Positions 1 to 64,000 of a stretch of 64,000 nt of DNA are shown here, one piece after another. Every line of letters starts with the position of its first letter. Position 1 is the first letter of the stretch. Under the pieces are notes generated by a model, which made no database searches, was not told the DNA's origin, and worked only from the letters and a program-made list of their open reading frames with translations. Origin of the DNA: Tenrec ecaudatus (lineage: Eukaryota; Chordata; Mammalia; Afrosoricida; Tenrecidae); NCBI RefSeq assembly GCF_050624435.1, contig NC_134546.1:78719700-78783699 (forward strand), read 5' to 3'. A program made the translations under genes and the position numbers.

Positions 1-1590
1 CATTTGTTGCCAGCATCATTTTCAGACCATTTTCTTACTACGTGAGCCCTTGGTATCAGCTCTTCATTTGTTCCCTCCCCTCCCCACCCTCCCTCATGAA
101 CCCTTGTTAATTTATAAATTATTAATTTTCCATGTCTTGCACCACCCAATGTCTCCCTTTCCCCCCTTTTCTGTTGCCCATCCCCCTGAGAGAGGGTTAT
201 ATGTAGGTCATCGTTATCTGTTCCCCCTTTCTCCACCCACCTTCCCCTGCCCCTCCTGGTATGGCTACTCTCATTATTGGTCCTGAGGAGTTTATCTGTC
301 CTGGATTCCCTGTGTTTCCAGATCTTTATCTGTACCCATGTACATGCTCTGGTTTAGCCAGATTGGTAAGGTAGAATTAGGGTCCTGATAGTGGGGGTGC
401 GGAAGCATTAAAGAACCAGAGGAAAGGTGTATGTTTCATCCATGCTAAAGTGAACCCTGACTGGCCCGTCTTCTCCTCAACCCTTCTGTAACGGGATGTC
501 CAATTGCCTATAGATGGATTTGGGCCTCCACTCTTCACCCCACCCTCCCATTCACATTGACAAAATTTTTTGTGCTGGGTCTTTGATGCCTGTTAACTGA
601 TCCCATCAACACCTCATGTTCACACAGGCTGGGGCGATTTTTCCATGTGGGCTCTTTTGCTTGAGCTAGATGACCGCTTGTTTATATTCAAGCCTTCAAA
701 ACCCCAGATGCTCTATCTTTTGATACTTGGGCACCATCAGCTTTCTCTACATTTGCTTATACATCCATTTGTCCTCAGCAATCATGTTGGGAAGGTGAGC
801 ATGATGGAATGCCAGATATTAGAACAAAGTGTTCTTGTGTTGAGGGAGTACTTGAGTAGAGGCCAATGTCCATCTGTGTCCTTAATACTAAACCTATAAA
901 TATATGCACATAGATCTATGTCTCCATCACCATATATAAATATATTTATAAATGTGCATGCCTGTATCTAGATCTCTATAAATGCCCTTTGCCTCCTAGT
1001 TCTTTTCTCTATTTCCTTTAAATTTCCACTTTGTCCCACTATCACGCTCAGCCTTCATTTGGGTTTCAGTAATTCCTCTCCATTACATTGTCCTTGGTCA
1101 AGGCCCACAGGGACCCTACACCATCCTCAACATTTATTTTTGGTCACCTGTTTTTCTCTTTTCCCTGGATTTGTTAACACCCACTTCTTTTCCCCCATCT
1201 CCCTGCTTTCCATGTCCCCCCGGCACTATCTTCCAGATGTTTTCTCCTCTGGTTTATTTATTCAGCCTATATTTTCTGGATATACCTGCAGAGATAATAA
1301 TATGCACAGACACAAGACCAAGCAAAACAAAGCAACAATAGAAATTAAAGCAATAACTCCAACAATAACCAAAAAACTAATCACACACACACACACACAC
1401 ACACACACAAAGTCAATCTATAAATAGTGTTTTCCAGTCGAGTCTGATGGAGTGTCATGCCCTGACCCCACAGTCTATTTTTGGTGTTCTCTGGGGACTT
1501 CACTGCTCTGCTCCACTTGCTGTTCTGGTGTATGACATTAGTGTTTCACCTCAGCGTTGTGGGGTCAGATCAGGCACAATTCCCACAGGC
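1..1590 (-). mobile_element. L1 3' UTR, antisense, 5'-truncated
   Basis: Reverse complement of the same L1 3' region seen at 2935-5326 and 20499-24038. Landmarks are the pyrimidine-rich tract near 70-90, the GCCATC-type block (here mutated) near 660-735 and the CCAGTC...GTCTG block near 1432. Divergence is high, so it is an old copy. It contains a (CA)n run at 1382-1409. No coding sequence is present; the short reading frames here are incidental. Confidence 0.7.
1382..1409. repeat. (CA)n microsatellite
   Basis: About 14 uninterrupted CA units inside the antisense L1. Confidence 0.95.
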
Positions 1591-1894
1591 TAACACATTT
1601 TTTAATCCTAAAACCAAGAGCTCCAGTGTCTTCATAGTCATTTGCTCGCACTGAGTGGCTACCAAAAACAAGTTTCCCAAATGGACAAGGCTGCCTCTGA
1701 ATCAGCAGGAACTTTATAAAGCATAGCTTCTACAAAAAATGAGAACTGACTTTTATCTGTAACCCTGTCCAAATCAAATTGTAAATAGTAGCGAAATATT
1801 ACATCAACTATGGTTTTATTAAAATTTGCCACACATATCCCTAAGTAGGATCTAACAAATAAGAACTATTTTAAAAAATTTGAGATGTCAGAAG
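1591..1894. other. Unassigned spacer
   Basis: AT-rich sequence between two L1 fragments. I see no coding frame, RNA gene or recognisable repeat. Confidence 0.5.
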
Positions 1895-2068
1895 ACAAGA
1901 TTTTGGAGGGAGGGTGAGGGCACAAAAAGGAGCTGCTACCGAGGTCTTAAGTGGAACGAAAATGTTTTGAAAATGATGATGGCAACATATGCACAAATGT
2001 GCTTGATACAATGGATGGATGGACGGTGATAAGAGCTGTACGAGCACCCAATAAAATGATTTTAAAAA
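1895..2068 (+). mobile_element. L1 3' terminal fragment
   Basis: The last about 170 bases of the L1 tail: GGAGGGAGGG tract, ATGATGATGGCAACATATGCAC, then AGAGCTGTACGAGCACCCAATAAAATG and A-rich tail. It runs into a purine-rich GAAGA stretch to about 2110. Confidence 0.65.
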
Positions 2069-2109
2069 GAAGATGACGACGAAGAGGAAGCAGAAGCAGA
2101 AGATGACAT

Positions 2110-2795
2110 GCTTTTGATTCTGAAGCCATTTTGAGGGATAAGCTGCAGGGACTGGGCGATCAGGAATATAGTCTTGGGGGCACCAAAGTGTATCGCCCTA
2201 ACGGTTTCCACAAGACCATGCTGTACATCAGACTTCGGTGAGGAGTAACTGGTGTCTTAAAAGTTCTTGAATCTCCATCAAAAGAGGCAATCAGTGGTCT
2301 TTTCTGTCCAGAGGAAAGAAGACTGATGAAAATCAAAATACATATGGAAAGGATCAGTTCAATGAACGGATGGACCACACAAACACGCATGCCCCCAAGC
2401 CTGCGACCAGAACGAGATGGCACCAATGATTTGCTTAGAAAAGCATCACCTTCGAAGGACCTGGCTAGGATGGGAAAAGCAGGTAGAGCACAACTCAAAA
2501 CCATAAAACAGATCAGGCTTACTGGATATGGACAGATGAGATATCAAGATTACAACCCTTTTGTCACTGCGTCGGTCAGACAATGAACCCACCTCTGTAA
2601 CAGAATCATCAACCACTGAAGATTTGAGATGCAGCACTGAACCTAGGACAAAGTTCAGAGGGCTAGAATGGTGGAGAAAGAGGCAACAGGCATATGGGAT
2701 GGATCAGAGGAGCGGAAACAAAGCCTGTCTGGGTTGTTGAATGTACAACTGATGATATGCTCTATAAACTTTCACCTCCTTCACATTAAAGATTT
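2110..2795 (+). mobile_element. Older L1 3' UTR (distinct subfamily)
   Basis: Contains GGTGTCTTAAAAG followed by a long purine-biased region and a terminal ATTAAAG with A-rich tail near 2795. This resembles, from memory, the 3' UTR of older L1 copies in elephant-group genomes. It does not align with the younger L1 tail in this window. Family name uncertain. Confidence 0.45.
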
Positions 2796-2934
2796 AAAAA
2801 TACATGATTCTGAATTGAACGATGAATTCAAATTGACATAAAGAACACCAAAATTACACTATTAAAAGCTTAAATTAAATGCTTCTGAAGGAAAACTTTT
2901 GCAAAATAGATAGCATTTAAAACCAGTTCATCTG

Positions 2935-5326
2935 TGAATGCAATATCCCGGCGTAGAGTAGGGAACAAGTGGAGAGGGCTGGGAGGCTGGCCCCAGCACC
3001 ATAAATTAAGTGGATTCCTGTCCCTCCCCCGAAAAGAATTTGTTCCAAAGGAACACATTGACTCTGCAGCTCCGGGAGATGGACATATCTGATCAGAGCA
3101 CATGGGAGCAGATGAAGGGGCAGGAGGAGATAGTGGAACACAGCCTGGCCCACCAGGCCATGAAGATGATGTTCCTTAGTAGAGCAGCCAGTCCACAGAG
3201 AGAACAACATGGCTGGCCCCACTATGAGAAATGATGCCCCTCAGTGACTAAGTGCGATACAGGGGACAGCACAGGAGACACAGTGTGAGAATTGCACCTG
3301 ACCTGATCCTACCACACCTAGGCAAAGCACTGGGGGAGTACAGCGGAACAGCAAGGGAATGGAGTGGCAAGGTCCCCAGGGAATGCTGAAAGTGGACTTT
3401 GGGGCCAGGGCGCAGTGCCCCAACAGACTGGACTGGAAAACGCTCCTAAGGGCCAGCAAACAATCCCTGAACTAACTACAAGCTTTTCTTTTGTGAAGTG
3501 TTTTGTTTTGTTCTTTGTCAGTGTTTTTTTTTTTTTTGGTTTTGTTTTGTTGTCTGGTTGTATACTGTTGCTTTGCTTTCCTCTGTCTTGTTTTCGTGCA
3601 TGTTAGTGTCTCCACAGGTCTGTCTGAATAGGACAGGCTGGATGAACTATGTGGAGAAAAAACAACAGGACCGACAGTTCCGGGGGAACGTGGGGTGTGG
3701 GTGTGGGGTAAGGAAGTGGTGTTAACAAACACAGGGACAAGGGAACAACAGGGGACCCAAAATGGTAGAGAGGGGGGAATGGCAGGCCTGGTGGGGAATG
3801 AACAAGGGTAAGGTTGCGTAGAGAAGAGGGATAGCTGTAGCACAGGAGGTGACTGAGCAAGGTAGTAGGGCAGGAGGGAAGTCAAGGGAGAGGGAGGAAA
3901 GAGCTAGGAGTCAAAGGGCATTTATGGAGGTCTAGACAAAGACATGTACATGCAAATATATATAGGAGGATGGGGAAATAGATCGATGTGTCTATATTTA
4001 TAGGTTAAGTATTAAGGTGGCGGAAGGACCTTGGGCCTCTAATCAAACACGCCCTCAATGCATGAATACTTTCTTTTATTAAATTGGAACTCTATGATGC
4101 TCACTCTCTCAATACAACTGTTGAAGCCAAAGTGGGTGAACAAGTAAATGTGGTGAAGAAAGCTGATTGTGCCCGGCTATCAAAAGAGATAGTGACTGGG
4201 GTCTTAAAGGCTTAAAGATAAACAAGCGGCCATCTAGCTCAGAAGCAACAAAGTCCACATGGAAGAACACACCAGCCTGTGTGATCGAGTGGTCCCAAAG
4301 GGATCAGTTATCAGGCATCAAAGAACAAAAAATCATATCATTGGTTGCACACTTCCATGATAGGATCACTAAAGACAAATGGGTGCATAAGAAAATGTGG
4401 TGAAGAAAGCTGATGGTGCCCGGCTATCAAAAGAGATAGAGTCTGGGGTCTTAAAGGCTTGAAGGTGAACAAGCGGCCATCTAGCTCAGAAGCAAAAAAG
4501 CCCACATGGAAGAAGCACACCAGCCAGTACGTTCCTGAGGTCTCAAAGGGACCAGGTATAAGGCATCATGCAAAAAAACATATATATATGTGTGTATATA
4601 TATATGTATGTATGTGTATATATATTTCTATATATACACATACATACATACATACCATATTGAATGAAGGGAGAAGTGCAGAGTGGAGACCCAAGGCCCA
4701 AGTGTCGGCCACTGGATATCCACCCATAGAGGGGTTTAGGAGAGGAAGTGAGTCAGTCAGGGTGCGATGTAGTACCGATGAAGAACACAGTTTTCCTCCA
4801 GATCCTGGATGCTTCCTCCCCCCAACTACCATGATCCAACTTCTACCTTGCAGGGCTGGATAGGGCAGAGGTTGTACACTGGTACATATGGGGCTGGGGC
4901 ACAGGGAATCCAGGGTGGATGATACCTTCAGGACCAAGGGTGTGAGGGGCGATGCTGGGAGAGTGGAGGGTGAGTGGGTTGGAAACGGGGAACTGATTAC
5001 AAGGATGCACATGTGACCTCCTCCCTGGGAGATGGACAGCAGAGAAGTGGGGGAAGGGAGACTCCGGATAGGGCAAGATATGACAAAATAACAATGTATA
5101 AATTACCAAGGGCACATGAGGGAGGCGGGGCGGGGAGGGAAGAGAAAAAAAAGAGGACCTGTTGCAAAGGGCTTAGGTGGAGAGCAAATGCTTTGAGAAT
5201 GATTGGGGCAGGTAATGTATGGATGTGCTTTTTTTTTTTTCGGATGTGCTTTATACAATTGATGTATGTATATGTATGGACTATGATAAGAGTTGTATGA
5301 GCCCTAATAAAATGTTTTTAAAAAAA
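2935..5326 (+). mobile_element. L1 3' UTR copy with 17-bp target-site duplication
   Basis: The insert is bounded by an exact 17-bp repeat, TAAAACCAGTTCATCTG, at 2918-2934 and 5327-5343. It is 2392 bp long, ends AATAAAATG plus A-rich tail, and consists wholly of the long L1 3' UTR, with no reverse-transcriptase sequence. Within it a 247-bp segment is tandemly repeated (starts near 4151 and 4398). An AT-rich (TATATG)n tract lies near 4578-4655. The exact TSD indicates a fairly recent L1-machinery insertion. Confidence 0.85.
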
Positions 5327-5343
5327 TAAAACCAGTTCATCTG

Positions 5344-5740
5344 GGAAATCTTGAATTGGATATCAAAAATGTAATCTACTCAACTGAATCCTCATTTCAA
5401 GTGTTTTACGTATACACACTTCTGCTTCCTCACAGTGTAAAGTATGGCCTTGTCACACATATGAATGATTATCTAATCAAACACTGTAATTAGTCTCTAC
5501 CTGTTAGCAATTTAGGCTTTCGCCTCTTGGATTTTCACAGCTGAGATGCCACTTATTCAAAATAAAGCATGCCTCAGGTTTAATGTTTCTTTGCTGGACA
5601 ATAGGCATATTTTGGAGCGTTGTAGTAAATACATTGGCATGCTACAGATATTCGTCGATTCAACATTTCACCATAATCCTATATTATTTTGAATTTTCTT
5701 TCAGGAAGTCTGAAAACCATTCATTTCTCTGGATACTTAC
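5344..5740. other. Intron sequence downstream of exon E
   Basis: Single-copy-looking sequence just after the exon E donor. No next coding exon could be recognised with confidence. Confidence 0.4.
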
Positions 5741-6676
5741 ATTTCTTTTCACTTTCTCCTTTTCACACTGACATAGGCTTCCTTGTAAAAGATCAAACAT
5801 ATTCGTTAATTCTTTAATTCTCTCCTCACACTCGTGCCTTTTTTCCTTTTCATTGTGGTATGTTTTGAACAGAAAATGAAATTGATCTTGGAGCTTCGTG
5901 ACTTTCTTTTCTTCACTGTCTACTTTAATTTCAGCTTCATGCACTTTCTGTTGAAGTGAGTTATTTTCAGCCTGGAGACGAGTGAGTCGTTTATAGAGGA
6001 GCTTCTCTGCGTTCTTGGATTCACACACTATCTCGGGTGCATTTTGATGCCGGTGTTCCGTTTCCTTCAGTTGACTCTGTGATTGATTTAGGTCTCTTTG
6101 CAATTTAACTATCTCTTCTTGGAGAGCATCTTTTTTTTGAGTAAACTCGCTTTCTAGGCTACTGAATTTCGTTTCCATTTTAGAAAGCTTTTGGCAAAGA
6201 GTGTCATTGGTTTCTTTTAGCTTAGACAGGTCCGTTTTGAATTTCTTCTGTATATGAAGACACACAACTCGTACTGTCTGTAAAGACAGTTCTAATTCAC
6301 ATTTTGATTTCTGACTTCTCTCATGATCCTGCACAGCAGCCACCACTCTAGACAGTAAGGAATCGATGTCTGTTTCTAGTCTTTGTTTGTTTAACTTTTC
6401 GTCCTCCAATTTGGAGCATAGCCTGGCTTTATCAGCTGTGAGTTCATTAAGCTGTCCGCAGTATTGAAATGTTGTTCTTCTTAATGATTCTTCACTCCTA
6501 TTTAGGTTCTGTTGAAGGTCATCATTTTCCACTTTCATAAATTCCATGTCCTCAGCATATTTCTTTTCTTTTACTCGAATCTGATTTTTCAGTGCATCTA
6601 TTTCCAGCTGTCGATTGTCAATTAGGACACGAAAGGGGCAGTTTTGGCATGAATCCGGTTTTTCATTGCTAGGATT
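5741..6676 (-). CDS. ANKRD26-like: 936-bp coiled-coil exon (exon E), ANKRD26 family
   Basis: This exon of 312 codons is open throughout, phase 0 at both ends. The acceptor is a pyrimidine tract ending TTGCTTAG just above 6676; the donor is a strong GTAAGT at 5740-5735. The product is nearly all coiled coil, rich in Glu, Lys, Gln and Leu, with heptad-like spacing (for example LQQNLNRSEESLRRTTFQY, then QLNELTADKARLCSKLEDEK). Order and wording match the ANKRD26 coiled-coil exon as I remember it: KKY-ED, NDDLQ, FQY-GQLN-LTA, SKLE-EK, then QDQFH. Nearby cysteines near the start (SCQNC) are odd for a coiled coil. An open frame of this length in a gene with two lesions elsewhere suggests recent function. 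The following exon is not visible between 1 and 5740, where L1 insertions dominate. Confidence 0.85.
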
Positions 6677-7199
6677 CTAAGCAACACAAAGGAAAGTCAA
6701 CACTCAATAAGATGCAGATCATTTTCTTTGAAAGTTACCATTAACCTGTATGTGCAACCAATAAAAATACCACAATAAGTAGATATGCAACTGCAAAAGT
6801 TGGACTCAAACATCACATCTTTCATGAGCATGAATTCTGAAACTCAAAAATTTAATTAACAGAAAAAGGAATTCCTGAGATTAAAAGAAAGTATGAAATA
6901 ATAATTCTACAGAATTTCAAACTCAGAGCTTTCTTTGAATTATAAGCACCCAAAAGGTATAAACTAAAAGAACACTATACTGGACTACATTAAAAAAAAA
7001 CATCGACTCGAGAGCTATGTTATAAAGCTACACTTTGCTCTCCATGTATCTGGCGAGGTTAAAAATATTAAGTATATTCTCCTCTCAAACACACATGCAA
7101 CCACATTAGGATATAATACATTTGAAAAATCTTATCATGTTAAACAATTTGCTTGATTTGTCCCAAATACTACTGCGACCTCCTCCACCTGAACTAACT

Positions 7200-7430
7200 G
7201 ACGTGGGTTTATAGTTTGACAGCTAATCTACAGAGAAGGGAATGCAAGAAGGCATAGAGGTTATTAGCTTGGGTAAAGGGAAAGGCAATAGCAACAAGAG
7301 AGCGAAGAAGTGGCACATATGGAAGAATGGAAACAGGACAAGTCATTTGGAGGTTTGGTTAGTTGTTGAACATAGAAATGATGATCTTATCTGTAAATTC
7401 TCACTTATAAAAAATAAAAAAAATTTTTAA
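7200..7430 (+). mobile_element. Probable old L1 3' end fragment
   Basis: Purine-rich stretch ending in GATGATCTTATCTGTAAATTCTCAC and an A/T tail; this end resembles the L1 tail at 9590-9650. The rest of intron E-D from 6677 to 7199 shows nothing recognisable. Confidence 0.4.
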
Positions 7431-7930
7431 AGTATAATGGCCTCATGATCATCATGTGTCCTTAAAGAAAATAGAGTAAGAAGACCCCCTTGGGAATCCC
7501 CAAAGCCAGTTAACCTTCTGAAATCATCTTTTGCCTTGCATTGTTTCTCCTCAGTAAGTCTTCGAAACCACCACTAGGGCAAGACCATGTTTCAGAAGTC
7601 TCCCCCGGGTCAATAAGACAAGTGTATTTCTCAAAGAACTTGTCTGTAGCCATGTTCTTTTAACAGAGATGTGAATAAACAAGTTTCCTTGGAAATAAAC
7701 TCTTTAAATCAACTGGAACCAGAGTAGCAATATTTTTTACTTATCTTCATATCTACACATACAAATGCATACAGACATTGAGTTGAAGATAACTAAAGGA
7801 ATAACTCAGAATTCTTCTGTTCCTTGTAAGCCATTTAATGTTTTATTAACATTTGATTCTGAGCTTAATTGTGATTATTTTAAATAATAAGATAATTTTT
7901 GTTTGCTTAATCCTATTAAAAGTGAATGGC

Positions 7931-8030
7931 TGAAGAAAGCTGATGGTGCCCACAATTGATGTATGTATATGTATGGATTGTGATGAGTTGTATGAGCCCC
8001 TAATAAAATGTTTTTTAAAAAAAATTTTTA
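7931..8030 (+). mobile_element. Internally deleted mini-L1 (100 bp) with TSD
   Basis: Flanked by a 13-bp repeat AAAAGTGAATGGC at 7918-7930 and 8031-8043. The insert joins TGAAGAAAGCTGATGGTGCC, from the mid 3' UTR, directly to ACAATTGATGTATGTATATG, from the L1 terminus, and ends AATAAAATG with A-rich tail. In a full copy these two parts are about 850 bp apart. Confidence 0.8.
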
Positions 8031-8879
8031 AAAAGTGAATGGCATTTCTTAAGCTTTTCTGTTGGAATTTAAAAAGTAGAATTTCTGAAACCTTCACACA
8101 GATCTTCTTGAATTTTGTACTCTTAACTAACATTGCCAACCCATGTATGACTGGCAGACACACAGATATTACAAAAAGAAGATGCTACAAAATGGTCCCC
8201 TGTGGCCTGGAACCCCTCCGTTTCACATTCAGACACTCAACTGAGGAGGAGCAGCTCTACAGTCTTCATCACGGAGATGAAGCCTTTACTTTCTGCACTA
8301 CACGACCCACTCCCACCCTCTACTGGGAAGGCCAATAACAATTCTTCCTCTCTTTATTCCCTTTTGGATCCTGGGAACAGCAAAAGAGTGGAGGTGCTCA
8401 CCGAGTGATAGAAGGATCAAATTGGACCACAACACAAACAGCAGGGTGAGCTGGCTGGCTGGTTAGATAAGGATTCTGGAAAATGAGGAATGCGTCCTCA
8501 GCTTCACATGCACAAACCATAAAACATTGCAGCTGGCGTGCATACAAGTAATTAGCTATTAGACTTTTACTATCTACTGATATGGGGATATAACCCAGAA
8601 AGGGGAAATGATTCCCCCATAAGTGCCTAACTTGGAAATATCTAGCAGTTTATAGCATCAAACCAGATGGATTAACTGTATATCTCTCAAGTCAATCAAT
8701 GAATCAGATCAATTGCCAGAAAAATTTATCAAATTAATGACATCGGTGAATCAAATGTGTGACTGTGGCAGCATAATTTAAGACCTTCTCAGGAACTTCA
8801 TTTACCTTTTTTTGTTTTAATGGAGAATGGCTCTATTTGTGTGTGTTTGTTTTTTTCTCTATCTTTAAAAGTCAATGGA

Positions 8880-9006
8880 CCTTGCACAGTAAAGTGGAGA
8901 AGAACACAGAGTAGCAAATGTAGGAGAGAATGTAGAGAAATCAGAAACCTACACTGCTGGTGGGTCTCTAAAAACGTACAATCAGGGTAGAAAGGGACAC
9001 GACACT

Positions 9007-9042
<36 letters not shown>

Positions 9043-9650
9043 AGAAAATCCATGCAAGTCAGCTGTCCCTCTGCTGAGTTTAAACCCTAAAGAAGTAAGA
9101 GCCATAGCAGAAAAAGACATATGCACCACCGTGTTCATCACAGCCTTGTGCACACAATAAGAAGTTGGAGACACACCAAATGCCCATCAGTGGAAGAATG
9201 CATAAATAAACTTTGCAACTTACACATAACACACTTCTGTGCACTGCTACAGAACAATGGTAAAACTGGAAGCACCTCGTGGGATGGTTGGACCAAGAGA
9301 ACATTATGCTGAGTGAAATTAGTCAACCGCTAAAAGACAAATAATGTATGTCACTACTGCTATAAAGGAAAAGTCAAGACAAAGGTTTCCATGACAAAAG
9401 AAGCAGATTTTGATAGCCAGAGAAGGAGTGGGACAAAGGAGGCAAGGTAAAGCAAGAGGTCAGAGGGTGGACAGGTGTTAAGTTAGGTCAAGACAAAGAC
9501 TGTATTCCAAGAGAAGGAGAAGAGAAATCAAAGGCGCAGGAGGGTCAGGCAAGGTACTGAGGGCTTGATTAATGGCTTCAGTTATTGAATACAGAATAGA
9601 TGATCTAGGATGTAAATTTCCCACCTAAGTCACAATAAAACGTCTTTTAA
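8880..9650 (+). mobile_element. Old L1: ORF2 3' end and short 3' UTR
   Basis: Shows degraded L1 ORF2 terminal landmarks: GTAGAGAAATCAGAAACC..CACTGCTGGTGGG, then CCAAATGCCCATCAGTGG and ATTATGCTGAGTGAAATTAG. A 3' UTR of only about 330 bp follows, ending AATAAAACG. A (CA)n run interrupts it at about 9011-9038. The ORF is broken by many stops. Confidence 0.7.
9011..9038. repeat. (CA)n microsatellite
   Basis: About 14 CA units within the old L1 fragment. Confidence 0.9.
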
Positions 9651-10389
9651 AAAATCAAGGCACAACTTTTACTTTGGAATTGTTTTGAACTTTATACGGA
9701 TGGTTGATGTTATGCACATGATAAAATAATACACTTGAACATTTTACCATAATTAACTTCACAAAGTCATGACTCAGAAAAAAACATTTGAGAATGGTGA
9801 TTTTAAAAATACTGAAGAATATATATTCTTTAAAACACACCAAAGTGATAATTTTGGAATTATAGATCCCAAGGGTATGGGTAAAGCAGGTAAAATGGTA
9901 CACACAGTAGGTAATAGATGAGTTTAGCTGGGAATCATTTTTATACCTCTCAAGATGAGGCAAACTTTTATATATCCTTTCTTTCATTTATTGCTCCATC
10001 TCATTTAATTGTCTAAAAAAGCAATTACCATTTAGACAAGAATGGGGATAAAATTTTCCTTTATTCAATCTAGATGCTGAGAAATTAATTGGATCACCTG
10101 CATTATATGTAAAGAGACATGACTTCAGGATTGGAGGAAAGCTTACTAACAATCTGTGTATCCCTAAGACACAGTCTTGCTTGCTGAAAGTGAGGAAGAC
10201 TTGAAGCACTTGCCAATGAAGAATAAAGATTGTAGCCTTCAATATGGATTAGAACTCAAAACCAAAATTCTCACAACCAGACGAATAGGTGACATCATGG
10301 TAAATAGAGAAAAGACTCACATTGTCAATGATTCATCAAGCTATAATTCACAATCAATACTCACGAGAGAAACAGTCAAGGGCTCAAAA

Positions 10390-10925
10390 TAGCACATTGC
10401 ATTGGGTAAACCTGCTGCATAAGACTTGGTTAAAGTATGCAAAGCAAGGATGCTATCTTGAGTACTAGGATATGACTGATTCGAGCCATGCTATTTTCAG
10501 TAGAAACATATGCATGTGAGACAGATACTGAACAGGGAAAACCAACAAAAAACTGAAGCGTTGGAATGGTGGCAACAGTGAAGAATATTGAAAGTCCCGT
10601 GAACTGCCCAAAGAACCAACAACGGTGTCTTGGGTGGACAGCCAAAATGCTCTTTGGAAGCAATGATGGGAGGCTTTGTCTCACATATTTTGCATAGGAC
10701 ATCAGGAGAGACCTGTCACTGGAATGATTCGGGCGTAATGCATGGTCAAGTAGAGGGAAGCAAACAAGAGGATGATCCCCGATAAGCTGGATTAGCATAG
10801 TGGCTGCAATGATGGGCTCAGACAGACGCACAATTGTGAGGTTGTCACAAGACTGTGCACTGTTTCCTAAGGTAGTACATAGGTTCGCTTTGGCTCCGAA
10901 TTGACTAAACAGCACCCAACAAAAA
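10390..10925 (+). mobile_element. RTE-type LINE, 3' end
   Basis: Matches remembered RTE sequence of afrotherian genomes: GCATGTGAGACAGATACTGAAC, then GCATAGTGGCTGCAATGATGGGCTCA, ACAATTGTGAGG, and a tail GCTCCGAATTGACTAAACAGCACCC followed by AACAAAAAC. The tail is shared with AfroSINE 3' ends. Coding frame decayed. Confidence 0.7.
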
Positions 10926-10979
10926 CACACCTTTTTGCCATTTACTTAGTTTATCCTCCTTTAGAAGGTCATGTGTTCT

Positions 10980-11870
10980 TGTGGTCAAGTCCCACGGGGT
11001 CCATTGCAACCTATGTGCCCCTATGTACAACAGAACAAAACACTGTCCTGTCCTCCACCATCCTCACAATTGTTCCTATGCCCGAGCCCATTGTTTCGAC
11101 CAGTGTCTATCCATTGCTCTGAAGACCGTCCTCCTTTTCACTGCCCCTCCACTTTGCCAAGCACGAGATTCTTCTCTAGGGACCAGTCTCTCCGGACACC
11201 ATGTCCAAACCATGTCATACAAAACCTTGCATTCCATGCCTCGAAGAATCCTTTGGCCTTACTTCTTCCAAAACAGGTTGCTTTTTCCTCTTAGCGGTCC
11301 ATGGTGCTTTCGATCTTCTTTAGCAACACAATAAAAAGGCTTCAATTCTCCTGTGGTTTTCCATACTCAATGGCCAACTTTCACATGCATAGGAGGCAAT
11401 TGAAAATGCCATGGCTTGAGCCAGGTTCTCCTTTGTGCTCAAGGTAACATCCTTGCTTATCAACACTCTAGAGGGTTCTTCTGTACTCGGTTCACCTAAT
11501 GCAACACGTCTTTTGGCATCTTTACTGCTGCTTCCATGAACATTGATTGCGGAATCACGGAAGTCAAAAACCTTTGACAGCTTCAAGATTTTCTCCATGT
11601 ACCATGATGTTTCCTTTAGGCCATGCTGTGAGGATTTTGGTCTTCCTCTCATTGAGTTGTAACCCATACTAAAGGCTATAATCCTTGATCTTCATCAGCA
11701 AGTGTTTCAAGTCCTTCTCACTTAGAGCAAGCAAGGTTATTTCATTTGCATGTCACATGTTGTTAATTAGCTTTCATCTGATCCAGATGTCACATTCTTC
11801 CTCACAAAGCATATGACACAATTAGTCAGCCAGTTCACATAAAACTTAGGCTACTTGATCGGCAGACTTT
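10980..11870 (-). mobile_element. RTE-type LINE, antisense 3' half
   Basis: Reverse complement of the RTE 3' region and reverse-transcriptase part: ATTGCAACCTATGTGCCCCTAT, CATATGAGGC-like CATAGGAGGCAATTGAAAATGCCATGGC, CTGCTGCTTCCATGAACATTGATTG and ATCTTCATCAGCAAGTG. It lies tail-to-tail with the sense copy at 10390-10925. Frame broken. Confidence 0.75.
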
Positions 11871-12035
11871 CGGTGATTAAGAAACACAAATTATGAGAAT
11901 GCTTTACTCTCATTTAGGTGGCAGAACTAATTTATCACAATTACATATTTAGACAATATCACATTTTACACAATTTTTTATAAGTGGAAAATCAGAATAG
12001 TTTAGATTATAGGTAAAAAAAAATTAAATTTCTAC

Positions 12036-12934
12036 CTCGTTTTGAAGTTGAACTTTCTCTTTTCCAGAGGCCGGGAGTACTTGTAATGGGCTGATTTCAT
12101 GAAGAAACTTCTGCATATGCTCCTGTACATTTTCATTTGGATTTATCTCTGTTTCACAGCTCTTTGGTATAGTAGCACTCACATTTTCTAATTGAGGTGC
12201 TCCTTGTTTATACTTATTCTCACTGCGATGTCTACATAACTGGTTCTGGAATGAGTCCTGTGCTAGTACATGGTTATGATTTGGGGCTGGAACCACAGGT
12301 TTCATGTCATTTGGGCAGAGATGATGGGCTTATGCTCATGTTTGATGTCTAATTCTCTTTTGCTAGTATATTTGCCCATATATTTCTCCCTTCCCATGTG
12401 AAACGCTTGTCCTTTCATGTCAACGGAAATTTTGTCTGGGTTCCTTAGGTTTTTGCAAGTAAATAAAAGGCTTGCTTGGACTTTGTTACATGCTGTTTTG
12501 TGATCAGCTTCAAAAGCAAACTCTTCATTGTCTAAAGAAAGCTTAGAACCCGATTGGGAAGTAGATTTGTCAGACCCAGAAGAGGAAGGGCCGGATAAGA
12601 CATTTTCGAGGCTCGGTTCTTGTTGGAATATTACTGAGGTAGCCACTTCAAAGTCATCCCTTTCCTTCCTGCTAGATGTAGAACTTGTCTGATTTTCCTT
12701 TATGGTTGATCTTTCTTTCGAGTTGCCAGGTACTGGTTCTCCCTTGATGTGAGCCATACTTTTGTACTTTGAGTACATATCACTAAACGTTTGCTTGACC
12801 ACATTTTTGATGGTTTTCATGCCATTTTTCAACTTACCTTTGCCTTGGTGGGTCTGCAGAGAAGACCGTGGTTGCACATGAGGAATCACTTCTCTATCAC
12901 CCCTCTTCTTTTCTGGCTCCAGAGGCACTTGTGT
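12036..12934 (-). CDS. 900-bp-type exon (exon D), 1-bp frameshift
   Basis: The acceptor TTTTTCATCAG precedes 12934 and the donor is GAG/GTAGAA at 12036/12035. The first part reads TQVPLEPEKKRG... for about 210 codons in phase 0 and stops at 12302-12304. A second frame begins there (MKPVVPAPNHNHVL) and runs in phase 0 to the donor. Exon length is 899; one base more would give 900 and a single open frame, so one base was lost in the CAAATGACATG stretch near 12302. The product is low-complexity: basic at the start (KGKLKNGMKTIKNVVK), then Ser-rich (GPSSSGSDKSTSQSGSK), then Asn/Gln/Glu-rich. No enzyme motif is visible. It lies between the repeated modules and the coiled coil, as expected for the disordered middle of this family. 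The frameshift would remove exon E from the protein unless it is an assembly error. Confidence 0.7.
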
Positions 12935-13489
12935 CTGATGAAAAAGTGACAGAAGAAGGGTAAATTGATTGGGTTTCTCTTCAGCTATATTTCCTGTTGG
13001 GTTGCATGTTTTTATAATAGCTCTATACTTCTATAGTCAAATATGGATAAGGGATCATTAGCAGCTGGAGAGTAGGTAAACTGAAAACTATTTAGGAGTC
13101 ACAGTCAATACATGCAACTCAGAAAGGAAATGCTTAAATTTTGATTGAAATGATGCACAATGATTTTTTAGTAATCCTGCATAGACTACCTGCAGGAATC
13201 CACTTGAAATGTATTTTAAAGTCCACCAGGAAGAGTGGAAACGACATTTGAAAATTGATATTTTCTGATTAACTGTTCTAAAATGAACTATAAGGAAGGA
13301 AAGCATTGAGTTGAATAAGGTGGAAAACCATTGTTTGTACTCTTAACATGAAATAGCCCATTCTGGAAGATTTGATTCTCTAACTTTGCATTTGGGTTGA
13401 TTTTATAGCCCATTGTCTTCCTGGAAATAGAGTTTTAAGTGAATTACATGGTAACTACGGGCAGCTGATGCCATCTTTAACTTTGGCCT
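12935..13489. other. Intron between exons F and D
   Basis: Pyrimidine tract and acceptor of exon D at its low end; otherwise AT-rich with no recognisable repeat. Confidence 0.4.
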
Positions 13490-13685
13490 CTAATTCAGTG
13501 CCATTGGGTTGATTCTAACAACTTAGAGTAGAACTGCTTCTGTGGCTTTCTGAGAACGTAAATCTTTATGGGAGCAGAAATTCTCATCTTTCTCCCATGG
13601 AACAGCTTGATGGTTTTGAACTGCTGACTTTGATGTTAGCAGTTGAACACCCAATGTCCCATGCCACTAGGGCTGCTAACCGTCG
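13490..13685 (-). repeat. AfroSINE, antisense
   Basis: Reverse complement of the tRNA-derived SINE: GCCATTGGGTTGATTCTAAC (tail end) through GTTTTGAACTGCTGACTTTGATGTTAGCAG and CACTAGGGCTGCTAACC (tRNA-like head). It retains the central AACGTAAATCTTTATGGGAG..TCTTTCTCCC segment. Confidence 0.8.
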
Positions 13686-14144
13686 ATTAGTGGTAAGCAA
13701 TAGGAAATGGTAAATTTTTAACCATTGAGAGTAATTAGGTATTCCTACACAAATTCAACTCAGTGTTTATCAACTTCCTGTTGATGTGATTCAATATTTA
13801 AAGTTACCTTCATTATCATATCAGGTGAAGTTATTAAAAGAAGCAAACAACCAGAAAAACTTATTTCCCTCATTCTAAGGATAAGTTTACAGTTATGTTA
13901 CAAGTTACTATATTCTCCTAGGAGTTTCAGCTACAAAACTAGTCAAAATGATGTACACATCAAATGGTATGAGCTAGTTTTTCTTTCTGCTGTGCATAGG
14001 GTGACTCTGGATTTGAGCCCATTGATGGTTCCTCAAAGCAAGAATGAAGTCTCCAAAAGACTGTTCCAGACGGCAATTTCACTGAGACCACGCTATGCAA
14101 TAAGCTATAGAAATATTAAATTCAAAACTTAAAATTTTACAGAC

Positions 14145-14212
14145 CTTTGATTTGTTATCTTTACATTCTCCAGATATGTACTTCTTCTTTGAACTCATTT
14201 TAAAGATGTTTG
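14145..14212 (-). CDS. Possible 68-bp exon (exon F) linking module 1 to exon D
   Basis: Exon C1 ends in phase 1 and exon D starts in phase 0, so a phase 1-to-0 exon is needed between them. This stretch reads, after the two bases of the split codon, NIFKMSSKKKYISGECKDNK and on to SK, without a stop. It follows a pyrimidine tract ending CTCAG-CAG, a tandem acceptor that could add one codon (start 14215). The phase-matched donor is AAG/GTCTGT, a weak site; an alternative TCT/GTAAAA four bases on breaks phase. The length and sequence differ from the 29-bp B exons. The call is tentative and rests on phase, acceptor and coding look. Confidence 0.4.
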
Positions 14213-14399
14213 CTGCTGAGAAATAGATTCACAAGTGGGTGTCCCTTTCTTGGTGCTATATGAATACTTAAGACATTTTTTTCTGTGTTTTTACCTGCCT
14301 GAATTAAAATTATTTATTTACAGGTCTGACCTTATGGGCCCAGACTGAAGAAGACAATGGTTCACATCATCTTTGTACAAAGATTTTGTATTTCAGTGT

Positions 14400-16232
14400 A
14401 GCACATCCTGGATGACCAGGCCTTGAGGACGATGTTCCCACTCAGAGTAGCCAGTCCACAGAGAGGACCACATGGCCAGCCCCACTATTAGAAACAACGT
14501 CCCTCACTGACCCATAGCCCTACCGGGGACAACACTGAAGAAATAGTGTGGGAATTGCACTCGATCTGTTCCTGCCACACTGAGGCAAAACACTCTGGGG
14601 GTACCACAGAACAGCAAGGGAATTGAATGGCGAGGTCTCCAGGGAATGCCAAAGGTGGACTTTGGGCTAGGGCTTGGGGCCCCAACAGACTGGACTGGAA
14701 AACACACCTAAAAGCCAACAAAAAATCCTTGAAATAACTACAACTTTTCTTTCTTGTTGTGTTTTTTTTTGTGTGTGTGTGTCCTTGGTTTGTTGTTGTT
14801 TTGTTTTATATTATTGCTTGGCTTTGTTCTGTCTTGTTTTTGTGCATGTTATTATCTCTGCAGGTCTGTCTAAATAAGATAGGCTGGATGAACAATCTGG
14901 AGGAGAAAAGAAGGGGACCGACAGTTCTGGGGAACCTGGGAGAAGGTGAGGTGAGGGGGAAAGGAAATGGTGTTAACAAACCCAGGGACTAGGGAACAAT
15001 AAGTGATGCAAATTGGTGGTGAGGAGGGTTTAGGAGGCCTGGTAAGGCGTGATCAAGGGTAATGTAACCAAGAGGAATTACTGAAACCCAAATGAAGACT
15101 GAGCATGATAGTGGGAGAAGAGGAAAGTCAAAGGAAACAGAGGCAAGAGGCTAGGAAGCAGAAGGCATGTACAGAGGCCTAAATAAAGGCATGTCCATAT
15201 GTAACTATGTTTATATATGAGGATGGGTAAATAGATCTATGTGCCTAAAATTATAGGTTTAGTATTAAGGTAGCAGATGGACATTGGTCCTCCACTCAAG
15301 TACTCCCTCAGTGCAATAATACTTTGTTCGATTAAACTAGCATTCTATGATGCTCACCTTCCCGACACAATCGCTGAAGAAAAGTAGGTGAATAAGTAAA
15401 TGTGGTGAAGAAAGCTGATGGTGCCCGGCTATCAAAATATATAGCATCTGGGGTCTTAAAGGCTTGAAGGTAAACAAGTGGCCATCTAGCTCAGATGCAA
15501 GAATGCCCACAAGAAAGAAGCACACCAGCCTGTGCAATCAGGAGGTGTCGAAGGGATCAGGTATCAGGCATCATCAGAACAAAAAATCATATCATTGTGT
15601 ATGAGGTGGAGAGGTGGAGTGGACACCCAAAGCCCCTTTATAGGCACTGGACATCCCCTTACAGAAGGGTCTCGGGGAGGAGATGAGTCAGTCAGGGTGC
15701 GGTGTAGCAAAGATGAAACATACAACTTTCTTCTAGTTATTAAATTCTCCTTGCCCCACACTATCATGATCTGAATTCTACCTTACAAATCTGGCTAGAC
15801 CTGAAGAAGTACAGTGGTACAGATAGGAACTGGAAATACTGGGAATCCATGGTGGATGATCCCTTCGGGATCACTGGCGTGAGTCCTGATACTGGTAGTG
15901 TGGAGGGAGAGTGGTTTGAAAGGTGGAACCGATGACAAGTGACTACATATAACCTCCTCCCTGGGGAATGGACAACAGAAAAGTAGGTGAAGAGAGATGT
16001 CAGACAGTGCAAGATATGACAAAATAATAATTTATAAAGTATCAAGGCTTCATGAGGGAGAGGGGAGCAGGAGGGTGGGGAAAATGAGAAGCTGATGCCA
16101 GCGACTTAGGTGGAGAGCAAATATTTTGATAATGATGAGGGCAATGAATGTACAAATGTGCTTTACACAATTGATGTTTTATGGACAGTGATAAGAGTAG
16201 TATGAGCCCCTAATAAAATGATTTAAAAAAAT
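14400..16232 (+). mobile_element. L1 3' UTR copy, 5'-truncated
   Basis: About 1.8 kb of the long L1 3' UTR in sense orientation, ending GAGCCCCTAATAAAATGATTT plus A-rich tail. The 247-bp internal segment is present once (near 15408), unlike the young copies. No clear TSD was found. Confidence 0.75.
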
Positions 16233-17337
16233 GAAGGAAAGGAAATCACCCGTTCATTGTATCATTAAACATTTGCTGCATGTGTTTGTTCTCTCAAGGA
16301 AAATGAGAGAATGCTAATGATTTCAACCTTTACCACTACTTTTGCATTCAATAATAAAACAAATATTGTAATCAAAAATTGTATTTAAAGAATTTGTATT
16401 TCTTTTACTCAGTAAGTATCTGAGTTTCTGCTGTGTTAGGGTGCCGGGGTTTCAGGAGGAATTAGGGAAGTATCGGCGGAGATAATGAGAACCAGGAGTG
16501 GATTTTTTGGAGATGGCTCTGCGGAGACAGTGAAGTTTGCCATATGAAAGGGGTGAAGGACAGGGAAGGGTGAGATCATGTGAGGAAGAATCCATATGGT
16601 GAAGGAAGTATTAATTAGAACCATAAATCATCTATGTATTATAATATATCACATCCATACATACATGTACATACCTGTATATTTATACATATGAGAGATA
16701 GTGGACGAAGAGTATGATCAGCAGTTCAGTCATGTCTGAGAAATCAACACAGGGGAAATGAATTCAATATGGAGAGTTAGGGAGAGGGCAGATTAGGAAA
16801 GGTCCTGTCAGCTTACTCCTTGGACATGAATTATCTTTGGAAGAATAGTCCATGGGGAGAATGACATTTGATAGAAAACACGTTAAGTTATGTGGGACAC
16901 CGACTGTGGCAAGCATAAGGATTAGTGCAGACAGGGCAGAAGGCATTCGTGTAATGTATAGGTACACCAGTCCGGGGTGGAAGGGCGCTGTGGGATATAG
17001 AATGATTAATGCTCAGGATAGATAAACTTTCATCAAAGGAATCCATGTGCATATGCTAGAGTGCTGGTAAATTACCGTGGGTCTCGTCATAGCCAAAGGT
17101 ATGAAGCTACACTTGCAGATTGGGTTAAAACAGTAGTGGGTCTGTTTCAGCGGTGCCATTTTGATTAAAAGTCTGCTTCTGATTTTGAACAAGCACACGA
17201 AGAAAGAAGCCACAAACATAGGTATATAATAATGGCTATATTTATAGATGAAACATTAAGCTAATTCTGAGGATAAAAAATGCTGTAGTGGTAAGGTATA
17301 AATGATATTGAATGTTTTATGACTACAGACATCATCA
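16233..17337. other. Unclassified intronic block
   Basis: Purine-rich, GA-biased sequence from about 16430 to 17010 with a repeat-like texture but no landmark I can name. It could be a decayed LTR or a LINE part. No coding frame is supported. Confidence 0.35.
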
Positions 17338-17339
17338 AA

Positions 17340-17512
17340 CCACCAAATACCCACTGCTATCGAGTCAATTCTGACTCATTGCAAGAGAATCCCCAAGGGT
17401 GTAAATCTGTCAGGACATCATTCTCGCTTGGAGCACTTGTGGCTTTTGAACCGACAAACTTGCAGCTAGCAGCAGAAAGCTTACACAACAGCACAGCCAG
17501 GGCTCTTTCGGC
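17340..17512 (-). repeat. AfroSINE, first of pair, unit 1
   Basis: CCCACTGCTATCGAGTCAATTCTGACTCA head-to-tail antisense SINE with CCAGGGCTCTTT at its end. It is the unit-1 member of the SINE pair that follows exon C in nearly every unit. Confidence 0.75.
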
Positions 17513-17689
17513 CACCTTATAGTACTGGTTAAATTAAGGCCATCGAATCTATCTAAAGTGTAATGATGTAATAAATCAAGAAAATGGATATAGTAGTAGA
17601 ATTAAAACTGATGATCCCTATTTCACTATGAACAGTCTCAGCACTCCTTAAAATTAATATTTATATTCAAATATATTCTTTGTTGTTAT

Positions 17690-17882
17690 TATTATGTGTT
17701 ATTGAAGTTATTGCAATTCATAATGACCCTACCGGTAGGTCACAGTAGGGTTTCCAATAAAGTAATCCTGTTGGTTGCAGACTGCTACATCTTTGTTCTG
17801 GGCATCCACTGATGGGTTCCAATGGCTGACTTGCTAATTAGCAGTCCAGCACTTGTAACCACTGTGCCCCCACGGTTCCTTT
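17690..17882 (-). repeat. AfroSINE, second of pair, unit 1
   Basis: Degraded antisense AfroSINE: TTGCAATTCATAATGACCCTAC..GATGGGTTCCAATGGCTGAC..AACCACTGTGCCCCC. Confidence 0.7.
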
Positions 17883-18456
17883 ATTCATTAGAAATAGTAA
17901 CATGGGTATTCAAAGGTACACAGGTACATGGACACACCTGAGAATGAAGAACTCTTAGAGAAAAGTTTCAGTGATTTTCATTAATATTGGGACAGCATTC
18001 TTAATTAGATAAGTGATAGCAAATCATTTCAAATTTCTTTTCAGAAGATGCTGGTTATGCTGCTTTGGAAACAGTAAAATGTACACATCTAAAATTCGGG
18101 TCTATAGAGCTAAGCAGTCACCATGCGTTGGAAGGCTCCATCTTTACAATCTACCTCGTTTTCTCATCCGGTCCCAAAGGTCAACAATTATGCCAATGTT
18201 TGGGAGGTACTCTAATTATATTTTTTAACCAGCCTACAAGCAAGGACTCCACCTCCAAATTGTCCTTGGGATTTACTTCCTGTTTTGGTTCAATGAGGAA
18301 TGAAAATGGAGTTCAATAAAAGGTGTGGTTGCGTTGTAGGTTGCATTGGGAGAGTAAATATGGGGGGGAGGGGCAGGCACCAAATGATTTGGAAAGTCAG
18401 AAGTGTAGACTGAAACCAAGAGAGAGTCTAGGACTGAATTCTCCACATTTACTTAC

Positions 18457-18690
18457 CTTTTCTGCTCTTTTGGTGTTCTGGGCACTCTGCTTCATCGATG
18501 TTATGGACAAGTTCATCTTCTGTTATACATACAATTCCAAAACTGTACTTTTCCTTTTCTGCTAAGGTCATCGTCCTATATTTTGTCAATGTTGGCTGAC
18601 TTCTGGTTGGTGATGTTGACTTAGATGGACCCTGATCATCAGCGTTCAGTTTCTTGGAAAGTGTTTTTCTCACATGGGGAGAATTCCAAC
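18457..18690 (-). CDS. Module 1 exon C (234 bp)
   Basis: Phase 1 to 1, 78 codons, open. The acceptor is a run of T ending CAG before 18690; the donor is AAAAG/GTAAGT. It reads WNSPHVRKTLSKKLNADD..., then the family core YRTMTLAEKEK and the tail ECPEHQKSRK. It uses the downstream of the two acceptor positions seen in the C family. It is the last C exon before exons F/D in transcription order and lies about 5.9 kb from exon A1, an intron swollen by a complex antisense L1. Confidence 0.75.
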
Positions 18691-19349
18691 CTGAAAAAAA
18701 TGGAAGATAAAGTGTTCCCGTATTAGAAAGTAAATATTAGTATAAATTTGACCGGCTTAACTAAAATCAAATTGTGTTTCAGTGAAGCAGTTGCACATCT
18801 CCCTCTCCCTGAAAAACAGAGATCTCTTCTGTCACACTGCATGGGGTATGGTGTATACCTGTTCTGGTGAGGCCCTGTGTTTCCATCAAGTCAGAATAGA
18901 CTTAATAGTTATCAACAATACATTAGTTCTTCATTTAGATAATCTTTTTAGCAATTGTGTTTCTTGTAGTTTATGTGTTTAAAATTTTTATTTTGTATTC
19001 TATGAATTAGTTTCTTTATTAATTCTGCCAGAATTCATTCTTTAATAAAGAATATATGCTTAAAACAAAACAAAACAAAAATATATGCTTAAACTTTTGA
19101 AGCTTAAATATGCATAACAGTATATTTGGTATGTTCTAGAGATGCCATTTCTTAAAGCCTTTTTGAAGTTACTACTTTACATTTGAACGCTATTTTCATT
19201 GCAATATGATGGCCTCATGTCAATACACCATCTTCAATGTTCATTTTGTAACCTTTGGACAGTCATCATGAATTTATAAAAGATTAGCAATTGAAGTGTT
19301 TCCACTTTAGACAAGGTAATTCCAAGTGAACACTAGCGATAAAGGATAA

Positions 19350-19850
19350 CTACATGCTCTCTGTGGCAGTTATATCATCTCCTGTTAACTTGCATAGGGT
19401 TGGAGCCTACCTTGGCAATCAGGTCGCATCTTGTTGACCTCATTTGAAGGTGCCAAGGAGAAAAATAGCTCAGTGGAGGCCAGATACCGACTTCAGTTTA
19501 TCTTCTTAAAGACAATACACATAGAGCTACCTTAGAGTCCTGGAGCTAGAGTCGCCCAGTGGAGACTCCTGCCAGCACTGACATGCTTCCCCTGCCACTG
19601 AATCCACAAGATTTTCCACCCACTGGCCTGTAATCTTCCTGCAGTTAGCATCATTGCATGTGTTGCGTGAGAATGAAGAGGACTTTATAGATTGTTAACT
19701 GACATATGGGCTAATATCATACTGATGGACTTGATCTGGACTGGGCTGGGATATTTTCTCAATATATAATTTCTCTTTTATATAACGCTCTTTCTTATAC
19801 ACCTTGAATGTCTATAAATTTGTTTCAATAGTCAAACCCTGACTAATACA
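19350..19850. repeat. Unclassified interspersed repeat
   Basis: Ends in TCTTTTATATAACGCTC..TTTCAATAGTCAAACCCTGACTAATACAC, an ending I associate with an older mammalian interspersed repeat. It is absent from the matching intron position of the other units, so it inserted into unit 1 alone or was lost elsewhere. Family not named. Confidence 0.4.
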
Positions 19851-20049
19851 CTCTGAAACAAGAAAAGAGTAGAGTAAGAAAAATAACTTTTAAATATTCT
19901 TTTTGAAACATCAAATATAAATATCATAAAGGGAAGTGAAAGAAAAACGATGATAACGTAGAAGTAAAACTTTAAAGGCTGTTTCCAGGACACCATGATC
20001 ATTTTACGCCACGAACACTGTCTGGGTTTCAACAGCAATCTGTTGCCTT

Positions 20050-20205
20050 CACGCTGATTTCATCTCATTGAACCACACGTGGGTCAAAGCAGAGCTGTGC
20101 TCCAGTGCTTTCAAGGGCCATAACATCACGGAACAGCACCACCAAACCAAGTGTTCCAATACCTCTCATGGAGGGAACAAAAATGATGGTGCCACCCAGG
20201 GTTTT
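20050..20205 (-). repeat. Older SINE between A and C, unit 1
   Basis: ACACGTGGGTCAAAGCAGAGCTGTGCTCCAGTGC..GCACCACC..GTGCCACCCAGGG, an afrotherian SINE variant present at the same place in other units. Confidence 0.6.
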
Positions 20206-20498
20206 TAAGGTATAAAATGATGATTATAAAAGTAGAATCTGAGAAAGTCCAAATACCCAAGCTCTGTTTCTGTGAGCCCAAGTTAGCCATACTGTTCTCA
20301 TGACAATACAAAGTGTCATTGGTCATTTTGATTTCATTCTCTAGTAAGTGCTCCTGGGAGGATTTCAGACACAAGATGTTTGAAAGCACCACATTCGAAT
20401 GACTAATGGCAGTTCTGACAATATACCCTGACAATATAACTTTGTTCGGCTGTCTTTGCTGATATGGAAATACATATAACTGACTGAACACAACCTTT

Positions 20499-23400
20499 TT
20501 TTTGTAATTTATGTAGACTTTTGCAGGGACTTTATTATTTTTTTTATAGCGGATTTTTTTAACAATTTATTGGGGCTCATACAATTCTTTTCACAATTCA
20601 TACATATACATACATCAATTGTATAAAGAACATCTGTATAGTCTTTGCCCTAATCATTTTTTTCTCTTTTCTTCTTTTACATTTTATTAGGGACTCATAC
20701 AACTCTTAACACAATCCATACATATACATACATCAATTGTATAAAGCACATCCATACATTCCCTGCCCCAATCATTCTCAAGGCATTTGCTCTCCACTTA
20801 AGCCCCTTGCATCAGGTCCTCTTTTTTTTCCCCCTCCCTCTCCATTCCCCCCTCCCTCATGTGCCCTTGGTAATTTTTTAAATTTTTTTTATTTTAACAA
20901 TTTATTGGGGCTCATAAAATTCTTTTCACAGTTCATACATATACATACATCAATTGTATAAAGCACATCTGTACAGTCTTTGGCCTAATCATTTTTTTTA
21001 ACAATTTATTGGGGCTCATACAATTCTTTTCACAGTTCATACATATGCATACATCAATTGTATAAAGCACATCTGTACAGTCTTTGCCCTAATCATTTTT
21101 TCCTCTTTTCTTCTTTTACATTTTATTAGGGACTCATACAACTCTTACCACAATCCATACATATACATACATCAATTGTATAAAGCACATCCATACATTC
21201 CCTGCCCCAATGATTCTCAAGGCATTTGCTCTCCACTTAAGCCCCTTGTATCAGGTCCTCTTTTTTTTCCCCTCCCTCTCCATTCCCCCCTCCCTCATGT
21301 GCCCTTGGTAATTTTTTAAATTTTTTTTTATTTTAACAATTTATTGGGGCTCATACAATTCTTTTCACAGTTCATACATATACATACATCAATTGTATAA
21401 AGCACATCTGTACAGTCTTTGGCCTAATCATTTTTTTTAACAATTTATTGGGGCTCATACAATTCTTTTCACAGTTCATACATATGCATACATCAATTGT
21501 ATAAAGCACATCTGTACAGTCTTTGCCCTAATCATTTTTTTCTCTTTTCTTCTTTTACATTTTATTAGGGACTCATACAACTCTTACCACAATCCATACA
21601 TATACATACATCAATTGTATAAAGCACATCCATACATTCCCTGCCCCAATCATTCTCAAGGCTTTTGCTCTCCATTTAAGCCCCTTGCATCAGGTCCTCT
21701 TTTTTTTCCCCCTCCCTCCCCATTCCCACCTCCCTCATATGACCGTGGTAATTCATACATCGTTGTTTTGTCATATCTTGCCCTATCCGGAGTCTCCCTT
21801 CCCCCCTTCTCTGCTGTCCCTCTCCCAGGGAAGAGGTCACATGTGGATCCTTGTAATCAGTTCCCCCTTTCCAACCCACTCACCCTCCACTCTCCCAGCA
21901 TCGTCCCTCACACCCTTGGTCCTGAAGGTATCATCCACCCTGGATTCCCTGTACCTCCAGCCCTCAAATGTACCAGTGTACAGCCTCTGTCCTATCCAGC
22001 CCTGCAAGGTAGAATTCGGATCATGGTAGTTGGGGGGAGGAAGCATCCAGGATCTGGGGGAAAGCTGTGTTCTTCATCGATACTACCTCACACCCTAATT
22101 AACCCATCTCCTCTCCTAAACCCCTCTATGAGGGGATCTCCATTGGCTGACACTTGGGCCTAGGGTCTCCACTCTGCACTTCCCCCTTCATTTAATATGA
22201 TATATATACATATATACATATACATATATACATATACACATATATACACATACATACACACACATATATCTTTTTTTTTTTTGCATGATGCCTTCTACCT
22301 GGTCCCTTGGGCACCTCGTGATCGCACTGGCCGGTGTGCTTCTTCCATGTGGACTTTTTTGCTTCTGAGCTAGATGGCCGCTTGTTCACCTTCAAGCCTT
22401 TAAGACCCCAGACACTATCTCTTTTGATAGCCGGGCACCATCAGCTTTCTTCACATTTGCTTATGCACCCATTTGTCTTCAGCGATCCTATCATGGAGGT
22501 GTGCAGCCAATGATATGATTTTTTGTTCTTTGATGCCTGGTAACTGATCCCTTTGGGACCACTCGATCACACAGGCTGGTGTGTTCTTCCATGTGGACTT
22601 TGTTGCTTCTGAGCTAGATGGCCGCTTGTTTATCTTCAAGCCTTTAAGACCCCAGTCACTATCTCTTTTGATAGCTGGGCACCATCAGCTTTCTTCACCA
22701 CATTTACTTGTTCACCCACTTTGGTTCCAGCCGTTGTGTCAGGAGAGTGAGCATCATAGAGTTCCAATTTAATAAAAGAAGGTATTCATGCATTGAGGGC
22801 GTGTTTGAGTAGAGGCCCAAGGTCCTTCCGCCACCTTAATACTTGACCTATAAATATAGACACATAGATCTATTTCCCCATCCTCCTATATATATTTGCA
22901 TGTACATGTCTTTGTCTAGACCTCCATGAATGCCCTTTGACTCCTAGCTCTTTCCTCCATCTCCCTTGACTTTCCTCCTGCCCTACTACCATGCTTCATC
23001 GCCACCTGGGCTAGAGTATACCTCTTCTCTAAGCAACCCTACCCTTGATCATTTCCCACCAGGCCTGCCACTCCCCCTTCTCTACCATTTGGGGTCCCAT
23101 GTTCTTCCCTTGTCCCTGGGTTTGTTAACATCACTTCCTTATCCCCCCTGCCCCCCCACCCCAAGTCCCCCCGGAACTGTCGGTCCCGTTGTTTTTCATC
23201 CAGATAGTTCATCCAGCCTGTCCTATTCAGACAGACCTGTGGAGTCACTAACATGCACGAAAACTAGACAGAGGAAAACAAAGCAACAGTATACAACCAG
23301 ACAACAAAACAACAAAAACAAACCACTGACAAAGAACAGAACAAAACAGTTCACAAGAGAAAAGTTTGTAGTTAGTTCAGGGATCGTTTGCTGGCCCTTA

Positions 23401-24038
23401 GGAGCGTTTTCCAGTCCAGTCTGTTGGGGCACCACGCCCTGGCCCCAAAGTCCACTTTCAGCATTCCCTGGGGACCTTGCCACTCCATTCCCTTGCTGTT
23501 CCGCTGCACTCCCCCAGTGATTTGCCTCGGTGTGGTGGGATCAGGTCAGGTGCAATTCCCACACTGTGTCTCCGGTGCTGTCTCCTGTATCGCCCTTAGT
23601 CAGTGAGGGGCATCATGTCTCATAGTAGGGTCAGCCATGTTGTTCTCTCTGTGGACTGGCTGCTCTACTCAGGAACATCATCATCACGGCCTGGTGGGCC
23701 AGGCTGTGCTCCACTCTCTCCTCCTGCCCCTTCATCTGCTCCCGTGTGCTCTGATCAAATATGTCCATCTCCCAGAGCTGCAGAGTCAATGTTGTCCTTT
23801 GGAACAAATTCTTTTCGGGGGAGGGGCAGGAATCTACTTAATTTATGGTGCTGGGGCCAGCCTCCCAGATCTCTCCACTGGTTCCCTACTCCATGCCGGG
23901 ATATTGCATTCACACCTTGCGACACTGGGTTGAAATCTGGTCCCACTTTCCCTGTGGAGATATAAACAATACCCTCCCCTTGGGTGGATTAATGCCCCCT
24001 GACCCCACTACATTTTTGTTCCTTGTATTCATCCTTTT
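20499..24038 (-). mobile_element. Complex antisense L1 insertion with 14-bp TSD
   Basis: The insert is bounded by TGAACACAACCTTT (20485-20498) and TGAACACAAACTTT (24039-24052), a 14-bp TSD with one mismatch. The same motif occurs uninterrupted in the paralogous introns. From about 21552 it is one long L1 3' UTR read backwards, including two copies of the 247-bp segment (near 22375 and 22620) and a (TATACA)n tract. From 20550 to 21765 it is a tandem array of L1 3' ends. No reverse-transcriptase sequence is present. Confidence 0.75.
20550..21765 (-). repeat. 439-bp tandem repeat made of L1 3' ends
   Basis: The block beginning ATTTTAACAATTTATTGGGG recurs at 20891 and 21330, a period of 439 bp. 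Each unit holds two about 100-bp L1 3' termini plus a 210-bp one. A partial unit precedes and a diverging one follows, about 2.7 copies in all. Confidence 0.8.
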
Positions 24039-24595
24039 TGAACACAAACTTTGTGGAAGTCTAAATAATATTGAATACCATAAAATGATCCCACGGCTGA
24101 AGAGTTACAGAATAAATTATTTCAAAGATGACATAACAAATAGGCACTAAGGTATGATAAATGAATTTACCCTCGTTATATACACACATACCACACTGCC
24201 TCTGCTAATGAGATTTGACTGACAAGATAAATACTAGGATTCTATAAAAATGAAATAAAGTTAAAACACACACGAGTAAGTAAGGCTTTTCTGATGATGA
24301 AGTTCAGAATTCAGGTGAGCATTTTAAAGCACTAGAAAACATGTTTAGAGTTCCACAAGGTGCAACTGTGAATTTCTCAGAAATATAGAGTTACCAACCA
24401 TGGGGAGTAAAAAGCATCCTCATATGTCGCTAGATATTACGATACTACATGAATAGCAGCATAGGCATATTCATGATTTCTGTTAAGCCTGTCTCCTAAA
24501 TTGCCAAAAAGTGAAATAAATAACATGAATCCTATAGACGTGTGAAATAACTTAATGTCTTTTTAACAAAGTGAAATATGTATTGTGAAATTTAC

Positions 24596-24659
24596 CTGGT
24601 TTGGGTGTGTGTACATCCTCAGGTGCTAACTCTATATCAGGAGAAGCATCTTTGATAGC
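24596..24659 (-). CDS. Module 1 exon A (64 bp)
   Basis: Phase 0 to 1, reading AIKDASPDIELAPEDVHTPK and then P plus one base. The acceptor is TTTCCTTTAG and the donor is CCAG/GTAAAT. It is one of eight A exons in the array; the ASPD...LAP...VH core is shared with the others. Confidence 0.75.
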
Positions 24660-24748
24660 CTAAAGGAAAACAAATCAAAGAGTATTAACAAATAAGGTAC
24701 ACAACCTGTAGTCTTAAGGTAAAAATGTGGAAATTTCACGTAAAATTA

Positions 24749-25307
24749 GAGAGGAGATGGGTCAGTCAGGGTGCGATGTAGTACCGATGAAGAACACAGC
24801 TTTCCCCCAGATCCTGGATGCTTCCTCCCCCAACTACCATGATCCAAATTCTACCTTGCAGGACTGTATAGGACAGAGGTTGTACACTGGTGCATATGGG
24901 AGCTGGAGGCACAGGGAATCCAGGGTGGACGATACCTTCAGGACCAAGGGTGTGAGGGGCGATGCTGGGAGAGTGGAGGGTGAGTGGGTTGGAAAGGGGG
25001 AACTGATTACAAGGATCCACATATGACCTCCTCCCTGGGGGACAGACAACAGAGAAGGGGGGGAAGGGAGATTCCGGATAGGGAAAGATATGACAAAATA
25101 ACAATCTGTGGATTATCAAGGGCTCATGAGGGAGGGGGGAGCGGGGAGGGAAGGAAAAAAACAGGAGCTGATGCAGAGGGCTTAAGTGGAGAGCAAATGC
25201 TTTGAGAGTGATTAGGGCAAAGAATGTACGGATGTGCTTTATACAAATGATGTATGTATATGTATGGATTGTGATAAGAGTTGTATGAGCCCCTAATAAA
25301 ATGTTAA
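24749..25307 (+). mobile_element. L1 3' end in the intron of exons B1-A1
   Basis: A 5'-truncated L1 (GGTCAGTCAGGGTGCGATG to CCCCTAATAAAATG). It has a short AAAATTA repeat on both sides (24742-24748; 25308-25314) and is absent from the paralogous unit-2 intron, which reads straight through. Confidence 0.8.
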
Positions 25308-25318
25308 AAAATTATTAC

Positions 25319-25347
25319 CTTCAGATGGAGAGTTTTCATCGTAGAAC
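25319..25347 (-). CDS. Module 1 exon B (29 bp)
   Basis: Micro-exon, phase 1 to 0, reading (G)STMKTLHLK. The acceptor is TGCCCTTTAG and the donor GAAG/GTAATAAT. Only about ten native intron bases separate the donor from the 3' end of an L1 insertion at 24749-25307. Confidence 0.72.
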
Positions 25348-25837
25348 CTAAAGGGCAAAAAGGACATAATCAATTGGGTGAGAATACGGCAAAAACTAGT
25401 CACACACATGCATGAGGAAAGAAGATCAAGCTGAATCCTCATACTGGGCCTTAGGAATGTGTAGCTTGCATGTTTGGGAGTGGCTGTTTGGTGCATTGGA
25501 TAAAAAAGAAACATGAACAAACCTGAATCCATCTAGAAATACTGAAGAAATCAAAAGGAACATAGGTTAAGTAAACATGGCAAGTAGATTTTAAAAGAGA
25601 GATTATGGTTTTAATCACAACAACTGAAAGCAAAAGTGTCCCTAAATCAATGTGGGCATGCTGATTGATGGAGACAAAGGTGCTCTCTAAGCTGAAGAGC
25701 AAACCATGACCCTGAGAAAAAGTGCGACAAATATAGTGTACATATGAAAACTAAGCTAATTGCACAGTTAGGGAAAGATGGCATAGCTGAAGGGCACCGT
25801 GATAATGACCACTTAATGAACACAGACATAATCTTAC

Positions 25838-26015
25838 CCACCCAAAGCCCACTGCCATGAAGTCAAGTCTGACTCATAGCAAGACGATCCCCAAGGCTGG
25901 ACATGTTTCTGGGCAGTTAGCCTGATCTTTCTCCCGTGGTGCAGCTAGTGGCTTTAGGACTTCCAGATAAACCTCTGACAGGCTGAAACTTTCTCCACAG
26001 TGCCACCAGGGCTGT
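25838..26015 (-). repeat. AfroSINE, first of pair, unit 2
   Basis: AAAGCCCACTGCCATGAAGTCAAG..CCACCAGGGCTGTGTAGG, antisense; paralogous to the unit-1 copy. Confidence 0.72.
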
Positions 26016-26211
26016 GTAGGCTTACTTATGGAGCTAGTTAAATTTAGCCCATTAAATCTACATAAAGGAAAACACATTGGATGCAATGAATCGAGAAAAT
26101 GTAGAGAGTAGCAGTATACAAATGGAGTAGCCCTATATCGCTATTCAGCGCTACAGCATCGTTTATAATTAAGAATATCTGAAAACTATTTGTTCAGTGT
26201 TGTTATTTTTT

Positions 26212-26397
26212 CTGTTTCTATGAGTTGATTACAACTCATAAGGAACCTAATGTCAGGTCATAAAAGGGATTTCACGTTGTAATTGTTTGGTTGCAGATTT
26301 CTACATCTTGTTTCTGTGGTGGCAATGATGGTTTCCAGTTGCTTACCAGCCAATTAGCAGTCAAGCACTTTGAAGCCCGGTAAAACCAGGGCTCCTA
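26212..26397 (-). repeat. AfroSINE, second of pair, unit 2
   Basis: TTTCTATGAGTTGATTACAACTC..GCAGTCAAGCACTTTG..ACCAGGGCTCC, antisense and degraded. Confidence 0.65.
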
Positions 26398-26965
26398 TAA
26401 TCATTGAAAACAAAGATGTGCGTATTATAAGATGATAGAAGACATGGTTACTCCGGAGCATGCGAACTCCATAGCGAAGTTTCAGGGAATCTCAGTAAGT
26501 GAACAACAGCATTGTGAGTGATGCACACTGATAGGAAGTATTCAGTATTTCTCTTCAGAAGGTGTGAGTCTGTTTACAACAGAATACATTAGTATTTAAG
26601 CACCTAAATTCAGACATAAGCAGTTGAGCAATCAGTACTGTGTCCCCATGGGCCATCTTTAAACCTCTACCTAATGTGCTCCTCTAGTCCCAGAGTTTGA
26701 CAATTTACCCACCGTTTAGTATCTACTCTCAAGTATATACCTTCTTTCTGCTACCCTACAAAAAAGAACGCCTCCAAACAGTCCTTGAAATCTACTTGCT
26801 GCTTTGGTTGGATGAAGAAAGCAAATACCTATTAAAATACTGGTTGGATTGTAGGTTACGTAAGAGAAGTCAACCCAAAGTGAGGTTTGCACTAAATGGT
26901 TCTGGAAAGTCAGAAGTAGGCTGAAGCCAAGAGACTCTCTGATTGACTTCTCTGTGCTTGTTTAC

Positions 26966-27202
26966 CTTTTCTGCTCTTTGGTTCTTCTGATCTCTCTGCT
27001 TTATCCATGTTGTGGACCGTTGTGTCTTCTGTTACAAGCACAACTTCAATATTGTCTCTTTCCTTTTCTTCTAAGGTCATCCTTCTACATTTTGTAGAGG
27101 TTGCCTGATTTGTGGTCTGTGATGGTGGCTTAAATGGATCATCAACGTCGAGTTTCCTGGTACGTTCTTGGCTCACCCGGGGAGAACCAGAATCTGGAAA
27201 AT
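26966..27202 (-). CDS. Module 2 exon C (237 bp, or 228 from the second acceptor)
   Basis: Phase 1 to 1, open. Two acceptors nine bases apart are present (CTTCAG before 27202 and TTCCAG before 27193). It reads DFPDSGSPRVSQERTRKLDV..., core CRRMTLEEKERDNIEVV, tail ERSEEPKSRK. Donor AAAAG/GTAAAC. Confidence 0.75.
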
Positions 27203-28717
27203 CTGAAGATACAATGTTCATTTATAAGAAGGTAAATAATAACATAAATATGACCAGCTTAGGTAAACAGAGATCATGCTTGAGTGCAGCAGTCACTTGT
27301 CTCCCTCTCCTTGACAAACGGTGGTCTTTTATGTCACACTGCATGGGACATGTTGTACACTTGTTCCCATGCATGTTGTACACTTGTTCTGGGGAAACCG
27401 TGTGCTTCCATCGAGTCACAGTAGGCTTCACAGTGACCAGAAGCACACTGGTCTTCATTTAGATAATCTTATTAGCAATTGTCATTCCTGTTGTTTAAAT
27501 AGTTTCAATTTTTCTGGGTTAGTTATTTGTGATCACTCAGCACATTCAATGATTTATTTTGTATTCAATGAAGTTTCCTTATTAATTCTCCCAGATTCAC
27601 ACTTTCTTCCTGATAACAACCCCTTGCCTCCACATTTCAAGCTTAACTATGCCTAACAGCCTGTTTTCTTTATTCTAGAGTCATGACTGTGTGCATGTCA
27701 GCCTTTTTGAAGATACTATTTTACATTTAAAAACTATTTTCATTACAGTGAGCTACCTTACTTCAGTACACCATCTTCCACAGTCATTAATTAACTTTTG
27801 AGAAAACAAAGTTAATTTACAAGAGAAGTAGTAGTCATTGGCAATCTACGTGCATCCATTTAAACATAGGGTAAGTCCAAACTGAGCCTAGCGGCAAAGA
27901 GTAACAACATGCTCTGATACAAGAAAATCATATAGTTAAAATCATGTTTTTTTTTTCTTTTTTGAAATCCAAATGTAAATATCATGAAGGTAAGTGAATG
28001 AGAATTACAAGCGACATTTCTTAGAATTTACACACATATTTAAATTTGTTTGGCTACTATTTCTGATATTGAAATAGGTCCAAGTGCCTGAACACAACCT
28101 TTGAGGAAGTCTACATAATAATGTATACCATAAAAGGATCCCATGGGTGAAGATTTGTAGAATCCATTATTTCAAAGGTGATGTAATAGACCGGCCCTGG
28201 GGAATGATTAATCACTTGACGCCCTTTATAAACACACATACCGCACACCACACTGCTTCAGCTAATGAGAAGATTTGACTGACAAGATCAACTCTTGGAC
28301 TCTACGGAAATGAAATAAACTTGAAACACACATGAGGCAGAGTAAGGTTTTGCTTCTGGTGAAGACAAGAATTCCAATCAGCATGGTCAAGCATCAGGAA
28401 AAACTCTTATAGAGTGCCATACTTCACATCTGCCATAATTAACAGCTGCTTATTTCCAAGCAGTGGAGAAATTCCAAACTTGGGAAGTAGGAAGCATACA
28501 AATTGCAGGATATGAGTCCATGCTTCCTGTGGTGAATACTTCCTCTTCTTCTGCCAGATACTTAGATCTGACATGAACAATGGCATTGGCATATGCATGA
28601 CTCATGCCAACTCTCTCAACTAAGTGAGCACAAAGAGAAATAAATACAAAAGAAGAATCCTGTAGACGTGTGTAATAAGTCATTTTAACAAAGTGAAATT
28701 TGTCTTGTGAAATTAAC
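27203..28717. other. Intron A2-C2
   Basis: Unit-derived intron sequence alignable to the other A-C introns, but lacking the older SINE. No other feature is supported. Confidence 0.45.
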
Positions 28718-28779
28718 CTGGTTTGGGTGTGTGTACATCCTCAGGCGCTAAGTCTGTCAGGAGAAGCATCTTTGATAGT
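28718..28779 (-). CDS. Module 2 exon A (62 bp, frameshifted)
   Basis: Homologous to the other A exons, but two bases are missing in the middle relative to exon A1, giving 62 bp instead of 64. The reading frame from phase 0 (TIKDASPDRLSA) then meets TGA. The donor is GTTAAT, weaker than the GTAAAT of A1. Skipping exons B2 and A2 together keeps the frame, because B plus A is a symmetric phase 1-1 pair; skipping A2 alone does not. Confidence 0.65.
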
Positions 28780-28879
28780 CTGAAAGGAAATTAAAACAAA
28801 GCATATTAACAAAGAAGGTATGCAACCTATAGTCCTTACGACAAAGTAAAAATGTGGAAGTTTTTCATAAAATTATTAC

Positions 28880-28908
28880 CTTCAGATGCAGAGTTTTTAT
28901 TGTAGAAC
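28880..28908 (-). CDS. Module 2 exon B (29 bp)
   Basis: Phase 1 to 0, reading (G)STIKTLHLK. Acceptor GCCCTTTAG, donor GAAG/GTAATAAT. Nearly identical to exon B1. It lies only about 660 bp after exon C3 because that intron has lost its SINE pair. Confidence 0.72.
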
Positions 28909-29567
28909 CTAAAGGGCAAAATGGATATAATCAGTAGGATGAAAATGTGGCAAAAACTAGTCACACACATCCATGAGAAATGAAGATCAAGCTGAATCCT
29001 CATACTGGGCTTTAGGAATGTGTAGCTTGCATGTTTAGGATTGTTTTTTTGGTGAACTTGTTAAAAAAGAAACATGACCAAATCTGAATCCATCACGAAA
29101 TGCTGAATGATAGGAATGTAGGATGAGCAAACATGCCAATAAGATGTTCAAGGAGAGATTATGCTTTCAATCACAGCAACTGAAAGTAAAAGTGTCCCTA
29201 AGCCATTGTGGGCATGTTGATTGATGGAGACAAAGGTGCTCTCTAGTCTGAGGGGCAAATCATGACTCTGAGAAAAAGCCCATCAAATGTGCTCCTCTAG
29301 TCCCAAAGTTCAACAAGTACTATATTCCCTCAAATATGTATCTGCTTTCTGCTACCCTACAAGAAAGAACGCCTTCAAACAGTCCTTGAAAGTTATTTGC
29401 TGCTTTGATTGGATGAAGAAAACAAATACCTAATAAATGATGTTTGGGTTGTAGGTTCCATAACAGCAGTAAACCCAAAGCAATTTTGCACAAAATGGTT
29501 TTTGAAAGTCAGAAGTAGACTAAAGCCAAGAGTGCAGACTCTGTCTGAGTTCTCTGTGCTTCTTTAC

Positions 29568-29795
29568 CTTTTCCACTCTTGTTGGTGTCTGATCGCTCTG
29601 CTTTCCATTGAACATCCATGCGAGTCTGCCCAGTTACAACATCCGTATTGTCCTTTTCTTTTTCTGATGAGGTCATCCTTCTATCTTTTGTAAATATTGA
29701 CATATTTCTGGTCTGTGATGGTGGTTTAAATGAATGGTCATCATCAGCATCCAATTTCTTGGAACGTTTATGGCTCACATTGGAAGAACGCAAAT
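29568..29795 (-). CDS. Module 3 exon C (228 bp)
   Basis: Phase 1 to 1, 76 codons, open. The upstream acceptor found in other C exons is destroyed here (CTTCAA instead of CTTCAG), so only the downstream TTTTCAG remains. It reads DLRSSNVSHKRSKKLDADDD..., core DRRMTSSEKEKDN, tail ERSDTNKSGK. Confidence 0.75.
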
Positions 29796-30069
29796 CTGAA
29801 AAATTTGAAGACAAAATGTTCATTTATGAGAAGGTAAATGATAATATAAATATGACCACTTTAGGTGAACACAAATCGTGTGTTAGTGAAACAGGACCAT
29901 GTCTTCGTCTCCCTGACAAATAGTGGTCCCTAATTCACATTGCATGTGGCCTGCTGCATTCTTGTTCTGGCGAGGCCCTATGTTTGCATTAAGTCAGATG
30001 AGACAACAGCTACCAATAATATGGTTGCTCTTCATTTAGAGAAACTTCTAATAAATTGTCTTTTGTTAT

Positions 30070-30103
30070 CTATCTATATCTATATAGATATAGATATAAA
30101 GAT
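30070..30103. repeat. Short (TATC)n/(GATA)n repeat
   Basis: TATCTATCTATATCTATATAG..ATATAGATATA in the A3-C3 intron. Confidence 0.7.
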
Positions 30104-30724
30104 ATTTAGTTTTAGTTATTTCAGATCACTCAGCACTTTCTCTTATTTGTTTTGTATTCCATGATAATTTCTCATTAATTTTGCCAGAATTCACACTCTT
30201 CTTATTAACAAATTCTATGTGTAAACATTTAAAGTTTAAATATGCCTAACATGTTATTTTGTATGTTTTGGAAACATGACTCTTTTGTTTTAGCCTTTTT
30301 GAAGATATTTCTTTAAATTTAAAAGATATTTTGATTTCAACAAGATGACCTGATTTCAATACACCAACTTCAAGGCTCATTATGTAACCTTTGGCTAAAC
30401 ATGACTTTATAAGAGAAATGATAATCTTTGGCAATCTTTTTCCACTTAAACATAGGGTAGGTCCAAATTGACACTAAACACAAAGAATAACAACATGCTA
30501 TGAAAGAAGCACATAATATAGTAAGAAAAAAAGCAATAAAACAATCTTTTTTTGAAACACCAAATGTAAATATCATAAAGGTAAGCGAAAGAGGGAAAAC
30601 CAAACCAAAACAAAAAATCCTAAAAAACTATGACGAAGAAGTAAAACTTTCAAGGCTGGTTCTTAGACACCATATCCAATTTATACCTTGGACACTGACT
30701 TGAGTTTCACTCACCAATCAGTTG

Positions 30725-30905
30725 CCTTCACCCTGATTTCAACTCATAGGACTCACCCATGTGTCAATGCAAAACTGGGTACCAGTGTTTCCAAAGGCTA
30801 TAACATTAGGGAAGTTTACCAACAGGCCCTTCATGGCCACTATGTGTATGTGATCCAACAAGTCTCTAAGGCAGTGAACAAAATTGCTTGTGCCACCCAG
30901 GGATT
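30725..30905 (-). repeat. Older SINE between A and C, unit 3
   Basis: CTCACCCATGTGTCAATGC..GTGTTTCCAAAGGCTATAAC..TTGTGCCACCCAGGG; same position as in units 1, 4, 5, 7 and 8. Confidence 0.6.
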
Positions 30906-30944
30906 ATAACATGTTAAACGATGATTGTAAAGTATGAGCTGAGA

Positions 30945-33439
30945 TCAGGTGATACCTAAAGCAAATGGAAATTGAGCAACACTATGAGCCAGTTTTCCGT
31001 CTACTGAGCATATATCCAGAAGGGGTAAGAAATAGATCATGACCAGTTGCCTGTACTGCAATGTTTATTGCAGCACAATTCACAATTTCAAAGAATTGGA
31101 AGCAACCTAAATGGATAAGAAAACTGTGGCACATACTCACAATGGTGTACCGCCCATCACTTAAAAGCACTCATGATGCCATGAAGCACATCAGTTCTTT
31201 GGAAGAGTTGGAGGACATTATGCTAAGGAAATTTAGGCAATCACAAAAGGTCAAATACAACATGAGTCCCTGCACAGTAAGTATAGGTTGAGGTATAGGC
31301 AGTCAGGATGTGGACAGACTAAACCCAAGGATGTACATGTTATTCCAACACAAAAGAAGAGAAAAGGGGAAGGGTGGGGGAGAAATATGAGTGGTGGGGG
31401 CATGAGAGAAGCAATGGCACTCGGGGAGCAGGGCACTAACCCACCCAGGAGGAGAGCATTGGTTTTATCTCCACAGGAATAGGAGTGTTCATGTGAACCC
31501 CATTGTGGCGCACCAAACTTTGAACAGAGTGGGCAATCAGAGTCAAATTAACACCCCCCCCTAGAATTATGTGCTACAGAGGAAAACATTAAACCTATCA
31601 GCTGGGGAGAGGGGCCAACATGCCACACCCACACAGAAGCAACCAAGAAGGAAAGACAGAGAATGAAGTTCTAGGCCCCGTATGGGCACACCAAGCCTGG
31701 AGGACAATGTTCCTGCATGGAGCTGCTAAGGCACAGAGAGGACTACAGAGCTGACAACAGTTCAAGACACGATGTCCCGTCACTGGAGCACACTGAGACA
31801 AAAGACAATACTGGAGACACAAGGCGGGGAGTTAGTTCAGTCTGCACACCCCACAGCAGGGAAAACCAAGAGGGAACACAACAGATCAGCAGTGGGAGCA
31901 AAGAAAAGACACTAAAATAGACTTCAGGCTTGGAGGGGCAGCCCCCAGAATTCCCCCAGGACCAGTGGGGAGACAGTCAAAAAAATCAGTGAACAGACCT
32001 GGACTTATGTATGTCTCCCCCCCTAGTTTTTATCTTTTTCCCTCCTTCTCTTTTAATTCAATCTTTTGTCTTCTCTTTTGTGTTGTCTCCATTACTCTTG
32101 GTTTTGCCTAACTATTCAAGATAGGCATGGGAAGCCAGCTTAATGAGAAAGCAATGGGATCCATGGTTCTTCAGGGACTTCGGGGGAGGAGCAAGTGGGG
32201 GAAGGGAGCAGTGAGCAAACGATGCCATAGACAGGAGAACACCTAGGAAGTGACCATCAGCAATGAGAAGGATGTAGAGATCCTGTGGGTTGTTGGAGCA
32301 ACAGCAATCTAGCTGAAAGGCAGTACTAAGGGAAAGAAGGGTGAGCATGAAGGTAGGATAGAGGAAAGTAAAAGGAAACAGAGGAAGATCTAGAAAGCAA
32401 ACCTGTGGATAGACGTATAAACATAGGTGTGTACATACATTCCATTCATTCATTCATAAATATAGAAGTATTGGCCTATGTCCATATATTTATATGGCAA
32501 TACAATGAGGCCGTACACGTACTTTGGGCCACTGCTCAAGCCTTGCCTCAATGCAGGATCACTTTATTCTAACAACCTGGCATTCTGTGATGTTCACCCT
32601 CCCTGCAAAATCACTATAGACAAAGTGGTGCATAAGCAAATATGATGAAGGAAGCGGTTGGTGCCAGGTTATCAAAAGATACAGTGTCTGGTGTCTTAAA
32701 GGCTTGAAAACAAGCATCCATGTAGCAGAAAAGCAACAAGCCCACATGGAAGAAGCACAGCAGCCTGTGCAATCATGAGGTATCATAGGAATAACAGCCA
32801 TCAGAAGACCCATAACAAACCAACCAACCAACCAGCCAACAAACAAAAACCTAATTGTTGAAACAAACTGGTTTGGCGCAGATACCTAAAGCCCTTTGTA
32901 GATGAAGGGGCATCCCCTCACAGAGAAGTCATAGGGAAGGCATGAGTCAACCAGGGCACACTAAAGCACCGATGAAACATACAATATTCCTCTGGTTCCT
33001 TGAGGCTTCCTCACCACCAGCCCCCAATATCATGACCCCAGGCCTGCTTTTCTCTGCTGGCTAAACTTGATCATGCATACACATACAGATAAGAAATAAG
33101 AAGAGCTCATAACACAAGGAATTCAGAAACAGAAATGGAAGTAAGGATACCAGGAGGGTAGGGGTAGGTCAGGAGAGGTGAAGGGGAAGGGGGAAACAGA
33201 CAGCAATGATGGACACATGAACACACATATATAATTTATCAAGGGCTCACCAGGGTGGGAAAGGAGGGAGGGAAAAAAAGGATCGAGTAGAAAGTAAATG
33301 TTTAGAAACTAATGATGGCAACTTATGCATATATATATGCTTGATACAATTGATATATGGGTTGTTATTAGAGCTGTAAGAGCCCACAAAAATGATCTTT
33401 TAATAAAAATATAATAAAAGAATAAAATATCAAATGAAA
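30945..33439 (+). mobile_element. L1 with ORF2 end and 2.1-kb 3' UTR, 17-bp TSD
   Basis: TSD TAAAGTATGAGCTGAGA at 30928-30944 and a two-mismatch copy at 33440-33456. The 5' part is the end of L1 ORF2: CTGAGCATATATCCAGAAGG, then a frame IAAQFTISKNWKQPKWI...LEELEDIMLRKFRQSQK with stop at 31289-31291. The rest, about 2.1 kb, is one continuous 3' UTR alignable to the ORF-less copies elsewhere. This copy ties the long tail to L1. It interrupts the unit-3 A-C intron. Confidence 0.8.
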
Positions 33440-34305
33440 TAAAGTGTGAGTTGAGAAACTCCAGATTCCCATGTTCTGTTTCAGTGAGACCAAGTGAGCC
33501 ATACCATTCTCATAACAATACAAAAGTGTCCGCTGTCATTTTTTACTTATTCTCTAATAAGTACAACATGGAGGTTTTCAGACACCACGTCATGCTTGAT
33601 AACACCAGATTTGAATAACTGATGACCTTTCTGAATTTGCATGCTTCTGTGAAAATTTTTTCAGCTTTCTTTTCTAAATAGCAATAGGTAAAACTGACTT
33701 AACCCAACCTCTGAGGAAGTCTACATAACATTGAATAGCATAAAGGGTCCCAAAGCTGAAGACATCTAGAATCTCTGATTTCAAAGATGGTGGAACAAAT
33801 AGTCACTAAGGAATGCAAAAGGACTTTCCCCCTTTATAAATACACCTACCACCCACCACACTGGGTCTGCTCATGAGGACCTTTGGTTGACAACATCATC
33901 ACTAGGGCAAAGCTAAAATGAAATAAGTTAAAGCACACTGAGCAAGTCAGGCTTTGCTTCTGGTGAAGATCAGAATTCCAAGGAGCATTTTAAAGTATTA
34001 GGAAAATTCTTTGAATTCCACATTTATCATCAGTGAATTTCTAAGAAATGTAGACATTCCAAACTTGGGGAGTAGGTGGCATACAAACGGAAAAATATGA
34101 GTTCAAGCTTCCTGAGGTGAATTCTTCCTCTTGTGCTGCCTGATATTTAGATGGAACATGAATAACAACATTGGCAAATGCATGACTTGTGTCAAATCTT
34201 GCTATGAAGTTTCCAAAACATGAAATAAGGAACAGGAATCGTGTCGGCATGTCAAGGAACTTAATATCTTTTTAAAGAAAGTTGGATACGCATTGTGCAT
34301 TTTAC

Positions 34306-34369
34306 CTGGCTTGGCTGTGGTTACGTCCTTGGGTGCAGTATCTTCATCAGAAGAAGCATCATGAGGCAC
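34306..34369 (-). CDS. Module 3 exon A (64 bp)
   Basis: Phase 0 to 1, open: VPHDASSDEDTAPKDVTTAK and then P plus one base. Acceptor CATTTCCATCAAG, donor CCAG/GTAAAA. It is the most divergent 64-bp A exon but keeps length and phase. Confidence 0.72.
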
Positions 34370-34471
34370 CTTGATGGAAATGAAAACAGGGGGATTAACA
34401 AATAAGGTTGACAACCTGTATTCGATTTAAAAAAAGGTAAAAATGTGGAACTTTTATATAAAAGTAATTAC

Positions 34472-34500
34472 TTTCACATGCAGAGTTTTCGTCGTAGAAT
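34472..34500 (-). CDS. Module 3 exon B (29 bp)
   Basis: Phase 1 to 0, reading (D)STTKTLHVK. Acceptor TTTCCTTTTAG. The donor is AAA/GTAATT, so the last exon base is A rather than the G of the other B exons, a weaker site. Confidence 0.68.
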
Positions 34501-34979
34501 CTAAAAGGAAAAATGGATATAATCAATTGCATGCACATACGACCAAAGCGAATCACACCCATGCGTGCGGAATTGATATCAAGCTAAATCCTTATGCTGG
34601 GTTTCAGAAATGCATAGTTTTCATGTTTTGGATGAGTTGCTTGGTGCACGTTTAAAAAGAAACATGAATAAATATGAATCCATCTTAAAATACTGTTGAA
34701 ACTATAGGATTAACAAATATGCCATGATGATTTTAAAGAAGAGACCATGCTTTAAATAGCGGCAATTGAAAGTAAGTGTCCATAAGCCAATGTGGCCACG
34801 GCGATTGATGGAGACAAATGTGATCTTTAATGTGAGGAGAACATCATGAGCCTAAGAAAACGTATGTCAGATATGTTATAAATATAAAAAACAAGCTAAT
34901 TCTAGCATTAAGGGGAAAGATGACATAGCTTTCGGGTATAAATTATATTGAACAATTACTGAACATAGGCCCAATCCTA

Positions 34980-35163
34980 CCCACCAAAAGTTCTCTGTGG
35001 TCGAGTCAATTCTGACTCACCACAAGAGGATCTCCAAGGGTGTCAATCTTTCAGGTCACAATTCCCCTGATCTTTCTCCCTTGGGCAGCTCTTGGCTTCT
35101 GGCCCTCCAAACATACCTTTGGCAGCCTCAAGCTTGCTCAACAGCGCCATCATGGCTCTTTGG
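34980..35163 (-). repeat. AfroSINE, first of pair, unit 4
   Basis: TGTGGTCGAGTCAATTCTGACTC..GATCTTTCTCCCTTGG..CATCATGGCTCTTTGG, antisense, in the intron after exon C4. Confidence 0.72.
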
Positions 35164-35344
35164 CCTACTTCTAGAACTAGTTAAATTAAGGCCATTGCAT
35201 CTACATAAAGTAAAACATATTGGATGCGATCACCCACTAAACTGTAGAGAGTAGCTGAATCAAAGTGGACTGTCCCTGGTTTACTTTTAAGTGCCACAGC
35301 ACTGCTTATAATTAATAATATCTGTAAACGATGCACTGTTGTTA

Positions 35345-35516
35345 TTTCTTCTATGTTATTGAGTTGATAATGACCCTAAAGCTAGGGCACTAGAGGATTT
35401 CCAAGACGTAATTATTTTGGTTGCAGATTTCGACGTCTTCCTTCTAATGGGTTCCCATGGCTGACCTGCCAATTAGCAGCCAAGCACTTTCAACCATGGT
35501 ACCAGCAAGGCTCCCT
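35345..35516 (-). repeat. AfroSINE, second of pair, unit 4
   Basis: GTTATTGAGTTGATAATGACCC..GGGTTCCCATGGCTGACC..TACCAGCAAGGCTCCC, antisense. Confidence 0.65.
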
Positions 35517-36034
35517 TTAGTCATTAGAAACAATGACGTGAACATGTTAAGGTAATAGAGTCCATTGTCATTCCTGAGAACGGGAACCATTTAGCAAAGT
35601 TTCAATGATTCCCATTAATATGGGCACGCATTCTGAATTATGGCAGTTCAATCTTTCTCTCCAGAAGGTGTTGGCTTAGTGATATTGGAATGCAGTACTA
35701 CATTCAGAACTACAGTTAAGCAGTCATATTATCTACCTAATGTGCTCCTCTAGTCCCAAAGTTTGACAATTAACCCACAGTTTAGTATCGACTGTCAAGT
35801 ATATATACATGCTTTCTACTTGCCTACAAGGAAGAACTCCTCCAAATAGCCCTCACTATTTTCCTGCTGCCTATTTTGACTAAGGAAGCAAATGCCTAGT
35901 AAAAGAGTGGTTATGTTGTAGGTTGCATAAAGTGTGTCAAGCCAATGCCAATTTTGCACAAAATGATTTTGGAAAGTCAGAAGTAGTCTGAAGCCAAGAA
36001 TGAGACTCTGACGGAATTCTCTCTGCTTGTTTAC

Positions 36035-36268
36035 CTTTTCTTCCCCTTTTGGTTTCCGATCTCTCTGCTTTCCATCGAAGATTGACAGGAATATCCCCTG
36101 TTACAAACTCAACTTCGATATACTCCTTTTCCTTTTCTGCTAAGCTCATCCTTCTACCTTTTGTAGATGTTAACTGATCTGTGGTCTGTGATGGTGGCAT
36201 AAATGGATGGTGATCATCAATATCCAATTTCTTGGAAAGTTTTTGGCTCACATGGGGAGAACACAAAT
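36035..36268 (-). CDS. Module 4 exon C (234 bp)
   Basis: Phase 1 to 1, open. Acceptor TTTTTCAG; the upstream acceptor is absent. It reads DLCSPHVSQKLSKKLDIDDH..., core GRRMSLAEKEKEYIEVEFV, tail ERSETKRGRK. Donor AAAAG/GTAAAC. Confidence 0.76.
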
Positions 36269-37124
36269 CTGAAAAATGTGAAGGTGAAATGTTCATTTAT
36301 TATCAAGTACCTAATCACAAAAATGTAACCAGCTTAGGTAAACCAAATCATGTTTCAGTGAAACAGTCCCATGTCTTCCTCTCCGTAACCAACTGGGGTC
36401 CTCCCTATGCATGTGGCATGTTGTATACTTGTTCTGGTGAGACCCTATGTTTCCATTAAGCAAACAATCAACTGAACAGCAACCAACAATACACTTGCTC
36501 TTCATTTATACAATTTTATAAGCAACTGTCTTGTTTGCTGTCTGTATACTTTTTAGTTTTAAGTTTCAGTTACTTCTGATCAGTCAGCACTTCCTATTAT
36601 TTATCGTTTCCTATGAAAATTTTATTATTAATTCTATCGGATTCACATTGATTCTGCTTAATAAGAGAATTTTTGCCTAAACATGTAATGCTTAAATATA
36701 CAGACGAGTACCTTTTGTATGTTCTAAAGACTTGACTGCTTTAAGCCATTCTGAGCTAAATTTGAAAGCTATTTTCATTAAAATGAGAGGACCTCACATC
36801 AATAACTATCTTCTACATTCATTTTGTAAACTTGGATAAACATCATGAATTGATAGCAGAAGTGATAGGCTTTACCAATCTAAACATAAGTGTCCAAGTT
36901 GACAATGTAGTCAAAGAGTAACCACATGCTCTAAAATAAGCACATAATAGAGTAAGGAAAAAAACTTTTTTTATCTTTTGAAAAAACAAATATAAAAGTC
37001 ATGAAAGTACGTGAAAAAATTAAATAATAAAAATATAGAAATAAAACTTTAAAGGCTGTTTCCAAGACATGGTATTCACTTTGCACCATGGACACTAAGG
37101 TTTGAAGAACAATCTGTTGCCTTC

Positions 37125-37300
37125 CCACTGATTTCATCTCATGGAACTCACACGTGTATCAAAACAGATCTGTGCTCCAGTATTTTCAAAGGTTGTAACA
37201 TTATGAAAGAGCACCACCAGGCCCGTCATGGCCACTAAGTGGAAGTGATCCAACAATCACTCAGGTAGTCAGCAAAAATAATTGTGCTACCCAGGGATGT
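37125..37300 (-). repeat. Older SINE between A and C, unit 4
   Basis: CTCACACGTGTATCAAAAC..CTGTGCTCCAGTATTTTC..GCACCACCAGGCCCGTC..GTGCTACCCAGGG. Confidence 0.65.
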
Positions 37301-38168
37301 TAAACTGTAAAATGATGATTCTCAAAGGATGAGCTGAAAAACTCCGCAGTCTCCCAAGTCCTGTAATCACGGAGCCAAAGGGAGCCATACTATGCTAAGA
37401 GCAGAACGAATTCTCCCAAGGTATTTTCACTGTAATTCTCTAGTAACAGCACGATGGAGGTTACAGACACAACAAGATAACTAATAACATCATAGTCAAG
37501 AAGCTATGTCATTCCTGAGTAGTTATGATTCTATTTAATGTTTTCATCTCTGATTTCTGACATAGCAAGGTATAAAACTCACTTAAACACAAACTCTCAG
37601 CCACTCTAAAACATATTGAATAGCACAAAGAAATCCTCAGGCTGCAGACTTTCAGAATCCATTATTTCCAAGATTGTGTCTACCAAACAACCACTAAAGA
37701 ATGATTGCTGCTACATGTACCATACACCACACAGGGTCTGCTTGGAGAAAATTCAGTTGACTTGAGAGCATCACTAGGAAACAGTAAAATGATATATAGT
37801 TAAAACACACGGAAGCTGTTAAGGCTTTATCTCTGCCGTGTATCAAAATTCCAGTGAGCACTTTAAAGCATTAAGAGAAACACATTAGCATTCCATAATT
37901 AATATCTGTGAATTTGCAAAACTATGACTTTTCAAATGGAGAATTTGGGGGAGTTGAAATATACCAATGGGAAAATATGAGTTCAAACTTACTGTGGTGA
38001 AAGCATTCCATTATGATTCAAGCACAAATAATAACAATGGCATATGCATGCCAAATTTCAATTCTCACAACTAAATGTGCAAACAAAAGGTGAAAAGAAA
38101 ACACATCAAGGATCCGATGACTTGCCAAGTAGCTTAATGTGCTAATTATAGTGTATCCTGACATGTAC

Positions 38169-38232
38169 CCGACTTGGATGTGTGTTGATCCTTGGGTGCT
38201 AAGTCTTGATCAGGATAAGCATCTTTGGTATC
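38169..38232 (-). CDS. Module 4 exon A (64 bp)
   Basis: Phase 0 to 1, open: DTKDAYPDQDLAPKDQHTSK and then S plus one base. Acceptor TTTCCATTCAG, donor TCGG/GTACAT, which lacks the usual A at +4 and is weaker than in modules 1-3. Confidence 0.73.
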
Positions 38233-38337
38233 CTGAATGGAAATTAAAACAAGAAGATTGATATGTAATGAACATTTTAGACAAATGTAGTCACTAACTA
38301 AAGGTAAAAATGTGGAAGTTTTTATAAAAGTTATTAC

Positions 38338-38366
38338 CTTTAAATGTCGATGTTTTATTGCAGAAT
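38338..38366 (-). CDS. Module 4 exon B (29 bp)
   Basis: Phase 1 to 0, reading (D)SAIKHRHLK. Acceptor TTTATCTTTAG, donor AAAG/GTAATAAC. Confidence 0.72.
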
Positions 38367-38796
38367 CTAAAGATAAAACTGGACAAAATCAGTGGCATGT
38401 AAATGGGACAAAAACTAATCTCACACATTCATGCGGAATTAGTAACAAGCTGAATCCTGATGCTAAGCGTTAGAAATATGTGGCTTACATAATTGGGATT
38501 TGCATGTTGGTTGTGTTTGTTACCTAAGAAGCACGAACAAAATCTGAATTCAAATTTGAAAAAGTGAAGAAACAATAGGAATATAAGTTTACCAAATATG
38601 CCATGAAGGTTTTTAAACGGAGATTATATTTTCATTCACTAAATCTGAAAATGTAAGTGCTCATAAGTGTGGAATAGCATGCTGATTGCTGTAGACCAAG
38701 GTGGTCTTTATTCTGAGATGGAAAACATGACCATGGAAAAAGGCATGTCAAATATATGGTTTAAAATGACCGTGAATCATTAATTAACATAGGCTT

Positions 38797-38985
38797 AATC
38801 ACACCCACCCAAAACTCGCTACTGTCCAGTCCATCCTGACTCATGGCAAGAAATATCCAGGGATGGACATCTTTCAGGGTACAGTTAGCCGGAACGTTCC
38901 ACCTGGTGCAGTTCTTAGATGTTGAAATGACAAATATACAGTTGCCAGCCTCAAGCTTACCCAACAGTACCACCAAGGCTCTTTA
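38797..38985 (-). repeat. AfroSINE, first of pair, unit 5
   Basis: ACCCACCCAAAACTCGCTACTG..CATCCTGACTCATGG..CACCAAGGCTCTTTAGG, antisense. Confidence 0.7.
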
Positions 38986-39202
38986 GGCTGATAGCATTGG
39001 TTCAATTAAGACCTTTGAGTCTACAATGCAAAACCGTATTTGATGGAATAAATCAACAAATTTCAGAGTGGTAAAATTAAAATTAATTACCCTTTTTTCT
39101 ACTTTTGAATGTCATTGCACTCTTTCAAATTGGTACTATTTTAAACTATACACTACTATTTTAAACTAACAATGAACTATTATTCACTATTGTTTGTGTT
39201 AG

Positions 39203-39392
39203 GTGTGTTATTGAATCAATTGCAACTTGTAACGACCCTACTGGTAGATAACAGAGGGATTCCAAGACTGGAATTTCTGTAGTAACAAATATCCGTACCT
39301 CTCTTCTCTGGACACAATGATGGGTTCTAATGGCTGATGTGCCAATTGGCAGCCAACCACTTTCAACTGTGGTGCAACCACATCTCCTTAAT
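39203..39392 (-). repeat. AfroSINE, second of pair, unit 5
   Basis: TGTTATTGAATCAATTGCAAC..GATGGGTTCTAATGGCTGATG..ACCACATCTCC, antisense. Confidence 0.65.
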
Positions 39393-39958
39393 CATTGCAT
39401 ATAATAGCATCAGTATTATAAAGTAATAAGGTATGTGGTCACCCCTAAGAATGGGTACTAGACAGCAAAGCTTCGTTGATTTTCATTAAATTAAGAACAG
39501 CATTCTGAACTATGCAAAATGTGAACGCACCATTTGGTATTTCTTTTCAGGTGGTGCTGGTTTGGTTACATTGGAATGTACTGTTTACAGTTGTAAAGTC
39601 AGACATATAGAAATATGCAGACACATTGGGTTCAAGTGGCCCATCTGTAACCTTCAAATTAATGAGCTCTTCTAGTCACAAAATTCAACCATCAACCTAC
39701 TGTTCACTATCTATGCTCACGTATGAGTACACTTTCAATGAGCTGGAAGGAAAGAACCCCCCTCCAATGACTCCTAGCTTTGTCGTTGCTGCTTTGGTTG
39801 CATGAAGAAAGCAAATACCATGTATAAGTGTGCTTGGGTGGCAGTTTGCAGAAAGGAGGCCAACCCAAAGGAAGTTGTACATAAATGGTTAGGGCAACTC
39901 AGAAGTCCACTGAAGCCAAGAGAGGGGCTGTATGATTGGATTGTCTGTGATTGTTTAC

Positions 39959-40192
39959 CTTTTCTGCTCCTTTTGTATTCTGATGGCCCTGCTTTAGCCA
40001 GGCCTTCCACGGGATCATCGCACATTACAAACTCGGCTCCTGTTATGTTCTTTTCTTTTTGTGTTAAGGTCATCCTTCCAAACTTTGCAGATGTTGAGTG
40101 GCTTGTGGTCGGTTCTGGTGGTTTATATGGAGGCCCATCATCAACATTCGACTTCTTGGGAAGTGTTTGTCTCCCACTGGAAGAATCCCAGT
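39959..40192 (-). CDS. Module 5 exon C (234 bp)
   Basis: Phase 1 to 1, open. Acceptor GATATTTCAG. It reads DWDSSSGRQTLPKKSNVDD..., core FGRMTLTQKEKN, tail PSEYKRSRK. The donor-side part of this exon and the following intron are identical by eye to module 6 exon C for about 475 bases. Confidence 0.76.
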
Positions 40193-41039
40193 CTGAAATA
40201 TCTAAAATAAAATGTTCACTTATTATAAGATAAATACTAACACTAATATTACCACCTTAGATAAATGCATAACTTCTTTTTTTCCGTGAAGCACCCCCCA
40301 AGTCATCCATTCTATGAGAAACCATCCTCTACTGTGGCCCACTCCCAGCATGTGCTATGTGCTGTGCTTACCCTGGTGAGGACTCTCGCCTGCAGTCAAT
40401 CAGAGTAGAATTCACAGAAACCAGCAGCATAGGCACCCTTGATTTACTTAAGCGTATTAGTAGTTGTCCTTCTTTATGCCTATATATCCTATATAGTTTG
40501 TGCTTTTCAGTTTTATTACATGGGTTCATTCACAATTGATTTTGCCTTCCATGAAAGTCACTTTATAAATTTTACAGGGATCCACAGTCTCTTCAAGACA
40601 TGACTTAATTGGGTTTTCCTTAGGCCATTAATCAATGTGCTTTTAATCAAAAAGCTATTGTCATTACAGTGAGAAGTCCTCTTAAATACACCATCATCAA
40701 CATTCTTTTTTAAAACATGGTTTATCTTCATGAATATACAAGAGATACCAGAGCCTTTTGTCTTATGTATTTCCATTTAAATAGAGGGGAAGTACAAGTT
40801 GACACTAGGGCCACAGAGTAGGAACATACTAGAAACAAGCAATAAATATTGAAAGGAAAAACAAAACATTTTACTCAGTTGTGAAAAACCAAATGTAAAC
40901 TTCAAAATGACAAAAGTGATCAAAACAAGAAATGTAGAAGTAAAATTTGAGAACATGTTTCTGAGTGCACTATAGTAATTTTACAACCATGCTATCTGGG
41001 TAAGAAAGCAACACAATACATCAGTTGCCTGAAAACTGA

Positions 41040-41212
41040 TTGCACACCATAGAAAAATCACACATGTGAATGAATACACAAGTACGCTCCACGATTTTTA
41101 AAGTCTATCACATTAGGCAAGTACATACCCAGGCAGTTCATGACCAGTGTGCATGTGAACCACCAATCTCTTGATTAATGTACATAAATGGTTGTGCCAC
41201 TAGGGGATTATG
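41040..41212 (-). repeat. Older SINE between A and C, unit 5
   Basis: TCACACATGTGAATGAATAC..ACGCTCCACGATTTTTAAAG..GTTGTGCCACTAGGGG. Confidence 0.55.
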
Positions 41213-42076
41213 AGGTGTAAAATGATGATTCTAAAGCATGAGCTTTGAAACTCTGGATTCCCAAGATCAATATCAGGGTGTCCAAGGGAGACCATCCTAT
41301 TATCAAAACTATAGAAAAGGTCACTTGTCATTTCCAGTGTTGTTCTCTCCTAAGTGCACCATGCTGGTGGTCAGACACAGCAAGATGAGGGATAACATCA
41401 TACTCAAAAAATTATGAAATTCGTGAGAAGTATGGTTGTATTTATTTGGTTTCATCTTTCATTTCTGATATAGCAAGGACTTAAATTCACTTCAACAAAA
41501 CCTCTTAGACACTTTAAATAATATTAAAAAAACATAAAGGGACACTGAAGCTGAAGACTTTCAGAATCCATTATTTCCAAGATTGTGTCTACCAAACAAC
41601 CACTAAAGAATGATTGCTGCTACATGTACCATACACCACACAGGGTCTGCGAAGGAGAAAATGTGGTTGATTAAGCGTATCGCTAGGACAGCAGTAAAAT
41701 GAAATAAAGTTAAAACTCACAGGAGCTGGTAAGGCTTTTCCTCTGCCATGGATCAAATATCCAGTGACCACTTTAAAGCATTAGGAAAAACACCTTAGCA
41801 TTTCATAATTCACATCTGTGAATTTCCAAAACTATAGACTTTCCAAATGAAGAACTTGGGGGAGTTGAAAATATACCAATGGGAAAATGCAAGTTCAAAA
41901 TTACTGTGGTGAAAGCATTCCATTATGATTCAAGTACCAAAAACAGATAAGGCATATGCATGCCAAATTTCAATTCTCACAACTAAATTTTCAAAAATGA
42001 AAAGAAAAAACATGACGGATCCCGCTACCTTGCCCAGTAGTTTAATGTCCTAATTATAATGTATCGTGACATGTAC

Positions 42077-42140
42077 CCGACATAGATGTGTGTTGATCCT
42101 TGGGTGATAAGTCTTGATCAGGATAAGCATCTTCGGTATT
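42077..42140 (-). CDS. Module 5 exon A (64 bp)
   Basis: Phase 0 to 1, open: NTEDAYPDQDLSPKDQHTSM and then S plus one base. Acceptor TTTCCATTCAG, donor TCGG/GTACAT, the same weak form as exon A4, its closest relative. Confidence 0.73.
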
Positions 42141-42241
42141 CTGAATGGAAATTAAAACAAGAAGATTAATATGTAATGAACATTTTAGACAAATGTAGTC
42201 ACTAAAGGTAAAAATGTGGAAGTTTTATATAAATTTATTAC

Positions 42242-42270
42242 CTTTAAATGTCGATGTTTTATTGCAGAAT
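42242..42270 (-). CDS. Module 5 exon B (29 bp)
   Basis: Phase 1 to 0, same sequence as exon B4: (D)SAIKHRHLK. Acceptor TTCTCTTTAG, donor AAAG/GTAATAAA. Confidence 0.72.
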
Positions 42271-42756
42271 CTAAAGAGAAAACTGGACAAAATCAGTGGC
42301 ATGTAAATGGGACAAAAACTAATCTCACACATTTATGCGGAATTAGTAACAAGCTGAATCATGATGCTAGGCGTTAGAAATATGTGGCTTACATAAGTGG
42401 GATTTGCATGTTGGTTGTGTTTGTTACATAAGCAGCACGAACAAAATCTGAATCCATATTTTAAAAAGTGAAGAAACAATAGGAATATAAGTTTACCAAA
42501 TATGCCGTGAAGGTTTTTAAACGGAGATTATATTTTTAATGACAACACCTGAAAATGTAAGTGCTCATAAGTGTGGAATAGCATGCTGACTTCTGTAGAC
42601 CAAGGTGGTCTTTATTCTGAGATGGAAATCATGACCATGGAAAAGGCTTGTCAAATATATTTATAAATAGGAGCAACATGCTGACCGTACAGTTAAAAAA
42701 AAAGACGATGACAAAGCTATGGGTTTTAAATGACCCTGAATCATTAATGAACATAG

Positions 42757-42957
42757 GCTTAATCACACCCACCCAAAACTCACTACTGTCCAATCCATCC
42801 TGACTCATGGCAAGAAATATCCAGGGATGGACATCTTTCAGGGTACAGTTAGCCGGAGCTTTCTACCTGGTGCAGTTCTTAGATGTTGAAATGACAAATA
42901 TACAGTTGCCAGCCTCAAGCTTACCCAACAGTACCACCAAGGCTCTTCAGGCCAACT
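42757..42957 (-). repeat. AfroSINE, first of pair, unit 6
   Basis: ACCCACCCAAAACTCACTACTG..CATCCTGACTCATGG..CACCAAGGCTCTTCAGG; nearly identical to the unit-5 copy. Confidence 0.7.
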
Positions 42958-43148
42958 AATAGCACTGGTTCAATTAAGACCTTTGATTCTACAAAGCAAA
43001 ACCATATTTGGTGCAATAAATCAACAAATTGCATACAGTGGTAAAATTAATTACCCTTTTTTCTACTTTTGAATGTCATTGTACTCTTTCAAATTGGTAC
43101 TATTTTAAACTATTCACTACTATTTTAAACTATCATTCACTGTTGTTT

Positions 43149-43352
43149 GGGTTAGGTGTGTTATTGAATCAACTGCAACTTGTTGCAGTTGATTCAATAT
43201 TGGTAGATAACAGTGGGATTCCAAGACTGGAATTTCTGTAATTACAAACATCCGTATCTCTCTTCTCTGGGCACAATGATGGGTTCTAATGGCTGACGTG
43301 CCCATTGGCAGCCAACCACTTTCAACTATGGTGCAACCACATCTCCTTAATC
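43149..43352 (-). repeat. AfroSINE, second of pair, unit 6, with palindrome
   Basis: Paralogue of 39203-39392, but bases after GCAACTTGT are replaced by an inverted copy of the preceding bases, giving 18-bp arms at 43162-43179 and 43182-43199 around TT. Confidence 0.7.
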
Positions 43353-43917
43353 ATTGCATACAATAGCATCAGTATTATAAGGTAATAAGGTATGTAGTCA
43401 CCCCTAAGAACGGGTACTAGATAGCAAAGCTTCGTTGCTTTTCATTAAATTAAGAACAGCATTCTGAATTATGCAAAATGTGAATGCACCATTTGGTATT
43501 TCTTTTCAGGTGGTGCTGGTTTGGTTACATTGGAATGTACTGTTTACAGTTGTAAAGTCAGACATATAGAAATATGCAGACACATTGGGTTCAAGTGGCC
43601 CATCTGTAACCTTCAAATTAATGAGCTCTTCTAGTCACAAAATTCAACCATCAACCTACTGTTCACTATCTATGCTCACGTATGAGTACACTTTCAATGA
43701 GCTGGAAGGAAAGAACCCCCCTCCAATGACTCCTAGCTTTGTCGTTGCTGCTTTGGTTGCATGAAGAAAGCAAATACCATGTATAAGTGTGCTTGGGTGG
43801 CAGTTTGCAGAAAGGAGGCCAACCCAAAGGAAGTTGTACATAAATGGTTAGGGCAACTCAGAAGTCCACTGAAGCCAAGAGAGGGGCTGTATGATTGGAT
43901 TGTCTGTGATTGTTTAC

Positions 43918-44160
43918 CTTTTCTGCTCCTTTTGTATTCTGATGGCCCTGCTTTAGCCAGGCCATCCACGGGATCATCGCACATTACAAACTCGGCTCCT
44001 GTTATGTCCTTTTCTTTTTGTGTTAAGGTCATCCTTCCAAACTTTGCAGATGTTGAGTGGCTTGTGGTCGTTTCTGGTGGTTTATATGGAGGCCCATCAT
44101 CAACGTTCGACTTCTTGGCAAGTGTTTGTCTCCCACTGGAAGAATCACAATCTGAAAAAT
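43918..44160 (-). CDS. Module 6 exon C (243 bp, or 234 from the second acceptor)
   Basis: Phase 1 to 1, open from both acceptors (CTTCAG before 44160, TTTCAG before 44151). The longer form reads DFSDCDSSSGRQTLAKKSNV..., core FGRMTLTQKEKD, tail PSEYKRSRK. Donor AAAAG/GTAAAC. Confidence 0.76.
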
Positions 44161-44622
44161 CTGAAGATAAAACATTCACTTATTAGAAGGTAAATAATAC
44201 CACAAATTTTACCTACTTAGATAAATACACACATTCTTGTTTCAGTGAATCGGTCCCATGTCTTCCTCTCCCTGGTACACACTCTGCCTTTATGCCATAC
44301 TGCCTTTTCTAAGGGGCATGCTTGCCCCAGTTGAAGCCCTGTTTGCAGTTCATCAGAGCAGACCCAACCGCAACAAAAACACTCGTGCTCTCGATTTAGA
44401 CAAGCTTGGTGGCAGTTGTCTTTCTTTTTGTCTAGATGTATTTTTTTTTTAATTTTTCAGTTTTATTTAGCTGGGTTCATTTAGACCTTTCTATCATTTC
44501 CTATGCATGGTATGAAACTTCATTTATCAGTTCTACAGGAATTCACAATCTTTCTTCTTAACATTTATGCCTAAATATTTAAAGTTTAGGGAGTAAGGCA
44601 ATACAACGTGTATGTTCTAGAT

Positions 44623-45428
44623 CAGGGGTGCTCACACTTTTCAGCATGCGAGTTCCTTATAAAGTGATCAAGTCAAAAAGATCTACCAAGTATAAAAATG
44701 CAAAACATATATTTATTTATTACATTTATTCATAAATCCATGGAGAATCTTTTATAAGTACAATGTATGTTTATGTACCTTGCGTAAACGCATGAGTCCA
44801 TATTGCACAACACAACACCATGAACCATGTACATTTTTGGTCATTACCTGAGTTTACTCTGATGACTTCCAGTGAATGGGATGAGCCTGGCATACATAGT
44901 CCTGGCATTCGCTTTTGACAGCCAGCCTGAAGCATACTTCCAAATGATCATCAGTCATGATGGAATGGTACTTGGACTGAATGATCTTTATGTGGAAAAG
45001 GTTAACGCACATAAAGAAGTAGAGCCGAATAATGCAGTCGAGGAGATAGCACATTTTCTCATGTTTGTGTAATTTCTTTCTGTACTTCAGCTGAATGTTG
45101 GCTTGTAGTGTCAAAAACTCCCATTCCTTGTGAAAGTGATATATTTTTGTCTTCTTATTTATTCCAGCTCCCCCATACCTTTTTATACTCTTTCTTTACA
45201 TTTAAGAGGAAAAAACCAAAGTCTAAAAATTGTTGATAACTTAGCTTCTCAGTTTTGCTGCACTTAATGCAGTTGCTTGGGCTTGTGTTTGACACCTAAG
45301 ATGTCAACTGATTGGCTTTGCTGTATATCAATTAAGTGACGGGATTGATGATAGGCTTACCTCTGTTTTTTTTAATGCCATGTGATCTACCCACACTACA
45401 TTTGTGATCGACGTATTGTGCACCCCTG
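44623..45428 (-). mobile_element. hAT DNA transposon (deletion derivative) with 8-bp TSD
   Basis: The 806-bp insert starts CAGGGGTGCTCACAC and ends GTATTGTGCACCCCTG, imperfect terminal inverted repeats typical of hAT elements. It is flanked by exact 8-bp repeats TTCTAGAT (44615-44622; 45429-45436). On the minus strand it keeps a C-terminal transposase remnant with the hAT-like segment KYHSIMTDDHLEVCFRLAV; most of the transposase is gone. Matching introns of units 3, 4, 7 and 8 show the empty site, so it inserted after the unit duplications. Family not named; it is not obviously the SPIN family. Confidence 0.85.
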
Positions 45429-46529
45429 TTCTAGATACATGACTTTATTTTGTTTGGGTTCTTTTTTAAAGCCTAATCAATGTGCTACTACTTTTAATTA
45501 AAAGACCCATTTCCATACAATGAGAAGACCTCTCATAAATATACCACCTTCAACATTCACTGTAAAGCTTTGGTTTATCATCATAAATATATAAGGGAGA
45601 CCATAGACTTTAGTGAAAAGTGTTTCCATTTAAAGATACTGGAAGTGAAAGTTGACACTAAGGCCAAAGAGTAGCAATGCGCATGAAACCAGCAATTAAT
45701 ATAGAAACAAAAATCCCTTTTTACTCTTTTTTGAAAAGCCAATTCCCATCACAAGACAAAATGTCACTTGGTGTTTTCACTGCCATTCTCTAATAAGTGC
45801 ACTATGGAGGTTTCAGACACAACAAGATGTTTGATGACTTCATACTCAAATGACTATGAAATTCTTGACTAGGGATGCTCTCATTAAAATGATTTCAGCT
45901 TTCATTTCTGATGTAGAACAGGTGTAGCTGACTTAAACAAAATGTGTCAGGCAGTCTAAATAATACTGAATAGCGTAAAGGGATCGATCCTCAGGATGAA
46001 GAGTTTCAGAATCTATTTTTTTTAAGATTGTGTCTACCAAATGGTCATTAAAGGATTAACGATACATGCACTATACATTACACATGGTCTGCTATAGAGA
46101 AAATTTAGTTGACTTAAAATCATCACTAGGGAAAAACTAAAAGGAAATACATTTTGAAACACATATGAACAGATAAGGCTTTACTTCTGGCATAGATCAA
46201 AATCCAGGGAACACGGTTGAGCATTAGGAAATAACCGGAGGGTTCTATAATTAACAGTGGTGAATTTCAAAGAAATGTAGATTTCTCAGACGAAGAATAT
46301 GTAGAGGAGAAAGTATAACAATGGAAAAATATGATTGAAGCTTATTGTGGTAAAAGCATTCCCTAATACTTCTAGATCCTTTTTTCATGCATGAATAATG
46401 ACAATGGCAGATGCCCGACTAATTTCAATCTTCACAACTAAATTTACAAAGTGAAGTAAATAAAAACAAGACCTGTGAACATGTCGAATAGCTTAATGTC
46501 CTTATTACAAAGTGTATTGTGGCACGTAC

Positions 46530-46593
46530 CTGACTTGGATGCATGTACTTCCTTGGGTGCTAATGCTTGATCAGGAGTAGCATCTCTGGTATC
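46530..46593 (-). CDS. Module 6 exon A (64 bp)
   Basis: Phase 0 to 1, open: DTRDATPDQALAPKEVHASK and then S plus one base. Acceptor TTTCTATTCAG, donor TCAG/GTACGT. Confidence 0.73.
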
Positions 46594-46699
46594 CTGAATA
46601 GAAATTAAAATGAGAGAATTAATACGTAAGACACCTTTTATACAAGCTTTAGTTACTTACTAAAGGTAAAATTGTGGAATTTTTATCAAAAGTTATTAC

Positions 46700-46728
46700 C
46701 TTGAAATGCAGGTGTTTCATTTCAGAAT
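46700..46728 (-). CDS. Module 6 exon B (29 bp)
   Basis: Phase 1 to 0, reading (D)SEMKHLHFK. Acceptor TTTGTGCTTTAG, donor CAAG/GTAATAAC. Confidence 0.72.
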
Positions 46729-46984
46729 CTAAAGCACAAATTGGACATAATCAATGGCATGTAAATATGACAAATCCTAATCTCACACATTCATGCATTC
46801 GTATCAATCTGAATCCTCATGCTGGGCTTTAGAAATATGTGACTTGCATGTTTGAGAATGGATGTTGGGTGCGTTTTTTACAAACACAATGTGAATGGAA
46901 TCTGAATCCACATTTAAAAACCGATGAAACGATAGGAACATAAATTAAGCAGTCATGCCATGAAGATTTTTAAATCGATAAAGG

Positions 46985-48195
46985 AGGCTAGGAAGGAAAA
47001 GTTTGTTTGAAGAGTGAAACAGAAGCAATTATACAATTAGGTTTGACATGAGTGAAATATAGAATCATATAACATATGATGTAATTCCCAAGTTTCAGCA
47101 AATTAAAAAGAAACAAAACATCAATCCCAAAAATCACAGGAAAAAAACACAAAGAAAATACAAATCCCAGCATAAGATATGGGCTCCCACTGAATTCTTG
47201 CCCAATTTAAGAACAATTAGTTTTGCCATCGTAACCCGGCTCAATCCTCACTTTCCTGAAATGATCACTGAACAAAAGAGTGATACGACAAAGTGTGGCG
47301 AAGAAAGGAGATGGTGTCTGGCTGTCAATGGGAATAGTGCCTGCATTCACACACGCATCCACCTAAGTGAGGAGTCAACTCAGTCCTCATGGAAGAAGCA
47401 CAGCAGCTTGGGTGATCCAAAGACTTCAATTCCAAAAATTGAGTATGGTGAAGAGAAAAGTATCTGAGCTAAAATTAAGAGCCCACAATTTGTAGAAGGC
47501 TATGGAGGGCAGAGGGAGGCCAAAACCCACCTGCAGAGTATCCAGTCAGACAGAACTGCTGGCAGATCCGCTCTGGTCAAAGGCAGAGTCCGGAGCAGCC
47601 ATACTCTCATGCAGAGACCATTGTAATCTTCATTAGGCTGGATCAGACATGACACTAGGCCTCTTTGATCTCACCATATACATGAATTGTTCCTGGTGCG
47701 AGCATCTCTTAGATGTTCCATGAGTGAGATTTCTAACCTGGCATCGTGAATGTTGACAGGAGTCTTCTTCCTCGCACCGTTATTTGTCTTTTTGGCATTA
47801 AACTATAATGATCTTTTTGTTACTGCCTTAGTGCGATTTGCTTTTATTGTCTTCTGTTGGGTTTCCCAAATGTGAACCACAGGAGGAGTGGGGGTATAAT
47901 GATAATAACAGATACAAGGCATTACAGGGATTGCAAGGGTAGAGCATGGGCATTAGGGTTGGAAAGGGGATTTCAGAAGTAAATAGGGAAGTGGAGTGAC
48001 AAAGGGAACATTAGAACTGATGCTGACTGCACGTCTCATTTTACAGGCGATTTACTCATGGGAGATGGGTGGGAGGATGCTCTAAGATAGATATAGTACA
48101 ATTCTACTTGATATGACTGAATGACAAGTATTGATTTGTATATTATGGCAATTGTGTGTCAATTGAAATATTCAGGACAAGTTCTATTATGATTA
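46985..48195 (+). mobile_element. Older L1 3' UTR in the C7-B6 intron
   Basis: Contains GAAAGGAGATGGTGTCTGGC, the AGTGAGGAGTCAACTCAG block, and a low-complexity ATGATAATAAC part; the tail is degraded. It aligns with 52222-53370 of the next unit, so both derive from one insertion before that duplication. Confidence 0.6.
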
Positions 48196-48489
48196 CAGGT
48201 GATCATTCTTTTACCTTCTCATTGAAAATAAAACAAAGAAGATTTCAAAAGTGAGATTATGTTTTCAATCACTGCAACTGAGAGTAAGACTGTCCATAAT
48301 CCACAATGGGCATATGCTGATTGATGGAGACAAAAGTCATTGTTAATCTGAGGAGCAAATCATGACCCTGAGAAAATGGATGTCAAATATGTGTATAAAT
48401 ATGAACAGCAAGTTCATTCTACAGTTAAGGAAAGATGACATAGCTATTGGTTTTAAATCATATCAAACAATGAGCAAGCACAGACCTAA

Positions 48490-48681
48490 TCATCCCCACA
48501 TAAACCACTGCTGTCGAGGCAATGGTGACTCGCTGTAAGAGGACGCCCAAGGGGGTAAATCTTATAGGGCACTGTTAGCCTGCTCTTTCCCCCTTGGTAC
48601 AGTCGTGGGCTTTGAACTGCCAAACTTACAGTTGGCAGCCTCAAGCAATCCCAACTGCCACCACGGCTCTTTAGGCCAACT
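48490..48681 (-). repeat. AfroSINE, first of pair, unit 7
   Basis: ATAAACCACTGCTGTCGAGGC..TGCTCTTTCCCCCTTGG..CCACCACGGCTCTTTAGG, antisense. Confidence 0.72.
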
Positions 48682-48867
48682 TGTAGGACCAGTTAAATCA
48701 AGGCCCTTGAATCTACATAAAGTAAGACAAATTGGATGCAATCAATCAACAATCTGTGCAGAACAGTAGAAATAAAATGGATTATCCCTGTTTCACTACA
48801 GACTGTCAGAGCACTCCTTAAAAATCATAATACATGTAAATTATTTATTCACTCTTGTTACTGGTGT

Positions 48868-49050
48868 ATGTTGCTGAGTAGATTGCAACTCATAATGACG
48901 ATACAGGTAGATGAGGGAAGGGCTTCCAAGACTGTACTTGTCATGGTTGCAAAGGACCACGTTTCCTCTGTGGAGAAACGATTGTTTCCAGTGTCTGTCC
49001 TGAGAAATAGCAGCCAAACTCTTTCAACCATGGTGCAACCAGCTCTCCAT
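48868..49050 (-). repeat. AfroSINE, second of pair, unit 7
   Basis: GTTGCTGAGTAGATTGCAACTC..AGCAGCCAAACTCTTTCAACC..CCAGCTCTCC, antisense. Confidence 0.65.
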
Positions 49051-49593
49051 TAGTCATGAAATGCAATGAAATTATTATTACCAGGTTAGAAAATACACAG
49101 TCACACCGGAGACAGGAATTTTACAGCAAAGTTTCAATGATTCTCATTAATATGGGAAAAAGCATTTTGAATTATGTAAAGTGACAACAAATCATTGAAT
49201 ATTTCTTTTCAGATACTTCTGATTTAGTTACATATGGAAACAGTCTCATTTACACTTCTAAATTGATACCTATAGTATCTTTACACCTGTAATCTAATGT
49301 GTTTCTCTGGTCTAAAAATTTCACAATCAACCCACTCCTTACCGTCTACCTTAAGGATGTATACACTTTCTACTAGCCTGCAAGGAGAACTCTTCCTTCA
49401 AATACTCGTAGCTATTTATTTGCTGCTTTAGTTAGATGAACCAAGTAAATACCACATAAAAGCGTGGTTGGAATGTAGGTTGCATAAGGAGAGTAAACTC
49501 AAGTCAAGTTTTGCACAAAACGGTTTGGGAATGTCCAAAGTGCACTGAAGTCAAGAAAGAGACTCTAGGATTGGATTCTCTGTGCTCGTTTAC

Positions 49594-49827
49594 CTTTTCT
49601 GCTCCTTTTGTATTCTGACGGCTCTGCTTTCCCCCGGTCATCGGCGGGAACATCACGAGTTACAAACTCGGCTCCAGTTTTGTCCTTTTCTCTTTGTGCT
49701 GTGGTCGTCCTTCCACATGTGGTAGATCTTGAGTGATGTGTGGTCGGTGCTGGTGGTTTAAATGGAGGCTCATGATCAACGTTTGACTTCTTGGGAATTG
49801 TTTGTCTCCCACTGGAAGAATCCCAAT
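49594..49827 (-). CDS. Module 7 exon C (234 bp)
   Basis: Phase 1 to 1, open. The nine bases between the two family acceptors are deleted, so CTTCAG joins directly to the core: DWDSSSGRQTIPKKSNVDH..., then CGRTTTAQREKDKTGAEFV, tail PSEYKRSRK. Donor AAAAG/GTAAAC. Confidence 0.76.
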
Positions 49828-50724
49828 CTGAAGACAAAACATTCACTTATTAGAAGGTAAATGTAACATAACTTTGACCTGCTTAGATAAATACACAAAT
49901 TCTTGCTTCAGTGAAACGGTCCCATGTCTTTCCCTTCCTGAAGAATAGTCTTCCTTTCTGGCATCCTGCCTATGGCAAATGGTATGGCTGCTCTGCTGAG
50001 GACTTGTGTTTGCAGTACATCAGACTAGACTCAGCAACACTCAACCACACAGGTGCTCCTGATTTAGATCAAAAGTTGTTACCAGTTTCCTTTCTTTTAG
50101 CCTATTTTTTTTTTCAGTTTTACTTACATGGGTTCACTCACAACTTTCCATTATTTATTTTGCATTCCAGGAAAGCTAGTTTATTAAGTCTACATGAATT
50201 GACATTCTTTCTTCTTAATAATAAAATTCATGCCCCCAAATTTAAAGCTCAAATATGCATGACAATATATCATGTATAATCTAGAAACATGACTTGATTT
50301 CATTTTTTAAGCCATTAATCAATGGGCTTCTTTTAATTGAAAGGCAATTTTCAATAGAATGAGAAGACTTTTCTTAAATGTACCATTTGCAACATTCATA
50401 TTTTAAACTTTAGTTTATATTCATTAATATATAAGCAAGACCATAACCTTTAGGAATCAGTGTTTCCATTTTAAGTAACGGATGTACAAGCTGACACTAG
50501 AGACCAAAAGTAGCAATATACTTGAAACAAGCAATTATTATAGAAAGAAAAATATTTTACTCTTTTTTGAAAAACCAAATTTAAATGATGTAAAAATAAG
50601 TGTAGAAATAAAGGACTGTAGATGTAATTTGAATGCATGTTTCCCAGCGCAACGTATTCATTTACACCCATACAATCTGGGGTGAAATAAAACAAACAAA
50701 CGACAAATGGGTTGAGTTCAAACT

Positions 50725-50905
50725 GTTTGAAAATTATGGAAACCCCGGGGACACATGTGAAAGCAGAAGTGTGCTCCAGTATTTTCCAAGGCAAGTGGAT
50801 TAGGCAAGTGTATACCCAAGCCCTTTAGGGTCATGCTGTGCCTGTGAACCACCAGTCTCTCAGTTAATGAACAAAAATGGTTGTGCGACCTGGCAATTAT
50901 AAGGT
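50725..50905 (-). repeat. Older SINE between A and C, unit 7
   Basis: ACACATGTGAAAGCAGAAG..GTGCTCCAGTATTTTCCAAGG..GGTTGTGCGACCTGG. Confidence 0.55.
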
Positions 50906-51770
50906 GAAAAATAATGATTCTCAAGTATGAGCTGAGAAATTCTTGATTCCCAAGATCTCTATCAGGGAGCCCAAGGGAGCCATACTATTCTCCTAACAAG
51001 ACAAAATGTCACTTGTTATTTTCACTGACATTCTCTGTCACTGCAGCATGGAGGTTTCAAACACAATCAGATGTCTAACAACATTGTCTTCAACTAGCTA
51101 TCAAACTTCTCAGTAGAAATGCTTGTATTTAACTGTTTTCAACTTTCATTTCTGATATACCAATAGGTATAACTGACCGACAAAAGCTCCCAGACACTCT
51201 AAATAATAGGGAATAGCATAAAGGGATCCTCATCCAGATGGTTTTCAGAATTGATTATTTCAAAGATTGTGTCTTCCCAATTGTCACTAAAGAATGATTC
51301 ATGACACATGTACCATACACCACACATGGTCAGCTAATGAGAAAATTAGTTGACTTTAGATCATCACTAGGAAAATACTAAAGGGAAATAAATTTAAAAC
51401 ACGCACAAGGAAGTAAGACATTGCTTCTGGTGAAGAACAACAATCCAGTGACCATTTTAGAGCATTAGGAAGAAATCTCAGCATTCCATAATTAACCTCT
51501 GAGAATTTCTTAGTAATATAGAATTTCAAACTAAGAATTTTAGGGAGTTAAAGCATAAAAAGGGGAAAAATAGGAGTTCAAGGTTACTGTGGTAAAAGCA
51601 TCCCCTTATGCTTCTAGATACCTTTTCCATGCATGAATAACAGCAATGCCCTATGTATGACTAATTTCAAATCTCGAACATTGGCTAAAAGTGAAATAAT
51701 TAAAAGACAAGACCTGTGAACATGTCGAGTAGCTCAATTTCCTTATTACAAAGTGTATTGTGTAATGTAC

Positions 51771-51834
51771 CTGAATTGGATGCATGTACTTCCTTGGGTG
51801 CTAACTCTTGATCAGGAGAAGCATCTTTGGTATC
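51771..51834 (-). CDS. Module 7 exon A (64 bp)
   Basis: Phase 0 to 1, open: DTKDASPDQELAPKEVHASN and then S plus one base. Acceptor TTTCCATTCAG, donor TCAG/GTACAT. Confidence 0.73.
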
Positions 51835-51940
51835 CTGAATGGAAATTAAAACAAGATGATTAATAGGTAAGGAACCTTTTATACAAACGTAGTCACCAAC
51901 AAAAGGTAAAAGTGCGGAAGTTTTATATGAAAGTTATTAC

Positions 51941-51969
51941 CTTTAAATGCCGATGTTTTGTTGCAGAAA
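51941..51969 (-). CDS. Module 7 exon B (29 bp)
   Basis: Phase 1 to 0, reading (V)SATKHRHLK. Acceptor GCCCTTTAG, donor AAAG/GTAATAAC. Confidence 0.72.
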
Positions 51970-52221
51970 CTAAAGGGCAAAATGGACACAATCAGTGGCA
52001 TGTAAATGTGACAAAACTAATCTCACACATTCATATGGATTCAGTATCAAGCCAAATCCTCATGCTGGGCTTTAGAAATGGGTGACTTACTTATTTGGGA
52101 TTGGGTGTTGGTTGTGTTTGCTACAAAAGCAACATGAATGAAATCTGAGTCATCTTTAAAAACTGAAGAAAAAATAGAAATATAGCACAGACAAACCTAC
52201 CATGAAGATTGCAAAAGTGAT

Positions 52222-53370
52222 CAGGAGGGAAAAGTATGTTTGGAGATTGAACCGGACGCAATTATATAATTAGGTTTGACATGCATGGACTATGGAATAA
52301 TATGACATATGATATAATTCGCATGTTCCAGCAAATTGAAGAAAGAAAACAAAAATCTGGGCTCACACTGAATCCTAGCTCCAACTTGAGAACAATGAGT
52401 TCTTACCTCATGGGCCGGCTCAGTACTCACCTACATGAAATGATCACTGAACACAGGGTCATACAGCAAAGGGTGGCAAAGAAAGGAGATGGTGTCTGGC
52501 TATCAATTGGAATACTGCCTGGGGTCTTAGAAGCTTGTACATTAACCAGCAGCCATCTAAGCGAGGAGTCAACTAAGCCCACACGGAAGAAGCATAGCAG
52601 TTTGTGTGATCCAAAGACATAAATTACAAAAACTGAGCATGGTGACGAGAAAAGTATCTGAGCTCAAATTAAGAGCACACAATTTGTAGAAGGCTATGGA
52701 GGGCAGAGGGAGGCCAAAACTCACCTGCAGAGTATCCAGTCAGACAGAACTGCTGGCGGATCCACTCTGGTCAAAGGCAGAGCCGGAGCAGCCTTACCCT
52801 CATACAGACCATTGTAATCTTCATTAGGCTGGATCGGATGTGGTACTTGGCCTTTGACCTCGCCATATACACGAGCTGAATTAGTTCTGAGTACAAACAT
52901 CTCAAAGACGTTCCATTACTGAAATTTCTTTCCTGACTTCTTGAATGTTGTGGGGGTCTTCTCCCTCGCACCCATTACTTATATTTTTGACTTGACCCTA
53001 TTACGATCTTATTCTACACCCTTTAGTGTGATTTATTTTCCATTGTCATCTGTTGAGTTTCCCAGATGTGAAGCGCAGGAGAGGAGGTAAAATGATAATA
53101 AGTGATATAAATGATGATAGTGACTGTTTGGGTAGGGGTGAGCATTAGGGTAAGAAAGGGGATTCGGGAGTAAATCATGAAAGCTGGAGGACAACGAGAG
53201 CAGTACAACTGATTGTGATTGCAGAACTCCATCTGAAGGCGAGTGACCCATGACAGGGGCTGCTGTAAGATGAATGTGCTGATTGTGCAAATGCTCTTGT
53301 TATGATTGAACGATTGAACTACTGAATTGTACAATATGTAAATTGTGCCCCAATAAAAACGTTGGAAAGA
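52222..53370 (+). mobile_element. Older L1 3' UTR in the C8-B7 intron
   Basis: Paralogue of 46985-48195, with a better tail: TGTACAATATGTAAATTGTG followed by CCCCAATAAAAACG. Flanking AAAAGTGATC (left) and AAAAGCGATC (right) look like a TSD. Confidence 0.65.
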
Positions 53371-53685
53371 AGGAACAAATTCTACTATGATTAAAAGCGA
53401 TCATTCTTTTACCTTCTCATTGAAAATAACACAAACAAGATTTCAAAGGTGGGATTATGTTTTCAATCACTGCAACTGAGAGTAAGACTGTCCATAATCC
53501 ACAATGGGCATATGCTGATTGATGGAGACAAAAGTCATAGTTAATCTGAGGAGCAAATCATGACCCTGAGAAAATGGATGTCAAATATGTGTATAAATAT
53601 GAACAGCAAGCTCATTCTACAGTTAAGGAGAGATGACATAGCTATTGGTTTTAAATCACATCAAACTATTAATGAACACAGACCT

Positions 53686-53876
53686 AATCATCCCCACATA
53701 AACCACTGCTGTCCAGGCAATGGTGACTCGCTGTAAGAGGACGCCCAAGGGGGTAAATCTTTCAGGGCACCGTTAGCCTGCTCTTTCCCCCTTGGTGCAG
53801 TCATGGACTCTGAACTGCCAAACTTACAGTTGGCAGCCTCAAACTATCCCAACTGCCACCACGGCTCTTTAGGCCA
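53686..53876 (-). repeat. AfroSINE, first of pair, unit 8
   Basis: ATAAACCACTGCTGTCCAGGC..CTCTTTCCCCCTTGG..CCACCACGGCTCTTTAGG; nearly identical to the unit-7 copy. Confidence 0.72.
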
Positions 53877-54057
53877 ACTTGTAGGACCAGTTAATCAAGG
53901 CCCTTGAATCTATATAAAGTAAGACAAATTGGATGCAATCAATCAACAATCTGTGCAGAACAGTAGAAATAAAATGGATTATCCCTGTTTCACTACAGAC
54001 TGTCAGAGCACTCCTTAAAATCATAATACATGTAAATTATTTATTCACTCTTGTTAC

Positions 54058-54250
54058 TGGTGTATGTTGCTGAGTAGATTGCAACTCATAATGACCATAC
54101 AGGTAGATGAGGGAAGGGTTTCCAAGACTGTACTTGTCATGGTTGCAAAGGACCACATGTTTCCTCTGTGGAGACACGATTGTTTTCAGTGTCTGTCCTG
54201 CGAAATAGCAGCCAAACTCTTTCAACCATGGTGCAACCAGGCTCCTTTAC
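54058..54250 (-). repeat. AfroSINE, second of pair, unit 8
   Basis: GTTGCTGAGTAGATTGCAACTC..TCTTTCAACCATGGTGCAACC..GGCTCCTTTACTC, antisense. Confidence 0.65.
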
Positions 54251-54811
54251 TCATTAAATAGGATAACATGGGTATTATTAGGTAATAAAATACACGATGA
54301 TGCTTGACAGAGGAACTGTATAGCAAAGTTTCAATGATTGCCATAAATATGGTAATAGCACTTTGAAGTATCAATGATAGCAAATCATTCTGTTTTACTT
54401 TTCAGATGGTGTTAATTTAGTCACACTGGAATGTAGTGGTATTTACAATTCTAAATTCAGACCTGAATAGTTAAGCAGTCACATTGGGTTTGAATATGCC
54501 ATCTCTAACCCTCCACCTAAGGTGCTCCTCTTGTCCCAAAGTTCACCAAGTAACCCACAATTTACTGTCTGCTGTCAAGTGTGAATACACTTTCTACTAG
54601 CCTCCAAGAACGCCTCCTCCAAATACTCCTAGCTATTGCTTTGCTGCTTTGTTTGGACGAAGAAAGCAAATAACGTGTAAAAGAATGGATGGGTTGCAGG
54701 TTGGATCAAGGGAGTCAATCCATAGCAAGTTTTGCACAAAATGGTTTGGGAACGTCATGTGTAGACTGAAGCCAAGAGAGGGACTCAGATTGGATTCTCT
54801 ATGCTTGTTAC

Positions 54812-55054
54812 CTTCTCTGCTACTTTTGCTTTCTGATGGCTCCGCTTTACTCTGGTCATCGACAGGATCATCCCGAGTTACAAACCCGGCTCCACTTTTG
54901 TCCTTTACTTTTCGTGCTAAGGCAGTCCTTCCACATTTTGCAGATGTTGAGTGACTTGTGGTCTGTGCTGGTGGTTTCGATGGAGGCTCATCATCAATGT
55001 TAGATTTCTTAGAAAGTTTTTGGCTCACACAGGCAGAATGCAAATCTGAAAACT
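54812..55054 (-). CDS. Module 8 exon C (243 bp, or 234 from the second acceptor)
   Basis: Phase 1 to 1, open from both acceptors (CTTCAG before 55054, TTTCAG before 55045). It reads EFSDLHSACVSQKLSKKSNI..., core CGRTALARKVKDKSGAGFV, tail PSESKSSRE. Donor GAAG/GTAACA. Confidence 0.76.
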
Positions 55055-55899
55055 CTGAAGACAAAATATTCACTTATGAGAGGTAAATAATAACATAAAT
55101 TTGACCAGCTTAGATAAATACACAAATTCTTGTTTCAGTGAAGCGGTCACGAGTCTTCCTCTCCCTGACAAACAGTCAGTCCTCCATGACAGCTCCCTGC
55201 ACTTGGCATGTGGTCTGCTTGCTCTACTGAGACCCTGTATTTGCGCTAGATCAGAACAGACTTAACAGCAACCAACAAAACAGGTACTCTTGATCTATTT
55301 AAGCTTACTAGAAGTTGTCTTTCTTTTTGTCTATACATTATTTGTTTTATGTCCCTGGGTTCACACAGAACTTTCAATTATTTAGTTTACATTCCATAAA
55401 ACTTTTCTATTAATGCTGCAAAGATTCACACTCTTTCTTCTTAGGAACAAAATATATGCCTACATATTTAAAGTTGCGTATGCATGAAAGTATATCATGT
55501 ATGCTCTAGGGACATGACTTTTTTAAAGCCATCAATCAATGTGCTATTTTAATTAAAATATTTTATTATATTTAAAAGACTTTTCTTAAATACACAATCT
55601 TCAAATTCATTTCTTAAGCTTTGGATAAGCATCACGAATATGTATGAGGTACCATTTAAAGATAGGGGAAGTACAAGTTGACACTAGAGCTAAAGAATAA
55701 TATTGTGCTAGGGAACAAGCCACTAATATAGAGAACATTTTTTTCTTTTACTGAAAATTTTATAAGTGAAAGAAAAACAACAACAACAACAAAACAAGAA
55801 TTGTAACAGTAAAGCTTTAAAGGATAGTTCCAAGTGCACAATATTCATTTTACCCCACGGGAAGCTGTCTAGGTTTCAATAGCCCAAATCTATTCTCTT

Positions 55900-56075
55900 C
55901 CAGGGCACTGCAATGATAGAAACCCAATGTGTGTCACAGCAGAACTTGCTCCAGGGCTTTAAAGGCTGCAACATGATGGAAGTCCATCAGCAGGCCCTCT
56001 GTGGCATCATATGGACAGGAGCCACCAACCTCTCAGTGAGGGAGCAAAAGTGGTTGTGCCACCCTTGGAACAATG
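55900..56075 (-). repeat. Older SINE between A and C, unit 8
   Basis: CCCAATGTGTGTCACAGCAG..TTGCTCCAGGGCTTTAAAGG..GGTTGTGCCACCC. Confidence 0.6.
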
Positions 56076-57000
56076 TGAAAGGATGTACATTTCAGAGGGT
56101 AACCTGGTGGTTCTAAAGTATGAGCTGAGAAACTCTGGATTCCCAAGATCTGTATCAGTAAGCCCAAGGGAGGCACGCGATTCTCACACCAACACAAAAT
56201 GTCATCAGACATTTTTACTTTCAGTCTCTTATAAGTACACAGGAAGGTTTTCAGCCACCATGCAATGTTTGATGGTGTCATATTCTAGGAATCAATGACA
56301 TTTCTGAGTAGGTTTGCTTGCATTTAAACTTTCTCAGCTCCAGTACTACCATAGCAGTAGGCATAACTGGCTTCAACAAAAGTTTCTCGGTAAGTCTAAA
56401 TAATAGTGAATAGCATAAAGGATATTCTAAGGCTGATCCTACGGCTGAAGATTAGAATGAATTCTTTCATAGACTGTGTCTCTCAAAGAGCGACTAAGAA
56501 AGACGAACAGTTTCCCCGCATTTTCAATCCATGTACAATACAGCACACAAGGTCTGCTGAGGAGGACATTTGGTTGACTTCTGATCATCACCATGACAAT
56601 ATTGAAATGAAATCAAGTGAAAACACACACAAACAAGTAAGGCTTTGTTCCTGGAGAAGATCAAAGTTCAGTGAACATTTAAAAGCATCAAGAAAAATTC
56701 TCAGCATTCCATTGTTAACATCTGTTCATTTATAAGAAATTAGGATATTCCAAACTAAGCAATTTAGGGGTATAAAGCCTACAAATGGAAAAATGAGTTC
56801 AAGCTTACTATGGTAAAATCTTTTCTCAAACTTCTAGATCTTTTTTCAAACATCAATAACAACATTGATATGTGCATGACTTATGTCAACTTTTCAACTG
56901 CATTTGCAAAAGTGACATAAATCAGAAACCAGAATCCTGTGAACATGTCAAAGAGCTTCATATCCGTGTTCGTAAGTGAAATGTGTATCATGCACCGCAC

Positions 57001-57049
57001 CTGACCGGGATGTGTCCACATCCTGGAGTACTAAGTCATTAGCAGCAGT
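57001..57049 (-). CDS. Module 8 exon A, short form (49 bp)
   Basis: Phase 0 to 1, open: TAANDLVLQDVDTSRS plus one base. It is 15 bp (five codons) shorter than most A exons and equals exon A9 in length. Acceptor TTCCCATTCAG, donor TCAG/GTGCGG. Confidence 0.65.
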
Positions 57050-57155
57050 CTGAATGGGAATAAAAACAAGAGGAGTAACAGTTAAGGCACATTTCATACA
57101 ATCTGTAGTCACTAACTAAAGGAAAAACTCTCAAGTTTTATTTTAAAGTTATTAC

Positions 57156-57184
57156 CTTCAAATGTAGTTTATTCACAGGAGAAT
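57156..57184 (-). CDS. Module 8 exon B (29 bp)
   Basis: Phase 1 to 0, reading (D)SPVNKLHLK. Acceptor TTTTGCCCTGTAG, donor GAAG/GTAATAAC. It is the most upstream B exon found. Confidence 0.7.
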
Positions 57185-58565
57185 CTACAGGGCAAAATGG
57201 ACATAATCAATTGCAGGTAATATGACAAAAACTAATCACACACATTTATGAGGAATGATTATCCATCAGGATTCTCATCCTCCTGTACAGCGTACATGCT
57301 TTGTACTGGTTGCTTGTTGTTTTGCTTCCAAAAGCATCATGAAAGAAATATGAATCCATCTTAAAATACAGAAGAAAGTATGGGAATATAGGATTAACAA
57401 AGAATGCAATGAAGCTTTCAAACGTGAGATGATTATTCTAATCACTGCAACTGAAATTAAAGTGTCCATTAGTAATGTGGACATACTGATTGAGTGGAGG
57501 AAACTGGATCTTTCCTTAAAGGAACAAATCACGACCCTGATAAAAATTAATCAAAGCTCATGGCCGTACGTAGAAATGTATCTCCAATTTTGATGCAACA
57601 AAATCATTTGCATCATAATCCTACAAATATTTATCACCTTGTTCAATTTGTCCTGTAATTTAATAAATACCCAGTTGTGTTGACAGCTGCCTTGAATGTA
57701 TATTTCAGTTCTCATCCAAGTAATAACATGTTCTAAATTGATTTCTTGGACAGCTGCTTGTAGAATAAGACTTCATAAAAATATTCACTATTTACTACAA
57801 TACAGGAGGGCTACATTTCTTCTATCCTCTCATTTAGCCATCTTAGTTTTATGATCCATTCATGACAGAAGCTTTTTCAAATGCAGGGAAGGAATAATGG
57901 ACAATACACTTTCGATGTGAAATATGTTGTTAAAGTGGGGGGATGGTTAATTACAGAATAGTGAGGATTCAAATAAACTTGATGTTTAAAAACCAGTCTA
58001 GTCTATACTGACAATAACAATTTTAGTATTCAAGAAAAGATTTCAATTATTTTTCCAAATTATCAATGATTAGTTACACAATAACTTGGGTATGTTACCT
58101 CCCTCTACTATCTAAAATGATTTCCATGTAAAATCTAGATAAAACAATGCCTTTCCTCAATAAGTCAGATTTAAACCATTATCCCAAAATCCTTCTTCCA
58201 GAGAGCTCCACGGACATCTAACACCCATGCTAATCAGAGAGGGATCTGAGGACCAGCAACTTTGGTATCACCTGGTAGCTTGTTCGAAATAAAGAAATCC
58301 AGGCTTCGTGAGTCAGAGTCTGAGTATGATTGTATTATGTCAGCTTCCACATTCCTTTAGCTCAACTCTTCCTTCTGGAATCTAACCTTGAGCCTCCTCC
58401 CTATCGCATCTCGTGAACTAATTGTGTATTAAAAGTCATAATGTTTATTAATGATACATGAATCAGACTTTACCTCATGCCTCTCACCCAAACTAGACAC
58501 TGCTTTTTATTTTTCCCAGTGCCCTTCTTCAGGCACATATGATGCTGTCCTATGAAACAGAAAAT

Positions 58566-58568
<3 letters not shown>
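57185..58568. other. Intron A9-B8, proximal part
   Basis: AT-rich. A C-type exon was looked for here and not found; GTTACCTCC near 58096 and TTTACCTC near 58470 look like antisense donors but have no phase-matched exon in front of them. Confidence 0.4.

Positions 58569-58648
<80 letters not shown>
58569..58648. repeat. (AT)n microsatellite, about 40 units
   Basis: Eighty uninterrupted alternating A and T bases, long enough to be unstable and to extrude as a cruciform. Sixty bases further on an AfroSINE begins. Confidence 0.97.
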
Positions 58649-58652
<4 letters not shown>

Positions 58653-58708
58653 GACCACACACACTTCAACTTGTCCACTGTAGATGAAACAGCTCTGTAT
58701 GATCTGGA

Positions 58709-58915
58709 CAGGAGCCCTGGTGGCGTGCTGGTTATGACTTGGACAGCCATGTGCAAAGTGGGCAGTTCAAATCCACCAACGTCTCCACGGGAGACAGATG
58801 GGGCTTTCCTACTCCAGTAAAGACCTAGTCTCTGAGATTCACAGGGGGCAGCCATTTCTACCGTGTGAGATAGGGTCATTATGAGCTAGCATCTACTCAA
58901 TGGCAGTGAGATTGG
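58709..58915 (+). repeat. AfroSINE, sense, nearly full length
   Basis: Head GGAGCCCTGGTGGCGTGCTGG, tRNA-like GCAGTTCAAATCCACC, central GGCTTTCCTACTCCAGTAAAG, tail TCATTATGAGCTAGCATCTAC..CAATGGCAGTGAG. The central segment is present. Confidence 0.85.
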
Positions 58916-59410
58916 AGTATTTGGGGGCATGATTAAAGGCTTCATTCCTTCATGAATTCCCTATGTGGAAGCTAGTCAGTAGAAAACTACTCCTCGAGTT
59001 GTCGACACTTAGAATTGAAATCCCCTTCCATAATATTCACCCCTTTTCTAATATCCCATGCTTCCTTCTTCTAAAGAAGTATTTGTTATTATCACCTGCT
59101 CCTGAGTGCCCCTGGTTTCTTTTCCCATTGTTTACTCATCGTACTCTGTTCTCTCCATTCTTCTTCTCCTCCTCTTTACACCTTTGTTCTTCCTTAATTT
59201 ACTGACTTTCCATAATTTGGAATTGAAAGTAATAATTTTGTTTCTCTGGTGATGCTTTTCCATTAATCTGTTACTGACACCTTCTCTATACATCTATAAG
59301 GTATCTCCATCATACTTCTTTTTCTCCATTGTATATTTTCTTTCAGCTATCAGAATTTATCAGTACTCATGTCTAAAAAATTTCTCAAATGATTTTTGAT
59401 ACAGCTTTAC

Positions 59411-59459
59411 CTGGTCTTTCTGATATATCTGGGGCTGCAACTAAATCATCAGCATTCTT
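59411..59459 (-). CDS. Ninth A-type exon (A9, 49 bp)
   Basis: Phase 0 to 1, open: KNADDLVAAPDISERP plus one base. Acceptor GGTCTCCACAG, donor CCAG/GTAAAG. The AND/ADDLV...D start and 49-bp length match exon A8. No C exon was found between it and B8; joining A9 directly to B8 keeps the frame, because A ends and B begins in phase 1. No B9 was found upstream within the window. Confidence 0.6.
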
Positions 59460-60729
59460 CTGTGGAGACCTCTGGAGTACACTCTGTTAACATTAATGCC
59501 AATCATCAGTTTTACAAAGATTACTAATCCTTTTGTTGACAGCACCTATTTTAAAAGTAGTTACACTTAAACTTAGGGAAGCATGAATTGAAAAGCTAAA
59601 CATTTCAATGATGCCATCTCATCTTTGTTTTCCAAATCCTGTCTATATTTTATATTTATTTAGGCATTAATTCTGTAAGCTGAGGATGAAATTCAGGGGA
59701 AATGTATTTATATAAAAAATACTGATTTATGGTATCTCTTTCTATAAACAAGCATCTTCAAGCAGCTAATTGTAGTCTGAATTTCCCCCTTTAAAAAAAA
59801 GAGCACTTAGGAAAAGTAGGTAACTAAACAAATGCTTTAATAAATATACTTGCTTGATATGGATTTCACTGAAGACAAAGTACTTATAAATGACAGTATT
59901 TTTAAAAGTAAAATGCCTGACAAGACACCATTGGGCACAGTATTGTCATGCTGACCATAAGCAGGCGATCTTCCATGTTCCTTGATGTAGGCAAACATGG
60001 GCTTTAGGAATGTAATTTTTTACCATAAAAAAAATGATCTTCAGTAAGGATTTTTTCCCTTTAGGTTATATTTAAATACCACCAAACAAGTACTCTAGTA
60101 CAAAACATTTTTTCAACTTAAAGAGTATATGGGGGAAAAAAGCACTGTAAGTTTTCATAAAAGGAGAAGAATTTGGAAAACAAGCTCTGAAAATGTGTCA
60201 GACACTGCTTATGCACATCTTCCTTTCTACACAAAGCAGTAAGAATGATGATAAAGGTGACACGCGTACTTCCCACTTCGGAATCTCCCCAAATGTGAAG
60301 AGTAACATGGTGAACAAGGTAGGCAGGATCCGTTGTTCTCATAGGCAGAACCCTCACCGGATGCACTCCTTCCCACCCTAGACATTAGGGAGCTTCAATG
60401 TTACACTCTACCTGCCTAAAACCCACCCCCTCCGCCATCCCCAGCCACCCCAGAATAATGACTCTCGCAATATTCTGTAGCCTAACATTCTTTGTTTCCT
60501 TTGTATGAAGACTTAAAATGACCTGCAAATGTTTGTTGACTTGCTTTTCTGTTCCACCTACTGAAGCATAAGCTCTTGCCGGTATATTCAGCATCTCACT
60601 GCCATGCACGTAGTTGATATTTAATAACAGATAGGTATTTCCAGTTCAAACATTTAAAATCTCATCGGCAAAGTTTCAAGTGCCAAGTCACCGCACCAAA
60701 TTTTGTTTTCTCTTTCTTATTCTACGTGC

Positions 60730-61005
60730 AGAATTCACATGCCTATGAGGCAATTGAAAATACCATGGCTGGGCCGCTGGCTTCTTATTCCTCAAGGTCC
60801 CATCCTCATTGTTTAATATGCTAAAGAGACCTGGAACTGCTAGAAGATTGACCTAAGGCGATGCGTGTTTGCATCTCTTGACTGCTGCTTCCATGAGCAT
60901 TGACTGTGGATCCAAGCAACACAATATCCTTGCCCACACTTCAACCTTTTCTCCGTTTCTCATGTTGGCTATTGATCCAGGTGTGAGGATTTCCGTTTTC
61001 CCCTC
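60730..61005 (-). mobile_element. RTE-type LINE fragment, antisense
   Basis: CACATGCCTATGAGGCAATTG..CTGCTGCTTCCATGAGCATTG..CTTTTCTCCGTTTCTCATG match the RTE copy at 11370-11620. Confidence 0.7.
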
Positions 61006-61009
61006 CTGA

Positions 61010-61560
61010 CTTCACCCTGGTTAAAACCCCCTCTCACCAAGCCCCCTCATTCCTTCTTCATTTCTCCTTGCTTTCTGACCCCGGGGACCCTCCTGTGGAA
61101 GTCAGATAGCTTGGCCTTGTGCGGAATCTCCATCTCTCTACCCACTCTCCTCGTCAACCCTCCCCCCAACCCTGTAAGATTTTAGTTCTTATCAGAGGAA
61201 GGTTTCCACACTGCCTGGAAGCCTAGGAGCAAGTCTCTGTGTCTCCCTCTCCCATACATGGTGAACTGCTTGTAAATGGGGCACACCTCTGCCTGACCGC
61301 CCCTGCTTTAAATCCCCTCTCACCTCCAAGCACCAGTCTCCCTGTTCTCTACTCCTGGGAAACTATGCATGGAAATAGGGTCGTGTGGTGTGGCGAGGAA
61401 CTGCCATATGTCTCCCCTCTGATGGAGGCAACTGTGTCTGTCCTTAGAGGAGCATAATCCCTCCACTAATGATAAGCTCCCTGAGAGCCGGAAAGCGGAA
61501 TGAGCCCAAACAGGGACCCTTTCTTATAGACACAATACTATCAGTCGGCTGCCCTCTCCC
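61010..61560. other. C-rich unclassified block
   Basis: A GC- and pyrimidine-rich island unlike its AT-rich surroundings. It could be an old LTR, but no boundary pair or polyadenylation signal convinced me. Short reading frames here lack coding support. Confidence 0.3.
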
Positions 61561-61992
61561 TATAGGATATGTTGCTTATTTTATGTATTTTCCAATTCAT
61601 AAAAATATGTATTTATGATGATGGAAGACCTGTAACTGACACTGTCTGTGAATGTGCCTGGCAATATGCACCTAATCAGTCCCACTGGTCTGAGTGCGAC
61701 CAGTACACTCTCTAGAGACCCAGGTCTTGTGCCATAGAACACCAGGACAATGAATTCTGGATTTTCAAAGTACACAATATGCTCCAAAAGCCACACCAGC
61801 GGGGTCTGATATAAAAACCCCACTATGTGTAGTAGCCTTGACATCAAATATACCTACACACTGGGGCCTTAGGACTGAAATCACATGGTGTGTGAGGACA
61901 TAGAAAATGGCTATACCAAGAGTATTTATTGTCAGTAGGTGGACAAACATTTACTTACATCTTCAAAGCTGTACAGATTCCTTTCTATGGAG

Positions 61993-62466
61993 ATGGCACT
62001 GAAGGCAAACAAGGAAGTCCTTTACTCTCCCCAAACGAAAGCCAAAGCAAAGGCTTTAAAGCCCAAGAAGGCTGTGCTCTAAGGTGTCCACTGACACCAC
62101 AAAAAAAGAATATCCAGAAGCCCCCCACTTTCAGGACCCCAAGTCTCTGAGACTAAGAAGGCAGCCCAAATACCCTGGGGAGAGTGCCTCCAACAGAAAC
62201 ACAAACTAGACCACATGTCTTCATCAAGTTCCCCTTGACCAAGGAGTCTTCCATGAAGAAGATCGAAGATAACATCACACTTGTGTTCACTGTGGCTGTC
62301 AAAGGCAAAAAGCACCAGATCAAACAGGCTGTGAAGAAGATCTATGACATTGACATAGCCAAGGTCAACACCTTGCTCTGGCTTGAAGGTGACAAGAATG
62401 CATATGTTCAACTGGCTCCTGACAATGATGCCTTTACATGTTGCCCACAAAATCAGAATCATCTAA
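61993..62466 (+). pseudogene. RPL23A: RPL23A processed pseudogene
   Basis: Intronless copy of the mRNA for large-subunit ribosomal protein eL23 (uL23 family; RPL23A). The start is ATGGCACTGAAGGC at 61993. The KAKALK-KKAVL segment follows and Lys30 is a stop (62080-62082), with a second stop four codons later and a frameshift. The C-terminal part ([47 protein letters not shown]) is recognisable; the ancestral stop is TAA at 62464-62466. About 50 bases of 3' UTR-like sequence end in an A-rich stretch near 62515. Inactive. Confidence 0.9.
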
Positions 62467-62724
62467 ATGGAGCCCAGCTGGCTAATGCAAAATACAAACT
62501 TTTTGAATACAAAAAAAAGATGAAAGACCTGTGACACTGTCAGTGAATATTATTGTAACTTTGTCCTGACCCCAATTCCCATTGTTTACAAAGAGTCCTC
62601 AGTCCCAGAATGTACCTTATATAAGTGAATAATCCAGGTATTGTAATAGTCGTTAGCCTACACTTGTTCAAATTCCTTCTCTCAGTACTCTTTTAATCAT
62701 TAGTTCCATCGCCTAATAAAAGAT

Positions 62725-64000
62725 AGGCCAAAAGCTCTAATGACTATAGATGCCAAGATCTCCAGTGCAATACTAGTCAACAGAATTACAAAAAAAAAAA
62801 AAAAATCAGGCAGCAAGATCAAGTGAAATTGCTACTGAATGTGCAAGGATGAATTAATAGTAGGAAAAAAAATCAATGCAAGTGATAACATAAGCAAAAT
62901 AATTAAGAAGAGCCAAATGGTCATATCAATCTAGGCAGAAAAGGCATTTGGGAAAATACGGCATCTCTTCCCAATTACAACACTCAACAAAATAAGTATA
63001 GAAGGGAAGTCCCTCAACCTAATAAACACCATATATGCAAAACTGGTCGTTTGCTATTCACTGAATAGACAGACATTGAAATGGCTTCTTTTTTCTTTGA
63101 ACTAGTACTAGGCAATCTTACACGCTTATGTAATATAATTTTGGGTGTTTCGGTGAGAGCCAAAAACATTAAAAAAGAGAGGAAGGTATCCTCATTGCAT
63201 AGAAGAAATAAAAATTGCTTTATCTGCAGATGACATGTAATGCTATATATAGAACATACCAAAGATTTGATCAAACCATTGCTGAAACTAATTGAAAATT
63301 TGGCAGCACAGCAGGTATTGAGATCAACATGTAGAAATCACTCAGTCTTCTATTTTAAGGGTGATATTCCCGAAAAAGATTTTCAAAGAGCATTGTCATT
63401 TACAATAACTACACAAAAATATTTCTAGGAGTAAATACTAGAGAAACAACAGGTGTATACAAATGAAATTCCAAATTACTCTTTAAGAAATGAAAAAAGA
63501 ATTTACACCAATAGAACACGTTACCATGGCCCTAGATATGCAGATCAAATATAGCAAAAATGTTATTATTACCAAAATTACTTTACAAATCCAAATCAAT
63601 TCTGATCCAAACTCCACTATAATTTTTTCAGAGAAACTGGGAAACAAATTTCCAACATCTATGGAAAGGAAAGAAACCCAGAATAAGTAAAACAGCATTA
63701 AAAAATTAAAACAAAGTCTGAGACCTCTCTCTCTCAGACCTGAAAACCTACTATGTAGCCATAACAATCACAACAGTAATCACAACTCATTCGATGACAG
63801 ATATGAAGAACAATGGATTACAATTGAAGACCCAGATATAAACCAGTTAACTAAAGGCATCTAAATTTTAATCAAGTAATAAAACACACTAAATGGGCTC
63901 AAGACAGTCTTTTCAACAAATGGTGAGGCAAAAACTGGAGCTTCACCTGCAAAAGAATGATACAAGACCCCTATGTCACACCATGTGCCAAAACAACCTC
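62725..64000 (+). mobile_element. L1 ORF2 fragment, decayed, running off the window
   Basis: L1 ORF2 reverse-transcriptase landmarks in order: TATAGATGCCAAGATCTCC..CAATACTAGTCAACAG, GAAGGGAAGTCCCTCAACCT, then a degraded catalytic box reading LSADDM at 63220-63237 (canonical FADD), followed by LIENLAAQ and FKGDIPEKDF. Multiple stops and frameshifts. Confidence 0.75.

Follow-up and report, generated by a model that had tools for sequence, protein, structure and literature searches.

Eight tandem copies of a three-exon block with a conserved reading frame in a predicted ANKRD26-family gene of Tenrec ecaudatus

How did three small exons come to stand eight times over in what appears to be a single gene of Tenrec ecaudatus, and what has been kept in the copies since? 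The window analysed here, a stretch of 64,000 nucleotides, had been described in a first-pass annotation as carrying eight tandem copies of a cassette of exons B, A and C on the minus strand. We located eight exons of each type, which retain this serial order. The interval then assigned to the array, 24596..57184, stops at A1 and leaves C1 about 6 kb outside. When profiles built from the array copies were run against the whole window with nhmmer, eight C regions and eight B-A regions were recovered, B1-A1 in two pieces because an insertion splits it, and every further match had an E value of at least 0.2. The insertion (24746-25305, between B1 and A1) is a repeat that has related copies at other places in the window, and among the cassettes is private to cassette 1. 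Self-BLAST showed that the introns are repeated along with the exons over about 17.4-57.5 kb, from some 315 bp before B8 to about 1 kb past C1. The name B-A-C is apt and fits the ends of the array, but what was copied were whole segments with their introns, not exons alone. The array and its exons are as follows.

17441..57499, minus strand: whole repeated array including introns (self-BLAST limits)
57156..57184, minus strand: exon B8, 29 bp
57001..57049, minus strand: exon A8, 49 bp, with an in-frame 15-nt deletion
54812..55045, minus strand: exon C8, 234 bp (243 bp from the outer acceptor)
51941..51969, minus strand: exon B7
51771..51834, minus strand: exon A7, 64 bp
49594..49827, minus strand: exon C7, 234 bp
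46700..46728, minus strand: exon B6
46530..46593, minus strand: exon A6
43918..44151, minus strand: exon C6
42242..42270, minus strand: exon B5, identical to B4
42077..42140, minus strand: exon A5
39959..40192, minus strand: exon C5, 97% identical to C6
38338..38366, minus strand: exon B4
38169..38232, minus strand: exon A4
36035..36268, minus strand: exon C4
34472..34500, minus strand: exon B3
34306..34369, minus strand: exon A3
29568..29795, minus strand: exon C3, 228 bp
28880..28908, minus strand: exon B2
28718..28779, minus strand: exon A2, 62 bp, with a frameshift and an internal stop
26966..27193, minus strand: exon C2, 228 bp
25319..25347, minus strand: exon B1
24596..24659, minus strand: exon A1
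18457..18690, minus strand: exon C1, 234 bp, outside the interval first assigned

The lengths and phases originally reported hold throughout. B measures 29 bp in all eight copies and A 64 bp in six, the exceptions being A8 (49 bp) and A2 (62 bp). Read from its inner acceptor, C is 234 bp long in six copies and 228 bp in C2 and C3; an outer acceptor 9 nt upstream in C8, C6, C5 and C2 gives 237-243 bp. Every C length is a multiple of three. B runs from phase 1 to 0, A from 0 to 1 and C from 1 to 1, and both modules, BA and C, begin and end in phase 1. Joined together, the eight cassettes amount to 2587 nt, or about 862 codons, in the nearly single frame that had been claimed, interrupted at A2 only. 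There, a 2-nt deletion produces a stop within the exon, and A2 truncates any transcript that contains it. The remaining 23 array exons are open, and omitting B2 and A2 as a pair leaves a stop-free sequence of 2496 nt (832 codons).

The B, A and C exons look real, since their splice dinucleotides are canonical in 48 of 48 cases, whereas well-aligned intronic AG and GT controls were kept in 334 of 723 and 324 of 731 (44-46%). The conservation of acceptors and donors noted earlier is thereby confirmed. Among pairwise indels, none of 14 in exon C departs from a multiple of three, as against 550 of 648 in four flanking intron sets. The eight C copies contain no stop where neutral drift would be expected to leave 11-15, and only one of 8000 neutral simulations of C ended stop-free. 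We also aligned the eight units over 11,370 columns and scanned the result for AG..GT intervals present in all eight, equal in length modulo 3 and sharing an open frame. This unbiased scan returned four intervals: B, C and two others that lie inside C. A is missing from the output because the length of A2 differs modulo 3, and no fourth conserved exon per unit was detected by the same scan. The conservation of B and C across the units is not due to chance.

As to the gene in which the array lies, one exon downstream is informative.

5741..6676, minus strand: coiled-coil exon, CCDC144C, 312 codons, stop-free (Pfam)

This exon matches PF14915 (CCDC144C) with an E value of 1.4e-70 and 238.9 bits against a cut-off of 35, and by this coiled coil the gene is therefore assigned to the ANKRD26 family, to which ANKRD30 and CCDC144 also belong. 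The link to ANKRD26 drawn by the first-pass annotation stands at the level of the family, where the fit of B and A to adjacent places also favours it; identity with ANKRD26 itself is unsupported, the coil exon being 41.5% identical to human ANKRD26 (an unverified protein sequence, used in all comparisons below). Against that sequence B falls on residues 489-498 and A on 502-522, adjacent, three residues apart and in family order, placements matched by 17 and 4 of 2000 column shuffles, respectively. On the other hand, an ungapped joint B+A profile did no better there than shuffles (325 of 2000), B1+A1 alone found its best place elsewhere (79 of 2000), and the full profile of exon C found no match (428 of 1000 shuffles equally good).

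Further searches returned no relatives. In a database with apparently few or no mammalian proteins, no homologous protein was found either for the joined cassettes 8-3 (8000 candidates scored, E up to 1) or for a 310-codon query from the coil exon (1561 candidates, threshold E 0.001). The coil reading frame had no match by sequence in the PDB at E up to 0.01, and the two-cassette peptide of cassettes 5 and 4 reached the cut-off of no Pfam family. Pattern searches of viral contigs gave 3 and 140 stretches, none of which was confirmed.

The explanation that we favour, and consider probable, is that the array is a tandem-duplicated exon block, expanded to eight units by exchange, whose frame has been kept by selection as a variable-length spacer while its residues evolved near neutrality. 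An ancestral minus-strand gene of the family would have carried B, A and C as single exons, and a multi-kilobase segment holding all three with their introns would have been duplicated in tandem, the number then being raised to eight by subsequent exchanges between introns that share a phase. The introns that join A to C and C to B are both of phase 1, and therefore the frame survives any number of units as well as the removal of a BA pair or a C. The array would be transcribed, and ahead of the coiled coil its spliced product may carry some 830 residues of repeats that are polar and probably disordered, A2 being tolerated through skipping of B2 and A2. FoldIndex is negative for the repeats and likewise for the coil exon, and hence offers no proof of disorder. 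Selection would have retained the splice sites and kept the frame open, since any interruption would deprive the product of the coiled coil downstream, with the residues left nearly neutral, and exchange between cassettes would partly homogenise the array.

Alternatively, the cassettes might be used one or a few per transcript, in a mutually exclusive or tissue-specific manner, yielding isoforms instead of one long repeat protein. The phase-1 symmetry of both modules would permit this, and human ANKRD36C is reported to have three groups of mutually exclusive exons (PMC5740500). However, the splice sites are canonical and joint inclusion is compatible everywhere except at A2, and we regard such use as unlikely.

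The gene, or this paralogue of it, could also be a recent pseudogene whose array coded for most of its history and has kept its frame for want of time. Beyond the array we noted two candidate features.

59411..59483, minus strand: candidate upstream exon E, 73 bp, ending in phase 1 and joining B8 in frame (splice sites and phase)
57806..57844, minus strand: possible relic of the exon lying ahead of B in human ANKRD26, with an in-frame stop (weak match, E 22)

The best score of 57.2-64 kb against the ANKRD26 linker was 43, within the range of 60 shuffles (95% at 45), so that exon E is proposed from its splice sites and phase. No ankyrin repeats were found on the minus strand of 57.2-64 kb, and the 5' end of the gene lies outside the window. 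A large exon-like stretch at 12.0-12.9 kb contains one frame switch. Three-frame Pfam searches of the minus strand over 1-5.7, 6.7-18.4 and 57.2-64 kb gave no family at cut-off, coiled coil and ankyrin included. ARAGORN found no tRNA and Rfam no match at the gathering score; an unverified SINE sequence gave one weak match (E 1.7e-4). Considering the break in A2, the frame switch, the stop in the possible remnant upstream of B8 and the lack of any further coil or ankyrin exon in the stretches searched, the gene may be newly dead or rearranged. The pseudogene explanation has to contend, however, with 23 array exons and a 312-codon coil exon that are open, with the intact splice dinucleotides and with an in-frame bypass of A2, and we give it little credence.

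We found that the openness of the frame has been under selection, and that the residues have not detectably been so. dN/dS among the copies is about 1; the free codon model (lnL -1308.35) is matched closely by omega 1 (-1308.68), with -1320.51 at omega 0.5 and -1309.32 at omega 1.5. A dN/dS of 1 could equally mix constraint and positive selection. Diversification of the repeats by positive selection, for example at a binding surface that keeps changing, interspersed with conserved anchors, would account for second codon positions being the most divergent (0.306, vs 0.251 at third positions) and for 11 hypervariable columns of 77 where omega 1 predicts 4.7 (95% at 8). Yet mean identity, variance and the count of invariant columns are consistent with omega 1 and an open frame, and omega 1.5 fits no better than omega 1; we judge this explanation somewhat less probable than the two preceding ones. 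A stricter form of the spacer explanation is that the array is a coding spacer selected solely for openness and frame, composed of the phase-1 modules BA and C, whose length exchange can alter in steps of some 109 residues and whose residues evolve neutrally; this we put forward tentatively, as a possibility.

Exchange between cassettes is pointed to by two groups of units in the trees, a tract common to neighbouring cassettes and a sharp switch of best match.

41600..44110, minus strand: tract matching 37.7-40.15 kb, by conversion or late exchange (sequence comparison)
37051..37650, minus strand: switch between groups of units, in the A4-C4 intron (sequence comparison)

The tract, about 2.5 kb long, is 97-100% identical over some 600 bp at its exon-C end and 84-97% over the remainder, with a boundary close to the 5' end of exon C. 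Near 37.35 kb, units of the 5' group give way to those of the 3' group as best match. The two groups appear in both trees, BA4 standing with units 5-7 and C4 with units 1-3, and C6 and C5 are sisters downstream of C (support 100); upstream of it they are not, and the competing nodes there have low support (71 and 59). That the copied unit might be C-B-A was considered on the strength of the placements of BA4 and C4 and dropped: the array ends fit B-A-C, and the same placements are equally expected if BA5 overwrote BA4, the high-identity tract ending nearby. An assembly artefact, in which a single unit was repeated by error, could invoke the 600 bp of near-identity between cassettes 6 and 5, but is hardly credible given that pairwise differences average 26-34% in every one of the seven regions compared, exonic and intronic, even if a few pairs of copies (C6/C5, BA5/BA4, A2/A1 and A7/A6) lie close together, and that cassette 1 carries its private insertion.

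Arrays of this kind are already known. As described in PMC4378929, LPA kringle IV type 2 is an in-gene tandem repeat whose unit spans about 5.5 kb and contains two exons, of 160 and 182 bp; it shows little variation, numbers from 1 to more than 40 copies, and has variants common to copies that are attributed to duplication or conversion. The tenrec array resembles it in its kilobase unit, its several phase-compatible exons, its in-gene tandem arrangement and its exchange between units; unlike the little-varying kringle domain, however, the tenrec copies are divergent and their peptide is polar and probably unfolded. NBPF genes likewise amplify Olduvai coding units (about 1.6 kb, in triplets) in tandem within the gene, but belong to a different family, and the peptide of cassettes 5 and 4 has no Pfam domain at cut-off. 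With the ANKRD26 family (ANKRD26, ANKRD18/20, ANKRD36/62 and POTE; PMC4141111, PMC5740500) the tenrec gene has in common the CCDC144C coil exon, small linker exons like B and A, and a history of duplication. Unlike the array, human ANKRD26 has a single good match for B, another for A, and none for C. The first-pass annotation knew of no description of this three-exon unit; likewise, the eightfold B-A-C array in the ANKRD26 family is undescribed among the literature matches listed.

According to PMC4141111, the ANKRD26 family comprises many mammalian paralogues with a history of duplications. If expressed, the array would show this duplication-prone family lengthening a protein by symmetric phase-1 modules, and would make it possible to test directly if the length of a linker is by itself under selection. 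Eight old and divergent copies of an exon block within one gene allow selection on the frame to be separated from selection on the residues without recourse to other species. Should the spacer reading be true, it would constitute a clean natural case of selection for length and openness without selection for sequence.

Exons B, A and C, three small minus-strand exons, recur eight times in that order; each set with its introns forms a cassette, numbered from 8 (5') to 1 (3'). Profiles built from the copies and searched with nhmmer recovered eight regions for C and eight for B-A across the window, with B1-A1 divided by an inserted repeat; all other matches had E values of at least 0.2. This confirms the ordered copies reported in the first-pass annotation, as well as its exon lengths: B measures 29 bp in all eight copies and A 64 bp in six, the exceptions being A8 (49 bp) and A2 (62 bp). 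From its inner acceptor, C is 234 bp in six copies; the other two, C2 and C3, measure 228 bp. C8, C6, C5 and C2 have a second, in-phase acceptor 9 nt upstream. The annotation had placed all cassettes within 24596..57184, which holds as far as A1, where that interval ends, but not for the eighth C exon:

18457-18690, minus strand, exon C1, beyond that interval

Self-BLAST of the window showed that introns were duplicated along with the exons. Units resemble one another from 57499, some 315 bp ahead of B8, to near 17441, about 1 kb past C1, giving an array of about 40 kb whose inner units measure 2.6 to 8.5 kb from one C to the next.

Exon B is entered in phase 1 and left in phase 0, A runs from 0 to 1 and C from 1 to 1, which makes both BA (B and A joined, 93 nt) and C symmetric modules of phase 1. 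As first proposed, the eight cassettes (2587 nt) read in one frame, the sole break being A2, which carries a 2-nt deletion and an internal stop. Dropping B2 and A2 as a pair leaves 2496 nt, or 832 codons, with zero stops.

Several observations bear on whether these exons exceed chance. Splice dinucleotides are canonical at all 48 array sites; in an intronic control, made of the AG and GT sites of unit 5 aligned in at least six other units, AG was retained in 334/723 cells and GT in 324/731. None of 14 pairwise indels in exon C (28 pairs) departs from a multiple of three, and 550 of 648 do so in the four intron sets flanking exons, these counts sharing history and being non-independent. The eight C copies contain zero stops; neutral drift on the C tree, simulated 1000 times from each extant copy, produced means of 10.9-15.0 stops and one stop-free run in 8000. 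Moreover, an exon-blind scan, which asked for AG..GT intervals that all eight units share, with lengths equal modulo 3 and a common open frame, picked out four: B, C and two within C. Exon A was missed because of A2.

On the other hand, the residues of C appear hardly constrained. Pooled pN is 0.280 and pS 0.267 (ratio 1.05; individual pairs 0.63 to 1.66). Codon-model log-likelihoods were -1308.35 with omega free, and -1308.68, -1309.32 and -1320.51 with omega fixed at 1, 1.5 and 0.5, the fixed-omega runs also holding kappa at 2; inter-copy exchange breaks the underlying tree assumption to some degree. Compared with what omega 1 predicts when stops are disallowed, mean column identity was 0.481 (expected 0.473, sd 0.027), invariant columns numbered 5 (6.0) and hypervariable columns 11 (4.7, 95% at 8). 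Therefore, frame and splicing have been retained and residues have varied with roughly the freedom of silent sites; given the surplus of hypervariable columns, some positive selection could also have acted.

Two groups of units emerge from both trees. In the C tree, {8,7,6,5} is split from {4,3,2,1} at 100, with weaker inner nodes (49-90), and the BA tree yields {7,6,5,4} and {3,2,1} at 100, with BA8 outside both. BA4 thus belongs to the 5' group and C4 to the 3' group, and 300-bp windows place a sharp switch near 37.35 kb, within the A4-C4 intron. This may reflect either a later expansion with a junction there or BA5 sequence overwriting BA4. In a gene with a single B-A-C set, the first duplication would have had to carry B-A-C, with which the array ends agree. 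A copied unit ordered C-B-A was considered and dropped, since overwriting of BA4 would yield the same grouping. A tract is common to cassettes 6 (about 44.1 to 41.6 kb) and 5 (40.15 to 37.7 kb): identity is 97-100% over some 600 bp starting with exon C and 84-97% across the remainder, against 58-80% and 63-77% in the stretches on either side. Sequence downstream of C makes C6 and C5 sisters at 100; upstream sequence does not, although the competing nodes there are weak (71, 59). We read this tract as the product of conversion or a late exchange, bounded on one side close to the 5' end of exon C. The introns downstream of C7 and C8 (47180-49276, 52358-54471) are 84% identical over 2.1 kb, closer than the majority of unit pairs in the self-BLAST, and may mark an older exchange. 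Averaged over pairs, copies differ by 26-34% in every one of the seven regions compared, exons and introns alike. Mammalian DNA accumulates about 2e-9 substitutions per site per year, and from these values we infer that the oldest duplications date to roughly 50-90 million years.

Other repeats lie in and around the array. A tandem array (20554-21753; 439-bp unit, 2.7 copies, 97% matches) occupies the A1-C1 intron, and a dispersed repeat of about 560 bp occurs between B1 and A1 (24746-25305) and, at 77-88% identity to that copy, at 4736-5316 and 15677-16230. A perfect (AT)40 run covers 58569-58648. The stretch 58715-58814 weakly matches an afrotherian SINE (68% over 101 bp, E 1.7e-4), the sole match at E ≤ 0.001 among eight SINEs compared.

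Two further features concern gene identity:

5741-6676, minus strand, coil exon downstream of the array: 312 codons, no stop, acceptor TTAG, donor GTAAGT
59411-59483, candidate exon E upstream of B8: AG and GT sites, joins B8 in phase

The ORF of the coil exon matches CCDC144C, the Pfam coiled-coil domain of the ANKRD26 family (E 1.4e-70), and the exon shares 41.5% identity with a provisional human ANKRD26 sequence across 330 aligned positions. In that provisional sequence the best B and A matches are adjacent and in the right order (equalled by 17/2000 and 4/2000 shuffles). Weighing against this, a joint ungapped B+A profile did no better than shuffles (325/2000), the two matches being three residues apart, and B1+A1 alone matches a different place (79/2000). 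Exon C has no match there (428/1000 shuffles as good), and candidate exon E scores no higher against the linker of that sequence than shuffles do. The coiled coil supports the proposed ANKRD26-family assignment. Since the family has expanded in mammals into four groups (PMC4141111), the gene could equally well be a paralogue or ANKRD26 itself.

Of the 24 array exons, 23 are open, as is the coil exon. Signs against an intact gene include the A2 lesion and a stop in a possible upstream remnant (57806-57844), which resembles the exon before B in the provisional ANKRD26 sequence at a chance-level E of 22. A further stretch is exon-like:

12027-13030, minus strand, large open stretch of 242 + 101 codons in two frames overlapping near 12.3 kb

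It matches no Pfam family at cut-off and looks like a single real exon with one frame switch within 12.0-12.9 kb, which also counts against an intact gene. So does the result that Pfam recognised no other coiled-coil exons on the minus strand at 1-5.7 and 6.7-18.4 kb. A recent loss of gene function is conceivable.

Multi-exon, kilobase-scale units repeated within a gene are also seen in LPA, whose kringle IV-2 units (5.5 kb, two exons) number 1 to >40 (PMC4378929); NBPF arrays are further known relatives of this kind. For ANKRD36C, three clusters of mutually exclusive exons are reported (PMC5740500). The literature matches listed include no description of the B-A-C array, and a database model of the gene may exist.

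K, S, D, T and P abound in the array peptide (147 K+R and 138 D+E among 832 residues), and its FoldIndex is negative in 774 of 782 51-residue windows; the coil exon is negative overall too. The array would be transcribed with many cassettes included. In the simplest reading it would act as a flexible linker joining an unseen ankyrin part to the coiled coil. A frame break would then be harmful by costing the coiled coil, and the linker sequence itself would be nearly free to vary.
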